From: an uncultured Opitutia bacterium
GTDB taxonomy: Bacteria; Verrucomicrobiota; Verrucomicrobiia; Opitutales; Opitutaceae
Assembly (NCBI GenBank): GCA_903861185.1
Contig: CAIOTK010000356.1
Coordinates: 1-52,178 of the forward strand
DNA: 52,178 nucleotides
Reading direction: 5' to 3'
Shown: piece after piece, positions 1-52,178 of the stretch
Layout of the letters: the number at the start of each line of letters is the position of its first letter
How positions within the stretch are numbered: position 1 is the stretch's first letter
Notes under the pieces: model-generated
Seen by the model: only the letters and a program-made list of their open reading frames with translations
The model's database searches: none
Told to the model about the DNA's origin: nothing
Translations under genes and position numbers: made by a program

Positions 1-981
1 GATGCCATCGCCTTGCCGCTGCTGGACTGGCTGGCCGGCCCCGGCGCCGCCGTGGCCGAAGTGGTCGGGGTCTTCACCCAGCCGGACCGCCCGGCCGGGC
101 GCGGGCAACAGGTGCGGCCTAATGCGATCAAAACCTGGGCCGAGTCCCGCGCGCTACCGGTCCTCCAGCCGGAGCGTTTGACCCCTGCAGACACCGAGCA
201 GCTGGCGGTGCTGCGACCAGACCTCGGGCTGGTGATGGCTTACGGGCATCTTCTGCGGGATGACTTCCTCGGGGTGCCCCGGCTCGGGATGCTCAACTTA
301 CACACGTCCTTGCTGCCCGCCCTGCGGGGCGCTTCTCCGATCCAGACCGCGATCGCCCAGGGGCTCCGCGAAACCGGCGTTTCTCTGATGCGGATCGTGC
401 GTCGCCTCGATGCGGGGCCCGTCGCGGACCGTGAGCAGGTCGCGATCGGCCCGCTGGACACGGCGCTCGAGATCGATGCCCGCCTCGCGCTGGCCTGCGT
501 GCCCCTCATCGCACGGGGCCTGCCGGCGCTGGCGCGCGGGGACCTCGCCTTTTCGGTCCAAGATGAGTCTGCCGTGACGCACTGCCGGAAGCTAACCAAG
601 GACGACGGGGCGGTGGACTTTGCCCGACCCGCCGCGGAACTCGCGGCGCGCATCAACGGGCTCTTCCCTTGGCCCGGGTGCAGCGCGGCGCTGGAAGGTG
701 AGGTGCTGAAGCTCGGGCTGGCGGACGTCGCCGAGGTGGCCTCGCCCGGCGCGTCCGGAGCCCCGGGAGCGGTAGCGGGGAGCGATGATGCGGGGCTCCT
801 CGTGTGGACCGGGGCCGGGCTCCTCAGGCTGCGGCGGCTGCAGCGGCCCGGCGGGCGGATGCTCCCGGCGGCAGACTTCCTGCGCGGGTTTCCTTTGCGC
901 CCGGGGACGCTCTTCGCCTCGCGGCCGATGCCTGCGTTGCTCGTACCGCCGCGGCCGCCTGCGCCCGTGGCGGCCCACTAG
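1..981 (+). CDS. fmt: Methionyl-tRNA formyltransferase, 5' end outside window
   Basis: Formylates the amino group of methionyl-tRNA(fMet) using 10-formyltetrahydrofolate, in the cytoplasm, for translation initiation. The frame is open to the left window edge (visible codons start DAIALPLLDW), so the true start and the first part of the Rossmann fold are missing; 326 residues are visible. The family signature is plain: NLHTSLLP at about visible residues 99-106, followed by RGASPIQ, and the FTQPDRPAGRG stretch near the start. The C-terminal substrate-binding domain runs to the stop, ending in a Pro/Ala-rich tail that may be specific to this lineage. It is followed 40 nt later by a LysM gene and then parB, all on the same strand. 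Identification is secure; only the start is unknown. Confidence 0.95.
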   Translation, partial: DAIALPLLDWLAGPGAAVAEVVGVFTQPDRPAGRGQQVRPNAIKTWAESRALPVLQPERLTPADTEQLAVLRPDLGLVMAYGHLLRDDFLGVPRLGMLNLHTSLLPALRGASPIQTAIAQGLRETGVSLMRIVRRLDAGPVADREQVAIGPLDTALEIDARLALACVPLIARGLPALARGDLAFSVQDESAVTHCRKLTKDDGAVDFARPAAELAARINGLFPWPGCSAALEGEVLKLGLADVAEVASPGASGAPGAVAGSDDAGLLVWTGAGLLRLRRLQRPGGRMLPAADFLRGFPLRPGTLFASRPMPALLVPPRPPAPVAAH

Positions 982-1021
982 CCGCTTGTTTTCGGTCCCG
1001 GGCACCTCATTGTCACACCTG

Positions 1022-1582
1022 ATGCTCCCGCTGCGTTGCTTCGTCCTGCTCTTCGCCGGGACGCTCCACGCCCAAAACCTCCCGGTGGAGGTAGCCAACC
1101 TCAGGGAGGACGTGAGGGGGCTATCGCAACGCTTAGGCGAACTCGCGCTGCGCGTTGAACAGCTGGAGCGGGAGAATGCCGAGTTGCGGGGACAAGTGGG
1201 TGCGGCGGGCCGAGCGCAGGTGACGCTTGCCCAGTTGCGGGAGTCGCTCGCGGAGTCGGCACGCGAGACGCGCGCCGCCGTCGCCGCCAGCAAAGCTGAG
1301 ACCCTCCAGCAGGTTGCCGCGCAGATGGAAAAATTGGCGAAGCAGACCAACGCCGCGCTGGAGTCGCTCGCGCGTCCGAACGGCGGGCGCGCCGCTACGG
1401 CGGGCTTCACCGAAGATTTCCCGCGCGAGGGCGTCAGCTACACGGTGCAGAAGGGGGACACCTTGGCGGTGATCGCCCGCAAGACTGGCGCGCGTGCGCA
1501 AGACATCATCAACGCCAACAAGCTGGCCGATCCCTCCCGGATCCAGGCCGGACAGGTCCTTTTCATCCCAGGAGGAAAATAA
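1022..1582 (+). CDS. Secreted coiled-coil protein with C-terminal LysM domain
   Basis: Predicted envelope protein of 186 aa that should bind peptidoglycan. Seen: a short hydrophobic N-terminus (MLPLRCFVLLFAGTLHAQ) that reads as a signal peptide with cleavage after HA; a heptad-like, Leu/Glu/Gln/Ala-rich segment from about residue 24 to 115 (coiled coil); then one LysM domain at about 140-183 (YTVQKGDTL ... IINANKL ... LFIPGGK). LysM domains bind N-acetylglucosamine in glycan strands. The ATG at 1022 is chosen because it is the first start that gives a signal peptide; the frame is open further upstream but overlaps fmt with low-complexity Arg/Ser/Gly sequence. Its last codons contain the Shine-Dalgarno of parB, so the two are probably co-transcribed. 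No catalytic domain is visible. It could be an oligomeric, YbgF-like scaffold, but no TPR is present. Confidence 0.82.
   Translation: MLPLRCFVLLFAGTLHAQNLPVEVANLREDVRGLSQRLGELALRVEQLERENAELRGQVGAAGRAQVTLAQLRESLAESARETRAAVAASKAETLQQVAAQMEKLAKQTNAALESLARPNGGRAATAGFTEDFPREGVSYTVQKGDTLAVIARKTGARAQDIINANKLADPSRIQAGQVLFIPGGK
1570..1575 (+). promoter_or_regulatory. Shine-Dalgarno of parB
   Basis: AGGAGG lies 11 nt before the ATG at 1587 and inside the end of the LysM gene. It fixes the parB start. It is the only strong SD motif I find ahead of any start codon in this window. Confidence 0.75.
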
Positions 1583-1586
1583 ATCG

Positions 1587-2537
1587 ATGCCGGCTGCTCC
1601 CAAATCACGTCTCGGTCGCGGCCTCGGCGGCCTTATCGCCGCCGCTCGTCCCGCCCAGCCTGCGGGAACGCCCCCCGCTGCCACTCCGGCGGCTACTCCC
1701 GCCGCCTCGGCTCCGGCTGCTGCGGCCGTCTCCGTCGTGGCGGCGCCCGGCTTCCAGGAGATTGCCGTTAGCCTCGTCGAGCCCAGCCCCTACCAGGCCC
1801 GGCGCGAGATCGCGCCCGAGCAGTTGCAGGAGCTGGCCGAGAGTATCCGTGCGGAGGGCCTGCTCCAGCCAATCGTGGTGCGAAGGCACGGCGAGCGCTT
1901 CCAGCTGATCGCCGGCGAGCGCCGCTGGCGCGCGTTTCAGCTGCTCAAGATCAAGTCGATTCCCGCCCGCTTGGTCGAGGCGAGCGACGCTTCCTCGGCC
2001 GCGATCGGCCTAATCGAAAACCTCCAGCGGGAGGGACTCAATCCCCTCGAGGAGGCGCAGGGCTACGCCAGCCTGATTCGCGATTTTGATCTAACGCAGG
2101 ACACGGCTGCGGAGCGCGTGGGCCGCGGCCGCGCCACGGTCGCCAACTCCCTGCGCCTGCTCTCCCTCGAGGCGGAATTACAGGGGTACCTAGCGAAGGG
2201 TCTCCTGTCGGTTGGGCACGCTAAAGTGTTGCTCGGAGTCGAGCCTGGCGCGGCCCGGACGGTGCTCGCGCGTCGAGTCCTCGAGGAGGGGCTCAGTGTG
2301 CGGGCCGCGGAAAAGGCTGCCCAAGCCTCGCGGCGCGCGCCCGGATCCCCGCGGGCCGGCCGGACTGCCCGTCCGGAGGACGCCGCCGCCGTGGCCGGCA
2401 TCGAGCGCAAGCTTACTTCCCACCTCGGCGCTCGGGTAGCGGTGCTCCATACCGCGCGTCGTGGGCGCATCGTCATCGAGTACCGCGGCAACGAGGACCT
2501 GCAGCGGCTGCTCGAGAAGCTCGGCGTCGAGGCCTGA
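1587..2537 (+). CDS. parB: ParB family chromosome-partitioning protein
   Basis: CTP-dependent DNA-binding protein that loads at parS sites and spreads to organise origin segregation, normally with the ParA ATPase. 316 aa. The N-terminus has the typical ParB start (KSRLGRGLGGLIAAA, which contacts ParA in the family), then an Ala/Pro-rich linker to about residue 55. The ParB/Srx nuclease-like CTPase domain includes EGLLQPIVVRR and the GERRWRA box near residue 110. The helix-turn-helix is around 160-190 (TAAERVGRGRATVANSLRLL), and the C-terminal dimerisation domain ends IVIEYRGNEDLQRLLEKLG. The ATG at 1587 is set by the SD. No parA is present beside it, and I saw no consensus parS nearby, so this may be separated from parA or lie just downstream of it across the left edge. 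It converges with the dehydratase gene across 9 nt. Confidence 0.93.
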   Translation: MPAAPKSRLGRGLGGLIAAARPAQPAGTPPAATPAATPAASAPAAAAVSVVAAPGFQEIAVSLVEPSPYQARREIAPEQLQELAESIRAEGLLQPIVVRRHGERFQLIAGERRWRAFQLLKIKSIPARLVEASDASSAAIGLIENLQREGLNPLEEAQGYASLIRDFDLTQDTAAERVGRGRATVANSLRLLSLEAELQGYLAKGLLSVGHAKVLLGVEPGAARTVLARRVLEEGLSVRAAEKAAQASRRAPGSPRAGRTARPEDAAAVAGIERKLTSHLGARVAVLHTARRGRIVIEYRGNEDLQRLLEKLGVEA

Positions 2538-2546
2538 CGCCCGCGT

Positions 2547-4499
2547 CTATTCCGCCGGGCGTTCGCTTTGGGCGCGCTCGGCGGCCAGCCCGAGTTCCAA
2601 GAGCCGGGCGATCCGGTCGGCGTCGTGCACGCATCCCGCCCAGGTGCCGCCGCAGGCCTGTTGCAGCGCGGACCACAACCGCGTGTCCGCCGGCACCCGG
2701 GGATCGGGACGCAGTCCGGAATGCCGTCCCCGGGCGAGCAACTCTGCGCCGGAGAGGTCGACCGCGTCCACGGTCCCCTCGAGGCGGCGGGTGTCCACCA
2801 CGAGGCGAATCCGGTCGCCGTCGCGGACCCCAGCGATGGGGCCGCCGGCCCAGGCTTCGGGACTCACGTGACCGATGCAGGCTCCCGTGGAAACGCCGGA
2901 GAATCGGCCATCGGTGACCAGCGCGATCCGCTCGCCGCCGCGCACGTGTTTCAGGGCGGACGTAATCTGGTAGGTCTCGGGCATCCCGATGCCCGGCCCG
3001 ATCCCCGCGAGCACGAGGACGTCTCCCGGCGAGATGCGGCCTGCCTTCAGCGCCGCGATGGCCGCTGCCTCCGTGGTGAAGACGCGCGCGGGACCCTCGT
3101 GGCGGAACACGCCGTCTGCCCCGATCAGCGACGGATTGATGGCCGTGCTCTTCACCAGTGCGCCCTCGGGCGCGAGGTTGCCGCGGAGTAGGGTGAGGGT
3201 GCTCGTCATTCCCTGCGCGGCCGCCCGCGCCGGGTTGAGGATCACGTCGTCGGGGTCGATGCCGTCGAGCGCGTGGAGCAGTTCCCGCAGCCGGCGCCGG
3301 CGTTCCGATTGCTCCCACCAAGCGAGATTCTCGCCGAGGGTACGCCCGGAGACGGTATGCGCGTCGAGGCGCAGCAAGCCAGCCGCGCGCAGGTGGAGCA
3401 TCACCTCGGGCACGCCGCCGGCGAGGTAGACCTGCACGGTGGCGAAGCTGCGGGGACCGTTCGGGAGCACATCGACCAGCCGAGGCACCGCGCGATTCAC
3501 GCGGATCCAATCGTCAAGCGTCGGAGGGCGTAGCCCCGCCGCGTGGGCAATCGCCGGGACGTGGAGCAAAAGGTTGGTGGAGCCGCCAAATGCCGCGTGC
3601 AGCACCAGTGCGTTATGCACGGCGTCTTCGGTCAGGATCGCCCGTACCGGGGTCCCGGCTTGGTCGAGCGCGAGCAGGGCGCCGGCAGAGCGCCGGGCAA
3701 GATCCCGCCACAGCGGCGCACCGGAAGGGGCCAGCGCCCCGTGGGGCAACGTGAGTCCCAAGGCCTCGCCAACCACTTGGCTGGTCGCCGCAGTGCCCAT
3801 GAACTGGCAGCCGCCGCCGGGCGAACCGCAAGCCCGGCAGCCCATCTCGGCTGCGTGGTCGAGGGTGATTTCCCCCCGGGCGAAACGCGTCGCGAGGGTC
3901 TGCACCTTGCCAGTGTCCTCTGCCCCGCGCGCCAGTAGCGTCACCCCCCCGGGCACGAGGATGCCTGGGAGGTCGGGGCAGCCGGCGAGCGCCATCATCA
4001 TCGCGGGGAGCCCTTTGTCACAGGTGGCAACGCCCAGCACGCCCCGGCGCGTCGGCAGGGAGCGAATCAGTCGGCGCAGGACCACGGCCGCGTCGTTGCG
4101 GTACGCCAAGCTGTCGAGCATCCCGGCGGTGCCGTTGGTCCGGCCGTCGCAGGGGTCGGAAACATAGCCGGCGAAAGGGATGGCGCCCGCCGCGGAAAAC
4201 GCGCGCGCGGCCTCCTCCATCAGCAGGCCGACTTCCCAGTGGCCGGTGTGGTAGCCGAGGGCGACTGGCGTGCCGTCCGGGGCACGGATACCGCCCTGAG
4301 TACTCAAAATGAGGAACTGGCGGCCGCCGAGGAGCGCCGGATTCCAGCCCATCCCCGCGTTCTGCGTCAGACCGAAAAGATCGCCGCTGCTCAAGTGGCG
4401 GAGCTGCCCCGCCGCCAAAGGGAGGCGACCGGCCGGGCCCTCGGCGGTGGTGCGCAGTGCCGCGTAGGCGGCGTCCGGTGAGTCGAGGAGCGGATCCAT
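2547..4499 (-). CDS. Sugar-acid dehydratase, IlvD/Edd family (YjhG/YagF, D-xylonate type)
   Basis: Fe-S dehydratase of the IlvD/Edd family that removes water from an aldonic acid to give a 2-keto-3-deoxy acid; the closest subgroup by length and motifs is the YjhG/YagF D-xylonate dehydratase branch. 650 aa, close to the about 655 aa of that branch and longer than IlvD (about 560-615). Visible cysteines that can hold the cluster: C117 ([11 protein letters not shown]), C160 (ATCDKG) and C221/C224 ([12 protein letters not shown]). The C-terminal barrel carries [20 protein letters not shown], as in all family members. The start is ATG 4499, directly after the stop of the aldehyde dehydrogenase (TGAGATG). 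The partner oxidises 2-oxoglutarate semialdehyde, so a pentonate or hexarate route ending in 2-oxoglutarate is likely. The exact sugar acid is inference; L-arabinonate or galactarate cannot be excluded. Confidence 0.85.
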
Positions 4500-4500
4500 C

Positions 4501-6123
4501 TCAGGTTGTCCTCCGCGCGGCGAGGGGTTCGCGGGTCGGCCGGCCGTCGACCAGCCGGAGGAGCCCCAGCGGGTTGGCGTCCTGCAAGGCCGACGGTAGC
4601 AGCGCGTCTGGAAATCCCTGATAGCAGACGGGGCGGGCGAAGCGCAGGATTGCGGCCGTGCCCACCGAAGTGAAGCGGCTGTCCGTGGTCGCCGGGTAGG
4701 GGCCGCCGTGGTGCATCGCGGGGCAGACTTCGACGCCGGTCGGGAATCCGTTGAGGACGAGCCGCCCGGCCCGTTCCGCCAGCAGTTGCCGCAAGGCGGC
4801 GGCCCCGGCCAGGTCCTCTGCCGTGCCGTGGAGGGTGGCGGTGAGCTGTCCCTGTAGAGAGGCGGCACCGGCGGAGAGCGCGGCAGTGTCCGCAGCCTCA
4901 ACCACCAACGTGAAGGGGCCGAACGCTTCCTCAGCCAATTCGGGGTGGGTGAGGAAGTGCTCCATGGTCGTGCGCGCCACCACGGGCCGCGCCTCGTGGC
5001 GTTCGGGAGCGGGCTCGGTGGCTCCGCCGGCCCATAGGGTTACCCCTCCGGTGCCAAGGAGCCGCTGTTGGTTGGCGAGGAACGCCCCGCGGATGCCTGG
5101 GGTGAGCATCGTGCCGCACGGGGCGGCACGCACGCCGGCTGCGAGGACCGCGAGGAACGCTTCAGTGGCCTCACCGCGCACTGCGAAGACGAGGCCCGGC
5201 TTGGTGCAGAATTGGCCAACTCCCAGCGTGAACGAGGCGAGGAGCCCCGCCGCGATTTCCGCGCCGCGCTCCCGCAGGGCGCCCGGCAGGAGGAAGACGG
5301 GATTCAGGCTGCTCATCTCGGCGAAGACCGGGATCGGTCGCGGCCGCGTCGCCGCTGCGTCGTGGAGCGCGCGCCCCGCTGCCTGCGAGCCGGTGAAGCC
5401 CACGGCCGCCGTCACCGGATGGCGCACGAGCCGCACGCCCAAAGTCGCACCCTCGCCGTGGAGTTGGGAAAAGACTCCCGCCGGCAGGCCCTGCGCTGCC
5501 ACCGCGCGGGCCACCGCTCCGGCCACGAGCTCGGCCGTGCCCGGATGCGCCCGGTGCGCCTTGACCACCACGGGGCAACCGGCCGCCAGCGCGGACGCCG
5601 TGTCCCCACCAGCGGTCGAGAACGCGAGGGGGAAGTTGCTCGACCCAAAGACCACGACGGGCCCCACCGGCCGCAGCATCCGGCGAACATCGGGCCGCGG
5701 CAGCGGCTTCCGCTCCGGGAGCGCGGGATCGAGGCGCGCGTCCACCCAGGAGCCCTCCCGGACCAGTTGGGCGAAGAGCCGCAGTTGCCCGCACGTGCGC
5801 GCCCGCTCGCCGGTCAGACGGGCAACTGGCAGCCCGGTCTCCGCTGCCGCCCGGGCGATCAGCGTCTCACCGAGTTCCTCGATTTGGCCCGCGATGGCTT
5901 CGAGAAGAGTCGCGCGGATCTCCGGTGTGGTCTCTGCAAAGGTGGCCTGCGCCGCGCGGGCGAGTTCCAAAGCTCGATCCGCCTCCATCGGCGAAGCCTC
6001 GTGGAAGTCCGGCGCGAGCGCCACGCCACCGGCGGGATCGATGGCCCGGAAGGTTTTGCCGCCGGGACCACCCCGGTCGCCGGCGACCAGGCTGAACCCG
6101 TGCAGGGAAGGGGAGGGGGACAT
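4501..6123 (-). CDS. 2,5-dioxovalerate (2-oxoglutarate semialdehyde) dehydrogenase
   Basis: NAD(P)-dependent aldehyde dehydrogenase, 540 aa, that makes 2-oxoglutarate from its semialdehyde at the end of Weimberg-type pentose or hexarate oxidation. Visible catalytic apparatus: N163 in [11 protein letters not shown]188 in [10 protein letters not shown], glutamate E269 in [11 protein letters not shown] (the EMSSLNP sequence is characteristic of the 2-oxoglutarate-semialdehyde branch) and nucleophile C306 in [10 protein letters not shown]. The C-terminal [24 protein letters not shown] segment, read here in two parts ([17 protein letters not shown] and YPATTD), is also typical of this branch. Start ATG 6123 gives the expected family length; an open frame further upstream has no family similarity. 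It is the first gene of a two-gene unit with the dehydratase. Divergent from the ceramidase-domain gene, with only 103 nt between starts for both promoters. Confidence 0.88.
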
Positions 6124-6226
6124 GCAGCGATGTTCGCGAGCCGGCGCCGCGTGCCAAGCCGGACTTACGCCGTTCGCTGGGGGCTCGACGCCTTGGGAGC
6201 AGTGCGTCACGGATGGGTTCGCCCCG

Positions 6227-7639
6227 ATGAAGCCTGCCGCCCCGCTCCCCCGTCGTCCCGCGTTTCCTCTTCTCGCGCTGTTCCTGCTGCTCGCCCTCGT
6301 CTCCCCCGCGGCCCCGGCCGACCCGCTAGTGCCGGTCGGCGTGGCGCGAATCGACATCACCCCGGAATTGCCGATCCGGCTGACCGGCTACCAGTCCCGC
6401 GCCACGGAGGCGGCCCGGATCGGCGCCCCGCTGCACGCGCGCGCCTTGGCGCTCGGCGCTGATGCGGACGGCCCGGTGGTGCTGGTTACCGCGGAACTGA
6501 TCGGGATCGGGGAGGAGACCGCCCGGGTCGTGGCCGAAGCCCTCGAGCGCCGCTTCGGGCTGCCCCGCGCCCGCCTCGCCCTCTGCGCGACACACACCCA
6601 CAACGGCCCGGCCCTCGCGGATGTGCTCCCCTATATGTTCGCGCGCGATCTTCCGCCTGAGGAGACCGCCCGCATCGCCGCCTACACCGCCCGACTGCGG
6701 GAGCGGCTGATCGAGGTCGCGGCGACCGCGCTGGCCGACCGCCGTCCCGCCCGCGTGGCGTGGACTCAGGGCAGCGTCGGCTTCGCCACCCAGCGCCGCC
6801 AGGTGGTGGACGGCAAATGGAAGGGCTTCGGGATCGTGCCGGGCGGGCCCGTCGACCACGCGCTGCCGGTGCTGCGCGTTGCCGCGCCGGACGGGGCGGT
6901 GCGGGCGCTGTTTCTCAACTACGCGTGCCATTGCACGACGCTCGGGGGAACGGACAACTTTGTGCACCCCGACTGGGCGGGAGATGCCGCGACGCGCCTC
7001 GAGGCGGCCCACGCGGGGGCGTCAGCGCTGGTAGCGATCGGCTGTGGTGCTGACGCGAACCCAGGCCTGCCGCGCGGCCCCGAAGGCGTGCCCGTGCACG
7101 GTGCCGCGGTCGCCGCAGAGGTCTCGCGCCTCCTTGCCGGCGCCTGGCGGCCGCTTGGGCCCGTCACCGCCGCCGCCTACCGCGTCGTCACGCTCCCGCT
7201 GGATCCGCTGCCCGACCGGGCCGCGTTGGAGGCTCGGCGTGGCCCTGGTTCCCGCGCGCCGGCGCAGTACGCGGCCGGCCGCTTCCTCGCGGAACTGGCG
7301 GCCGGTCGCCCGCTGCCCTCCGCCGTGCCCCTTCCCGTGCAGGCGTGGACCTTCGGTCGCGACCTCGCGATGGTGTTTCTCGGCGGGGAGGTGGTCGCGG
7401 AGTACGCCCTGCGCCTGCGCCGCGAACTCGACGCCCCGCGCCTCTGGGTGAACGCCTACGCTAATGCGGTGCCCTGCTACCTTCCGTCGCGTCGGATGTA
7501 CCCGGAAGGCGGGTACGAGGTCGACGGCTCGATGGATTACTACGGCTGGCCGACGCGCCTCCGCGCGGACACGGAGGACCTCTTGGTCGGCGCGGCCGTG
7601 AACCTCGTGCCGGCCGAGTATCGTGCACTTGGGCGCTGA
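6227..7639 (+). CDS. Secreted neutral/alkaline ceramidase-domain protein
   Basis: 470-aa exported protein with the N-terminal zinc-hydrolase fold of neutral/alkaline non-lysosomal ceramidases (Pfam family PF04734). Seen: signal peptide (hydrophobic LLALFLLLALVSPAAPA, residues 15-31); opening VGVARIDITPELPIRLTGY, which is the usual start of this fold; a His-rich metal-site segment CATHTHNGP (120-128); a second histidine region NYACHCTTLGG followed by HPDWAGD; and GCGADANP. True ceramidases are about 650 aa with a C-terminal Ig-like domain, which is absent here. Such short versions are common and multi-copy in Planctomycetes and Verrucomicrobia, and their substrate is unknown, so ceramide hydrolysis should not be assumed. 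Start ATG 6227 is the first that gives the signal peptide. The heme-binding dehydrogenase follows after 52 nt on the same strand. Confidence 0.8.
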   Translation: MKPAAPLPRRPAFPLLALFLLLALVSPAAPADPLVPVGVARIDITPELPIRLTGYQSRATEAARIGAPLHARALALGADADGPVVLVTAELIGIGEETARVVAEALERRFGLPRARLALCATHTHNGPALADVLPYMFARDLPPEETARIAAYTARLRERLIEVAATALADRRPARVAWTQGSVGFATQRRQVVDGKWKGFGIVPGGPVDHALPVLRVAAPDGAVRALFLNYACHCTTLGGTDNFVHPDWAGDAATRLEAAHAGASALVAIGCGADANPGLPRGPEGVPVHGAAVAAEVSRLLAGAWRPLGPVTAAAYRVVTLPLDPLPDRAALEARRGPGSRAPAQYAAGRFLAELAAGRPLPSAVPLPVQAWTFGRDLAMVFLGGEVVAEYALRLRRELDAPRLWVNAYANAVPCYLPSRRMYPEGGYEVDGSMDYYGWPTRLRADTEDLLVGAAVNLVPAEYRALGR

Positions 7640-7691
7640 GCCAGCCACGCTCGTTCTTGCGCCGGCGACGCATCCGCCCACTTTCGCGGGT

Positions 7692-10631
7692 ATGCGCGTG
7701 GATCGACTTCCCCGTCTCCTGCTCCCCCTCCTCGCGTGGCTCTCCTGCGGCTACAAAGAGGTGGCGCCGCCCCCTCAGGTCGTGCTGCCGGCGCCGCTGG
7801 CGGCCGCGGCATCTCTCGCGGCGATCCAAGTGCCCGCAGACTTGGAAGTGGAACTGGTTGCCGCTGAGCCCGCCGTTCTCGATCCCGTCGATCTCGCGTG
7901 GGGTGCGGATGGCCGACTCTGGGTAGTGGAAATGGCCGATTACCCGCGCGGCCTCGACGGCAAGGGTCAGCCGGGCGGCCGGATCCGCGTGCTGGAATCT
8001 ACGCGCGGCGACGGCCGTTACGACCGTTCCACCCTTTTTGCGGACGGACTTCGTTCGCCGACGGCGGTGCTGCCGTGGCGTTCGGGTGTCCTCGTCGTGG
8101 CGGTGCCGGACCTGCTGTTTCTCGAGGACACCGATGGCGACGGCCGGGCCGATGTGCGGCGCGCGCTGTTCACGGGACTAGCGGAGGGCAACGAGCAGCA
8201 CCTGAGCAACGGCCTCCAATGGAGTCTGGACGGCTGGGTGCACCTCGCCAATGGCAACAGTGGGGGCAAGGTGCGGCGCGCGGGCGCCAATGGCCCCGTG
8301 GTCGAGCTCGGCCAGCGTGACTTTCGCCTCCGGCCCGACTCCGGGGAGATCGAGACGGTGGCGGGCCAGACGCAGGCGGGCCGCAACCGGGACGACTGGG
8401 GCAACTGGTTCGGGGGTAATAATTCCAACCCGATCTGGCACTATGCCCTGGAGGAACACTACCTGCGGCGCAACCCGCGGCTCGTCCCGCCTTCCGCCAC
8501 CGTGACGGTCGCCGCCATCCCCGGAGCGGCCCGCGTCTATCCGCGGAGCGAGACTCTCGCGCGGTTCAACGACGGCTTCGCGGCTAACCATTTCACCTCC
8601 GCGTGCGGGACGGTGATCTACCGCGATGTCCTGCTCGGTCCCGGGTATGCGGGTAATGTCTTCGTGTGCGAGCCCGTTCATAACCTCGTCCACCGCGAGG
8701 TGTTGGCGGCCGATGGCGCCACGTTCCACAGCCGTCGGCCGGAGTCCGAAGCGAACTCCGAGTTCTTGGCCTCGACTGACGCTTGGTCGCGGTTTGTCGC
8801 GGCGCGGGCGGGACCCGATGGCGCGCTGTACTTGGCCGATATGTATCGGCTAGTGATTGAGCATCCGCAGTGGATCCCGGACGCGTGGCAGCGAGTGCTT
8901 GGCGATCTGCGGGCCGGGCACGAAAAGGGGCGCATCTACCGGATCCGGCCGCGCGGAGGAGCGTTGCGGACCGTGCCCCGGCTCGACCGCGCTGACGCGG
9001 CGGGGCTGGCCGAGGCGCTGCGTTCGCCGAGCGGCGCGTTGCGCGATCTGGCCCAGCAGCAAGTGGAGTGGCGCCGGCCGGACGGGGCGGCGGCGGTCGT
9101 GGAGCAGGTGGCGCGGGGAGCGGAACTCCCGGCCGCGCGGGCGCAGGCGCTGTGGGCGTTGCAGGGGATCGGGGCGCTGAATCCAGCGGCGCTCTTGCGC
9201 GCGCTGCGCGATCCGCACGCGGGCGTGCGGCGACAGGCGGTACGACTCAGCGAGGTCATTGGGGCCACGGAGCCGGGGCTGCGCGCGGCGGTGATCAGCC
9301 TGGTTGAAGACCCCGCCGCCGCGGTGCGCCAGCAGGTGGGCTACACGTTGGGCGAGTGGCTGGGCGCGGAGGCGGGTGAGGCGCTCGCCCGGCTACTGGT
9401 CCGGGAACGGGATCGCTATGTGCGCGCGGCCGCCCTGAGTTCCGCGCTGCCGCACGCCGAGGTGGTGCTGGAATCCCTGCACACCGCCGGACCTGCGCAA
9501 GCCCCGCTGGTGGCGGAGATCGCGGCGGCCACCGCCAACACTCGAGCACTCACCCGGTTGCTGGCGGCGGTGCCCGCCGCGCTGGAGCGGGGTGAACTGG
9601 GGCTAGGGCTGAAGGCCTTGGGTGAGCTGTTGGATCTCCTGCAGCGGCAGGGTCAGACGCTCGCCCGGTTACACGCCGACTCCGGTGCGCCGCTTCGTCA
9701 GGCGCTCGAGGCGCTCGACCCGGTGCTCGAGCGGGCGCGGGGGGTAGCGGCCGATCCGGCAGCCCCGGTCGGGGCGCGGCTCGCGGCCGTCGCCTTGCTG
9801 GGACGTGGGCGTGGCCAAGTGGCGGAGGACGCCGCTCGGCTCGCGGCGCTGCTGGACGCGCGGCAACCGGTCGAACTCCAGCTAGCGGCGGCGCGCGCGT
9901 TGGGCGGCATTAACCGCACCCAGACTCCCGGCCTGCTGCTTGCGGGCTGGGAGAGCCACGCCCCGCGGTTGCGCGCCGTCATTTTGGGGTTACTCGCCGC
10001 CCGGCCCGCGTGGGCGCAGGTGCTCCTCGACCGGGCCGAGCGCGACGAGGCCTTCCGCGCGCAGATCGACGCCGCGCGGCGGACCGCCCTCACCCAACAC
10101 GGGAATCCCCGCCTTGCGGATCGGGCCGCGGCGATTTTCGGGGCGGCAGACGCGGCCGGGCGGCAGGCGGTAGTCCGCGATTACCTTGCGGCCGTCGCGC
10201 CGCTGCGGGCGGATCCGCGCCGCGGGGGCGCCGTTTTCGCGCAATCGTGTAGCGCCTGCCACCGTTTCGGGCCGGTGCCGGGCAGGGCGGTCGGGCCTGA
10301 TCTGGCCGTGGTGAAAGATCGCAGTCCCGAGTACCTGATCGGGCACATTTTGGATCCGAACCGCGCCGTCGAGGACCGTTATCTGTTCTACACCGCCAAC
10401 CTCGCGGACGGCCGCACCGCGGTGGGGATGCTCGCGGCCGAGTCCGCTGGCTCGCTCACGCTCTTGGGGCTCGACGGAGAGGAGCAGGTTATCCTGCGGA
10501 GTGAACTGCGGACCCTGATCAGTTCGGGGCGCTCCTTGATGCCAGAGGGGCTCGAGGCGGCGGTAGATGCGCAGGCGATGGCGGACCTCGTCGCTTTTCT
10601 AGCGTCCCCGGAGACGGCCAGAATGCGCTGA
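7692..10631 (+). CDS. PVC-type heme-binding membrane-associated dehydrogenase
   Basis: 979-aa extracytoplasmic protein of the planctomycete/verrucomicrobial type in which a beta-propeller 'putative membrane-bound dehydrogenase' domain is joined to HEAT-like repeats and a c-type heme domain (TIGR02604 and TIGR02603 families). Seen: hydrophobic N-terminus with a cysteine (AWLSCGY, near residue 19) that may be a non-canonical lipobox; propeller from about 45 to 430 (EVELVAAEPAVLDPVDLAWG, DGRLWVVEMADYP, LADMYRLVIEHPQW); Ala/Arg/Leu-rich helical repeats from about 440 to 800; CSACH heme motif at 853-857; then SLMPEGLE near 950 as the likely Met axial ligand. Probably oxidises an organic substrate, perhaps a sugar alcohol or aldose, and passes electrons to the periplasmic chain; substrate unknown. 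The ATG at 7692 is preferred because the upstream in-frame part overlaps the previous gene. It stops flush against tyrS. Confidence 0.86.
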   Translation: MRVDRLPRLLLPLLAWLSCGYKEVAPPPQVVLPAPLAAAASLAAIQVPADLEVELVAAEPAVLDPVDLAWGADGRLWVVEMADYPRGLDGKGQPGGRIRVLESTRGDGRYDRSTLFADGLRSPTAVLPWRSGVLVVAVPDLLFLEDTDGDGRADVRRALFTGLAEGNEQHLSNGLQWSLDGWVHLANGNSGGKVRRAGANGPVVELGQRDFRLRPDSGEIETVAGQTQAGRNRDDWGNWFGGNNSNPIWHYALEEHYLRRNPRLVPPSATVTVAAIPGAARVYPRSETLARFNDGFAANHFTSACGTVIYRDVLLGPGYAGNVFVCEPVHNLVHREVLAADGATFHSRRPESEANSEFLASTDAWSRFVAARAGPDGALYLADMYRLVIEHPQWIPDAWQRVLGDLRAGHEKGRIYRIRPRGGALRTVPRLDRADAAGLAEALRSPSGALRDLAQQQVEWRRPDGAAAVVEQVARGAELPAARAQALWALQGIGALNPAALLRALRDPHAGVRRQAVRLSEVIGATEPGLRAAVISLVEDPAAAVRQQVGYTLGEWLGAEAGEALARLLVRERDRYVRAAALSSALPHAEVVLESLHTAGPAQAPLVAEIAAATANTRALTRLLAAVPAALERGELGLGLKALGELLDLLQRQGQTLARLHADSGAPLRQALEALDPVLERARGVAADPAAPVGARLAAVALLGRGRGQVAEDAARLAALLDARQPVELQLAAARALGGINRTQTPGLLLAGWESHAPRLRAVILGLLAARPAWAQVLLDRAERDEAFRAQIDAARRTALTQHGNPRLADRAAAIFGAADAAGRQAVVRDYLAAVAPLRADPRRGGAVFAQSCSACHRFGPVPGRAVGPDLAVVKDRSPEYLIGHILDPNRAVEDRYLFYTANLADGRTAVGMLAAESAGSLTLLGLDGEEQVILRSELRTLISSGRSLMPEGLEAAVDAQAMADLVAFLASPETARMR

Positions 10632-11912
10632 TCAGGCTAGCTCCAGCACGGCGTAGCTGCGCTTGCCCTTGCGCAGCAGCACGTATCGGCCGTGGAGCAC
10701 GTCGGCCTCGCCGATGGTACGGGTGACTTCCGCGGCGCGCTGGTTGTTCACGTAGATTCCGCCGCCCTCAATGTCCTTGCGCGCCTGGCCCTTTGACGGG
10801 CAGAGGCCGGCGTGGACGAGCAGATCCCCGAGTGGGGCGCCAACGCCACCGAGGCGGGTGCGTTCGAGCGCGTGTCGCGGGATCTCGGAGATGATGTCCT
10901 GGAAATCCTCGGGCGTGAGTCCGTCGAGTGGGCCGCCGAACAGCGCATCGCTGGCGCGAAGGGCCCCGGCCAGTCGAGTCTCGCCGTGCACGAGCCGGGT
11001 CATCTCGCGGGCAAGGGCCTTCTGCGCGGCGCGGGCGCCTGGGTTCGCGGCGACCTCGCGCTCGAGTGCCGCGATCTCCTCCGCGCCGAGAAAGGTGAGG
11101 GTTCGCAGCAGCTTGCCGACGTCCGCGTCGTCGGCGTTCACGAAGAACTGGTAGAAGCGGTAGGGCGAGGTGCGGCGCGGATCCAGCCAGACGGTGCCGG
11201 TCGCGGTCTTACCGTACTTGGAGCCGTCGGCTTTGGTCAGGAGGGGGAACACGAGGCCCCACACGGTGGCGCCGAGTTTCTTGCGGGTCAGTTCCGTGCC
11301 GACGGTGATGTTGCCCCACTGGTCGGTGGCGCCGATCTGGAGCTCGCAGCCGAGGGCGTGGCGCAGGTGGTAGAAATCGTAGCCCTGGAGCAGCATATAG
11401 CTGAACTCCGTGTAGCTGATTCCAGCCTCGCGGTCCTCCATTCGGGAACGGACCGAGTCCTTCGCCACCATTGAGTTGACGGAAATGTGCTTGCCGACGT
11501 CGCGCAGGAACTCGAGCAGCGTGAGCGGTCCGGTCCAGTCGTGGTTGTTGACGAGGCGGGCGGGGTTAGCGCGGACGTCGAAGTCGAGGAACTGGGTGAG
11601 TTGGCTCCGGATCGCGGCGATGTTGTGCTCGACCTGCTCCGAGGTCTGCAGGTTGCGCTCCGCGGACTTGCCGGAGGGATCTCCGACCATCCCGGTGGCG
11701 CCGCCAGCGAGGGCGATGGGGTGGTGGCCAAGGAGCTGGAAGCGGCGCAGCGCCAGCAGCGGCACGAGGTTGCCGACGTGCAGTGAGTCGGCGGTGGGAT
11801 CGAAGCCGCAGTAGAGCGTGATTGGCCCCTGGTCGAGGCGGGCGCGGAGCGCGACGGGATCGGTGCAGTCGGCGAGGAGGCCGCGCCAGCGCAGCTCATC
11901 GAGGATGTTCAT
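10632..11912 (-). CDS. tyrS: Tyrosyl-tRNA synthetase
   Basis: Charges tRNA(Tyr) with tyrosine in the cytoplasm. 426 aa, the usual bacterial length. Class I signatures: HVGN at 45-48 in place of HIGH, and KYGKT at 232-236 as the KMSKS-equivalent loop. Tyrosine-pocket sequences YCGFDPTADSLH and SYMLLQGYDF ... QIGATDQWGNI are all present. The C-terminal S4 RNA-binding domain (LGDLLVHAGLCPSKGQARKDI) completes it. Start ATG 11912 begins MNILDELRWRG, as expected; an upstream extension of the frame has no family similarity. Its stop codon touches the stop codon of the convergent dehydrogenase gene. It is divergent from the peroxiredoxin gene with 169 nt between; I see no SD and no T-box element in that gap. 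Confidence 0.97.
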   Translation of the reverse strand: MNILDELRWRGLLADCTDPVALRARLDQGPITLYCGFDPTADSLHVGNLVPLLALRRFQLLGHHPIALAGGATGMVGDPSGKSAERNLQTSEQVEHNIAAIRSQLTQFLDFDVRANPARLVNNHDWTGPLTLLEFLRDVGKHISVNSMVAKDSVRSRMEDREAGISYTEFSYMLLQGYDFYHLRHALGCELQIGATDQWGNITVGTELTRKKLGATVWGLVFPLLTKADGSKYGKTATGTVWLDPRRTSPYRFYQFFVNADDADVGKLLRTLTFLGAEEIAALEREVAANPGARAAQKALAREMTRLVHGETRLAGALRASDALFGGPLDGLTPEDFQDIISEIPRHALERTRLGGVGAPLGDLLVHAGLCPSKGQARKDIEGGGIYVNNQRAAEVTRTIGEADVLHGRYVLLRKGKRSYAVLELA

Positions 11913-12081
11913 GCGGGACTTAGGAGTAAACGGAGGGTGGACACGTGCGCGCAAGTGCGGATTCCGCGCGCTGACGGGCGCGAGAATCGATTTGCGGGCC
12001 GCCGGGGCGCCGCTCAACGTGAACTTTCCTCCCGGGACCACGTGCCCGGATCTGACCAACCGCCAACTCATCGCCCTCCCT

Positions 12082-12555
12082 ATGCCCATCGCCGTCGGAA
12101 CCAAGGCCCCGGACTTCACCCTCAAGACCAAGACGCCGGAAGGCCTCAAGGACGTTACCCTAAGCGGTAATTTCGGCCAGAAGCAGACCGTGCTGCTGTT
12201 CTTCCCCTTGGCCTTTACCGGGGTCTGCACCCAAGAGCTGTGCGACCAATCGGCCGGTCTCGAGCAGTACGCCCAGCTGGGCGCCGAGGTGATCGGCGTG
12301 AGCGTCGACAGCCCGTTCGCCCAAGAGGCTTGGGCCAAGGCCAACAAGATTTCGATTCCCCTCGTCAGCGACCTCAACAAGGAGGTCACGCGCGCCTACG
12401 GCGTGCTCTTCCCGATGCTCGCCGGCGTGGGCGACACCGCGGCGCGCGCCGCCTTCGTCATTGGTCGGGACGGCGTAGTGAAGTACGCCGAGCAGACCGC
12501 GACGCCGAAGGACCTGCCGAACTTCGCCGCGGTCAAGGCCGCGCTCGCCAGCTGA
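12082..12555 (+). CDS. Peroxiredoxin (AhpC/TSA-Bcp family)
   Basis: Thiol peroxidase, 157 aa, that reduces hydrogen peroxide and organic hydroperoxides. The peroxidatic motif PLAFTGVC fits the P-x3-T-x2-C consensus with C49. A second cysteine, C54, gives CTQELC, the C-x4-C arrangement of E. coli Bcp, so an atypical intramolecular 2-Cys mechanism is likely. The thioredoxin fold continues with [17 protein letters not shown] and ends with [14 protein letters not shown]. Start ATG 12082 ([14 protein letters not shown]) is the normal N-terminus; upstream in-frame sequence is not conserved-looking. No partner reductase is adjacent. A perfect GC hairpin follows the stop. Confidence 0.9.
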
Positions 12556-12568
12556 TCCGTTTCCGCTC

Positions 12569-12595
12569 CGCCGCCGGGTCGCCGCCCCGGCGGCG
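12569..12595 (+). terminator. GC hairpin after the peroxiredoxin gene, without U-tract
   Basis: Perfect 10-bp inverted repeat, CGCCGCCGGG at 12569-12578 and CCCGGCGGCG at 12586-12595, with a 7-nt loop, starting 14 nt after the stop. It lacks a following T-run, so it may attenuate, protect the 3' end or pause polymerase rather than act as a full intrinsic terminator before acnA. Confidence 0.4.
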
Positions 12596-12640
12596 CGCCT
12601 GCGTTCCCGTGTCCCCTGCGGCAGCCTTCCCCGTTTCCTC

Positions 12641-15343
<2,703 letters not shown>

Positions 15344-15393
15344 CCCGAGCGCCGGTCGCGGGCGCGCGGGCGTCCCGGCCGGCTCCCCGCCTG

Positions 15394-15909
15394 ATGCCTG
15401 ACGCGACCACTCCCGTCTTCCGGGCCGACACCTCGTCGGACCCGGTGCTGGTGCGCGTCGACGGCCGGGCTACGTTCCAAAACAGCGGCTGCCTGCGCGA
15501 GTTCATCGCGCGGATGCTGGCGCTTGGGAAACCGCGGTTGGTGCTGGATTTCGCCGGCTGCGAGGGGGTCGACTCCACGTTTTTGGGTGTCCTCGCCGGC
15601 GCGGCGATCGAGATCCGGAAGACCGCGCCGGAAGGCAGCCTAGTGATCGTACGGGCGGGTTCGCGAAACCTCGAGCTGATGCGGAATCTAGGCCTCCACC
15701 GCTTGCTCACGCTCGACAGTTCGGCCGGAGTGGTGGGCTTGGGAAACTTCGACACCGCCCTGCAGGTTCGCCGTCAGAGTGAGGCCGAGAGCGCGCGCTT
15801 GGTCCTAGAAGCTCACGAGAACCTGGTGGCGGTAGATGAGGCCAACCGGAGCAAGTTCCAAGACGTGCTCGCCATCCTGCGCGAACGCTCGGGACAGGCG
15901 CCGGATTGA
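15394..15909 (+). CDS. STAS-domain protein (anti-sigma factor antagonist-like)
   Basis: 171-aa soluble protein with one STAS domain (about residues 10-115), as in SpoIIAA/RsbV. The phosphorylatable serine is at S61 in CEGVDSTFLGVLAG, matching the D-S-T site of anti-sigma antagonists. A C-terminal helical extension of about 50 residues (RQSEAESARLVLEAHENLVAVD) has no recognised domain. In the family, an anti-sigma kinase phosphorylates the serine and a PP2C phosphatase reverses this; neither partner gene is in the window. It may be co-transcribed with acnA (50-nt gap). The stop is 22 nt from the convergent acyltransferase gene. Confidence 0.82.
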   Translation: MPDATTPVFRADTSSDPVLVRVDGRATFQNSGCLREFIARMLALGKPRLVLDFAGCEGVDSTFLGVLAGAAIEIRKTAPEGSLVIVRAGSRNLELMRNLGLHRLLTLDSSAGVVGLGNFDTALQVRRQSEAESARLVLEAHENLVAVDEANRSKFQDVLAILRERSGQAPD

Positions 15910-15931
15910 CCCGCGGGTTTCGGGGTCGATT

Positions 15932-16591
15932 TCAGAGTACTGGGCTGCCCGGCGGGGCAAGCCGCGCGATCTGCGCCATGATACGTTCGCTGGCCACCTG
16001 CGCCCGTTCCTTGCCGGCCCGTGGGTCGTCGTAGTCGGCGGGGAGGATCGGCGCACCGAACACTACCGACACTGGCGTGCCCAGTCGCAAGGGGCGGTCC
16101 CGCCCGAAGGCCTCGTGGGAGCCGAAGATCCGCACCGGCACCACGGGGACCTGCGTCTTGACTGCAATGAAGCCCACGCCCGCCTTGGCCGGTTGCAGCC
16201 GTCCGTCCGGCGTGCGGGTGCCTTCCGGGAAGAGGATGAGGCCCCGTTCCTCGCGCAAAGCGCGCAGCACCCGCTTGATCGCGCTTACGTCCTGCCCCCC
16301 GTCCCGATCGACGGGGATGGTGCCGACCGAATCGAGCCACCACGAGGAGAAGCCGCCCTTCCAGAGCGTCTTGCGCGCGAAGTAGGCGATCTGGCGCGGC
16401 AACTGGCAGCCGATCATCGGCGGATCGATGAAGCTCGCGTGGTTGGCGGCGAGCAGGAAGCCGCCGCGGGCCGGTACGTGCTCCAACCCGCACACCTCGC
16501 CGCGGAAGAACATTTGATACGACACTCGCAGCCAGTAATGGCAGAAGCCGTAGACCGGCTGCATCGAGGTCTGGGGAAACGCTGCCCTCAT
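15932..16591 (-). CDS. plsC: 1-acyl-sn-glycerol-3-phosphate acyltransferase
   Basis: Makes phosphatidic acid by acylating lysophosphatidic acid at the inner membrane. 219 aa. Acyltransferase block I is NHASFID, with the H-x4-D pair at H51 and D56. Block III is FPEGTRTPDG at 121-130, followed by GVGFIAVKTQVPVVPV (block IV). The N-terminus (VYGFCHYWLRVSYQMFFRG) is the usual membrane-associated segment. Start ATG 16591 overlaps the cmk stop by 4 nt (ATGA), implying translational coupling. Pairing of cmk with an acyltransferase is a common bacterial arrangement. It is the last gene of the long minus-strand run. Acyl-donor preference cannot be read. Confidence 0.9.
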   Translation of the reverse strand: MRAAFPQTSMQPVYGFCHYWLRVSYQMFFRGEVCGLEHVPARGGFLLAANHASFIDPPMIGCQLPRQIAYFARKTLWKGGFSSWWLDSVGTIPVDRDGGQDVSAIKRVLRALREERGLILFPEGTRTPDGRLQPAKAGVGFIAVKTQVPVVPVRIFGSHEAFGRDRPLRLGTPVSVVFGAPILPADYDDPRAGKERAQVASERIMAQIARLAPPGSPVL

Positions 16592-17259
16592 ACGCCTAGG
16601 TGCTCCGCGATCGGCCGAGAGAGTAGCGCGACCACCTCTTCTAAGTTGTGGTGCGTCGTATCGACCGCCACGGCCCCCTCCGGGCAGGCGAGTGGGGCCG
16701 CCTTGCGCGAGGAATCGAGTTGGTCGCGCACCGCAATCGCGTCCTGCCCGCCCTCCTGCGCGCGCCGGCGGGCGCGTTCCGCCGGATCCGCGTGGAGGAA
16801 GAATCGACACGGCGCGCTGGGAAAAATGACCGAGCCGATGTCGCGCCCCTCCATCACGAGGCCACGGAACCCGCCAGCCCGAGCCACGCCTTCTTGCCCG
16901 CGCTGGTAGGCGAGGAGCGCGGCCCGCACCGCGGGCAGCGCCGCGACGTGCGAGACGGCCCCGTTCACTGCCGCACCGCGGATTTCCGCGTCCGGGATCA
17001 TCTCGCCGTTGATCTCCATTCCGGCCGAGCGCCCGGCGATGTGCGTGCTGAGGCGGAGCCCAGCCACTTCGGCCTCGATCCGTGCGGCGTCGGTCGCCCC
17101 GATGCCGCGCCGGAGCAGCACCGCGGTGACGGCTCGGTAGAACGAGCCCGTGTCGACGTGCAGCAGGTGAAAGCGCGCGCTCAGGGCCCGCGCAGTGGAG
17201 GATTTACCCGAGGCGGCGCCGCCATCGATGGCGACGATGAGAAAGGGGCGGGTGTCCAT
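16588..17259 (-). CDS. cmk: Cytidylate kinase
   Basis: Phosphorylates CMP and dCMP with ATP. 223 aa, the normal length. The P-loop GGAASGKSS spans 13-21. HVDTGSFYRAVT is the CMP-site segment, followed by VMEGRDIGSVIFP and FFLHADPAERARRRAQE, the standard CMP-kinase landmarks. The start ATG overlaps the aroA stop by one base (TGATG) and its own stop overlaps the plsC start, so aroA-cmk-plsC should be one translation-coupled unit. The aroA-cmk order is frequent in bacteria. Confidence 0.96.
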   Translation of the reverse strand: MDTRPFLIVAIDGGAASGKSSTARALSARFHLLHVDTGSFYRAVTAVLLRRGIGATDAARIEAEVAGLRLSTHIAGRSAGMEINGEMIPDAEIRGAAVNGAVSHVAALPAVRAALLAYQRGQEGVARAGGFRGLVMEGRDIGSVIFPSAPCRFFLHADPAERARRRAQEGGQDAIAVRDQLDSSRKAAPLACPEGAVAVDTTHHNLEEVVALLSRPIAEHLGV

Positions 17260-18602
17260 CAGGGGGAGAGGCTAGCCCGGCGCAGGTCCTCCAAGACCGC
17301 GAAGAAGCCGGGAAAGGTCTTCGCGCAGCAGCCAGGGTTGGCGAGGGTCAACCAAGGCCGGCCATCTCCCCGGAGGTCGTGGCTGCCGAGAATCGCGAAA
17401 CTCATCGCGAAACGGTGGTCGCCGTACGTGTCGATAATTTGGTCGGTCCGCAGCGGTCGCGGAATGATCTCCAGCGCACCCTCTTCCTCGCGCACTTCTT
17501 GGCCTAGCCGGCGGAGTTCCCGCGCCATCCCAGCTACGCGGTCGGTCTCCTGCTTGCGCGTGTGGGCGATCCCCTCGATTCGGGTCGTTCCGGCGAGCAA
17601 AGGCGCGATCGCCGCCAGGGTGAGGAAGGTGTCCGAGAAACCGCTGAAGTTGGTGTGGGTACCCCGTGGATGTCCCGGCTGGGCCGTCACGCGCACGCCC
17701 GCGGGATCCGCGGTCACCTGAAGACCGCAGCCTTCCAGCACCCGGATGAACTGAGTGTCACCCTGCAGGCCCCGTCCGGGAGGATGCAGCCCCGGTAGGG
17801 TTAGGGTACCTCCGGCGACCAACGGGAGCGCGAGGAAGTAGCTCGCGGCGGTCGCGTCCGGTTCAATGCCGCAAGTGCCGCCAGGGGGCGCGTAGACGGG
17901 GTGGGGTTGGACGACAATGAGCTCTGGCGTCCGCCAAACCGGGGTCGGTTGGCCGAAGCGGGTCAGCAGCGCCGCGGTCATGTCCACGAAGGGGCGCCGC
18001 ACTTCACCGGTCAGGCGAATCTCGACCTCCGTCCGGGCGAGCGGGGCGACCAGCAGGAGCGCGGAGAGGAGTTGGCTGCTTTCGCGGGGATCTAGCTCGA
18101 CCCGCCCGCCGGCGAGGCCGCGGGCGCGGATCTCGAGGGGGAAGAAGCCTTCTTCGCCCGGACAGCGGATATCCGCGCCGAGTTGACGGAGGGCCTGAAT
18201 CAAGGGCTGCATCGGCCGGCGCCGCATTTGCGGCACGCCGTCGAGCCGGTAGGTGCCCGCCGGGGCCGCCGCGCAGAGAGCGGTGAGGAAGCGCGCCGCG
18301 GTCCCCGCAAGCCCCACGAACAGATCCGCGTCCCCGCCCCGAAAGGCGTGTTCCTGACCTGAGATCTGAAGGGTGGTGCCGTCACCGTCGGCGTCCACCC
18401 GCACGCCGAGGCGGCGCAGGGCCTCCGCCATTAGGTGGGTGTCCTCGCTTGCCAGTGCCCCTGTGAGAGTCACCGGCCCGCGGGAAACCGCGGCGAGCAG
18501 GAGCGCCCGGTTGGTAAGGCTCTTGGACCCCGGCAGGCGGACCTCACCTCGGGGCGGCCGGACGAACGGCGTGAGGGAGAGGTGATCAGGGAGCGGCGAC
18601 AC
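17259..18602 (-). CDS. aroA: 3-phosphoshikimate 1-carboxyvinyltransferase (EPSP synthase)
   Basis: Sixth step of the shikimate pathway: joins phosphoenolpyruvate to shikimate-3-phosphate. 447 aa from the chosen start. Landmarks: LPGSKSLTNRALLLAAV (active-site lysine K27 in this numbering), GLAGTAARFLTALCA (the glyphosate/PEP-site loop, here as G-x-A-G-T-A rather than N-x-G-T), SSQLLSALLLVAPLA, and TYGDHRFAMSFAILG near the C-terminus. Two starts are possible: TTG at 18644, adding MALSLPPPSIRLSA, or GTG at 18602. I prefer GTG because it begins right before PLPDHLSLTPF, the usual position, and TTG is a weak codon. It ends overlapping cmk by one base. The upstream gap to lspA is 81 nt. Confidence 0.93.
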   Translation of the reverse strand: MSPLPDHLSLTPFVRPPRGEVRLPGSKSLTNRALLLAAVSRGPVTLTGALASEDTHLMAEALRRLGVRVDADGDGTTLQISGQEHAFRGGDADLFVGLAGTAARFLTALCAAAPAGTYRLDGVPQMRRRPMQPLIQALRQLGADIRCPGEEGFFPLEIRARGLAGGRVELDPRESSQLLSALLLVAPLARTEVEIRLTGEVRRPFVDMTAALLTRFGQPTPVWRTPELIVVQPHPVYAPPGGTCGIEPDATAASYFLALPLVAGGTLTLPGLHPPGRGLQGDTQFIRVLEGCGLQVTADPAGVRVTAQPGHPRGTHTNFSGFSDTFLTLAAIAPLLAGTTRIEGIAHTRKQETDRVAGMARELRRLGQEVREEEGALEIIPRPLRTDQIIDTYGDHRFAMSFAILGSHDLRGDGRPWLTLANPGCCAKTFPGFFAVLEDLRRASLSP

Positions 18603-18683
18603 AGCGGAAAGGCGAATGCTCGGGGGCGGGAGCGACAGCGCCAAGGAGTTTCTCGGCGGCGGCGCGGGTTCCGCGACCGTGGT

Positions 18684-19223
18684 TCACGGCGGCTGGCCCG
18701 CGCTCGGCTCCGGCGCGCGGAGGGAATGCCACAGATAAAGCAGCACTCCGATGCAGATCCCACTGTCGGCGACGTTGAAGGTGGGGTAGATGTAGGTCCC
18801 GAAATGCAGGTCGAGAAAGTCGACCACGTGGCCGTGCGCGAGCCGGTCGATCAGGTTGCCCACAACCCCGCCGCAAAGCAGGCCGAAACAAGTCTGGTGC
18901 CGCGGATCGCGCAGGCCAAGCGAGTGCCGCCAGAGGAAGATGGCGATGAGAGTCGCGGCCGCGAGGCCGGCCAGCAGCAGGCTCCGGCCCGAAAGGATAC
19001 TCCACGCCGCGCCGGTATTGCCGACGTGGATCAGGTACAGAAAGCCTGGAACGACCTCGAGGTCTTGCCCCAGCCCGTGCGAATGCAGCGGGTTGTAGGG
19101 AATGCGCGCGACGACCCAGAGCTTGGTGGCTTGGTCCAACAGGAGAGTCAGGCCAAGCAACTGCCAGAGCCGCCGGTAGGCGCGCCATCGGGGCCCGGGG
19201 GCCGGGGCTTGCGGGGAGGACAT
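18684..19223 (-). CDS. lspA: Lipoprotein signal peptidase
   Basis: Inner-membrane aspartyl protease that cleaves prolipoprotein signal peptides after diacylglyceryl modification. 179 aa with four hydrophobic segments, as expected. Catalytic aspartates sit in the two conserved motifs: NLIDRLAHG (D126) and FNVADSGI (D153). Other signatures are DQATKLWVV and the VGNTGAAWSIL loop. Start ATG 19223 is preferred; a TTG at 19247 would add eight residues and overlap the upstream stop. It lies 20 nt after the dksA-like gene. At least one probable client, the M48 lipoprotein, is encoded in this window. Confidence 0.94.
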   Translation of the reverse strand: MSSPQAPAPGPRWRAYRRLWQLLGLTLLLDQATKLWVVARIPYNPLHSHGLGQDLEVVPGFLYLIHVGNTGAAWSILSGRSLLLAGLAAATLIAIFLWRHSLGLRDPRHQTCFGLLCGGVVGNLIDRLAHGHVVDFLDLHFGTYIYPTFNVADSGICIGVLLYLWHSLRAPEPSAGQPP

Positions 19224-19243
19224 CGCGGCGTCGCGCGCGCGGA

Positions 19244-20209
19244 TCAATCCTCGCCGCCGGAGTCTTCCATCACCTTGCCGCCTTCCTCACCCATTTCGCC
19301 GAAGAGTCCGGCCTGGGTCCGCGTGCGATGGCGATTCCGCTCGAGGTCCTTCTGCGCCTCCGCGGAATACCGGGTGAACGGCACCGCCAATAACCGCTCC
19401 TTCGCGATCGGCTTCTGCGAGATCTCGCAAATCCCGTAAGTACCGTCGTGGATGCGCTTGATGGCGGCGTCGATCTCCGAGAGGGCCTCTTGCTCGCTCG
19501 CTACCATGCTGAGAGCGAAGTCGCGGTCAAAGGTGTCGGTACCCGCATCCGCCATATGCTGCCCGTAGGCGGAGAGGTCTCCAGCGTCGTCCTTGGCGGA
19601 GCGCTTGAGCGTCTCCTCGGAGTGCCGCTCGATATCCTCGGTGAGGTGAGAGCGTAGATCGACGAGCAGCCGGTGGTAGCGTTTGAATTTTTCCGGCACC
19701 TCGCGGTCCGACTCGGTGGGCGCCGCTTTGCCGCGCTTCGGGTTGAAGCCGAGGATGTCCGCGAGCGAGGCCGCCTTCACGTGTTGCGGCTTAGCCTTCG
19801 GCGCGGCCTCCGCCGCCTTGCCCGGCTTGCCCATCTTGCCGGCAAAGGGAATGTTGGTCCGGCTGGTGACGGTCTGGGCAATGGCCCGCACCTCATCGAG
19901 ACTGAAGGCGATGGGCTTGGCGGCGGCCTTGCGTTTCAGAATCGAGTCGCGCAGCGCGTTCTTCTTGGACGGTTTTTCCATGGGAGGAGTGGAGGCGCCG
20001 GCGGGCTTCGCCGCCGGCTTTTGACCGGCGTCGGCCTTACCTGCCTTCGCGGCTTTCACGGCGGTAGCAACCGGCTTCACGGCCGGTTTGGGCGCTGGAA
20101 AGGGGGATTTGGTGGCGGGCTTCGCGGAGCCTTTCGCGGCGGGCTTACCGGCGGCCGACTTAGACGCGGCTGGCTTGGACGCGGCAGGGGAGGGTTTCTT
20201 CGAGGCCAT
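19244..20209 (-). CDS. TraR/DksA-family protein with degenerate zinc finger and Lys/Ala/Pro-rich N-terminus
   Basis: 321-aa protein. Residues 1 to about 75 are low-complexity Lys/Ala/Pro (KPAASKSAAGKPAAKG and similar), resembling histone H1-like or AlgP tails and likely to bind nucleic acid. A linker follows to about 170. From about 175 the protein is DksA/YteA-like: a long coiled coil (KFKRYHRLLVDLRSHLTEDI) and the tip motif SAYGQHMADAGTDTFDRD, which carries acidic residues as family members do. The zinc-finger position reads YGICEISQKPIAKERLLAVPF, then TRYSAEAQKD. Only one cysteine, C261, exists in the whole protein, so the C4 site is lost. DksA-type proteins enter the RNA polymerase secondary channel; that role is inference here. 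Between ileS (10-nt gap) and lspA (20-nt gap). From memory, dksA and lspA are also neighbours in Chlamydia. Confidence 0.85.
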   Translation of the reverse strand: MASKKPSPAASKPAASKSAAGKPAAKGSAKPATKSPFPAPKPAVKPVATAVKAAKAGKADAGQKPAAKPAGASTPPMEKPSKKNALRDSILKRKAAAKPIAFSLDEVRAIAQTVTSRTNIPFAGKMGKPGKAAEAAPKAKPQHVKAASLADILGFNPKRGKAAPTESDREVPEKFKRYHRLLVDLRSHLTEDIERHSEETLKRSAKDDAGDLSAYGQHMADAGTDTFDRDFALSMVASEQEALSEIDAAIKRIHDGTYGICEISQKPIAKERLLAVPFTRYSAEAQKDLERNRHRTRTQAGLFGEMGEEGGKVMEDSGGED

Positions 20210-20219
20210 GGTTTAGGGG

Positions 20220-23099
20220 TTAAGGGGTAAGGGCTTCGGCGCAGCGCGGACAGGTTTCTCCGCGGGACGTCGGGACGAGTGCGGGGACCCAGCGCCAGCA
20301 ACGGGGGCAGCGGACCAGTCCCAACTCGGCGCAGGCCTGCGCTTCCATGGCGAGGGCTTCGCCCTCGCCGGGCGCGACCTCCACGTGGGAGACAATGAGA
20401 AGCTCCGCCAGCGCCTCGCGGTGGCGCTCGAGCAGCGCTGCGGTCTCGCTGCCCCGGGGCGCACGCAGGGTGACGGAGGCATCGAGGGACTTGCCGATCC
20501 GGCCGGCAGCGCGCAACGGCTCGAGTGTCTCGTTGACCTGCCCGCGGATGCGCAGGAGGGCGGCGACCTCGGCGTCTACCGCCGGATCAAGCCAGCCGGC
20601 GCCCGCTGCGGGCCAGTCTTCGAGGTGGACCGAACCGTTCGCGTACTCCTCGCCGGTAGCGGCGAAGCTCCATGCCTCGTCGCACGTGAAGGTGAGCACG
20701 GGCGCAAGCAGGCGCACCAAGGAATGGAAGATTCCGTGAAGAACGGTTTGCGATGAGCGCCGCAGCGCCGAGCGGGTGCCGTGCGTGTAGAGCCGATCCT
20801 TGAGCAGGTCGTGATAAACCGCCGACAGGGTGACCGCACAGAACTGATTGCAGAGCTGGTAGACCCGGTGGAACTCGTAGGCTTCGTAGGCCGCGGTGCA
20901 GTCCCGGAGCAGCACCGCCGTCTGGTGGAGCGCCCAACGGTCGATCAGGTCCAACCGGGCGTGCGGCACCGCGTCGCGCGCGGGCTCGAAGTCGAAGAGA
21001 TTCGAAAGCTGATAGCGCAGCGTGTTACGGACCAGCCGGTAGCTTTCCGCGACGACGTTGAGGATACTGCTCGGGTGCTTCAGGTCCTGGTCGAGGTCCG
21101 AGACCCGGATATCCTCGCGGAAGTCCTGCGAAGCGATCCACCACCGGATGACGTCGGCTCCATAGTGGCCGACGTAGTTGTCAGAGGTGGGCGGTTTCTC
21201 GTACTGGCCCGACTTGGAGATCTTCTTGCCGTCCTTGCCCACGATGAAGCCGTGGGTGAGCACCGCGCGGTACGGCGCGGCATCGAAGGCGGCGACGCTC
21301 GTCCACAGTGACGACTGGAACCAGCCGCGGTGCTGGTCGCTGCCTTCGAGGTAGAGGTCCGCGGGCCAATGGGTGCCACCTACGCCCCGACGCAGAGTCG
21401 CCGCGTGCGAGCTACCGGAGTCGATCCAAACGTCGAGGGTGTCTCGTCCGCGCTGCAGTTCTGCCGGTGTGGGCCAGTCCGCCGGGAGCGGGATTCCATC
21501 GAGGATCTCGGCTGGAGTGGCCTCGAACCAAAAGTTGGACCCGCGGGCCTCGAGCTTGGCGGCAATGGCGCGCGCCACACCGGCGTCCAGAAAGGCGCGG
21601 CCCGCCCCGTCGAAGAAGGCAGGGATGGGCACGCCCCAAGCGCGCTGCCGGCTGACGCACCAGTCGGGCCGGGATTCGATGGCGGCCCGGATGCGGGCCT
21701 CGCCGTGGGCGGGAATCCAACCCTGTGTCTCGGCAATGCGACCGATTTCGCGGAGCGCTGCGGCGCGGCGGCCGTCGCGATCGAGGGAGATGAACCATTG
21801 GTCCACCGCGCGGAAGACGATCGGGGTCTTGGAGCGCCAGCAGTGCGGGTAGCTATGGTTGTAACGCGCTTTGGCGAAGAGGGCGCCAGTCGCGGCAAGC
21901 TTCTTCAGGATGGCGACGTTTGCGGGCGAGGTACGCTTGGCGGCCAGATCCTCCACGCTCTCTAGGGTGGAAAGGCCGACGAGGTCCGCGGGCAGGCGGC
22001 CATCATCCAAGTAGCGGCCATCGTTGCCCACCGGGCAGTAGATCTCGAGCCCGCAGCGCAGGCCCGTAAGGTAGTCCTCGGCGCCGTGGCCCGGGGCGGT
22101 GTGGACGCACCCGGTGCCGCTGTCGGTAGTCACGTAGTCCGCGAGGACCACCGGAGCGTGGCGGTCGAGGAAGGGATGGCGTGGGGCTAGCCCCGCGAGG
22201 GCCGCACCCTTGAGCGTATGGAGGATCGGGGCGCCGGACGGGAGTCCGGCGGCCGCTAGCACTGCCGGGAGCAGGGCGGCGGCGACCACAATCCTTTCGG
22301 CACCGAGGTCTGCGACCACGTAGTCCACCTCGGGATGCACTGCGACGGCAAGGTTGGCGGGGATCGTCCAAGGCGTCGTCGTCCAGATGATCACCGCGAG
22401 CGGCGTCTCTCCGGGAAGGTTTAGGCGGAACGCCTCCGCCGGGGGGACGGGAAAGCGGACCCAGATCGAGGGCGAGACGTGGTCGCGGTACTCAATCTCG
22501 GCCTCGGCGAGGGCCGTCTCGAAGGGAATGCTCCAGTAAACCGGTTTCTTGCTGCGGTAGACGAGGCCCCGCTCGACGAACGCGGCAAAGGTGCGGATAA
22601 TGTCCGCCTCGAACGCGGGGTCCTTCGTCTTGTACTGGTTTTCCCAGTCCGCGAGGACGCCCAGCCGCTTAAACTGCCTGGTCTGGGTCGTGATCCATCC
22701 CTCGGCGAACGCGTCGCATTTCGCCCGCAGCTGGGCGGTGGAAAGGACCTGCTGTTGCGCTTGCAGCTCGCGGGAGACCTTTTGCTCGATCGGCAGGCCG
22801 TGGCAGTCCCAGCCGGGCACGAAGGGGGTGCGGAAGCCCCGCATCGACTTGTACCGGTTGAGCGTGTCCTTGAGCACCTTGTTGAGCGCGGTCCCGATAT
22901 GAACATCGCCGTTGGTGAAGGGCGGGCCGTCGTGCAGAACGAAGGCAGAGGCCGCGTCGCGGCGCCGTTCTTGGATGCGGTGGTAGAGCCCGAGCTTTGC
23001 CCAGTGGGCGACCCGGCCCGGTTCGCGTTGTGCGAGCGCGGCCCGCATCGGAAAGCCGGTGCGCGGCAGCTGCAGGGTGTCCTTGAGATCTTGGGCCAT
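20220..23099 (-). CDS. ileS: Isoleucyl-tRNA synthetase
   Basis: Charges tRNA(Ile), with editing of valine. 959 aa, normal for a bacterial enzyme. HIGH appears as HIGT in GDVHIGTALNK; the KMSKS loop is KKISKSGQYEKP. The CP1 editing domain is present (IIWTTTPWTIPANLAV and later GTGCVHTAPGHGAEDY). WCVSRQRAWGVPIPAF and the C-terminal zinc-binding segment CPRCWRW ... CPRCAEAL complete it. The ATG at 23099 gives MAQDLKDTLQLPRTGFPMRA, the standard N-terminus. Its leader is 17/20 pyrimidines with no SD. It lies between hemE (59-nt gap) and the dksA-like gene. No T-box leader is seen. Confidence 0.97.
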   Translation of the reverse strand: MAQDLKDTLQLPRTGFPMRAALAQREPGRVAHWAKLGLYHRIQERRRDAASAFVLHDGPPFTNGDVHIGTALNKVLKDTLNRYKSMRGFRTPFVPGWDCHGLPIEQKVSRELQAQQQVLSTAQLRAKCDAFAEGWITTQTRQFKRLGVLADWENQYKTKDPAFEADIIRTFAAFVERGLVYRSKKPVYWSIPFETALAEAEIEYRDHVSPSIWVRFPVPPAEAFRLNLPGETPLAVIIWTTTPWTIPANLAVAVHPEVDYVVADLGAERIVVAAALLPAVLAAAGLPSGAPILHTLKGAALAGLAPRHPFLDRHAPVVLADYVTTDSGTGCVHTAPGHGAEDYLTGLRCGLEIYCPVGNDGRYLDDGRLPADLVGLSTLESVEDLAAKRTSPANVAILKKLAATGALFAKARYNHSYPHCWRSKTPIVFRAVDQWFISLDRDGRRAAALREIGRIAETQGWIPAHGEARIRAAIESRPDWCVSRQRAWGVPIPAFFDGAGRAFLDAGVARAIAAKLEARGSNFWFEATPAEILDGIPLPADWPTPAELQRGRDTLDVWIDSGSSHAATLRRGVGGTHWPADLYLEGSDQHRGWFQSSLWTSVAAFDAAPYRAVLTHGFIVGKDGKKISKSGQYEKPPTSDNYVGHYGADVIRWWIASQDFREDIRVSDLDQDLKHPSSILNVVAESYRLVRNTLRYQLSNLFDFEPARDAVPHARLDLIDRWALHQTAVLLRDCTAAYEAYEFHRVYQLCNQFCAVTLSAVYHDLLKDRLYTHGTRSALRRSSQTVLHGIFHSLVRLLAPVLTFTCDEAWSFAATGEEYANGSVHLEDWPAAGAGWLDPAVDAEVAALLRIRGQVNETLEPLRAAGRIGKSLDASVTLRAPRGSETAALLERHREALAELLIVSHVEVAPGEGEALAMEAQACAELGLVRCPRCWRWVPALVPTSRGETCPRCAEALTP

Positions 23100-23158
23100 A
23101 CCGGGAAAAGGGGCGGAGGGTAGGGTCGCCCCGGGGAGAGTCAAGGGTCGCCCCCCGG

Positions 23159-24189
23159 TCAGCTGCGCCAATCGGTGACGGTGGCGACGAGCGCCTCCAT
23201 GCACTCGATCCGCGCCCGCGGCGTGATGCCGTGGCCGAGGTTAAAGATGTGTCCGCTCCGGCCGCGCATCGACTCGAGGAGACGCGTCGCCTCGCGCCGG
23301 ACGATTTCCGGCGTGGTGTTGAGCAGCACGGGGTCGAGGTTGCCCTGCACGGCGACGTTGCCCGGCAGGGCGCGACGCACCGCGGAGAGGTCGCACGTCC
23401 AGTCCACGCTCAGCACCCGCGCGCCGGTGAACGCCTGGTCCGTCAGGTGCGGGGCGGTGCCCTTGGCGTAGAGGATGACGGGAAACTCTGGGGGCAACGC
23501 GGCGATGATGCGCCGGATCCAGCGCAGGGAGGCGGCCTCGTAGTCGGGTCCCGCGATGATTCCACCCCAGGAGTCGAAGATCTGGATCGCGTCTGCACCC
23601 GCCGCGATCTGCATCTTAAAATAAAGGATCAGCGCCTCGGTCAGCCGCTCGAGCAGGGCGTCGAAGCTGCCCCGGTCGGCGTAGAAGAGCTCCTTGATCC
23701 GTTCGAACTCGTCGGCGCTGCCACCCTCGACCATATAGGTCGCGAGGGTCCAAGGCGAGCCGCCGAAGCCGAGGAGCGCGTGGCGGTCCCCGAGTTCACG
23801 GCGCAGGAGGCGGAGGGTCGCAGCGACGTAGTCAAGCCGCTCCGGCACGGCGGCCGCGGGTGCGAGGGCGTCGATGTCGGCGCGGCCGGTGAGGCGGCGG
23901 TCCATCGCGATGCCGCCTGCGTCGCGGAAGCTGTAGCCTTGGCCTAGGGCCTCGGGGATGACGAGGATGTCCGAGAAGAGGATCGCAGCGTCGAGCGCGA
24001 AACGCCGCAACGGCTGCAGGGTGACCTCGGTGGCGATCTCCGGGGTCCGCACCATATGCAGGAAGGATGACTGCGCCTTGAGGGCGCGGTACTCGGGCAG
24101 GTAGCGGCCGGCTTGGCGCATTACCCAAAGGGGAGGGCGCTCGAGTTGGTCATTCCGGCAGGCGGCGAGGAAACGTTCGCGGGAGGTCA

Positions 24190-24190
<1 letters not shown>
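23159..24190 (-). CDS. hemE: Uroporphyrinogen decarboxylase
   Basis: Decarboxylates uroporphyrinogen III to coproporphyrinogen III in heme synthesis. 343 aa, the family length. Signature 1 is WVMRQAGRYLPEYRALK near residue 22, with the catalytic arginines. FSDILVIPEALG carries the catalytic aspartate, and GFGGSPWTLATYMVEG is signature 2. IFDSWGGII and the terminal FNLGHGITP are also typical. The start ATG overlaps the hemF stop by one base (TGATG), so hemF-hemE form a coupled pair in pathway order hemE then hemF. Heme demand may be linked to the c-type cytochrome proteins in the window, which is inference. Confidence 0.97.
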
Positions 24191-25968
<1,778 letters not shown>

Positions 25969-25979
<11 letters not shown>

Positions 25980-27846
25980 CGGCCATCCGCACGGCGGGGC
26001 TGGTGGGTCGGGGGCGGCGAAAGTTCCCCGACTGCTCTGGGTCTGCCTCGGCGTGGTGCTGCTCGCCTCGTGGGCGGGGTCGCTGGTGCAGTCGTCCGGA
26101 GGCGGGGTGCAGGTCCGCGGGCTCGTCCTGCCGGCGCGGAATGGCCAGTGGATCGCGGCGGACCTCTTCCGGCCCCGCACGGCTACCGCTGAGCGGCCGG
26201 CGCCCCTGGTGGTCGTCGTGCCCGGCTTCCAGCGTTCTAAGGAAACGCAGGCCAATATCGCCCTTGAGCTGGCTCGTCGCGGGGTGGTCGTGATCTCTCT
26301 CGACCCGTTCGCGCAGGGGGGCTCGAGCGCCTCGCTCAGTACTCGCGCCGCGACGGAGGAGGGCTACGGGCTTTTCGCGGTCATCGATTACGCCGCGACC
26401 GGAGTGCTCAATTACGTCGATCGTTCCCGCCTCGCCGCCACGGGGCATTCCGCGGGTGGTAACGCTGCGCTGCAAGCGGCGAGTCACTTCGGCCGCGAGG
26501 CCGAGCGGACGGGCGGGCCCGGCAAGCTGCACGCGGTGTTCATTTCCGGCTACGTGCTCACGTTGACCGAGCGCACCCTGCGCGCGGTGCGCTCGCACCT
26601 CGGGGTCAGTTACGCCTTGCACGACGAGGGGGCGTACCGGAACGAACTCGGGCACGGTGATATGCGCCGCGCGCCCGAGGCGCTGCGCGCCGTGCGTTCG
26701 GGGCTTGGGCCGGCGGGCCGCGAACTGGCGGAGATCGAGCCCGGACGGTTTTACGGGGCGGACGCGGACCGCACGCTCCGCGTGGTCTACAACGAGCCCC
26801 TGCTGCACCCGTTTCAGCCCTACAGCATCGAGGCGACCGCCAATCAGTTGGAGTTCTTCATTCGCACGCTCGGGCTGGTCGACGTGCCCGGACCGCGCGA
26901 CCAGGTCTGGTACTGGAAGGAACTCTGCGGGCTGCTTGCGCTGGCGGCCGCCCTCACCGCCCTAGTGCCGCTGGCGCGCTGGCTGCTCGCCGCGGTGCCG
27001 GCCTTCGCTTCGCTCGTCCGTCCGGTGCCCCCGGCTCCCCCGTTGCCGACTGGGTCCGGTCGTGCGGTGCTCTGGGCGCTGCTCGTGCTGGGCGCAGTCA
27101 TCGCTGGGGTCTCCTATATCCCGCTTGCAGAGTTGTCGCAGCGCCTCTTCCCGGAGGCCTCGGGGCGGACGCTGACGTGGTTCTTTCCCCAGCGGATGAA
27201 CAATGCCCTGATGCTCTGGGCCTTGATCAACGGGCTCGTCGGGTTCGCGCTTTTCCTTGCTGCGCGCCGCTTGCGGCGGGAACCGTCCAGCGCGGGGGAG
27301 GTCGGCCCCGTTTGGCGGATCTCTGCCGCCGAGCTGGGGCGCACCGGGTTACTCGCGTTGATCCTGTGGGGCGCCTTCTTCCTGCTGCTAGCCGGAGTGC
27401 ACGCGCTCTTTCACGTCGATTATCGCTTCCTCTTCTTTGGCGCGCGTCCCATTGGCCCCTCGATCGTCGCGCTGCTGCCGATGTACGCGCCCGCCTTCTT
27501 GGTCTTCTTCCTTGCCAATTCCCTGCGCGTAAACGCGGCCCTGCGGTTCGCCGGAGAGCCCGAGTGGCGCAGTCTCCTCCGGGCGGGGCTCGCCAATTCA
27601 CTGGGCCTGCTGCTCATCCTCGGGGCCCAGTACGCCACGTTCGCCGCGACCGGCACGGTGCGCTGGACGGAAGGGTGGCTCTACGTGAACCTGCTGTTCG
27701 CGGTGGTGCCCATCATGTTCGTGCTGCCCTATTTCAATCGTTTCTTCTTCCGCCTGACGGGCCGCATTTACCTCGGCCCGGTTACCATGGTGCTGATTTT
27801 CATCACCGTGCTCTTGTCCAATACGGTGTGCTACCTTCCGTTCTGA
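25969..27846 (+). CDS. Membrane-anchored alpha/beta hydrolase with multi-span C-terminal domain
   Basis: 625 aa. One N-terminal transmembrane segment (LLWVCLGVVLLASWAGSLV) is followed by an alpha/beta-hydrolase domain to about residue 310: LVVVVPGFQRSKE (oxyanion strand), nucleophile S161 in GHSAGGNAAL, and a later His region (NEPLLHPFQPYS). The rest, about 320-625, has seven or more hydrophobic segments with no family I recognise. The hydrolase part most resembles dienelactone-hydrolase or cinnamoyl-esterase-type carboxylic ester hydrolases; substrate unknown. Start ATG 25969 (MTINGHPHGG) overlaps the preceding transporter gene by 11 nt; its open frame further upstream is Arg/Trp-rich and unlikely. 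The LamG gene follows after 7 nt, making a three-gene unit. Confidence 0.72.
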
Positions 27847-27853
27847 TCCGAGT

Positions 27854-28714
27854 ATGACCTCCCGACTCCTCGCCTGCCTAGTTCCCGCGGTTGCGTCCGC
27901 CGCTGTCCCGTCCGCCGGCTCCCTCCGCTCCGCCCTCGTTTTCCACGCACCTTACGACACCTCGGCGGACGCCGCCTTGGCGCGGGGAGATCCTCGGGTG
28001 TACACCGCGGCGGATCGGGCGAAACGCGCCGGCGCGCCGGCCGGCCTGCCCGCGGGTGACGACGTCCGGATCGTCGCGGACGCGGGCCGCTACGGCGGAG
28101 CCCTCGAGTTTCGGCGGAAGATCAAGTCCCAGGTCTTCTACCAAGGGGGCGAGAACCTCGGCTACCAGCCCAAGGAGTGGCAGGGCAGCGTCTCGCTTTG
28201 GCTGCGGCTGGATCCGGACCGCGATCTGGAGCCGGGTTACTGCGATCCGTTCCAGTTCGTCGGTCAGGCTTGGAATGAGGGCAACCTGTTCATCGAGTTC
28301 AGCAAGGACCACACCCCGCGGCACTTCCGCTTTGCGATTATGGCGGTGACCCGATTCTGGAACCCGCAGAATCGCAAGTGGGAGGAGATGCCGGAGCCCG
28401 AGCGCCCGATGACCGCGGTGCACCGCCCGCCCTTCACTCGCGAGCGCTGGACGCACGTGTTGGTCACTTTTGCGCGGATCAACTCCGGCGCCCCCGATGG
28501 CCGCGGCACCCTGTACCTCGATGGGGTGCGGCAGGGGACGTTCACGGGATGGAACCACACCTTCAACTGGGACGTAAGCCAGTCTGCTCTGACGGTCGGC
28601 CTCGCCTACACTGGGTTCATCGACGACCTGGCGGTGTTTAATCGCGAGTTGGACGACGCGGAGGCGCGGGCGGTCTTTGGGCTGCCCGGGGGAATCGCCT
28701 CGCTCCCGCGCTGA
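27854..28714 (+). CDS. Secreted LamG/concanavalin A-like domain protein
   Basis: 286 aa with an N-terminal signal peptide (LLACLVPAVASAAVPSAG). The body is a LamG/ConA-like jelly roll: ALEFRRK early, QGSVSLWLRLDPD in the middle, FTRERWTHVLVTFARIN, GTLYLDGVRQGTFTGW, and FIDDLAVFNRELDDAEARAVFG at the end. The last segment is the standard closing strand of LamG domains. Such domains bind glycans or act as secreted modules; no catalytic motif is visible. Third gene of a unit with the transporter and hydrolase genes, followed 110 nt later by an intrinsic terminator. Confidence 0.78.
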   Translation: MTSRLLACLVPAVASAAVPSAGSLRSALVFHAPYDTSADAALARGDPRVYTAADRAKRAGAPAGLPAGDDVRIVADAGRYGGALEFRRKIKSQVFYQGGENLGYQPKEWQGSVSLWLRLDPDRDLEPGYCDPFQFVGQAWNEGNLFIEFSKDHTPRHFRFAIMAVTRFWNPQNRKWEEMPEPERPMTAVHRPPFTRERWTHVLVTFARINSGAPDGRGTLYLDGVRQGTFTGWNHTFNWDVSQSALTVGLAYTGFIDDLAVFNRELDDAEARAVFGLPGGIASLPR

Positions 28715-28823
28715 CGCTGTCGGTAAGCGTGCGGGCTTGAGCGGAGGTCGGGGGCCGACCAACCAAGAGGCTTATGGCGCGGTGACTCCGGGCTACGCCC
28801 GCCTGCGCCAACGTTTCGATCTG

Positions 28824-28860
28824 GGCGCCCTTTGGACCATCGGGATCAAGGGCACCTTTT
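28824..28860 (+). terminator. Intrinsic terminator of the transporter-hydrolase-LamG unit
   Basis: GGCGCCCTT (28824-28832) pairs with AAGGGCACC (28848-28856) with one mismatch and a 15-nt loop, followed by TTTT at 28857-28860. The T-run is on the plus strand, so it closes the plus-strand unit just before the convergent lactonase stop at 28869. Confidence 0.6.
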
Positions 28861-28868
28861 AGCCCGGC

Positions 28869-29825
28869 TCAGCGTCCCGCGCCGGTCACGCTCGTCCGCA
28901 CCGCGTAGAGGGACTTCCGCGCCGTGATGTAGAGCGTCTTCCCGTCCGGTCCCCCGAAGCAGAGGTTAGCGGCAGATTCGGGCAGGAGGATGCGGCCGAC
29001 GAGCCGCCCGTCGGGATGGAAGATCTGCACCCCGTCGCCGGAGCTCGACCAAACCCGACCTTCCCGGTCGACGCGGATGCCATCCGGCCCACCCTTATCC
29101 AAGGTGCAGAACACCCGGCCGGCGTCGAGGCGCCCGTCCGCGCCCACGGCGAATACCCGGATGTGGCGGGGGGGGCCGGAGTCGGCGACATAGAGCAGCT
29201 TTTCGTCCGGCGAGAACGCCAGACCGTTCGGCTGCACGAAGTCCCGCACGACCGCGGTAGTCACGCCCGTTGCCGGATCGTGGCGGTAGACGAAGTTGCC
29301 AGGCTGCTCCTTGCCCTCCCGCTGTTTGGTGGCGGGATTCGTCTTCAGGCCATACTCGGGGTCCGTGAACCAGAGGGTGCCGTCCGCCTTGACCACGACG
29401 TCGTTAGGCGAATTCAGGCGGCGGCCTTCGAAACGGTCCACGACGGTCACGAGGGTGCCGTCCGCCTCCCGGCGGGCCACGCGGCGCCCGGAGTGCTCGC
29501 AGGTCAGGAGCCGGCCTTGCAGGTCGAGCGTGTTGCCGTTGGCGTTCCGGCTGGGTTCGCGGAACCCGGTAACCCCGGCCGTGGGGGACCAGCGGAGGAG
29601 CTGGTCTTTGGGGATGTCGCTAAAGACCAGAATGCCCTCCCGGGGCAGCCAGACCGGGCCCTCGGTGAAGCCGAGCCCGGTGGCTAGGCGCTCGATCTTG
29701 GCCTCGGCGGGCAGGCAGCGGGCGAATTCGGCGGCATCGACCGGGGCGAAATCAGCCGCCCCCAGGGGGAAGCAGGTGAGGGTGACGAGGGCGAGGAGCG
29801 GACGGAGGCGGGGTGGGGTGCGCAT
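28869..29825 (-). CDS. Secreted SMP-30/gluconolactonase family protein
   Basis: 318-aa exported six-bladed propeller of the SMP-30/gluconolaconase/LRE family, which hydrolyses sugar lactones. Signal peptide MRTPPRLRPLLALVTLTCFPLGAA. Metal-site residues can be placed in the expected order: E55 (FTEGPVWL), N141 (NSPNDVVV), N200 (VQPNGLAFS) and D215 (YVADSGP). A second family feature is GPDGIRVDREG. It may release a lactone product of a periplasmic sugar dehydrogenase such as the CxxCH proteins of this window, but nothing adjacent proves this. Just upstream is an AT-rich patch (29837-29864) with weak TTCAAA/TTAAAA boxes on the minus strand. The next gene upstream, purL, is separated by the candidate small RNA. 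Confidence 0.85.
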   Translation of the reverse strand: MRTPPRLRPLLALVTLTCFPLGAADFAPVDAAEFARCLPAEAKIERLATGLGFTEGPVWLPREGILVFSDIPKDQLLRWSPTAGVTGFREPSRNANGNTLDLQGRLLTCEHSGRRVARREADGTLVTVVDRFEGRRLNSPNDVVVKADGTLWFTDPEYGLKTNPATKQREGKEQPGNFVYRHDPATGVTTAVVRDFVQPNGLAFSPDEKLLYVADSGPPRHIRVFAVGADGRLDAGRVFCTLDKGGPDGIRVDREGRVWSSSGDGVQIFHPDGRLVGRILLPESAANLCFGGPDGKTLYITARKSLYAVRTSVTGAGR

Positions 29826-29872
29826 CGAAAAGCGGGTTTTAAAAGTTTTTGGGCGAATTTTGAACGCGGGGC

Positions 29873-29961
29873 GGGGATGGGCGTCTTTCCCCGTGGTAGT
29901 TCAATGGTTTGCTTGGTGTTAGGTGCGAGGGCCGCCTAGGGGTAGGCGGCCCTCATCTTTT
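29873..29961 (+). ncRNA. Candidate plus-strand small RNA
   Basis: Between the lactonase start and the purL stop, both minus strand, lies a plus-strand structure: a small hairpin (GGGGA 29873-29877 with TCCCC 29888-29892), a 34-nt unpaired-looking linker, and a textbook terminator at 29927-29961. No plus-strand protein gene reaches it; the nearest one ends at 28714 and has its own terminator. No good sigma-70 promoter is visible, although the region just upstream is AT-rich. The linker includes GGTAGTTCAATGGTT, which looks like a tRNA D-arm, but no tRNA can be folded. Confidence 0.4.
29927..29961 (+). terminator. Strong intrinsic terminator oriented plus strand
   Basis: Perfect 12-bp stem, GAGGGCCGCCTA (29927-29938) with TAGGCGGCCCTC (29943-29954), GGGG loop, then ATCTTTT. 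The U-run exists only in the plus direction; read on the minus strand, after purL, the stem is followed by GCACCTAA, so it would be a poor terminator for purL. Confidence 0.75.
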
Positions 29962-29966
29962 CCAAG

Positions 29967-32900
29967 TCAGCCGACCCATTGGCGTCCATTGCGGAAGAGC
30001 CGCATCCAGGGGCTGTCTTCGCCCCATCCGCGGGGCGCCCAGCTCAGGCAGGCGGAGCGGAATACCCGCTCAGGATGCGGCATCAGAATTGTGACGCGGC
30101 CGTCACGGCTGGTCAGGGCGGTCATCCCGGCAGGGGAGCCGTTCGGGTTCAAGGGGTAGCGCTGAGTCACCCGGTGGTGGTTGTCGACGAAGCGCGCCGC
30201 GACGAGTCCCGAGGTGCTGAACGCCTCCGCCGCAGCGGCGTCCGCGAATTCCGCTCGACCTTCTCCGTGGGCCACGGCCACCGGCAACACCGCACCCTCC
30301 ATCCCCGCGAACAGGAGGCTCGGGCTGCGCTCGATCCGCACCGAAACGTAGCGCGACTCGTAACGTTCGCTCTCGTTCTGGACGAAACGCGGCCATTCGG
30401 CGGCTCCCGGGATGATCTCGCGCAGATTGCTCATCATCTGGCAGCCATTGCAGACGCCGAGGGCGAAGGTGTCCGCGCGCGCGAAAAAGGCGGCGAACTC
30501 CGCCCGGGCCCGCTCGTTGAACAGGATGCTCTTGGCCCAACCCTCGCCGGCGCCGAGGACGTCCCCGTAACTGAAGCCACCGCAGGCCGCCAGGCCCCGG
30601 AAGTCGCGTAGGCTCACCCGGCCCGCAAGGATATCCGACATATGCACGTCCACCGGGGCGAAACCCGCCCGGTGGAACGCGGCCGCCATCTCGACCTCCC
30701 CGTTGACCCCCTGCTCGCGCAGGATCGCGAGGGGCGGCCGGCCCGTCAGGTCGCGGCCCACCGAAACCGTGAACGGCACCACCGGGCTTAGGCCGGGGTC
30801 CTCGCGATCGAGGCGCAGCCCGTGCTCGGACTCAGCGCAGGCCGGGTTGTCCCGCATCCCGGCCAGCCGCCGGGTCACATCCGACCAGAGATCCCGCAGG
30901 ACAAACAGGTCTTCGGACCAGAGTTCGGACCCGTTTTGGCGGACCGTGATCTGGGGAGCGGCGGTCGTCCGGCCGAGCGGGCGGGTGCAATCCGCCACGC
31001 TATGTGCCGCCAAGATCGCGTGAACCCTTGAGCGCTGGTCGGCCCGGATTTGGACCACGGCGCCCAGTTCCTCGGCGAACAGGGCCGCGAAGGGGTCGCG
31101 CGCGGCAGCGGGAAGGTCCAGGACGACGCCGCGGCGGCCAGCGAAAGCCATCTCGATTACGGTGACGATCAGCCCACCGTCGGATCGATCGTGGTACGCC
31201 AGCAGCAGGCCCTCCCGTGAGAGTTGCTGGATCGCGCCCCAGAAGCCGCGGAGATCCTCGGGCCGGTCAACGTCCGGAGGGGCCTCCCCGGTTTGGAGGA
31301 ACACTTGCGCGAGGATCGAGCCGCCCAGTCGGTCCCGGCCGCGGCCGAGATCGATCAACAGCAACTCGGAGTCGTCCACCGCCTGCAATTGAGGGGTGAG
31401 GGTGAGCCGGATGTCCGAGACCGGCGCGAATGCTGAGACGATGAGCGAGACCGGCGACGTGACCCGGCGGTCGGCGCCCCCCTCGGGCCAGACGGTCGAC
31501 ATGCTCATCGAGTCCTTGCCCACCGGGATGGTGATGCCGAGGGCGGGGCAGAGCTCCATCCCGACGGCGTGGACGGCCGCGTAGAGGTCGGCGGCCTCGC
31601 CGGGTACGGCTGGCGCCGCCATCCAGTTGGCGCTGAGATTAACGCTACCCAGCTCGCCGATCTGGGCGGCGGCGAGGTTCGTCAGCGCCTCCCCGACCGC
31701 GAGGCGGGCGGAGGCGGCCGCGTTGTTGACCGCCGCCGGCGTCCGTTCCCCCATCGCCATCGCCTCGCCGGTGTACCCGTCGTAGCCGGCCGCGGTCACG
31801 GCGCAGTCGGCGACCGGCACCTGCCAGGGTCCGACCATCTGATCGCGCGCGACTAAGCCGCCGAGCGTGCGGTCGCCGATCGAGATGAGGAAGGTCTTGT
31901 CGGCCACGGCGGGGTGCAGCAGCACCCGGCGAACGGCCTCCGCTAAGGGCGCGTCGATCTGCAGCGGAGCCAGCGGACGACGGCGAGACGTCTCCCGGCG
32001 GTGCATTCGGGGCGGCTTCCCCAGCAGCACCTCGAGGGGCAGGTCGATCGGCCGGTTGCCGAAGTGTTCGTCGGTAACGACAAGTTGCCGCTCGGCGGTG
32101 GCCTCGCCGACGACTGCGTACGGGGCCCGTTCCCGTTCGCAGATCTGGGCAAACTCCGGCATCCTCGCCGCCGGAATGGCCAGCACGTAACGTTCCTGCG
32201 ACTCGTTGCACCAGAGCTCCAGCGGGGACATCCCCGGTTCGTCGTTGGGCAAGCGGCGCAGCTCGAAGCGGCCGCCACGGCCCCCGTCGTTGACGAGCTC
32301 GGGCAGGGCGTTGGAGACGCCCCCGGCGCCGACGTCGTGGATGAAGGCGATGGGGTTCTCGTCGCCGAGAGCCCAGCAGCGGTCGATGACCTCCTGACAG
32401 CGGCGCTGCATCTCGGCGTTGTCGCGTTGCACGCTCGCGAAATCGAGGTCTTCGCTCCCGTGCCCGCTCGCGACCGAGCTGGCGGCGCCGCCTCCGAGCC
32501 CGATGAGCATTGCGGGACCGCCGAGGACGACGAGGTGGTCACCCGGTTCAATCGCTCCCTTGCGGACGTGTCCGGGACGGATGTTGCCGACGCCGCCCGC
32601 GAGCATGATCGGCTTGTGGTAGCCGCGGAGTTCCGGGCCGCCCGGGCCGGGCACCTCGGCCTCGTAGGCGCGGAAGTAACCGCAGAGCGCGGGGCGGCCG
32701 AACTCGTTGTTGAAGGCAGCGCCGCCCAAGGGGCCATCGAGCATAATCTCCGTGGGCGGCGCGAGCCGGGCGGGCCGGCCGCGATCGGTTTCCCACGGGC
32801 GCACCGCGCCGGGGAGACGGAGGTTGGAGACGGTGAAGCCGACGAGCCCCGCCTTGGGTTTGGCGCCGCGGCCGGTCGCACCCTCGTCGCGGATTTCACC

Positions 32901-33839
32901 GCCAGAGCCCGTGGCGGCACCGGGGAATGGGGAAATCGCGGTCGGGTGATTGTGGGTCTCGACCTTACAGAGGAGGTGGATTTCCTCGTCGCGCTCGACG
33001 TACCGTCCCGTGCGTGGATCCGCGAAGAAGCGGCGGCCGGGGTAGCCCGCGAGCACCGCGGCGTTGTCCTTGTAGGCCGAGAGGATCCCTGCGCTGTGCC
33101 GCTCGTGGGTGTGGCGGATCATCTGGAACAGGGAGCGGGCGCGGGCCTCACCGTCGATCTCCCAGGTGGCGTTAAAGATTTTGTGCCGGCAGTGCTCCGA
33201 ATTGGCCTGCGCAAACATCATCAGCTCCACGTCGTGCGGGTCGCGGCCGAGGTCCGCGAAGGCCCGGGCGAGGTAGTCGATCTCGTCTTCCGCGAGGGCG
33301 AGTCCGAGCGTCCGGTTGGCCTCGACGAGGGCGGCGCGGCCGCGCGTGCGCAGCGGGATCGGGGTGAGGGCGCGCGGCTCCTCGCGCCGGAAGAGGGCGG
33401 CGCAGGCCTCGAGGTCGGGGAAGACCACCTGTGTCATCCGGTCGTGCAGCCGGGCACGGATCCGGGCAGCGACTTCCGCCGCGGGCGGAGCATCGAGCTC
33501 CAGGGTGTACTCCACGACCCGCTCCAGCCGGCGCACGCTAGGGAGGCCGCAGTTGCGGGCGATGTCGGTCGCCTTGGACGACCAGGGAGAAAGTGTGCCC
33601 GGGCGGGGCCCCACCACGAAGGTCCAGCCCTCGCGGCGCTCGGCTGCGCGCCGGGGCCCGTAGGTCAGGAGCCGCGCGGCGAGTTCGAGCCCTCGGTCAT
33701 CGAGTGGGGCGCTGAGGTCGGCGAGGTGCACGAACTCGGCCGCAATCCCGTGGACCGGGGCGCCCGCCGCCACCAGGTCCTGGCGCAGTTTCTGCAGGCG
33801 GAACGGGGAGAGGGCGGGGGAGCCGCGGAGAATCAGCAT
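29967..33839 (-). CDS. purL: Phosphoribosylformylglycinamidine synthase, large single-chain type
   Basis: ATP-dependent fourth step of purine synthesis: FGAR plus glutamine to FGAM. 1290 aa, the one-chain form found in gammaproteobacteria and eukaryotes (E. coli 1295 aa), not the small PurS/PurL/PurQ complex. Domains in order: N-terminal PurS-like domain (to about 150), linker, first AIRS-type domain with [14 protein letters not shown] and [20 protein letters not shown], second AIRS-type domain with [10 protein letters not shown] and PVGKDSMSM, then a class I glutaminase with nucleophile Cys in GVCNGCQMM and the His/Glu pair in PHPERVFR. Start ATG 33839 ([14 protein letters not shown]) is the normal N-terminus. 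Divergent from purF-purM across 202 nt, which should hold both promoters; I see only weak TTGACC boxes (33926 plus strand) and no clear PurR-like operator. Confidence 0.97.
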
Positions 33840-34041
33840 GGACGTCGGTGCGCGACGCTTTCGGATCGTGCGGGCACGGTCAAGGCGCCCCCGGCCCGAA
33901 TTTTTTTGCGCGGCGGAGAAAGCCGTTGACCAATCCATTCGGGTGCCCGAGATCACGCGGCGCTGATGATGCCTGCCGAGCGAATCCCGTCCCCCGGCCG
34001 CGCTACCCGTGGCTCCCGCCGGGGTCCGTCCTGGCCCGCTT

Positions 34042-35952
34042 ATGTCTGATCGCCTCAGTCACGAGTGCGGCATCGCCTTGGTGCGGCTGCTGAAGCCGCT
34101 CTCGTACTATCAAGAGAAGTACGGGACCCCGCTCTGGGGCTTTACCAAGTTGTTCCTCCTGATGGAGAAGCAGCATAACCGCGGGCAGGACGGCGCCGGC
34201 GTGGCCTGCGTGAAGCTGGAGATGCCGGCGGGCGTGCCCTTCATGTTCCGCGAGCGGAACATTAAGGCCAACCCGCTGGACCGGATCTTTCGGACGCTGC
34301 TCGATCAGTACCAAACCAAGGTCGCGGCCGGGGACATTCATCCGGAGTTCGCGGACACGGTGAAGCGCAACTTCGACTTTGGCGGAGAGTTGCTGCTCGG
34401 ACACCTGCGCTACGGCACTTCGGGCGGCTACAGCATCTCCTCCTGCCACCCGTATTTCCGCCGCAGCCCTTGGCCGACGCGCAATCTCGCGCTCTGCGGC
34501 AACTTTAACCTCACCAACACCGAGGAGCTGAACCAGTCCTTGATCGCGATGGGCCAGCACCCGATCTTCGCGACGGACACCCAAGCGATCCTCGAGAAGA
34601 TCGGCTTCTTCCTCGATGAGGAGCACGAGGACAATTACCGCTACCTCCGTACCCGCGACCTCGGCGGCGAACAGCTCTCGCGCCGCATCAGCGAGGAGCT
34701 GGATCTGACCCGCGTGCTCACGCGCGCGTCCCAGAAGTGGGATGGCGGCTACGTGCTCTGCGGCCTCGTCGGCAGCGGCGATGCCTTCGTCGCACGCGAT
34801 CCGGCGGGCATCCGCCCCTGCTTTTGCTTCCAGAACGACGAGGTGGTCGCGTTCGCTTCCGAGCGCGCGCCGCTGATGACGGTGTTCGATCTCGCCGCTG
34901 AGGAGGTGCGTGAGCTCGCCCCCGGCCACGTCTGCGTGATCAAAAGTTCCGGGCGAATCACCGAGGCGCCCTTCACCGCGCCGCTGCCGCGCGCCTCCTG
35001 CTCCTTTGAGCGGATCTACTTCTCCCGCGGCAATGACGTGGATATTTACCGCGAGCGCCAGGAACTCGGCGCCCAGCTGGCCCCGCGGGTGGTCGAACGG
35101 ATCCGGAGCGACTGGGAAAACACGGTCTTTAGCTTTATCCCCAACACCTCCGAGACCGCGTTCTACGGGCTGATGTCCGCCCTGCGGGCCCGGCGCCGCG
35201 ACGAGGTCAAGGCGGCCATCCTAGGCGCGGCCCGCGAGGGCCGGCTCGATGAGGCGTTGCTCGACGACCTCATCCTGCGCAATTGGCCGCGCGGCGAGAA
35301 GGTGGTTAGCAAGGACATCAAGCTACGGACGTTCATCGGCCAGGAGACGATGCGTAATCAGCTCGCTAGCCACGTCTACGACATCACTTACGGTTCGATC
35401 CGCGCCGGCCGCGACACGCTCGTGGTGGTGGACGACTCGATCGTCCGCGGCACCACGCTGCGGCGCTCGATCCTACGCATCCTCGCCCGCCTCGGGCCCC
35501 GGCGCATCGTCATCGCCTCGACCGCGCCCCAGATCCGCTACCCCGATTGCTACGGGATCGATATGTCTGAGCTGGGGAAATTCATCGCCTTCGAGGCGGC
35601 CGTGGCGCTGCTCCGCGAGCGGGGCCAAGCGTCCGTCCTCGAGGAGGTCTACGAATTGTGTCGCCGCGAGGTCCGCGACGGCGGCGGGAGCAACCACGTG
35701 CGCTTGGTCTACGAGCCGTTCTCCGCCGAGGACATTTCGCGCAAAATCGTCGAGCTGGTGCGTCCCAAGCAGCTCGATTGGACGGGTGAGGTGGAGCTGA
35801 TCTTCCAGTCGATCGAGAGCCTGCACGCGGCCGTGCCCCACCATACGGGGGACTGGTACTTTACCGGCCGGTACCCGACTCCGGGTGGATACCGCGTGGT
35901 CAATCAGGCCTTCGTGAACTACTTTGAGAAGAGCGCGGGCCGAAGCTACTGA
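34042..35952 (+). CDS. purF: Amidophosphoribosyltransferase, long form
   Basis: First committed step of purine synthesis: PRPP plus glutamine to phosphoribosylamine. 636 aa, longer than the about 470-505 aa of E. coli or Bacillus PurF and similar to the long forms of Bacteroidetes and relatives. An N-terminal Ntn glutaminase domain has its nucleophile at C9 ([13 protein letters not shown]), so an eight-residue propeptide must be removed. [18 protein letters not shown] and NTEELN follow. The phosphoribosyltransferase domain has the PRPP loop [12 protein letters not shown], aspartates at 464-465. Relative to short PurF there is extra sequence between these domains ([20 protein letters not shown]) and at the C-terminus. 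purM starts one base after the stop (TGAGATG). Confidence 0.92.
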
Positions 35953-35953
35953 G

Positions 35954-37060
35954 ATGGCCCTTTCCTACGAGTCCTCCGGCGTCCGTTACGACCAGCTCGA
36001 CGCCTTCAAACGCGCCTGCCAGCAGGCCGCCCGCACGACCGCCGCGGCCCTCGCCGGCCACGGTTACGCTGAACCGGCTTCCACGCGGGGCGAGAGTGCC
36101 TACCTGATCGAGGGCGCGGATCACTTTCTTGCCCACGTGGAGGAGGGGCTGGGCACCAAGAATCTGGTCGCCGACGCCGTCGCCGCCCTCACCGGTCGCA
36201 CTTATTACCGCGAGGTCGCGATCGACACGGTCGCGACGATGGTGAACGACCTCATCACCTGTGGCGCGCTGCCGGTCTCCGTGGCGATGCACGCCGCGGT
36301 GGGCGACTCCGCTTGGTTCGCGGATGCGGCGCGCACGGAGGCCCTCGTCGCTGGTTTCGCGGAAGGCTGCCGCCAGGCGGGCGCAGTCTGGGGCGGCGGC
36401 GAGACGCCCACGCTCGGCGGCGTGGTCGAGCGCCCGGCCATTGTTCTCGCGGGCTCCGCGCTTGGCCGCATCGCCCCCAAGAATCTCCGCATCACCGGGG
36501 AGGTCCGCGAGGGTGACGCCATCGTCTTCCTCGCCAGTTCCGGTGTGCAGACTAACGGGCTGACGCTCTGCCGGCGCATCGCGGCGCAGCTGCCGCAGGG
36601 CTACCTGACGCCGGTCGGGCACGGAGATCCGCGGACCTACGGGGAGGCCCTGCTGGCCCCCTCGGTAATTTACGTGGCCTTTGTCCGCGAGTGCCAGCGC
36701 CGCGGCCTGCGGCTGAACTACCTCGCGCACGTTACCGGCCACGGCTGGCGCAAGCTGATGCGGCTCGAGGAGCCCTTTGTCTACGAGATCACGGCGCCAC
36801 GTCCCGCGCCGGCCCTGTTCCGCTTTATTATGGAGGCGGGCCCGGTTGAGCTGCGCGAAGCGTACGCGACCTTCAATATGGGTGTCGGCTTCGCGGCTTA
36901 CGTGGCCCCCGAGCTCGCGCCTGCGGTACTCGCGGCCGCGCAGGCGACGGGTTACGACGCTTGGCTGGCGGGCCGCGTCCGCCGCGAGGGCTCCCGCAAG
37001 GCCGTCGTCGTCCCGGACCTGGGCCTCGCTTTCGAGGGCGACACGCTCCAGGTCCGTTGA
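35954..37060 (+). CDS. purM: Divergent AIR synthase (PurM family)
   Basis: 368-aa member of the PurM/AIR synthase fold, placed one base after purF, so most likely the fifth step (FGAM to AIR). Kept features: GTKN (67-70), DTVATMVNDL (91-100, metal/ATP-site aspartates), FAEGCRQAGAVWGGGETPTLGG (about 135-156), SSGVQTNGLTLCR, and FNMGVGFAAYV near the end. The N-terminal Y-x-x-AGVD-I motif of canonical PurM is missing (VRYDQLDAFKRACQQ instead), and the middle THVTGGG-type loop reads AHVTGHGWRKL, with an unusual RLEEPFVYEI after it. It is either a lineage-specific true AIR synthase or a paralogue; the operon context favours the former. Convergent with the fusion dehydrogenase across 10 nt. Confidence 0.82.
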   Translation: MALSYESSGVRYDQLDAFKRACQQAARTTAAALAGHGYAEPASTRGESAYLIEGADHFLAHVEEGLGTKNLVADAVAALTGRTYYREVAIDTVATMVNDLITCGALPVSVAMHAAVGDSAWFADAARTEALVAGFAEGCRQAGAVWGGGETPTLGGVVERPAIVLAGSALGRIAPKNLRITGEVREGDAIVFLASSGVQTNGLTLCRRIAAQLPQGYLTPVGHGDPRTYGEALLAPSVIYVAFVRECQRRGLRLNYLAHVTGHGWRKLMRLEEPFVYEITAPRPAPALFRFIMEAGPVELREAYATFNMGVGFAAYVAPELAPAVLAAAQATGYDAWLAGRVRREGSRKAVVVPDLGLAFEGDTLQVR

Positions 37061-37070
37061 GCTTCGGCGT

Positions 37071-40000
37071 TCAGGGTTTGCCCGGCGCCACCTGCCGGTC
37101 GCTGCGCAGGTAGGCGAGGAGATCGCGGACCTCGTCAGTCGCGAGCGAGCGCAGGAGCCCCTCCGGCATCAGGGAGATCGCCGCGGTGTCCCGGGAAACG
37201 ATGTCCGCGCGCGCGACCACGGTATCTTGGCCGACGGAGCGCAGGGTCACCTGGCGTTCATCCTCCGCGCGGACGTTGCCCGCGAGGGTGCGCCCGTCCC
37301 GGGTGGTGATCGTCACCAGCCGATAACTCTCCTGCATCACCTCGCTGGGGTTGATGATCTCGGTGAGAATGTAGTCGAGGTTCGCCCGGTTGGAGCCCGT
37401 CAGGTCCGGGCCAATTTCGCCTCCCTGGTCGAAGAGGCGGTGGCATGCGGCGCAGGTGCGCTCGAACACGCCCCGGCCCCGCGCGGGATCGGCCTTCGCG
37501 AACTCCTCCTCGGTGAGGACGCGCTTGAGGCGGGCGATCTCGGCGAGCTTCTCCTCGTCCGGCTGCGCTACCGCGCCCCAGAAATCGCCGAAGGCGGGCC
37601 CGATCACCCGCTGGAGCTGGCGGGCGGCGAACGCCGTGACGTCCCGGCGCGGGACCGCATCGCGGCGCAGCGCGCCGAACAGGGCCTGGGCCGAGGCGCG
37701 GCGCGCCGAGAGGGTCAGGATCGCCTCCGCGCGGTCGCCTGCGTCGAGGGCGGCGTAGCGCGCGAGGAGCTCCCGGGCGATGCCCGGATCCTCGAAGGCG
37801 GCGAGGGCTCGGATCGCGTCGCGCCGGAGGTTGGGTTCATCGATCAGGCGCAGGACGGCAGGCAGCGCCTCCGGGGCGGCGTCTCGGGCGAACGCCTGCA
37901 GGATCTCACGGCGCTGGGCGACCCCGGTGGCGGGATCGCCCAGCGCGGCGAGCCGGGTCGCCCGCGCCTTGGCGTCCCCGAAGAGCTGGCCGACCTGCGC
38001 GAGCAGTTCCCGCACGTTACCATCACCCGCAGCCTCCAGCGCGGCGGCGGTGGCGGCCCACGCGGGGGGCGCCACCGCGTCCCGACGGCCCTGCGCCGCG
38101 AGGCCATCGCGGAGGCCCTCCAGGAGCACCTGCCGCGCTGCCTGCGCGGTCGCGGCGCCGAGGGCGGCGGCGACGGGCGCCAGTTGATCCGCGGCGACCG
38201 CCCTTCGGGCAGCCCAGCGCGCGAGCACCGGGATCTGGCCTCCGGCCACGAGCCCGAGGGCGCGGGCGGGGTCGGCGGGCACGAGCGGCTCAAGGGCGAA
38301 CCAGAGCATCTTCGGCAGATTGTGATCCGTCGCGTCGGTAGCGTGGCTCACCAGGCCGGTGAGGATGTCCCAGCGCTGCGCCGCGGGCATCCGTTGCAGG
38401 GCGGCGGTCACGGCGAGCCGCACCACCGGGGAAGGGTCGCTTTTGGCCAACTGGCCGAACTTGACCACGGCCTCCGAGCCGACGGCCCGGTCCTCGGCGA
38501 GAAGTTGCACGGCCCAGGCGCGGACCGAGGCCTCAGGATGATCTAGGGCGTCTCGCAGGAGAGACGGCGTCGCGGTGCCGGTGACGTGCAGCGCCCAGAG
38601 CGCGCGCAGCTTCCCGGCCCCGTCGGGCGCGTCCCGGAAGATTGCCTGAAGCCGGGGCGCGACCGCCGGAGAGAGGCGACCTTCCGCCGCGCGCTGCTGC
38701 AGCAGCACCCGGGCGCGGCGGCTGTACCAGTCGTTGCGGTGATTCAGCAGCTCAAGCAGCTCGGGGTCCGACTTCGCTGCCAGATTGAGGCCGGCCCTGC
38801 CGGGCAGTCCCTTGGGGGCCACGCGGTAGATGCGGCCGGTGTCCTTGGCGTCGACCGAGTTGCCGCAGATGTCACCATCGTGCCAGTCGAGCACGTAGAC
38901 CGCGCCGTCGGGTCCCGTCTCCACGCTGAATCCAACCCACGCGGGATCGTTGGCCAGTAGGGTGTCGTCTCCGTGGCGGCCGACGAAGCCGGAGCCGCGG
39001 GGCTCCAGAATGTCGGAGAGCAGTGCGTGCTCGTGGATGTTCGCCATAAAGATGCGACCGCGGTACTCGCGCGGGAAGGCGTCCGCGAGGTAGACCCTTG
39101 CGCCGCCGTGCGCGGAGCGGTGGTGATGGTCGGCGATCGTACGGATGTCTTCGTAGACGTGGGGATTAAGGTGCTTGCCGCCCTGCCGGTGGTAAACGCC
39201 GCCGGGGATCACGTGCCAGAGGTGAGGGATGACGCAGGCGGTGATGAACATCTGGCCGTGTTCGTCGAAATCGAGACCCCACGGGTTGCTGAAGCCGTGC
39301 GCCACCACCTCGAAGCGGTCCTTGACCGGATGGTAGCGCCAGACGCCGCCGTCGATGTATTGCCCGTCCACCACCGGGATCTTCTCGGGGAAGGCGTCGC
39401 CGCGACGGTAAACGCGGCCGCCGTCCGCGGGCTTGCCCACGGTAGAGCGGGTCGCGAAGCCCTGGCAGCCGTAGAGCCAGCCATCCGGGCCCCAATTGAA
39501 GCTGTTGAGCGTCTCGTGGCGGTCTTGGATGCCCCAGCCGGTCAGCCGGACTTGGATGTCGGCATCGGCTAGATCGTCGCCGTCGCGGTCGGGCACGAAC
39601 AGGAGGTTGGGCGGAGCCCCGAGCCAGAGCCCCCCGAAGCCGACCGCGATCGCGGCCGGGAAAGGGATGCCCTCGAGGAACACCTTCCGCCGGTCGAACG
39701 TGCCGTCGCCGTCGGTGTCCTCGAGGATCAGGATGCGGCTGTCCCCGTGGTTGGCGAAGCCGGTGCGGCGGGTCTCGTAGTCCCGGTTCTCCGCGATCCA
39801 CAGGCGCCCGCGGTCGTCCCAGCAAAAGGCCATCGGTTGCGTGATCATCGGCTCCGCCGCGGCGAGGCGGACCTCGAGGCCGGGGGCGGTCGTCATCCGG
39901 GAGAGCGCCTGTTCGCCGGTAAGGAACGGGGCGGACTTCGCCTCGGCCCGCGCGAGATTCCACAGCACGAAGTCCGAACGCTCGCCGGTGTAGGTTTTCC

Positions 40001-40886
40001 ACGCCTCCATCAGCCCCACGTCGTCGAGCGGTCCGGTGTAGACGACGAGCTGGTGGCGGAAGATCTCCGCGCGGCCGCGCGCAACGGTCCAGTCGCCGGC
40101 GATGGCGCGGCTCGGCCCGGCGCCGAGCTGCTTGTCAACCCGCCACGGCAGCGGGTAGCCCGGGTTCCGCGGGTGGTCGAGAATAGCGATATGTGCGGGA
40201 TCCGGGCGACCTTCCACCTTGAGCCCGATGTCGAGCCAGACCGCGCGCTGGCCGTTGGCGCGCTCGTTGCGCTGGCGGTTGCTGTTGGAGACCGCGCCTT
40301 CCATCCCGGCCCGCCACGGCATCCGGAGAAAGAGCCCTCCGTAGTCGTACTTCCCGACGGTGAGGTCGACGAGCCCCTCGCCCTTCCATTCGAGGTCGAT
40401 CAGGTAGCGTCCGTCCGACTCCCGGAAGGTCCAAGTCTGCGTCTCCGCCATCACCGGCTGGCCCGCCTCGTCGAGCAGGTGGTAAAGGGTGGACCACCGC
40501 ACCTCGCTGCCCTGCGCGACCAGCGGGTTCAGCGCGACGCGCCGCCAATGGCTGGCGCCGGGATTATGGAAGTAGTCGCGGCCGTTGACGCGGGTGAGCC
40601 CCCAGTAGATGCCGGTCTGGTGGCGGTGGTGGCCGGGGCTGAACTCGGTGAGGACGCCGCGGCCGTCCGGCGCGACGAGCGGGTGCAGGTACGGGCGGAA
40701 ATCGGGGCGCGCGTGCTGGGTGAGCACCGGCTCTGCGGTGCCGTCGCGGAGAACGGCGATCGTGTGCTGTGCGGCATCGTGCCGGAGGGTAAGGCCGGCG
40801 GCCACCAGCGTGCCGGGGAGCAGCGCGGCGAGGAATCGCCAGGCGCGGCGGGGCAGGGCGGTGCGGAGGCCTTTAGCGGATTTCAC
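37071..40886 (-). CDS. DUF6807 (PmoA) domain fused to PVC dehydrogenase with c-type heme
   Basis: 1271-aa multidomain extracytoplasmic protein. A signal-like segment (FLAALLPGTLVAAGLTL) is followed by a DUF6807/'methane oxygenase PmoA' family domain at about 30-310 (GVLTEFSPGHHRHQTGIYWG is its typical His-rich core). About 335-690 is the PVC 'membrane-bound dehydrogenase' beta-propeller (EVRLAAAEPMITQPMAF, GRLWIAENRDYE, GAVYVLDWHDGDICG). About 690-1110 is HEAT-like repeats. The C-terminal heme domain has CAACH at 1145-1149 and SLMPEG as likely Met ligand. The PmoA name is historical; the domain is not a methane monooxygenase. The start is GTG 40886, overlapping the sulfatase end by 14 nt. Third gene of the receptor-sulfatase unit. 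Likely an electron-transferring oxidase of an imported or surface-bound substrate; substrate unknown. Confidence 0.83.
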   Translation of the reverse strand: MKSAKGLRTALPRRAWRFLAALLPGTLVAAGLTLRHDAAQHTIAVLRDGTAEPVLTQHARPDFRPYLHPLVAPDGRGVLTEFSPGHHRHQTGIYWGLTRVNGRDYFHNPGASHWRRVALNPLVAQGSEVRWSTLYHLLDEAGQPVMAETQTWTFRESDGRYLIDLEWKGEGLVDLTVGKYDYGGLFLRMPWRAGMEGAVSNSNRQRNERANGQRAVWLDIGLKVEGRPDPAHIAILDHPRNPGYPLPWRVDKQLGAGPSRAIAGDWTVARGRAEIFRHQLVVYTGPLDDVGLMEAWKTYTGERSDFVLWNLARAEAKSAPFLTGEQALSRMTTAPGLEVRLAAAEPMITQPMAFCWDDRGRLWIAENRDYETRRTGFANHGDSRILILEDTDGDGTFDRRKVFLEGIPFPAAIAVGFGGLWLGAPPNLLFVPDRDGDDLADADIQVRLTGWGIQDRHETLNSFNWGPDGWLYGCQGFATRSTVGKPADGGRVYRRGDAFPEKIPVVDGQYIDGGVWRYHPVKDRFEVVAHGFSNPWGLDFDEHGQMFITACVIPHLWHVIPGGVYHRQGGKHLNPHVYEDIRTIADHHHRSAHGGARVYLADAFPREYRGRIFMANIHEHALLSDILEPRGSGFVGRHGDDTLLANDPAWVGFSVETGPDGAVYVLDWHDGDICGNSVDAKDTGRIYRVAPKGLPGRAGLNLAAKSDPELLELLNHRNDWYSRRARVLLQQRAAEGRLSPAVAPRLQAIFRDAPDGAGKLRALWALHVTGTATPSLLRDALDHPEASVRAWAVQLLAEDRAVGSEAVVKFGQLAKSDPSPVVRLAVTAALQRMPAAQRWDILTGLVSHATDATDHNLPKMLWFALEPLVPADPARALGLVAGGQIPVLARWAARRAVAADQLAPVAAALGAATAQAARQVLLEGLRDGLAAQGRRDAVAPPAWAATAAALEAAGDGNVRELLAQVGQLFGDAKARATRLAALGDPATGVAQRREILQAFARDAAPEALPAVLRLIDEPNLRRDAIRALAAFEDPGIARELLARYAALDAGDRAEAILTLSARRASAQALFGALRRDAVPRRDVTAFAARQLQRVIGPAFGDFWGAVAQPDEEKLAEIARLKRVLTEEEFAKADPARGRGVFERTCAACHRLFDQGGEIGPDLTGSNRANLDYILTEIINPSEVMQESYRLVTITTRDGRTLAGNVRAEDERQVTLRSVGQDTVVARADIVSRDTAAISLMPEGLLRSLATDEVRDLLAYLRSDRQVAPGKP

Positions 40887-42444
40887 GGTAATCGGGGTTG
40901 GGGTCCATCACGGCGGCGCCGACGGAGTGCTGCCAGTGGCGCAGGCGTTCGGTCAGCGCTTGGGCGAGGGCGGGCTGGCTGGCGGCGAGATCCTCCTGCT
41001 CGCCCGGATCGACGCGCAGGTTGAAGAGTTGGACGCGCTGCTGCTCAAAGTAGAGGAGCAGTTTGTGGTCGCCAGCGCGGATGGCGGCGCCCGGACTCTG
41101 GCGCCCGTGGTTGCTGTAGTGGGGGAAGTGCCAGAAGAGCGCGTCGCGCGTGGGGGCCTGACCGCCGCGTAACAACGGGGCCAGACTCACGCCGTCGCGA
41201 TGCTGCTCCGGCAGCGCCGGCAGGCCTGCGAGTTCAAGGATCGTGGGGTAGAGATCCGTGCTGATAACCGGTACCTCGCTCACCACGCCGCCGCGCACCC
41301 CGGCTCCGGGTGCCCGGATCATCAGGGGCACGCGGATGCCGCCCTCGTAGAGCCAGCCCTTGGCGCCACGGAGGGGCAGGTTGGAGGTGGAGTAAGCCGC
41401 GTCGAGCGCGTTGGCCGCGACCACCCGGTCGGGCCGGCCGAAGTTGGCGGCGGACATCCCGCCATTGTCGGAGACAAAGATGACGAGGGTCTGCTCGGCG
41501 AGCCCGAGTTCGTCGAGTTTGACGGTTAACCGGCCGAAGTTCTGGTCCAGGTTCTCGACCATCGCGGCGAACACGGGGTTGTCCTGGTGCTGGCGGATCT
41601 TGACGGTCCGGTTGGGGAAAATGCGGTGCGCAGCAAACTCCTCGCTGCTGCCGAGCGCCGTGAGTTCCGCGCGCGTCGGCGGCAGCGGGTCATCCGGATT
41701 GCCCTCGAGTACATAGGATGGTCCTTTGGGTTTCGGTCGCGCGGCGAGCTTGGCCCGGTATTTGGACACCAGTGTGGCCGGCGCCTGGATCGGGTCGTGC
41801 ACCGCAAAGTGAGAGAGGTAGAGGAAGAACGGCCGGTCGCGGTGCTCTTCCACCCAGCGCAGCGCCTCGTCGGTAAGGCGGTCGGTCAGGTACTGGCCGG
41901 GCGCGTCCGAGATCCCCTCCAGTTTGAAGGGAGCGTGGAAGCCCGGGTTCGGCCAGCCTTTGTTCCAGCGAGGGACTTGGACATCAAAGCCCTGGGCGCG
42001 CGGGCCATTCGGCTCCTCGCCGAGGTGCCACTTGCCAAAGTGTCCGGTGGCGTAGCCGCGGGCGCGCAGGGCCTCCGCGAGCGTCGTCTCCTCAAGGGGC
42101 AGGTGCTGGCGCACGGGCGCGTTGCGCAGGCGTTGGAAGGGGAACTCTTTTCGACCGGGGAGCCAATCCGTCAGGTGCAGCCGAGCCGGGTATTTGCCGG
42201 TGAGGATGCTGGCGCGCGTGGGCGAGCAGACGTGGCAGGCGGCATAGGCGTCGGTGAAACGGACCGACTCGCGGGCGAAGCGGTCTAGATTGGGCGTCTC
42301 GTGAAAGGTGCTGCCGTAGCTGCCGAGGTCGCGCCAGCCGAGGTCGTCGATGAGGACGAGAATTACGTTGGGCGGGCGCGCGGGGGCGGCGGCCGCGGTG
42401 GGGAACGGGAGCAGCGCGAGGGCGAGGAGAGGGAGGAAGCGCAT
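40873..42444 (-). CDS. Exported formylglycine-dependent sulfatase
   Basis: 523-aa sulfatase (alkaline-phosphatase superfamily) that hydrolyses sulfate esters outside the cytoplasm. Signal peptide MRFLPLLALALLPFPTAAAA. Metal aspartates D33 and D34 in VLIDDLGWRDLG. The modification site CSPTRASILTG has C73 (C-x-P-x-R), which must be converted to formylglycine; no modifying enzyme is encoded here. GHFGKWHLG and FVSDNGG supply the remaining active-site residues. Length and order match the S1 family, but the sub-family (fucose, galactose or other sulfate) cannot be told by eye. It lies 12 nt after the TonB receptor and overlaps the next gene by 14 nt. Confidence 0.92.
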   Translation of the reverse strand: MRFLPLLALALLPFPTAAAAPARPPNVILVLIDDLGWRDLGSYGSTFHETPNLDRFARESVRFTDAYAACHVCSPTRASILTGKYPARLHLTDWLPGRKEFPFQRLRNAPVRQHLPLEETTLAEALRARGYATGHFGKWHLGEEPNGPRAQGFDVQVPRWNKGWPNPGFHAPFKLEGISDAPGQYLTDRLTDEALRWVEEHRDRPFFLYLSHFAVHDPIQAPATLVSKYRAKLAARPKPKGPSYVLEGNPDDPLPPTRAELTALGSSEEFAAHRIFPNRTVKIRQHQDNPVFAAMVENLDQNFGRLTVKLDELGLAEQTLVIFVSDNGGMSAANFGRPDRVVAANALDAAYSTSNLPLRGAKGWLYEGGIRVPLMIRAPGAGVRGGVVSEVPVISTDLYPTILELAGLPALPEQHRDGVSLAPLLRGGQAPTRDALFWHFPHYSNHGRQSPGAAIRAGDHKLLLYFEQQRVQLFNLRVDPGEQEDLAASQPALAQALTERLRHWQHSVGAAVMDPNPDYREIR

Positions 42445-42456
42445 CGGCGGGAAGGG

Positions 42457-45400
42457 TCAGAAGTCGCGTTTCACGCGGAGGATGTAGTCGCGCAGGCGGA
42501 TGCTGCCGTAGCGGCTGTAGAAGAACGGCGCGCGGTTGTTCCCGGCGTCGAAGGCGGGTTCGGTGCCGAGGACATTGTTCAGGGTGAACTGCACGGAGAG
42601 GCGGCGCAGGTAGGGCCAGCGGTGACGCGGCCCGAAGGCGTGGCTGATATTCAGGTGGTGGAAGGTCTGGGCGGCGACCCTAAACCCGCCCTGGGGCCCG
42701 GTGCTCGTGGTGATCAAGTTGGGATTAGCCGCGCCGAGGTAGACTGGGTCGCCCGGCGCGCCGGCCTGCCGGTAGCCGCCGTGGTGCACCGCGCTCCACG
42801 AGGCGCGCCAGCCGCGGCCGCCGGACCAGCTGAGCGTGAAGTTGGCCTTCGCGCGGTTCGTACCGCCGGAGTTTGGATAGCCCACGTATTCGAGCGCCGG
42901 GTAGCCGATCGCCGGCGGCAGCTGGAGGTTCTCGGTAAGGGTCGCGCGGGCGCGCGCGGCGAAGACGCCGATGGGCGTGGTGCGCCGATAGTCGACCGAG
43001 GCGTCCCAGCCGTCAGTGAGGCCATCGCCGACGTTGTAGAACGCGAAGGTGAAGAGCTCAATGCGGCGCGTCGCCGGGTCCCGCTGGATGCTACCCGCCG
43101 GGGCGCGGTCGCCCATATTGGCCAGCTGCTGCACGTTGTTCACGTTGCGGATGAGGCCGGTCTTCGCGATCCGCCAGTACTCGAGGTTGACGCGGAGGTC
43201 CTTGAGCGCGCCCTGCGGCTCCCAAATGACGCCGCCCGCCCAGTTGCGCGAGGTCTCGGGGCCGAGGGCGGGATTGTTTCCCGCCACGCTCAGCGAGGTG
43301 TAGCTGGTGCCGGTCACCGGGTCGAAGAAGACGGCGGTGGGAGTGGCCGCGGAGAGCCCGCCGGTGTTGATCCGCTGCGTGAGCTGCGCGAAGGTCGGCG
43401 GGAGAAACGCCTCGGCGTAGGACGCACGGAGGGTCAGCGTGTGGAAGGGCTGGTACTTGAGGCCGAGCGTGGGTTTGGTGGCGCGTAGCCGCGCGATGTC
43501 CTGCCGGCTCTCGGTGGCGCTGCGGGTGATGCGCGGGAAGGGCGGCGAGTCGGGGAAGATGTTCACGCGCCCGTCCGGGTTGGTGTAGACGTTGAACCGC
43601 TCGGTGCGGACCGCCGCCTGCAGGTCGAGCGCGCGGAGCAGCGGGCGCTCGTTGCGGCCCGAGACCAGTGGGAGGCTCACCTCGGCGTGCGCGGCGTAGG
43701 TCGAGATGCGCTGCCCGATGAAGTAGGAGTGCTGGTTGGTCGGGTTAGCGGTCGCGGGCGGCAGCGGGGGGAAGGTGCCGCCGACGTAGGCCTGCGGCAG
43801 GCGCTCCGTGTAGATCTCGGTGCCCAGCGTGAGCACCGGACGGCCGCCGGGCAGGTCAAACACTGGGCCTGAGCCGCGCAGGTTGTAGTCCAGCATCGTG
43901 TCTCGGTTATACCCGGTCCAGCGCCCGTAGTAGCGCTCGAGTTCAAGCGGGTGCGCGATGGTGTCGACGAAGGGGTTCAGCCCGCCGGTCCACAGCAGCG
44001 GGGCGTTCCCACCGAAGGTGGTCGCGTTGGTCAGGTTCATCAGCGGGTAGTCGATCTTCTGCGAAGTCACGGAGTAATTGACGTCGGCCGCGACGCGCCA
44101 ATCAGCGGGGAGCTTCAGCAGCGCGCCGAACACGCCGCCGCCGACCCAGTTGGTCACATCGTTGGGGACGGACTGGCGCAGCGGGATCGGCAGGCTGATA
44201 AAAACGTTCTCGCGGAACGGATTCGCGGGCGAGTTTCCGGGCACCGCGAACTGGTAGGCGCCGTTGCCGAGCGGCACCCAGCGGGCCTCGAGGGTCGCGC
44301 TGCGGTTGAAGGCGAAGTCGGCGAAGAGGTTTAGCCGGGCGTTCACCTGATGGTCGACGCGCGCCATCAGGGCCTCCTTGCGGGGGACGTGGACCAGCGT
44401 GCTCTCGAGGCCGCGCCACACGCTCGGGGCGAAGTCCAGGTTGTAGCGGCCCGCGTTGGCGAGCAGGCCGGCGTCGAGGGTCGCGCGCGGCGTCGAGGGC
44501 GAGATGCCGTAGGGGATGTGGGTGAGGCGCGAGTTGAGGGGCTGGCCCGTAGACTTGAGGGTCAGCGTCGCCGTCTGCGCGTTGGCGAAGCCGTTCACCG
44601 CGGCGTTGTTCAGCACGATGTTCGGGGTCGCTCCGCTCGTGAAGGTGGCCGTCGGCGAGTAGAACGTGGCGGGGCTGTTGGCCACGGCGCGCCGGAAGTT
44701 CTCCATCAGAAACGGACGGTCCTTCAGCCGCAGCGGCTTACCGTCGGAGTAGCTGCCGCTGACCGTGATGTGGGTCCGCCGACCGAGGGAGAAGCCGTAG
44801 ATCCCGCTCACCGTCCGGATGGGGGCATCGGTATCGAAGGTGTTCTGGTAGCTGGCCGAGACCTGGCCGCCGGTGTAGCTGCGCTTGAGGATCACGTTCA
44901 CGACGCCCCCGACGGCGGTGCCGCCGTAGAGCGCCGAAGCGCTGCCGGGGAGCACCTCGACGCGCTCGACCGCCGCCAGCGGGATGCCGTTCACGTCTGG
45001 CTGGAAAGTGACGCCGCGGTTCGCGAGGTTCGAAGTGCGCTGGCCGTTGATCAGGATCAGCGTCTGCGACGCGCCGAGCCCGCGGAGGTTGATGGAACTC
45101 GAGGCGCCCAGCTGGTTGGTGAGAGCGCTCGGGTCGATCTGCGCGTTGGTTTCCATCACCGAATTCTGCGTCAGGCTGTCGCGCAGCACCTCGTCGAGGT
45201 CGTTTCGCCCGGAGGACTCGATCTCCTCCGCGCTCAGGATGTAGTACGCTTGGGCGTCGTTGATCCCGCGGGGGATGTCCATATTCGCGTCGGAGAACGG
45301 CACGGGCTTCTTGTCGAACACCTTGAACTCGGACATCACGCGCACCTCCTCGGCCGAGGGGGGCGGCGCGGCGGGGGCGGGTGGACGCACCTGGGCCCCG

Positions 45401-45465
45401 GCGGGACCGGCGGCGGCAAGGAGGAGCGCGGGCAGGAGCAGGGAGGGGCGGACGGGGCGGGGCAT
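42457..45465 (-). CDS. TonB-dependent outer-membrane receptor, Opitutus type
   Basis: 1002-aa beta-barrel transporter for energy-dependent uptake across the outer membrane. Signal peptide (LLLPALLLAAAGPAGAQ), then a Pro-rich stretch and MSEFKVFDKKPVPFSDANMD, an extension typical of Opitutaceae receptors. The plug domain has SSSINLRGLGASQTLILING and PLAAVERVEVLPGSASALYGG; the barrel occupies about 250-1002 and ends in the usual aromatic residue (VKRDF). No carboxypeptidase-like domain or SusD partner is seen, so this is not a SusCD pair. Start ATG 45465; a GTG three bases upstream is also possible. First gene of an operon with the sulfatase and the fusion dehydrogenase, suggesting a sulfated organic substrate. 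Confidence 0.92.
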   Translation of the reverse strand: MPRPVRPSLLLPALLLAAAGPAGAQVRPPAPAAPPPSAEEVRVMSEFKVFDKKPVPFSDANMDIPRGINDAQAYYILSAEEIESSGRNDLDEVLRDSLTQNSVMETNAQIDPSALTNQLGASSSINLRGLGASQTLILINGQRTSNLANRGVTFQPDVNGIPLAAVERVEVLPGSASALYGGTAVGGVVNVILKRSYTGGQVSASYQNTFDTDAPIRTVSGIYGFSLGRRTHITVSGSYSDGKPLRLKDRPFLMENFRRAVANSPATFYSPTATFTSGATPNIVLNNAAVNGFANAQTATLTLKSTGQPLNSRLTHIPYGISPSTPRATLDAGLLANAGRYNLDFAPSVWRGLESTLVHVPRKEALMARVDHQVNARLNLFADFAFNRSATLEARWVPLGNGAYQFAVPGNSPANPFRENVFISLPIPLRQSVPNDVTNWVGGGVFGALLKLPADWRVAADVNYSVTSQKIDYPLMNLTNATTFGGNAPLLWTGGLNPFVDTIAHPLELERYYGRWTGYNRDTMLDYNLRGSGPVFDLPGGRPVLTLGTEIYTERLPQAYVGGTFPPLPPATANPTNQHSYFIGQRISTYAAHAEVSLPLVSGRNERPLLRALDLQAAVRTERFNVYTNPDGRVNIFPDSPPFPRITRSATESRQDIARLRATKPTLGLKYQPFHTLTLRASYAEAFLPPTFAQLTQRINTGGLSAATPTAVFFDPVTGTSYTSLSVAGNNPALGPETSRNWAGGVIWEPQGALKDLRVNLEYWRIAKTGLIRNVNNVQQLANMGDRAPAGSIQRDPATRRIELFTFAFYNVGDGLTDGWDASVDYRRTTPIGVFAARARATLTENLQLPPAIGYPALEYVGYPNSGGTNRAKANFTLSWSGGRGWRASWSAVHHGGYRQAGAPGDPVYLGAANPNLITTSTGPQGGFRVAAQTFHHLNISHAFGPRHRWPYLRRLSVQFTLNNVLGTEPAFDAGNNRAPFFYSRYGSIRLRDYILRVKRDF

Positions 45466-45476
45466 CACGGGAGGAA

Positions 45477-45496
45477 GGGGTTTTCCGGAGAACCCC
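45477..45496 (-). promoter_or_regulatory. Hairpin in the TonB-receptor leader
   Basis: GGGGTT (45477-45482) pairs with AACCCC (45491-45496), with further partial pairing inside. It ends 11 nt before the ATG at 45465 and occupies the place where an SD would lie. With the candidate promoter just upstream it would form the very 5' end of the transcript. Confidence 0.35.
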
Positions 45497-45499
45497 CAC

Positions 45500-45528
45500 A
45501 GTGTAACAGATCAGGGTCCCGCCCCGAA
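45500..45528 (-). promoter_or_regulatory. Possible promoter of the receptor-sulfatase-dehydrogenase operon
   Basis: On the minus strand TGTTACACT (complement of 45500-45508) is an extended -10 box (TG-n-TACACT); a poor -35 (TTCGGG, 45523-45528) lies 17 nt upstream. The start would be near 45493, giving a leader of under 30 nt. Confidence 0.3.
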
Positions 45529-45819
45529 ATGAGAGTTCGATTCAGGAAAGTTGAGTTTTATTACCGTGGAAATCGCTGCGGCCGTTTCCCCGCGGCGCGG
45601 AGGATTGAAGTTTTGCGCCGCCAGTGGACCCCGGGACGGACGTCGGAGAAAGGCGACGCGCAACGCCCGCTTGAGGCGTGGGCGGTTCCGCGATCACCCC
45701 GGGGCTGCGGCGTCGCGCTAGTTCGAAATCGGGGCGCCGTCACGAGGTCCGGAAACGCGGCCGCCGACCGCGCGCGGTCCGGACGGGACGGCGGGGTCGG
45801 CGGCGGTTTCCGGTGGGAA
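45529..45819 (-). other. Intergenic stretch between receptor and haloperoxidase genes
   Basis: Together with the promoter region this gap is 354 nt (45466-45819), the longest in the window. It holds a short AT-rich patch at 45541-45570 (AAGTTGAGTTTTATTACCG) and otherwise GC-rich sequence. I find no convincing ORF, terminator or repeat in it. Confidence 0.5.
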
Positions 45820-47478
45820 TCAGACGATCACTTGGGTGCCCCCGAAGGTGACGAGGGCGCTCCCGGCGAACGTTTCATTCCACAGGAAATCGGAGCAGCG
45901 CAGGTACTTTAAGGCGACTTGTTCCCCGAGAAGAATTCCCTCCGCCGCGTCCGAGCGCCAGTGGACGCCGCCGAAGTTGCGCCCGAACGCGATATTGGCG
46001 GCGAGCTTGTTGAGTTCGCGTCCGACCGTCAGCGCGGGCCCGGTGTAGGGCAGTAACGCTGTGCCGTCGCGGGTGGCCACGACCGGATTGCTGATCACGG
46101 CGTTGGAGTCGAAGAAGGCCTTTAGGACGGTCACGCAGGCCCCGGCGATCGTCGCGTGACCGGAAGGGTACGCTGGGTGCGTGGGGCAGCCCTCCGCGTA
46201 GGCCTGCGGTAGGAGGTAGGAACCATGGCGACTCAACATTTCGGCTAACACCGGAGACGTGAGCACGTCGGTGTGCACTGGATAAGCTGCGCCCGCGGTG
46301 ATCCGCCGGTGGACTCGCTGGGCGTACTCCTCGGGCCGCAGCCGACGATGAAAGGCCCACTTCTGCGTCCAAGCCGCGCGGAGTGCATCCACCGCGATCC
46401 GTGCCACCTGGTCGAGGATATGAGGGCCGCCAAACGTGGCGAACGGGGCCTCGGCCGCCTTCGTGACGTACGGATTGCCCGGATTCCGCGGGGTACCGCC
46501 GCCGAGGAGGATCAGGGCGGCGTTGAGAAAAGCCTGGTAGGAGTAGTCTTTGTGGACGAATTCGCCGAGGTCGCGGCCGTTGCGCAGGTAAACGGGACCG
46601 CTGACCGCTGGGCCAGAACGGGGAGTTCCGTTCTGTACCGCCAACCAGTCTGCCTCCGCGGTGAGGAAGTCCGCCCCGGGCGTAGGCACGGGATACTTTT
46701 GGTCGTAGGTGATGGGGCCGGTCGGGATCGGCTTGACGAGCAATTGGGAAATGTACGGTCCGGTGAGGTTGCCGGCGGTGGTGTGGCGGAACAGCGTGTC
46801 AGGGACGACGGTGCTCCCGAACTTGGGACCGCGAAAGTCGCTCAGGCGCGAGAGATCAGCGCAGGCGTCCAGCACTAGGCTAGAGTTGATGTAGTCGGCG
46901 AACGGGACATCGCGCAGGACCGCGTGCCAGTAGCACTCCACCATTTCGCCAGCCGTCTCCGCTGAGGCGAACGCTGGCGCAGCGGGCATCGACAGATCAA
47001 AGGGATCGCAGCCCTCCATCAGGTAGCTCCAGCCGGCCTGGGGGTTAGCGAGCTTCACCGTACCCCCGAGCGGCACCGCGGCAAAGCTGGCCTCCGCGCC
47101 CGTGCTGCAAGCCTGACGCAGGGCGGCGTACGCGGCCGGAACGACTCGACCTTGCGTATCGTGCGGCAGCGCTTTGGAAAAACTGCCGGGATAGCCGGCC
47201 AAGCTCTCGTCGGCGTTGACTGGATGGTCGACCGGCGGACTGCCACCGAGCAACTCCTGTGCGGCTTGAATCCGGACCTGTAGGGCATTACCGCGACGGG
47301 TCTTGGGGAGGCTCCGGAGCAGATTCTGGAACGCGATCTCTTGCGGCTGGGCGGCGACGGCCGGGGTGGGGGGAATGGCGGTCGCGGCGGCAAGGGTACC
47401 GAGGCTGCCGAGGAAGGCGCGGCGCGGGAGGGGAGCGGCGACGGTGACAGCGGGGGCGGAGGGAGGGGAGGCTTTCAT
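45820..47478 (-). CDS. Tat-exported vanadium-dependent haloperoxidase, bromoperoxidase-like
   Basis: 552-aa protein of the PAP2/vanadium haloperoxidase superfamily, which uses bound vanadate and H2O2 to oxidise halides. Twin-arginine signal at residues 18-34 (PRRAFLGSLGTLAAATA). The vanadate pocket can be placed residue by residue: K373 and R381 (QKWAFHRRLRPEEY), S439-G440-H441 (PAYPSGHATI), R500 and the axial histidine H506 (GRNFGGVHWRSDAAEG). The residue seven before H441 is H434 (CPTHPAYPSGH), the position that is His in algal bromoperoxidases and Phe in the fungal chloroperoxidase. Spacing K-x7-R also fits the algal enzyme. Start ATG 47478 has a 17/20 pyrimidine leader. Stands alone; upstream is a pair of overlapping palindromes. 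Confidence 0.9.
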   Translation of the reverse strand: MKASPPSAPAVTVAAPLPRRAFLGSLGTLAAATAIPPTPAVAAQPQEIAFQNLLRSLPKTRRGNALQVRIQAAQELLGGSPPVDHPVNADESLAGYPGSFSKALPHDTQGRVVPAAYAALRQACSTGAEASFAAVPLGGTVKLANPQAGWSYLMEGCDPFDLSMPAAPAFASAETAGEMVECYWHAVLRDVPFADYINSSLVLDACADLSRLSDFRGPKFGSTVVPDTLFRHTTAGNLTGPYISQLLVKPIPTGPITYDQKYPVPTPGADFLTAEADWLAVQNGTPRSGPAVSGPVYLRNGRDLGEFVHKDYSYQAFLNAALILLGGGTPRNPGNPYVTKAAEAPFATFGGPHILDQVARIAVDALRAAWTQKWAFHRRLRPEEYAQRVHRRITAGAAYPVHTDVLTSPVLAEMLSRHGSYLLPQAYAEGCPTHPAYPSGHATIAGACVTVLKAFFDSNAVISNPVVATRDGTALLPYTGPALTVGRELNKLAANIAFGRNFGGVHWRSDAAEGILLGEQVALKYLRCSDFLWNETFAGSALVTFGGTQVIV

Positions 47479-47543
47479 AGGGGACGGGGTGGGTGGAGGC
47501 AGGTACCGGTGGGGGCGCCTGACTGCCGTTAGCTACGTGGTTG

Positions 47544-47568
47544 TACCCCGAGGAACGGGGTAATTACC
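47544..47568. promoter_or_regulatory. Overlapping palindromes upstream of the haloperoxidase gene
   Basis: TACCCCG (47544-47550) and CGGGGTA (47556-47562) form a perfect inverted repeat with a 5-nt centre; GGTAATTACC (47559-47568) is a second, perfect 10-bp palindrome sharing GGTA with the first. They lie 66-90 nt upstream of the haloperoxidase ATG. Possible operator, or a leader hairpin. The remaining gap to 47745 contains an AT-rich patch (47606-47629) but no gene. Confidence 0.35.
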
Positions 47569-47745
47569 GCCGTCCGTCCAGTCGCGTTTCCCGCTGCAGG
47601 CGTATTTGACAGAGTTTTTACTAAAACAGCCCGGCGATCTCGGATCTCGCGCAAAGGCCTGATAGTGATCGTCTAAAGTTAGCCAACGCGCCCATTCGCA
47701 CCCCGTTGGGGCGACGGTGGCGAGCTAGCCCCCAGACCTCCGCAG

Positions 47746-48708
47746 TTATTCCGGGTGGGCGGCGAGGAAGCGTTCGATGTCCGCCAGATCCGTCTCAGCG
47801 AGGCGCAGGTCGGCCGCCGGGATCAATTCCCGGAGCTGTCCCGGCCGCCGTGCGCCGACGATGGCGGCGGTCACGGCTGGATGGCGCAGCGTCCAAGCCA
47901 GCGCCACCTGGCCCGGGGTGGCCCCATGCCGGCGGCCGATTTCCCGGAGGACCTCCACGAACCGCAGGTTGCGCGAAAACAGTGGCTCTTGGAAGTGACG
48001 GTTCTTCTCGCGGCGCCAATCGTCGGCCGGCAGAGCGGCGAGCCGCTCGTGCGTCCAGGTCCCGGTCAACAGCCCGGACTGCATCGGGGAGTAAACGAGC
48101 GTGCCGATGCCCTCGCTTTGGCAGTGGGGCAGAATCTCGGGCTCGATGTCCCGGCGCAGGAGAGAATAGGGCGGCTGCAGGGAGCAGACGGGGGCGATGG
48201 CGGCGGCGCGGCGGAGTTGGGCTACGTTAAAATTCGAGACGCCGATCCAGCGCACTTTGCCCTCCTGCCGCAGCTTCGCGACCTCCGCCCAACCCTCCTC
48301 GATCTCCGCGTCGGGCTCCGGCCAATGGAGCTGGTACAGGTCGATCGCCTCGACCCGCAGGCGCCGCAGACTGGCCTCGCACTCGCGGCGCACGCTGTCG
48401 GCGCGGAGACACTTGCCGATCTGGCGCTGCTCATTCCACACCCGGCCGCACTTCGTGAAGACGTAGGGCCGGTCCTTCACTCCGTCCAAGGCGCGCGCGA
48501 CGACCTCCTCGGAATGCCCGAGACCGTAGACGGCAGCGGTGTCGATCCAGTTGATCCCGGCGTCGAGGGCCTCGTGGATCGCCGCGATGCTCTCCCGATC
48601 GTCCTGGCTCCCCCACCCGAAGGCCCACCCGCCGCCGCCGATGGCCCAGGCGCCAAAGCCGAGCGGGGTGAGGTTCAGGTCGGAGGCGCCGAGGGGACGG
48701 GTCTTCAT
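47746..48708 (-). CDS. Aldo/keto reductase
   Basis: 320-aa NADP-dependent oxidoreductase with the (beta/alpha)8 fold. Landmarks: LGFGAWAIGGGGWAFGWG near the N-terminus, catalytic D and Y in NWIDTAAVYGLGHSEEVVARAL, the lysine region VFTKCGRVW, and the His in LYQLHWPEPD. NADP-binding C-terminal sequence AIVGARRPGQL is present. Close in style to AKR families that include general stress protein 69 and YajO/YhdN; physiological substrate unknown. The ATG at 48708 gives MKTRPLGASDLNLTPLG, the standard start. Divergent from the permease gene with 97 nt between the two starts. Confidence 0.93.
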   Translation of the reverse strand: MKTRPLGASDLNLTPLGFGAWAIGGGGWAFGWGSQDDRESIAAIHEALDAGINWIDTAAVYGLGHSEEVVARALDGVKDRPYVFTKCGRVWNEQRQIGKCLRADSVRRECEASLRRLRVEAIDLYQLHWPEPDAEIEEGWAEVAKLRQEGKVRWIGVSNFNVAQLRRAAAIAPVCSLQPPYSLLRRDIEPEILPHCQSEGIGTLVYSPMQSGLLTGTWTHERLAALPADDWRREKNRHFQEPLFSRNLRFVEVLREIGRRHGATPGQVALAWTLRHPAVTAAIVGARRPGQLRELIPAADLRLAETDLADIERFLAAHPE

Positions 48709-48805
48709 TCTGGGAGTGAGGCGCCACGGCGGGCCGGCGCCAACGGCAATAATTCGCACGGGAATTGGCCTTGAGCCCGGGGCCGCGGCCGGCAGGGTGC
48801 GGGCG

Positions 48806-50149
48806 ATGGACCCCGCGCCCCCCACCGCCCCGGACCCGAGTCGCCTGCCGCGTCATCTGGGGGTCTGGAACGGGGCTCTGCTTCTGGTCACGTACACGAT
48901 TGGGGTGGGCATTTTGCAGTCGCCCGGGGTGGTGCTGCGTAACACGGGCTCGGTTTCGCTGGGCTATGCGGCCTGGCTGGTCGGCGCTGTAGTGGCGGTT
49001 TGCGGCGCTTTGGTGATGGCGGAGTTGGCGGCGCGGACTCCCCGCTCCGGCGGCACCACCGTTTTCCTGCGGGAGGCCTACGGTCCGCGGGCGGCCTTTG
49101 TTTACGGCTGGACCGCCCTGTTTCTGGCCCCGCTCGCGACGGCGGCGATCACGCTGGTCAGCGTGCGTAATCTGGGGGCGATTCTCGGCTGGTCGGCCGG
49201 GGTCCAGACCGCCGTGGGCGTATCCTGGGTGGGCGGCATCACGCTGCTGGCGATGCGTTCGGGGCGCTGGGTGGCGAGGATTGTGGGCGGGGTGGGAATC
49301 TTCAAGGTGAGCGCCCTCGGCACCGTGGTGGTGCTCTGCTTCGCGGGGGAGGGCGCCGGGTCGCCTGGGGGCGCGGCGATCGGACTCCCAGTGCCGGACT
49401 CCCTCTGGGTGGGTTTCGGGCTGGCGGTCGTCGCGACGATGTTCGCCTACGATGGCTGGGATGGGTTGGCCCTGGTCGCAGGCGAGGTGCGGGATCCGGC
49501 CCGGAACCTACCGCGGGCCACGTTGCTCGGCATGGGCATCATTTTGGTGGTCTACCTCGCCGTGAATACGGGCTTCCTGCAGGCGCTCTCACCGGCTCAG
49601 GTGGCCACTAGCCCCGCGCTTGCCGCTACGGCGATGGAACGCGTGCTCGGCGCCGACGCGAGCCGGGTGGTGACGGTGTTCGTGGCCTGCAGCGCAGCGA
49701 GCACGGTCTTTAGCTCCCTACTTTGCAACCCCCGGATATTCTTCGCGCTGGCCGAAGAGGGGCAGTTCTTCCGGGTCGCGGCACGGGTCCATCCGACTTG
49801 GGCCACTCCGTGGGTCGCTACGCTGGCGTATGGCGGCCTGACGGTGACCTACATCGCCTCCGGGGGCGGCTTCGAGACGCTGACGCGGTACATGGTCCTA
49901 GGGTTCCTGCCGATTTACGGGCTAGTCGCGTTCGCGGCGATCCTCGCCCGCCGTCGCGGTCGCCCCGCGGTATTCGCGATGCCGTTTTACCCGTGGCCGG
50001 TGATTTTAATGCTGGTCTACGTCGTGGCGGGACTGGCGAGCGGCTTCGCCGGCGACGCCGCCGCAGCGGCCGGAGGGCTCTGCCTGATGGCGGCGGGAGT
50101 TGGGGTGCACGCCGTGTGGTCGCGGGCTTCAGGGCCGACGCGGACCTGA
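48806..50149 (+). CDS. APC-superfamily amino acid permease
   Basis: 447-aa inner-membrane transporter with about 12 hydrophobic segments. The first unwound helix VTYTIGVGILQSPGVVLRNTGS carries the G-x-G substrate motif of APC transporters (read here as TIGVGILQSPG). The sixth-helix region MFAYDGWDGLALVAGEVRDPARNLPRA matches the YDGWD-type motif of the LAT/CAT-like subgroup; it is given here in two parts, FAYDGWDGL and GEVRDPARNLPRA. Substrate probably neutral or broad amino acids; exchange versus proton symport cannot be told. Start ATG 48806 (MDPAPPTAPDPSRLPRHLG) precedes the first helix by the usual distance. The M48 peptidase gene follows after 52 nt. Confidence 0.88.
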   Translation: MDPAPPTAPDPSRLPRHLGVWNGALLLVTYTIGVGILQSPGVVLRNTGSVSLGYAAWLVGAVVAVCGALVMAELAARTPRSGGTTVFLREAYGPRAAFVYGWTALFLAPLATAAITLVSVRNLGAILGWSAGVQTAVGVSWVGGITLLAMRSGRWVARIVGGVGIFKVSALGTVVVLCFAGEGAGSPGGAAIGLPVPDSLWVGFGLAVVATMFAYDGWDGLALVAGEVRDPARNLPRATLLGMGIILVVYLAVNTGFLQALSPAQVATSPALAATAMERVLGADASRVVTVFVACSAASTVFSSLLCNPRIFFALAEEGQFFRVAARVHPTWATPWVATLAYGGLTVTYIASGGGFETLTRYMVLGFLPIYGLVAFAAILARRRGRPAVFAMPFYPWPVILMLVYVVAGLASGFAGDAAAAAGGLCLMAAGVGVHAVWSRASGPTRT

Positions 50150-50201
50150 GCCGTTTGCGCTCCGGCTGTCTCCGGCCACGGTTCGCCGCTCTTCATTCCT
50201 C

Positions 50202-51023
50202 GTGAATCCGCTCCTCGGTCTCCCGCTCCTCGCCGGACTGCTCCTGCTCTCCGGGTGCTATACCAACCCCGTCACGGGCCGCCGCTCGTTGGTCCTGCTC
50301 TCGCAGGGGCAAGAGGCGCAGTTGGGGACGCAGTCCTTCCAGCAGATTCGCCAGAAGGAGAAGGTCGCCGCCGATCCGGGCGCGAATGCCCGGGTGCAGC
50401 GAGTGGGGCAGCGGATCGCGACGGTGGTGGGGGATGCGCTCCCGGGCGCCCGCTGGGAGTTTGTCGTCTTTGAGTCGAAGGAGCTGAACGCCTTTGCGCT
50501 GCCTGGCGGGAAAGTAGGGGTCTACACAGGCCTGCTGGAACTCGCCGAGAGCGATGCAGAGTTGGCCACGGTGATGGGACACGAGATTGGACACGTGATC
50601 GCGCGCCACGGCGCGGAGCGGATGTCGGAGGCGATGGTGATCGCCGGCATCGGGATCGCGGGTTCGGTCGCGGTGGAGGCTAATTCCAACGACCCGCGGA
50701 TGCGCGACCTCTTCGCTTTGGCTTACGGTGGTGGTACCACGCTGCTGCGCGTGCTCCCGCACTCCCGCGCCAACGAGACCGAGGCGGATCGGATGGGGAT
50801 GCTCTACGCGGCGCGCGCAGGCTACGATCCGCGGGGCGCCGTCTCCTTCTGGCGCAAGATGGCGGCGCGGAAGCAGGCCGCCGCATCCGGGCCGCGACTG
50901 CCGGCCTTCCTCTCCACGCACCCCGCTGACGATCGTCGGATCGCCGAGCTAGAGGCTTTTGTTCCGACGGCGCTGCCGGTCTGGGAGCAAGCGCGTGGGG
51001 CTCGGCCGGCGGGCGGCCGCTGA
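50202..51023 (+). CDS. M48-family zinc metalloprotease lipoprotein
   Basis: 273-aa periplasm-facing peptidase. Start GTG 50202 gives a lipoprotein signal, MNPLLGLPLLAGLLLLSGC, with lipobox LSGC followed by YTNPVTGR. Zinc site HEIGH (H127, E128, H131) and the downstream glutamate in NETEADRMG are intact, as in LoiP/YcaL/BepA-type M48 proteins. No C-terminal TPR domain, so closer to LoiP or YggG than to BepA. Likely role: outer-membrane protein quality control. The GTG has a 17/20 C/T leader and no SD. Convergent with the histidine kinase gene across 9 nt. Confidence 0.9.
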   Translation: MNPLLGLPLLAGLLLLSGCYTNPVTGRRSLVLLSQGQEAQLGTQSFQQIRQKEKVAADPGANARVQRVGQRIATVVGDALPGARWEFVVFESKELNAFALPGGKVGVYTGLLELAESDAELATVMGHEIGHVIARHGAERMSEAMVIAGIGIAGSVAVEANSNDPRMRDLFALAYGGGTTLLRVLPHSRANETEADRMGMLYAARAGYDPRGAVSFWRKMAARKQAAASGPRLPAFLSTHPADDRRIAELEAFVPTALPVWEQARGARPAGGR

Positions 51024-51032
51024 AGGGCGTGT

Positions 51033-52178
51033 TCAGCGCCGGGGCTGGCGCGGCGCTTCGCTTTCGGCCTGACGGTCGGCGATCAGTTTGCAGAGCCTGC
51101 CGAAATCGAGGGGCTTCTGCAGTTGCGCGTCCATCCCGGCGTCCACGCAGCGGCCGAAGGTTTGCCGCGAAATGCTGGCCGTGAGCGCGATGACCGGCGT
51201 CCGCCGACCGCCGCCCTCCAGCTGGCGGATCCGCCGGCAAGTCTCATAGCCGCCGATCCCTGGCATATGAATGTCGAGCAGCACGGCGTCATACCGCGTG
51301 CTGGCCAGGAGGGTGAGGGCTTCCTCGCCGCTCGCGACGGCATCTGACTCGAATCCGTGCCGGCGCAGGCCGAGGCAGAGCACGAGACGGTTGGCCTCCA
51401 GATCATCGACGACCAGAATGCGCCCCCGCCCCTGAATCGGGGCCAGCGCCGTGCTGGCCGCGGAGGCCTGCGGGAGCGGCAGCTCCACGCGGAAGGCCGA
51501 TCCTTTGCCGGGCTGGCTTTCGCAGGTGAGGGTTCCGCCCATCAGTTGGACCAAACGGCGGCTCACTGCCAGTCCTAGCCCACAACCCCGGTGTTCGCGG
51601 TTATGCGCCGGATTCAGGGTACCGAAGGGATGGAAAAGTCGGTCGAGTTGCGCGGTCGGAATTCCCGGCCCGGTGTCCTCCACGACGAGACAGAGCCGTC
51701 CACGCCCGCCAGTCCGCTCCGGCTGCGCCCAAGACATCTGAACGCTGATCGTGCCTTTGGCCGTGAACTTGACGGCGTTGTCCAAGAGGGCGCCAAGAAT
51801 GCGGCGATAGCGTGCCTCGTCACCCTCGAGCTGGAGCGGTTCGGAAAATTGCGCCTCGAAGCGCAACTCAAGGTGTTTGGCCTCCGCGGTGCCGGCGACT
51901 CCGCCCAGAGCTTGGCGCGCCGCTTCAACCGGGCAGAAGGGGGCGCGGCGCAGTTCGAGGCGACCACTCTCGAGGCGCACGAAATCAAGCAGGTCGTCAA
52001 TGAGGCCCGCGAGGCGTACTTCCTCCTGGGCGAGGTGACGAACCAGATTCTGTGGTTCCGGTGGGAGGCCTGCCTCGCCGAGGGCGCGGGTCAGGCCGCC
52101 GATTGCGGTGAGGGGGGTGCAGAGCTCGTGGCTGACGAGCGAGAGGAACTCCTGCTTGCTGCGGTCGGCGCTCGCGGC
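51033..52178 (-). CDS. Hybrid sensor histidine kinase, 5' part outside window
   Basis: The frame is open to the right edge, so the sensor region is missing; 381 residues are visible. HisKA domain with phosphoacceptor H17 in SHELCTPLTAIGG (visible numbering), where Cys replaces the usual Arg. HATPase domain: N-box LLDNAVKF near 132-138, G1 box EDTGPGIP near 167, G2 GCGLGLAVS near 198. A C-terminal receiver domain has acidic pair DD near 258-259, phosphoacceptor Asp near 302 in LLDIHMPG, and Lys near 355 in QKPL. No HPt domain follows, so the phosphate must pass to a separate HPt or the receiver acts in cis. Ends with a short Arg-rich tail. Signal and output unknown. Confidence 0.9.
   Translation of the reverse strand, partial: AASADRSKQEFLSLVSHELCTPLTAIGGLTRALGEAGLPPEPQNLVRHLAQEEVRLAGLIDDLLDFVRLESGRLELRRAPFCPVEAARQALGGVAGTAEAKHLELRFEAQFSEPLQLEGDEARYRRILGALLDNAVKFTAKGTISVQMSWAQPERTGGRGRLCLVVEDTGPGIPTAQLDRLFHPFGTLNPAHNREHRGCGLGLAVSRRLVQLMGGTLTCESQPGKGSAFRVELPLPQASAASTALAPIQGRGRILVVDDLEANRLVLCLGLRRHGFESDAVASGEEALTLLASTRYDAVLLDIHMPGIGGYETCRRIRQLEGGGRRTPVIALTASISRQTFGRCVDAGMDAQLQKPLDFGRLCKLIADRQAESEAPRQPRR

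What the first reader, a model, noticed from the sequence alone, without database searches (positions are those of the whole stretch)
1022..50202. Start codons preceded by pyrimidine-rich leaders instead of Shine-Dalgarno motifs
Reading the 20 nt before each assigned start, only parB has a clear AGGAGG. Most others are C/T-rich: ileS 17/20, metal-transporter gene 17/20, haloperoxidase 17/20, M48 protease 17/20, acnA 16/20, peroxiredoxin 15/20, sulfatase 15/20, and STAS, cmk, hemF, tyrS and dksA-like about 14/20. In DNA with near-equal strand composition about 10/20 is expected. The pattern holds on both strands and for both housekeeping and accessory genes. It suggests initiation guided by a CU-rich or unstructured leader, perhaps through ribosomal protein S1, or a sequestered anti-SD. 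Counts were made by eye and depend on the starts chosen; two weaker cases (2-oxoglutarate-semialdehyde dehydrogenase, ceramidase-domain gene) do not show it.
Basis: partly seen in the sequence, partly recalled or inferred. Interest (0 to 1): 0.72.

Follow-up and report, generated by a model that had tools for sequence, protein, structure and literature searches.

The report
Start codons without ribosome-binding motifs
In this bacterium and its close relatives few genes carry the usual ribosome-binding motif; start codons sit instead in stretches poor in G and rich in C and T that fold little, apparently a GC-rich version of a known way of starting protein synthesis.

Summary
The window (69% GC) belongs to an Opitutaceae (Verrucomicrobiota) MAG. 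With a gene caller that ignores upstream sequence, 174 starts from 300.9 kb of this genome have 61% pyrimidine at -20..-1, against 52.5% further upstream and 50% before internal ATGs. Shine-Dalgarno (SD) cores occur no more often than in shuffled leaders; four SD-using controls reach 2.3 to 3.6 times the shuffled rate. The bias is symmetric, running through about 20 codons. C replaces G while GC falls little, which weakens local folding by about 4 kcal/mol against G/C-symmetrised controls. G is lower before starts in 12 of 15 sampled Opitutales genomes (not G053, G190, G025); in AT-richer ones A/T partly fills its place. Best explanation: SD-independent initiation at a weakly structured start site, with C/T as the high-GC solution. 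A weak UUU peak near -12..-7 leaves room for S1. The anti-SD is intact in relatives. bS21 has Phe at the Bacteroidia Tyr54 position in 70 of 70 genomes read, and rpsU keeps a very strong SD in 5 of 49 sister-family genomes but 0 of 21 Opitutaceae, so Bacteroidia-like anti-SD occlusion is plausible but unproven.

The parts
23100..23119 (-). leader of ileS (gene 20220-23099), 17/20 pyrimidines
   Evidence: start conserved in 10 of 10 orthologs, whose leaders have 13-17; Pfam tRNA-synt_1
   Evidence: start conserved in 3 of 3 orthologs
   Evidence: start conserved in 2 of 2 orthologs
50182..50201 (+). leader of M48 peptidase gene (50202-51023, GTG start), 17/20
   Evidence: 2 of 2 orthologs; Pfam Peptidase_M48
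12621..12640 (+). leader of acnA (12641-15343), 16/20
   Evidence: start codon aligned in only 6 of 11 orthologs; Pfam Aconitase
   Evidence: 11 of 11 orthologs keep the start, leaders 10-16
42445..42464 (-). leader of sulfatase gene (40873-42444), 15/20
   Evidence: start aligned in 5 of 10 orthologs, those leaders 13-19; Pfam Sulfatase
11913..11932 (-). leader of tyrS (10632-11912), 14/20
   Evidence: 8 of 8 orthologs, leaders 13-16; Pfam tRNA-synt_1b
17260..17279 (-). leader of cmk (16588-17259), 14/20; it lies inside the end of the upstream EPSP-synthase gene
   Evidence: 3 of 5 orthologs; Pfam Cytidylate_kin
25129..25148 (-). leader of hemF (24190-25128), 14/20
   Evidence: 3 of 4 orthologs; Pfam Coprogen_oxidas
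15374..15393 (+). leader of STAS-domain gene (15394-15909), 14/20
   Evidence: 9 of 9 orthologs, leaders 9-15; Pfam STAS
1570..1575 (+). AGGAGG before parB ATG 1587; within the last codons of the LysM gene 1022-1582
   Evidence: my caller instead chose GTG 1737, probably wrongly
6124..6143 (-). leader of aldehyde dehydrogenase gene (4501-6123), 11/20: exception
   Evidence: Pfam Aldedh
6207..6226 (+). leader of ceramidase-domain gene (6227-7639), 11/20: exception
   Evidence: Pfam Ceramidase_alk

Best explanation
Opitutaceae start translation largely without SD:anti-SD pairing. The start codon is made accessible by a roughly 80-nt island (about -20 to +60) in which G, the base that can pair with both C and U, is depleted. 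Because these genomes are GC-rich, G is replaced mainly by C and partly by T, so GC falls little but the mRNA folds weakly there. Shown: no SD excess, the island, weak folding that follows from G/C asymmetry, a shift at synonymous sites, and retention of pyrimidines between relatives. Inferred: that accessibility, not a protein-specific motif, marks the start, and that a UUU-type element near -12..-7, possibly through S1, helps a minority of genes.
For: SD cores in -18..-4: own 0.10 against 0.09 shuffled; same-genus G008 0.07/0.07; controls by the same caller: E. coli 0.76/0.21, S. meliloti 0.48/0.21, Novosphingobium 0.51/0.21, S. clavuligerus 0.53/0.19. Composition: C 0.48 G 0.28 at -6..-1 and C 0.48-0.49 G 0.20-0.23 at offsets 6-23 (A of ATG = 0), against C 0.37 G 0.33 at -60..-31. 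Mean folding energy of the 40-nt start window -7.75 against -12.5 at -40 and -12.9 at +80; redrawn with G=C and A=T at the same GC -11.57 (p=5e-16); S. clavuligerus, equally GC-rich, -10.1. Codon position 1 pyrimidine 0.57 in codons 2-13 against 0.42 in the body and four-fold C/(C+G) 0.69 against 0.57; codon position 1 is flat in S. clavuligerus, S. meliloti and Novosphingobium. In residues 2-11 Pro, Leu and Ser are raised, Gly, Glu, Asp and Val lowered. Pyrimidines are kept more in leaders than at -90..-46 between orthologs: 0.835 against 0.785, p=4e-5. G is lower at -20..-1 than at -60..-41 by 0.03 or more in 12 of 15 Opitutales genomes.
Against: Starts come from my own caller, which probably misplaced parB and first went antisense in G008. 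The effect is weak in G190 (Y 0.55) and G120 (0.56), and the codon-position-1 shift outside the genus is small (0.44-0.47 against 0.40-0.43). In the 18 ortholog-confirmed genes codon position 1 is 0.514 against 0.425, so part of the 0.57 may be caller bias. SD-using controls also fold less at the start, by lower GC (E. coli -4.4 against -7.6 at -40). Arrangement beyond composition adds little in this genome (shuffle -8.39, p=0.04). R-to-Y changes are not raised in leaders (0.63 against 0.62); the 119 pairs (26 genes) are not independent and the far region is often coding. GC does dip (0.67 against 0.71, ATG included). CGCC and CCGC, which hold G, also exceed leader shuffles.
Confidence: 0.72

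Rival explanations
1. Ribosomal protein S1 recognises the pyrimidine-rich leader and delivers the mRNA to the 30S subunit.
For: Full-length rpsA above the NCBIfam cut-off in G000 (621 against 577 bits). TTT starts peak at -12..-7 (0.207 per gene against 0.06-0.10 at -84..-37, rising from -30 on), and 24% of 406 leaders hold TTT in -20..-3 against 12% at -80..-63; in 330 leaders of three SD-using controls 11% and 12%. TTTC and TTTTC exceed within-leader shuffles while CCCC and CCCT fall below them (507 leaders).
Against: The main gain is C, not U; the island extends about 60 nt into the gene; the AT-rich same-order genome G022 is A-rich instead; three quarters of leaders hold no TTT.
Confidence: 0.15
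2. The anti-SD is occluded on the 30S platform by bS21, bS18 and bS6 as in Bacteroidia, which explains why SD motifs are absent; the pyrimidine island then evolved by default. This complements the best explanation rather than opposing it.
For: Canonical CCTCC at 16 of 16 16S 3' ends found in 15 relatives. bS21 has Phe at the Tyr54-equivalent place in 70 of 70 genomes read; a profile alignment puts it on Tyr54 of PDB 9i5v chain 9, and 7jil chain z (the F. johnsoniae ribosome by PMC9976891) matches over equal-length ranges, its alignment not shown. rpsU leaders hold SD matches of 9 to 11 bases in 5 of 49 non-Opitutaceae genomes (4 families) against 0 of 408 background starts with 8 or more (p=1.2e-5).
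Against: Phe, not Tyr; bS18 and bS6 contact residues not tested; rpsU lacks SD in 0 of 21 exceptions among Opitutaceae (none has one) and in 42 of 49 others by a 6-base match. The 408 background starts come from 7 families, without f7 and f25, and hits within a family are not independent. How common an aromatic is at this place in SD-using phyla was not surveyed; only E. coli (Lys) was checked.
Confidence: 0.4
3. Most mRNAs are leaderless and the upstream sequence is promoter, not leader.
For: No SD; TANNNT at -17..-3 slightly above shuffles in this genome (7 of 116 against 4.0).
Against: 5 of 113 against 5.9 in G008; genes that overlap or lie 11-40 nt behind a co-directional gene also show the bias (0.584, 0.665).
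Confidence: 0.04
4. Artefact of start choice or of codon composition.
For: Calls were unsupervised; parB was probably misplaced.
Against: 18 ortholog-conserved window starts show it equally upstream (0.639; start dG -6.9 against -12.3 at +80..+120); the same caller gives SD peaks in four controls.
Confidence: 0.03

Closest known systems
Symmetric nucleotide bias of non-SD genes (Nakagawa et al. 2017, PMC5397173; passages and sections 15 and 18 read)
   Same: Similar bias on both sides of the start, interpreted as preventing folding.
   Different: The examples named in section 15 are U/A and A; 'verrucomicrobi' does not occur in the main text. Here the bias is C/T with little loss of GC.
[quoted passage not shown] passages and section 19 read)
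   Same: Akkermansia and Verrucomicrobia bacterium IMCC26134 are listed with few SD interactions and an intact anti-SD.
   Different: Section 19 gives no leader composition or mechanism for Verrucomicrobia; 'pyrimidine' and 'opitut' do not occur in the main text.
Bacteroidia anti-SD sequestration with rpsU autoregulation (PMC9976891; abstract and passages read)
   Same: No SD, intact anti-SD, aromatic at bS21 position 54-55, very strong SD at rpsU (here only in some other Opitutales). A Bacteroidota control, a Hymenobacter plasmid (28 genes), also has Y-rich leaders (0.60) and no SD excess (0.04/0.09).
   Different: Phe in place of Tyr; rpsU SD absent in the 21 Opitutaceae read; other contacts not tested.
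Kozak-like A-3 initiation (PMC6847099; passages read)
   Same: SD-free, structure-tuned initiation.
   Different: A at -3 is 0.09 here and C at -2 is 0.62.

Membership tests
SD-scarce bacteria with intact anti-SD | SD motifs at chance level before starts | tested here: met
   0.10 against 0.09 shuffled, n=174
SD-scarce bacteria with intact anti-SD | CCUCC at the 16S 3' end | tested here: inconclusive
   No 16S found in G000; 16 of 16 16S ends found in relatives canonical, one in the same genus (G017), one more in the same family (G109)
Non-SD genes with symmetric bias | Same base bias upstream and downstream, weaker folding at the start | tested here: met
Bacteroidia-type anti-SD sequestration | bS21 Tyr54 | tested here: not met
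   Phe in 70 of 70 read; aromatic but not Tyr
Bacteroidia-type anti-SD sequestration | Extended SD upstream of rpsU | tested here: not met
   0 of 21 Opitutaceae; 5 of 49 other Opitutales with 8 or more bases
Bacteroidia-type anti-SD sequestration | 16S tail bound in the bS21/bS18/bS6 pocket | not testable with these tools
   needs a ribosome structure
Bacteroidia-type anti-SD sequestration | Conserved bS18 and bS6 contact residues | not tested
   residue list not at hand (paper not held)
Leaderless initiation | -10 promoter box just upstream of the start | tested here: not met
   7 of 116 against 4.0 shuffled; G008 5 of 113 against 5.9
S1-dependent initiation | Full-length S1 in the genome | tested here: met
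S1-dependent initiation | Initiation depends on S1 binding the leader | not testable with these tools
   needs biochemistry
Kozak-like initiation | A at -3 | tested here: not met
   A 0.09 at -3, own and G008 pooled

The most novel reading that the evidence does not exclude
Opitutales, a lineage outside Bacteroidota, hide their anti-SD by a bS21-centred pocket (Phe55 for Tyr54). The rpsU SD autoregulation circuit survives in several families and was lost in Opitutaceae, whose GC-rich genomes then settled on G-poor C/U islands spanning the start codon.
Probability: 0.35. Interest if true: 0.75.

Novelty: new variant of a known kind. Interest (0 to 1): 0.52.

Why it matters
It shows what SD-independent initiation can look like in a genome with little A/T: C replaces G, reaching into N-terminal codon choice. 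It offers gene finders a usable start signal for a largely uncultured group, and points to a second lineage in which the anti-SD may be hidden by ribosomal proteins, so that the question of how and why bacteria drop SD could be tested on two cases.

Tried and rejected
Leaderless promoters (TANNNT not clearly enriched). Kozak-like A-3. A CCUCC-type fixed motif: CCCCT, CCCTC and CCCC are below shuffles. Signal peptides as the sole cause of the downstream island: four-fold third positions and codon position 1 also shift. 16S searches in G000 and in ten family genomes, four of them single contigs, gave nothing, although single-contig genomes should hold 16S; the search is insensitive there or the stretches are withheld, so '2 of 29' and '14 of 273' say nothing about absence. 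rpsR (bS18) leaders: I printed 15 of the 25 loci cut and saw no long SD, by eye only. G008 results were discarded because the caller had followed the antisense frames (GC1 above GC3); it was reseeded. (rpsU by a motif) failed and was replaced by coordinates. One search (C-terminal half of bS21 against the PDB) gave only weak hits and was not used. Small samples, too few to weigh alone: Hymenobacter 28 genes, G053 15, G144 9, G020 13. Rows dropped before counts: genes open at the contig end, with caller score under 20, shorter than 180, 300 or 330 nt, or with less than 60 to 100 nt upstream.
Full report
Origin. The window is contig C356 of a 4.02 Mb, 514-contig MAG. A protein of the window finds 94-98% identical relatives in three MAGs titled Opitutia, Verrucomicrobia and Opitutaceae. 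Window GC is 0.67 to 0.73 by 4-kb steps; the 300.9-kb sample of this genome has 0.65.

Method. No gene finder was at hand, so I wrote one that scores codon usage against the other five frames and picks the start by coding score plus start-codon type, with no upstream information. It was run on the window plus 40 of the 514 contigs (201 genes, 174 to 177 usable starts), on relatives, on four SD-using controls and on a Hymenobacter plasmid. In G008 it first followed the antisense strand and was reseeded.

The observation. Pyrimidine at -20..-1 is 0.614 [0.591-0.635] in the genome sample, 0.525 in windows from -100 to about -46 before the same genes and 0.497 before 819 internal in-frame ATGs. 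SD cores are at shuffle level (0.10 against 0.09), while E. coli, S. meliloti, Novosphingobium and S. clavuligerus reach 0.48 to 0.76 against 0.19 to 0.21. Inside the window 15 of 32 starts have 14 or more of 20 pyrimidines. Of 28 window genes with orthologs, the 18 whose start is conserved in at least 80% of two or more orthologs give the same upstream value (0.639).

The anatomy. The bias is symmetric. Pyrimidine is 0.63 at -12..-1, 0.66-0.69 at offsets 6-29, and returns to 0.54 by offset 66. C rises from 0.37 to 0.48 and G falls from 0.33 to 0.20-0.28. In codons 2-13 pyrimidine at codon position 1 is 0.57 against 0.42 in the body, and C/(C+G) at four-fold sites 0.69 against 0.57; S. clavuligerus, S. 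meliloti and Novosphingobium are flat at codon position 1. The codon-position-1 shift is 0.53/0.41 and 0.49/0.41 in same-genus G008 and G017 but only 0.44-0.47 against 0.40-0.43 in other Opitutaceae, and 0.514/0.425 in the 18 ortholog-confirmed genes, so part of the 0.57 may come from start choice. Pro, Leu and Ser are raised in residues 2-11, Gly, Glu, Asp and Val lowered. C reaches 0.62 at -2, and A at -3 is only 0.09.

What it does to the RNA. The 40-nt start window folds at -7.75 kcal/mol on average, against -12.5 at -40 and -12.9 at +80. Redrawing each window with G=C and A=T at the same GC gives -11.57; shuffling with the same composition gives -8.39. The relaxation is therefore mostly due to asymmetry; GC dips only from about 0.71 to 0.67. 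SD-using controls relax too: E. coli from -7.6 to -4.4 with lower GC, while S. clavuligerus, with similar GC, goes only from -11.2 to -10.1.

Evolution. The eight sampled Opitutaceae genomes show SD at or near shuffle level (G053 and G144 rest on 15 and 9 genes). In seven genomes of other families SD is also low, with a slight excess in some (G025 0.27 against 0.13, G022 0.17 against 0.12, G054 and G021 0.18 against 0.12 and 0.14, G039 0.15 against 0.11) and none in G101 and G020. G is lower at -20..-1 than at -60..-41 by 0.03 or more in 12 of these 15 genomes; G053, G190 and G025 do not show it. In AT-richer G054 A rises from 0.21 to 0.32, whereas C dominates in the GC-rich ones. G avoidance is thus common but not universal, and C/T looks like its GC-rich form. 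A Hymenobacter plasmid (Bacteroidota, GC 0.54, 28 genes) also has no SD excess and Y-rich leaders (0.60), so the upstream composition is not unique to Opitutaceae. Between orthologs, pyrimidines are kept more in leaders than further upstream (0.835 against 0.785), while purine-to-pyrimidine change is not raised (0.63 against 0.62).

Machinery. The 16 16S 3' ends found in 15 relatives carry the canonical anti-SD; none was found in G000. Full-length S1 is present, and TTT peaks at -12..-7 (0.207 per gene against 0.06-0.10 at -84..-37), not in three SD-using controls. I read bS21 and its leader in 70 Opitutales genomes (30 loci, 40 stretches; rpsU was found in 55 of 57 and 99 of 105 genomes). In 70 of 70 Phe stands at the position of Bacteroidia Tyr54, where E. 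coli has Lys. The profile alignment puts it on Tyr54 of PDB 9i5v chain 9, and the F. johnsoniae chain 7jil z matches over equal-length ranges, alignment not shown. [quoted passage not shown] johnsoniae. In 49 non-Opitutaceae rpsU leaders, 5 have SD matches of 9 to 11 bases (families f3, f7, f16, f25) against 0 of 408 background starts with 8 or more (p=1.2e-5); 7 of 49 pair at -12 kcal/mol or stronger against 8 of 408 (p=0.0004). None of 21 Opitutaceae rpsU leaders does. The background comes from seven families without f7 and f25. This resembles the Bacteroidia circuit, retained in part of the order and lost in this family. It is suggestive only: the residue differs, and bS18 and bS6 contacts were not tested.

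Literature. Searches for Verrucomicrobia or Verrucomicrobiota with Shine-Dalgarno, Opitutus with translation initiation, and bS21/rpsU with Verrucomicrobi gave one paper that I judged relevant to this group, PMC10783764, which lists two Verrucomicrobia as SD-scarce. In these listings I saw none that describes the C/T island or the bS21 and rpsU features in this group; I read only the papers named here, and subscription journals are mostly not held. PMC4535381 (passages read) does not name Verrucomicrobia.

Verdict.

Noticed in passing
L227, L238, L290, L286, L292, L222 (leaders of rpsU): Strong SD (7 to 11 bases matching AAAGGAGGTGA) before rpsU in some Opitutales outside Opitutaceae, where SD is otherwise scarce.
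   Followed up: yes
window 1567-1587: AGGAGG before parB is encoded by the Gly-Gly codons at the end of the LysM gene, a possible case of operon coupling.
   Followed up: partly
window 7692-10631: Large protein (979 aa) with a DUF7133 domain at residues 39-421, function unknown.
   Followed up: no
L035 (G017:C16): The 16S gene of a same-genus genome lies in a locus of GC 0.51 with AT-rich flanks, in a genome whose sampled stretches have GC 0.65.
   Followed up: no
window about 42.0-42.4 kb, rows: Short stretches of the sulfatase gene match several places in each of the 13 genus genomes searched (list cut), consistent with a large sulfatase family.
   Followed up: no
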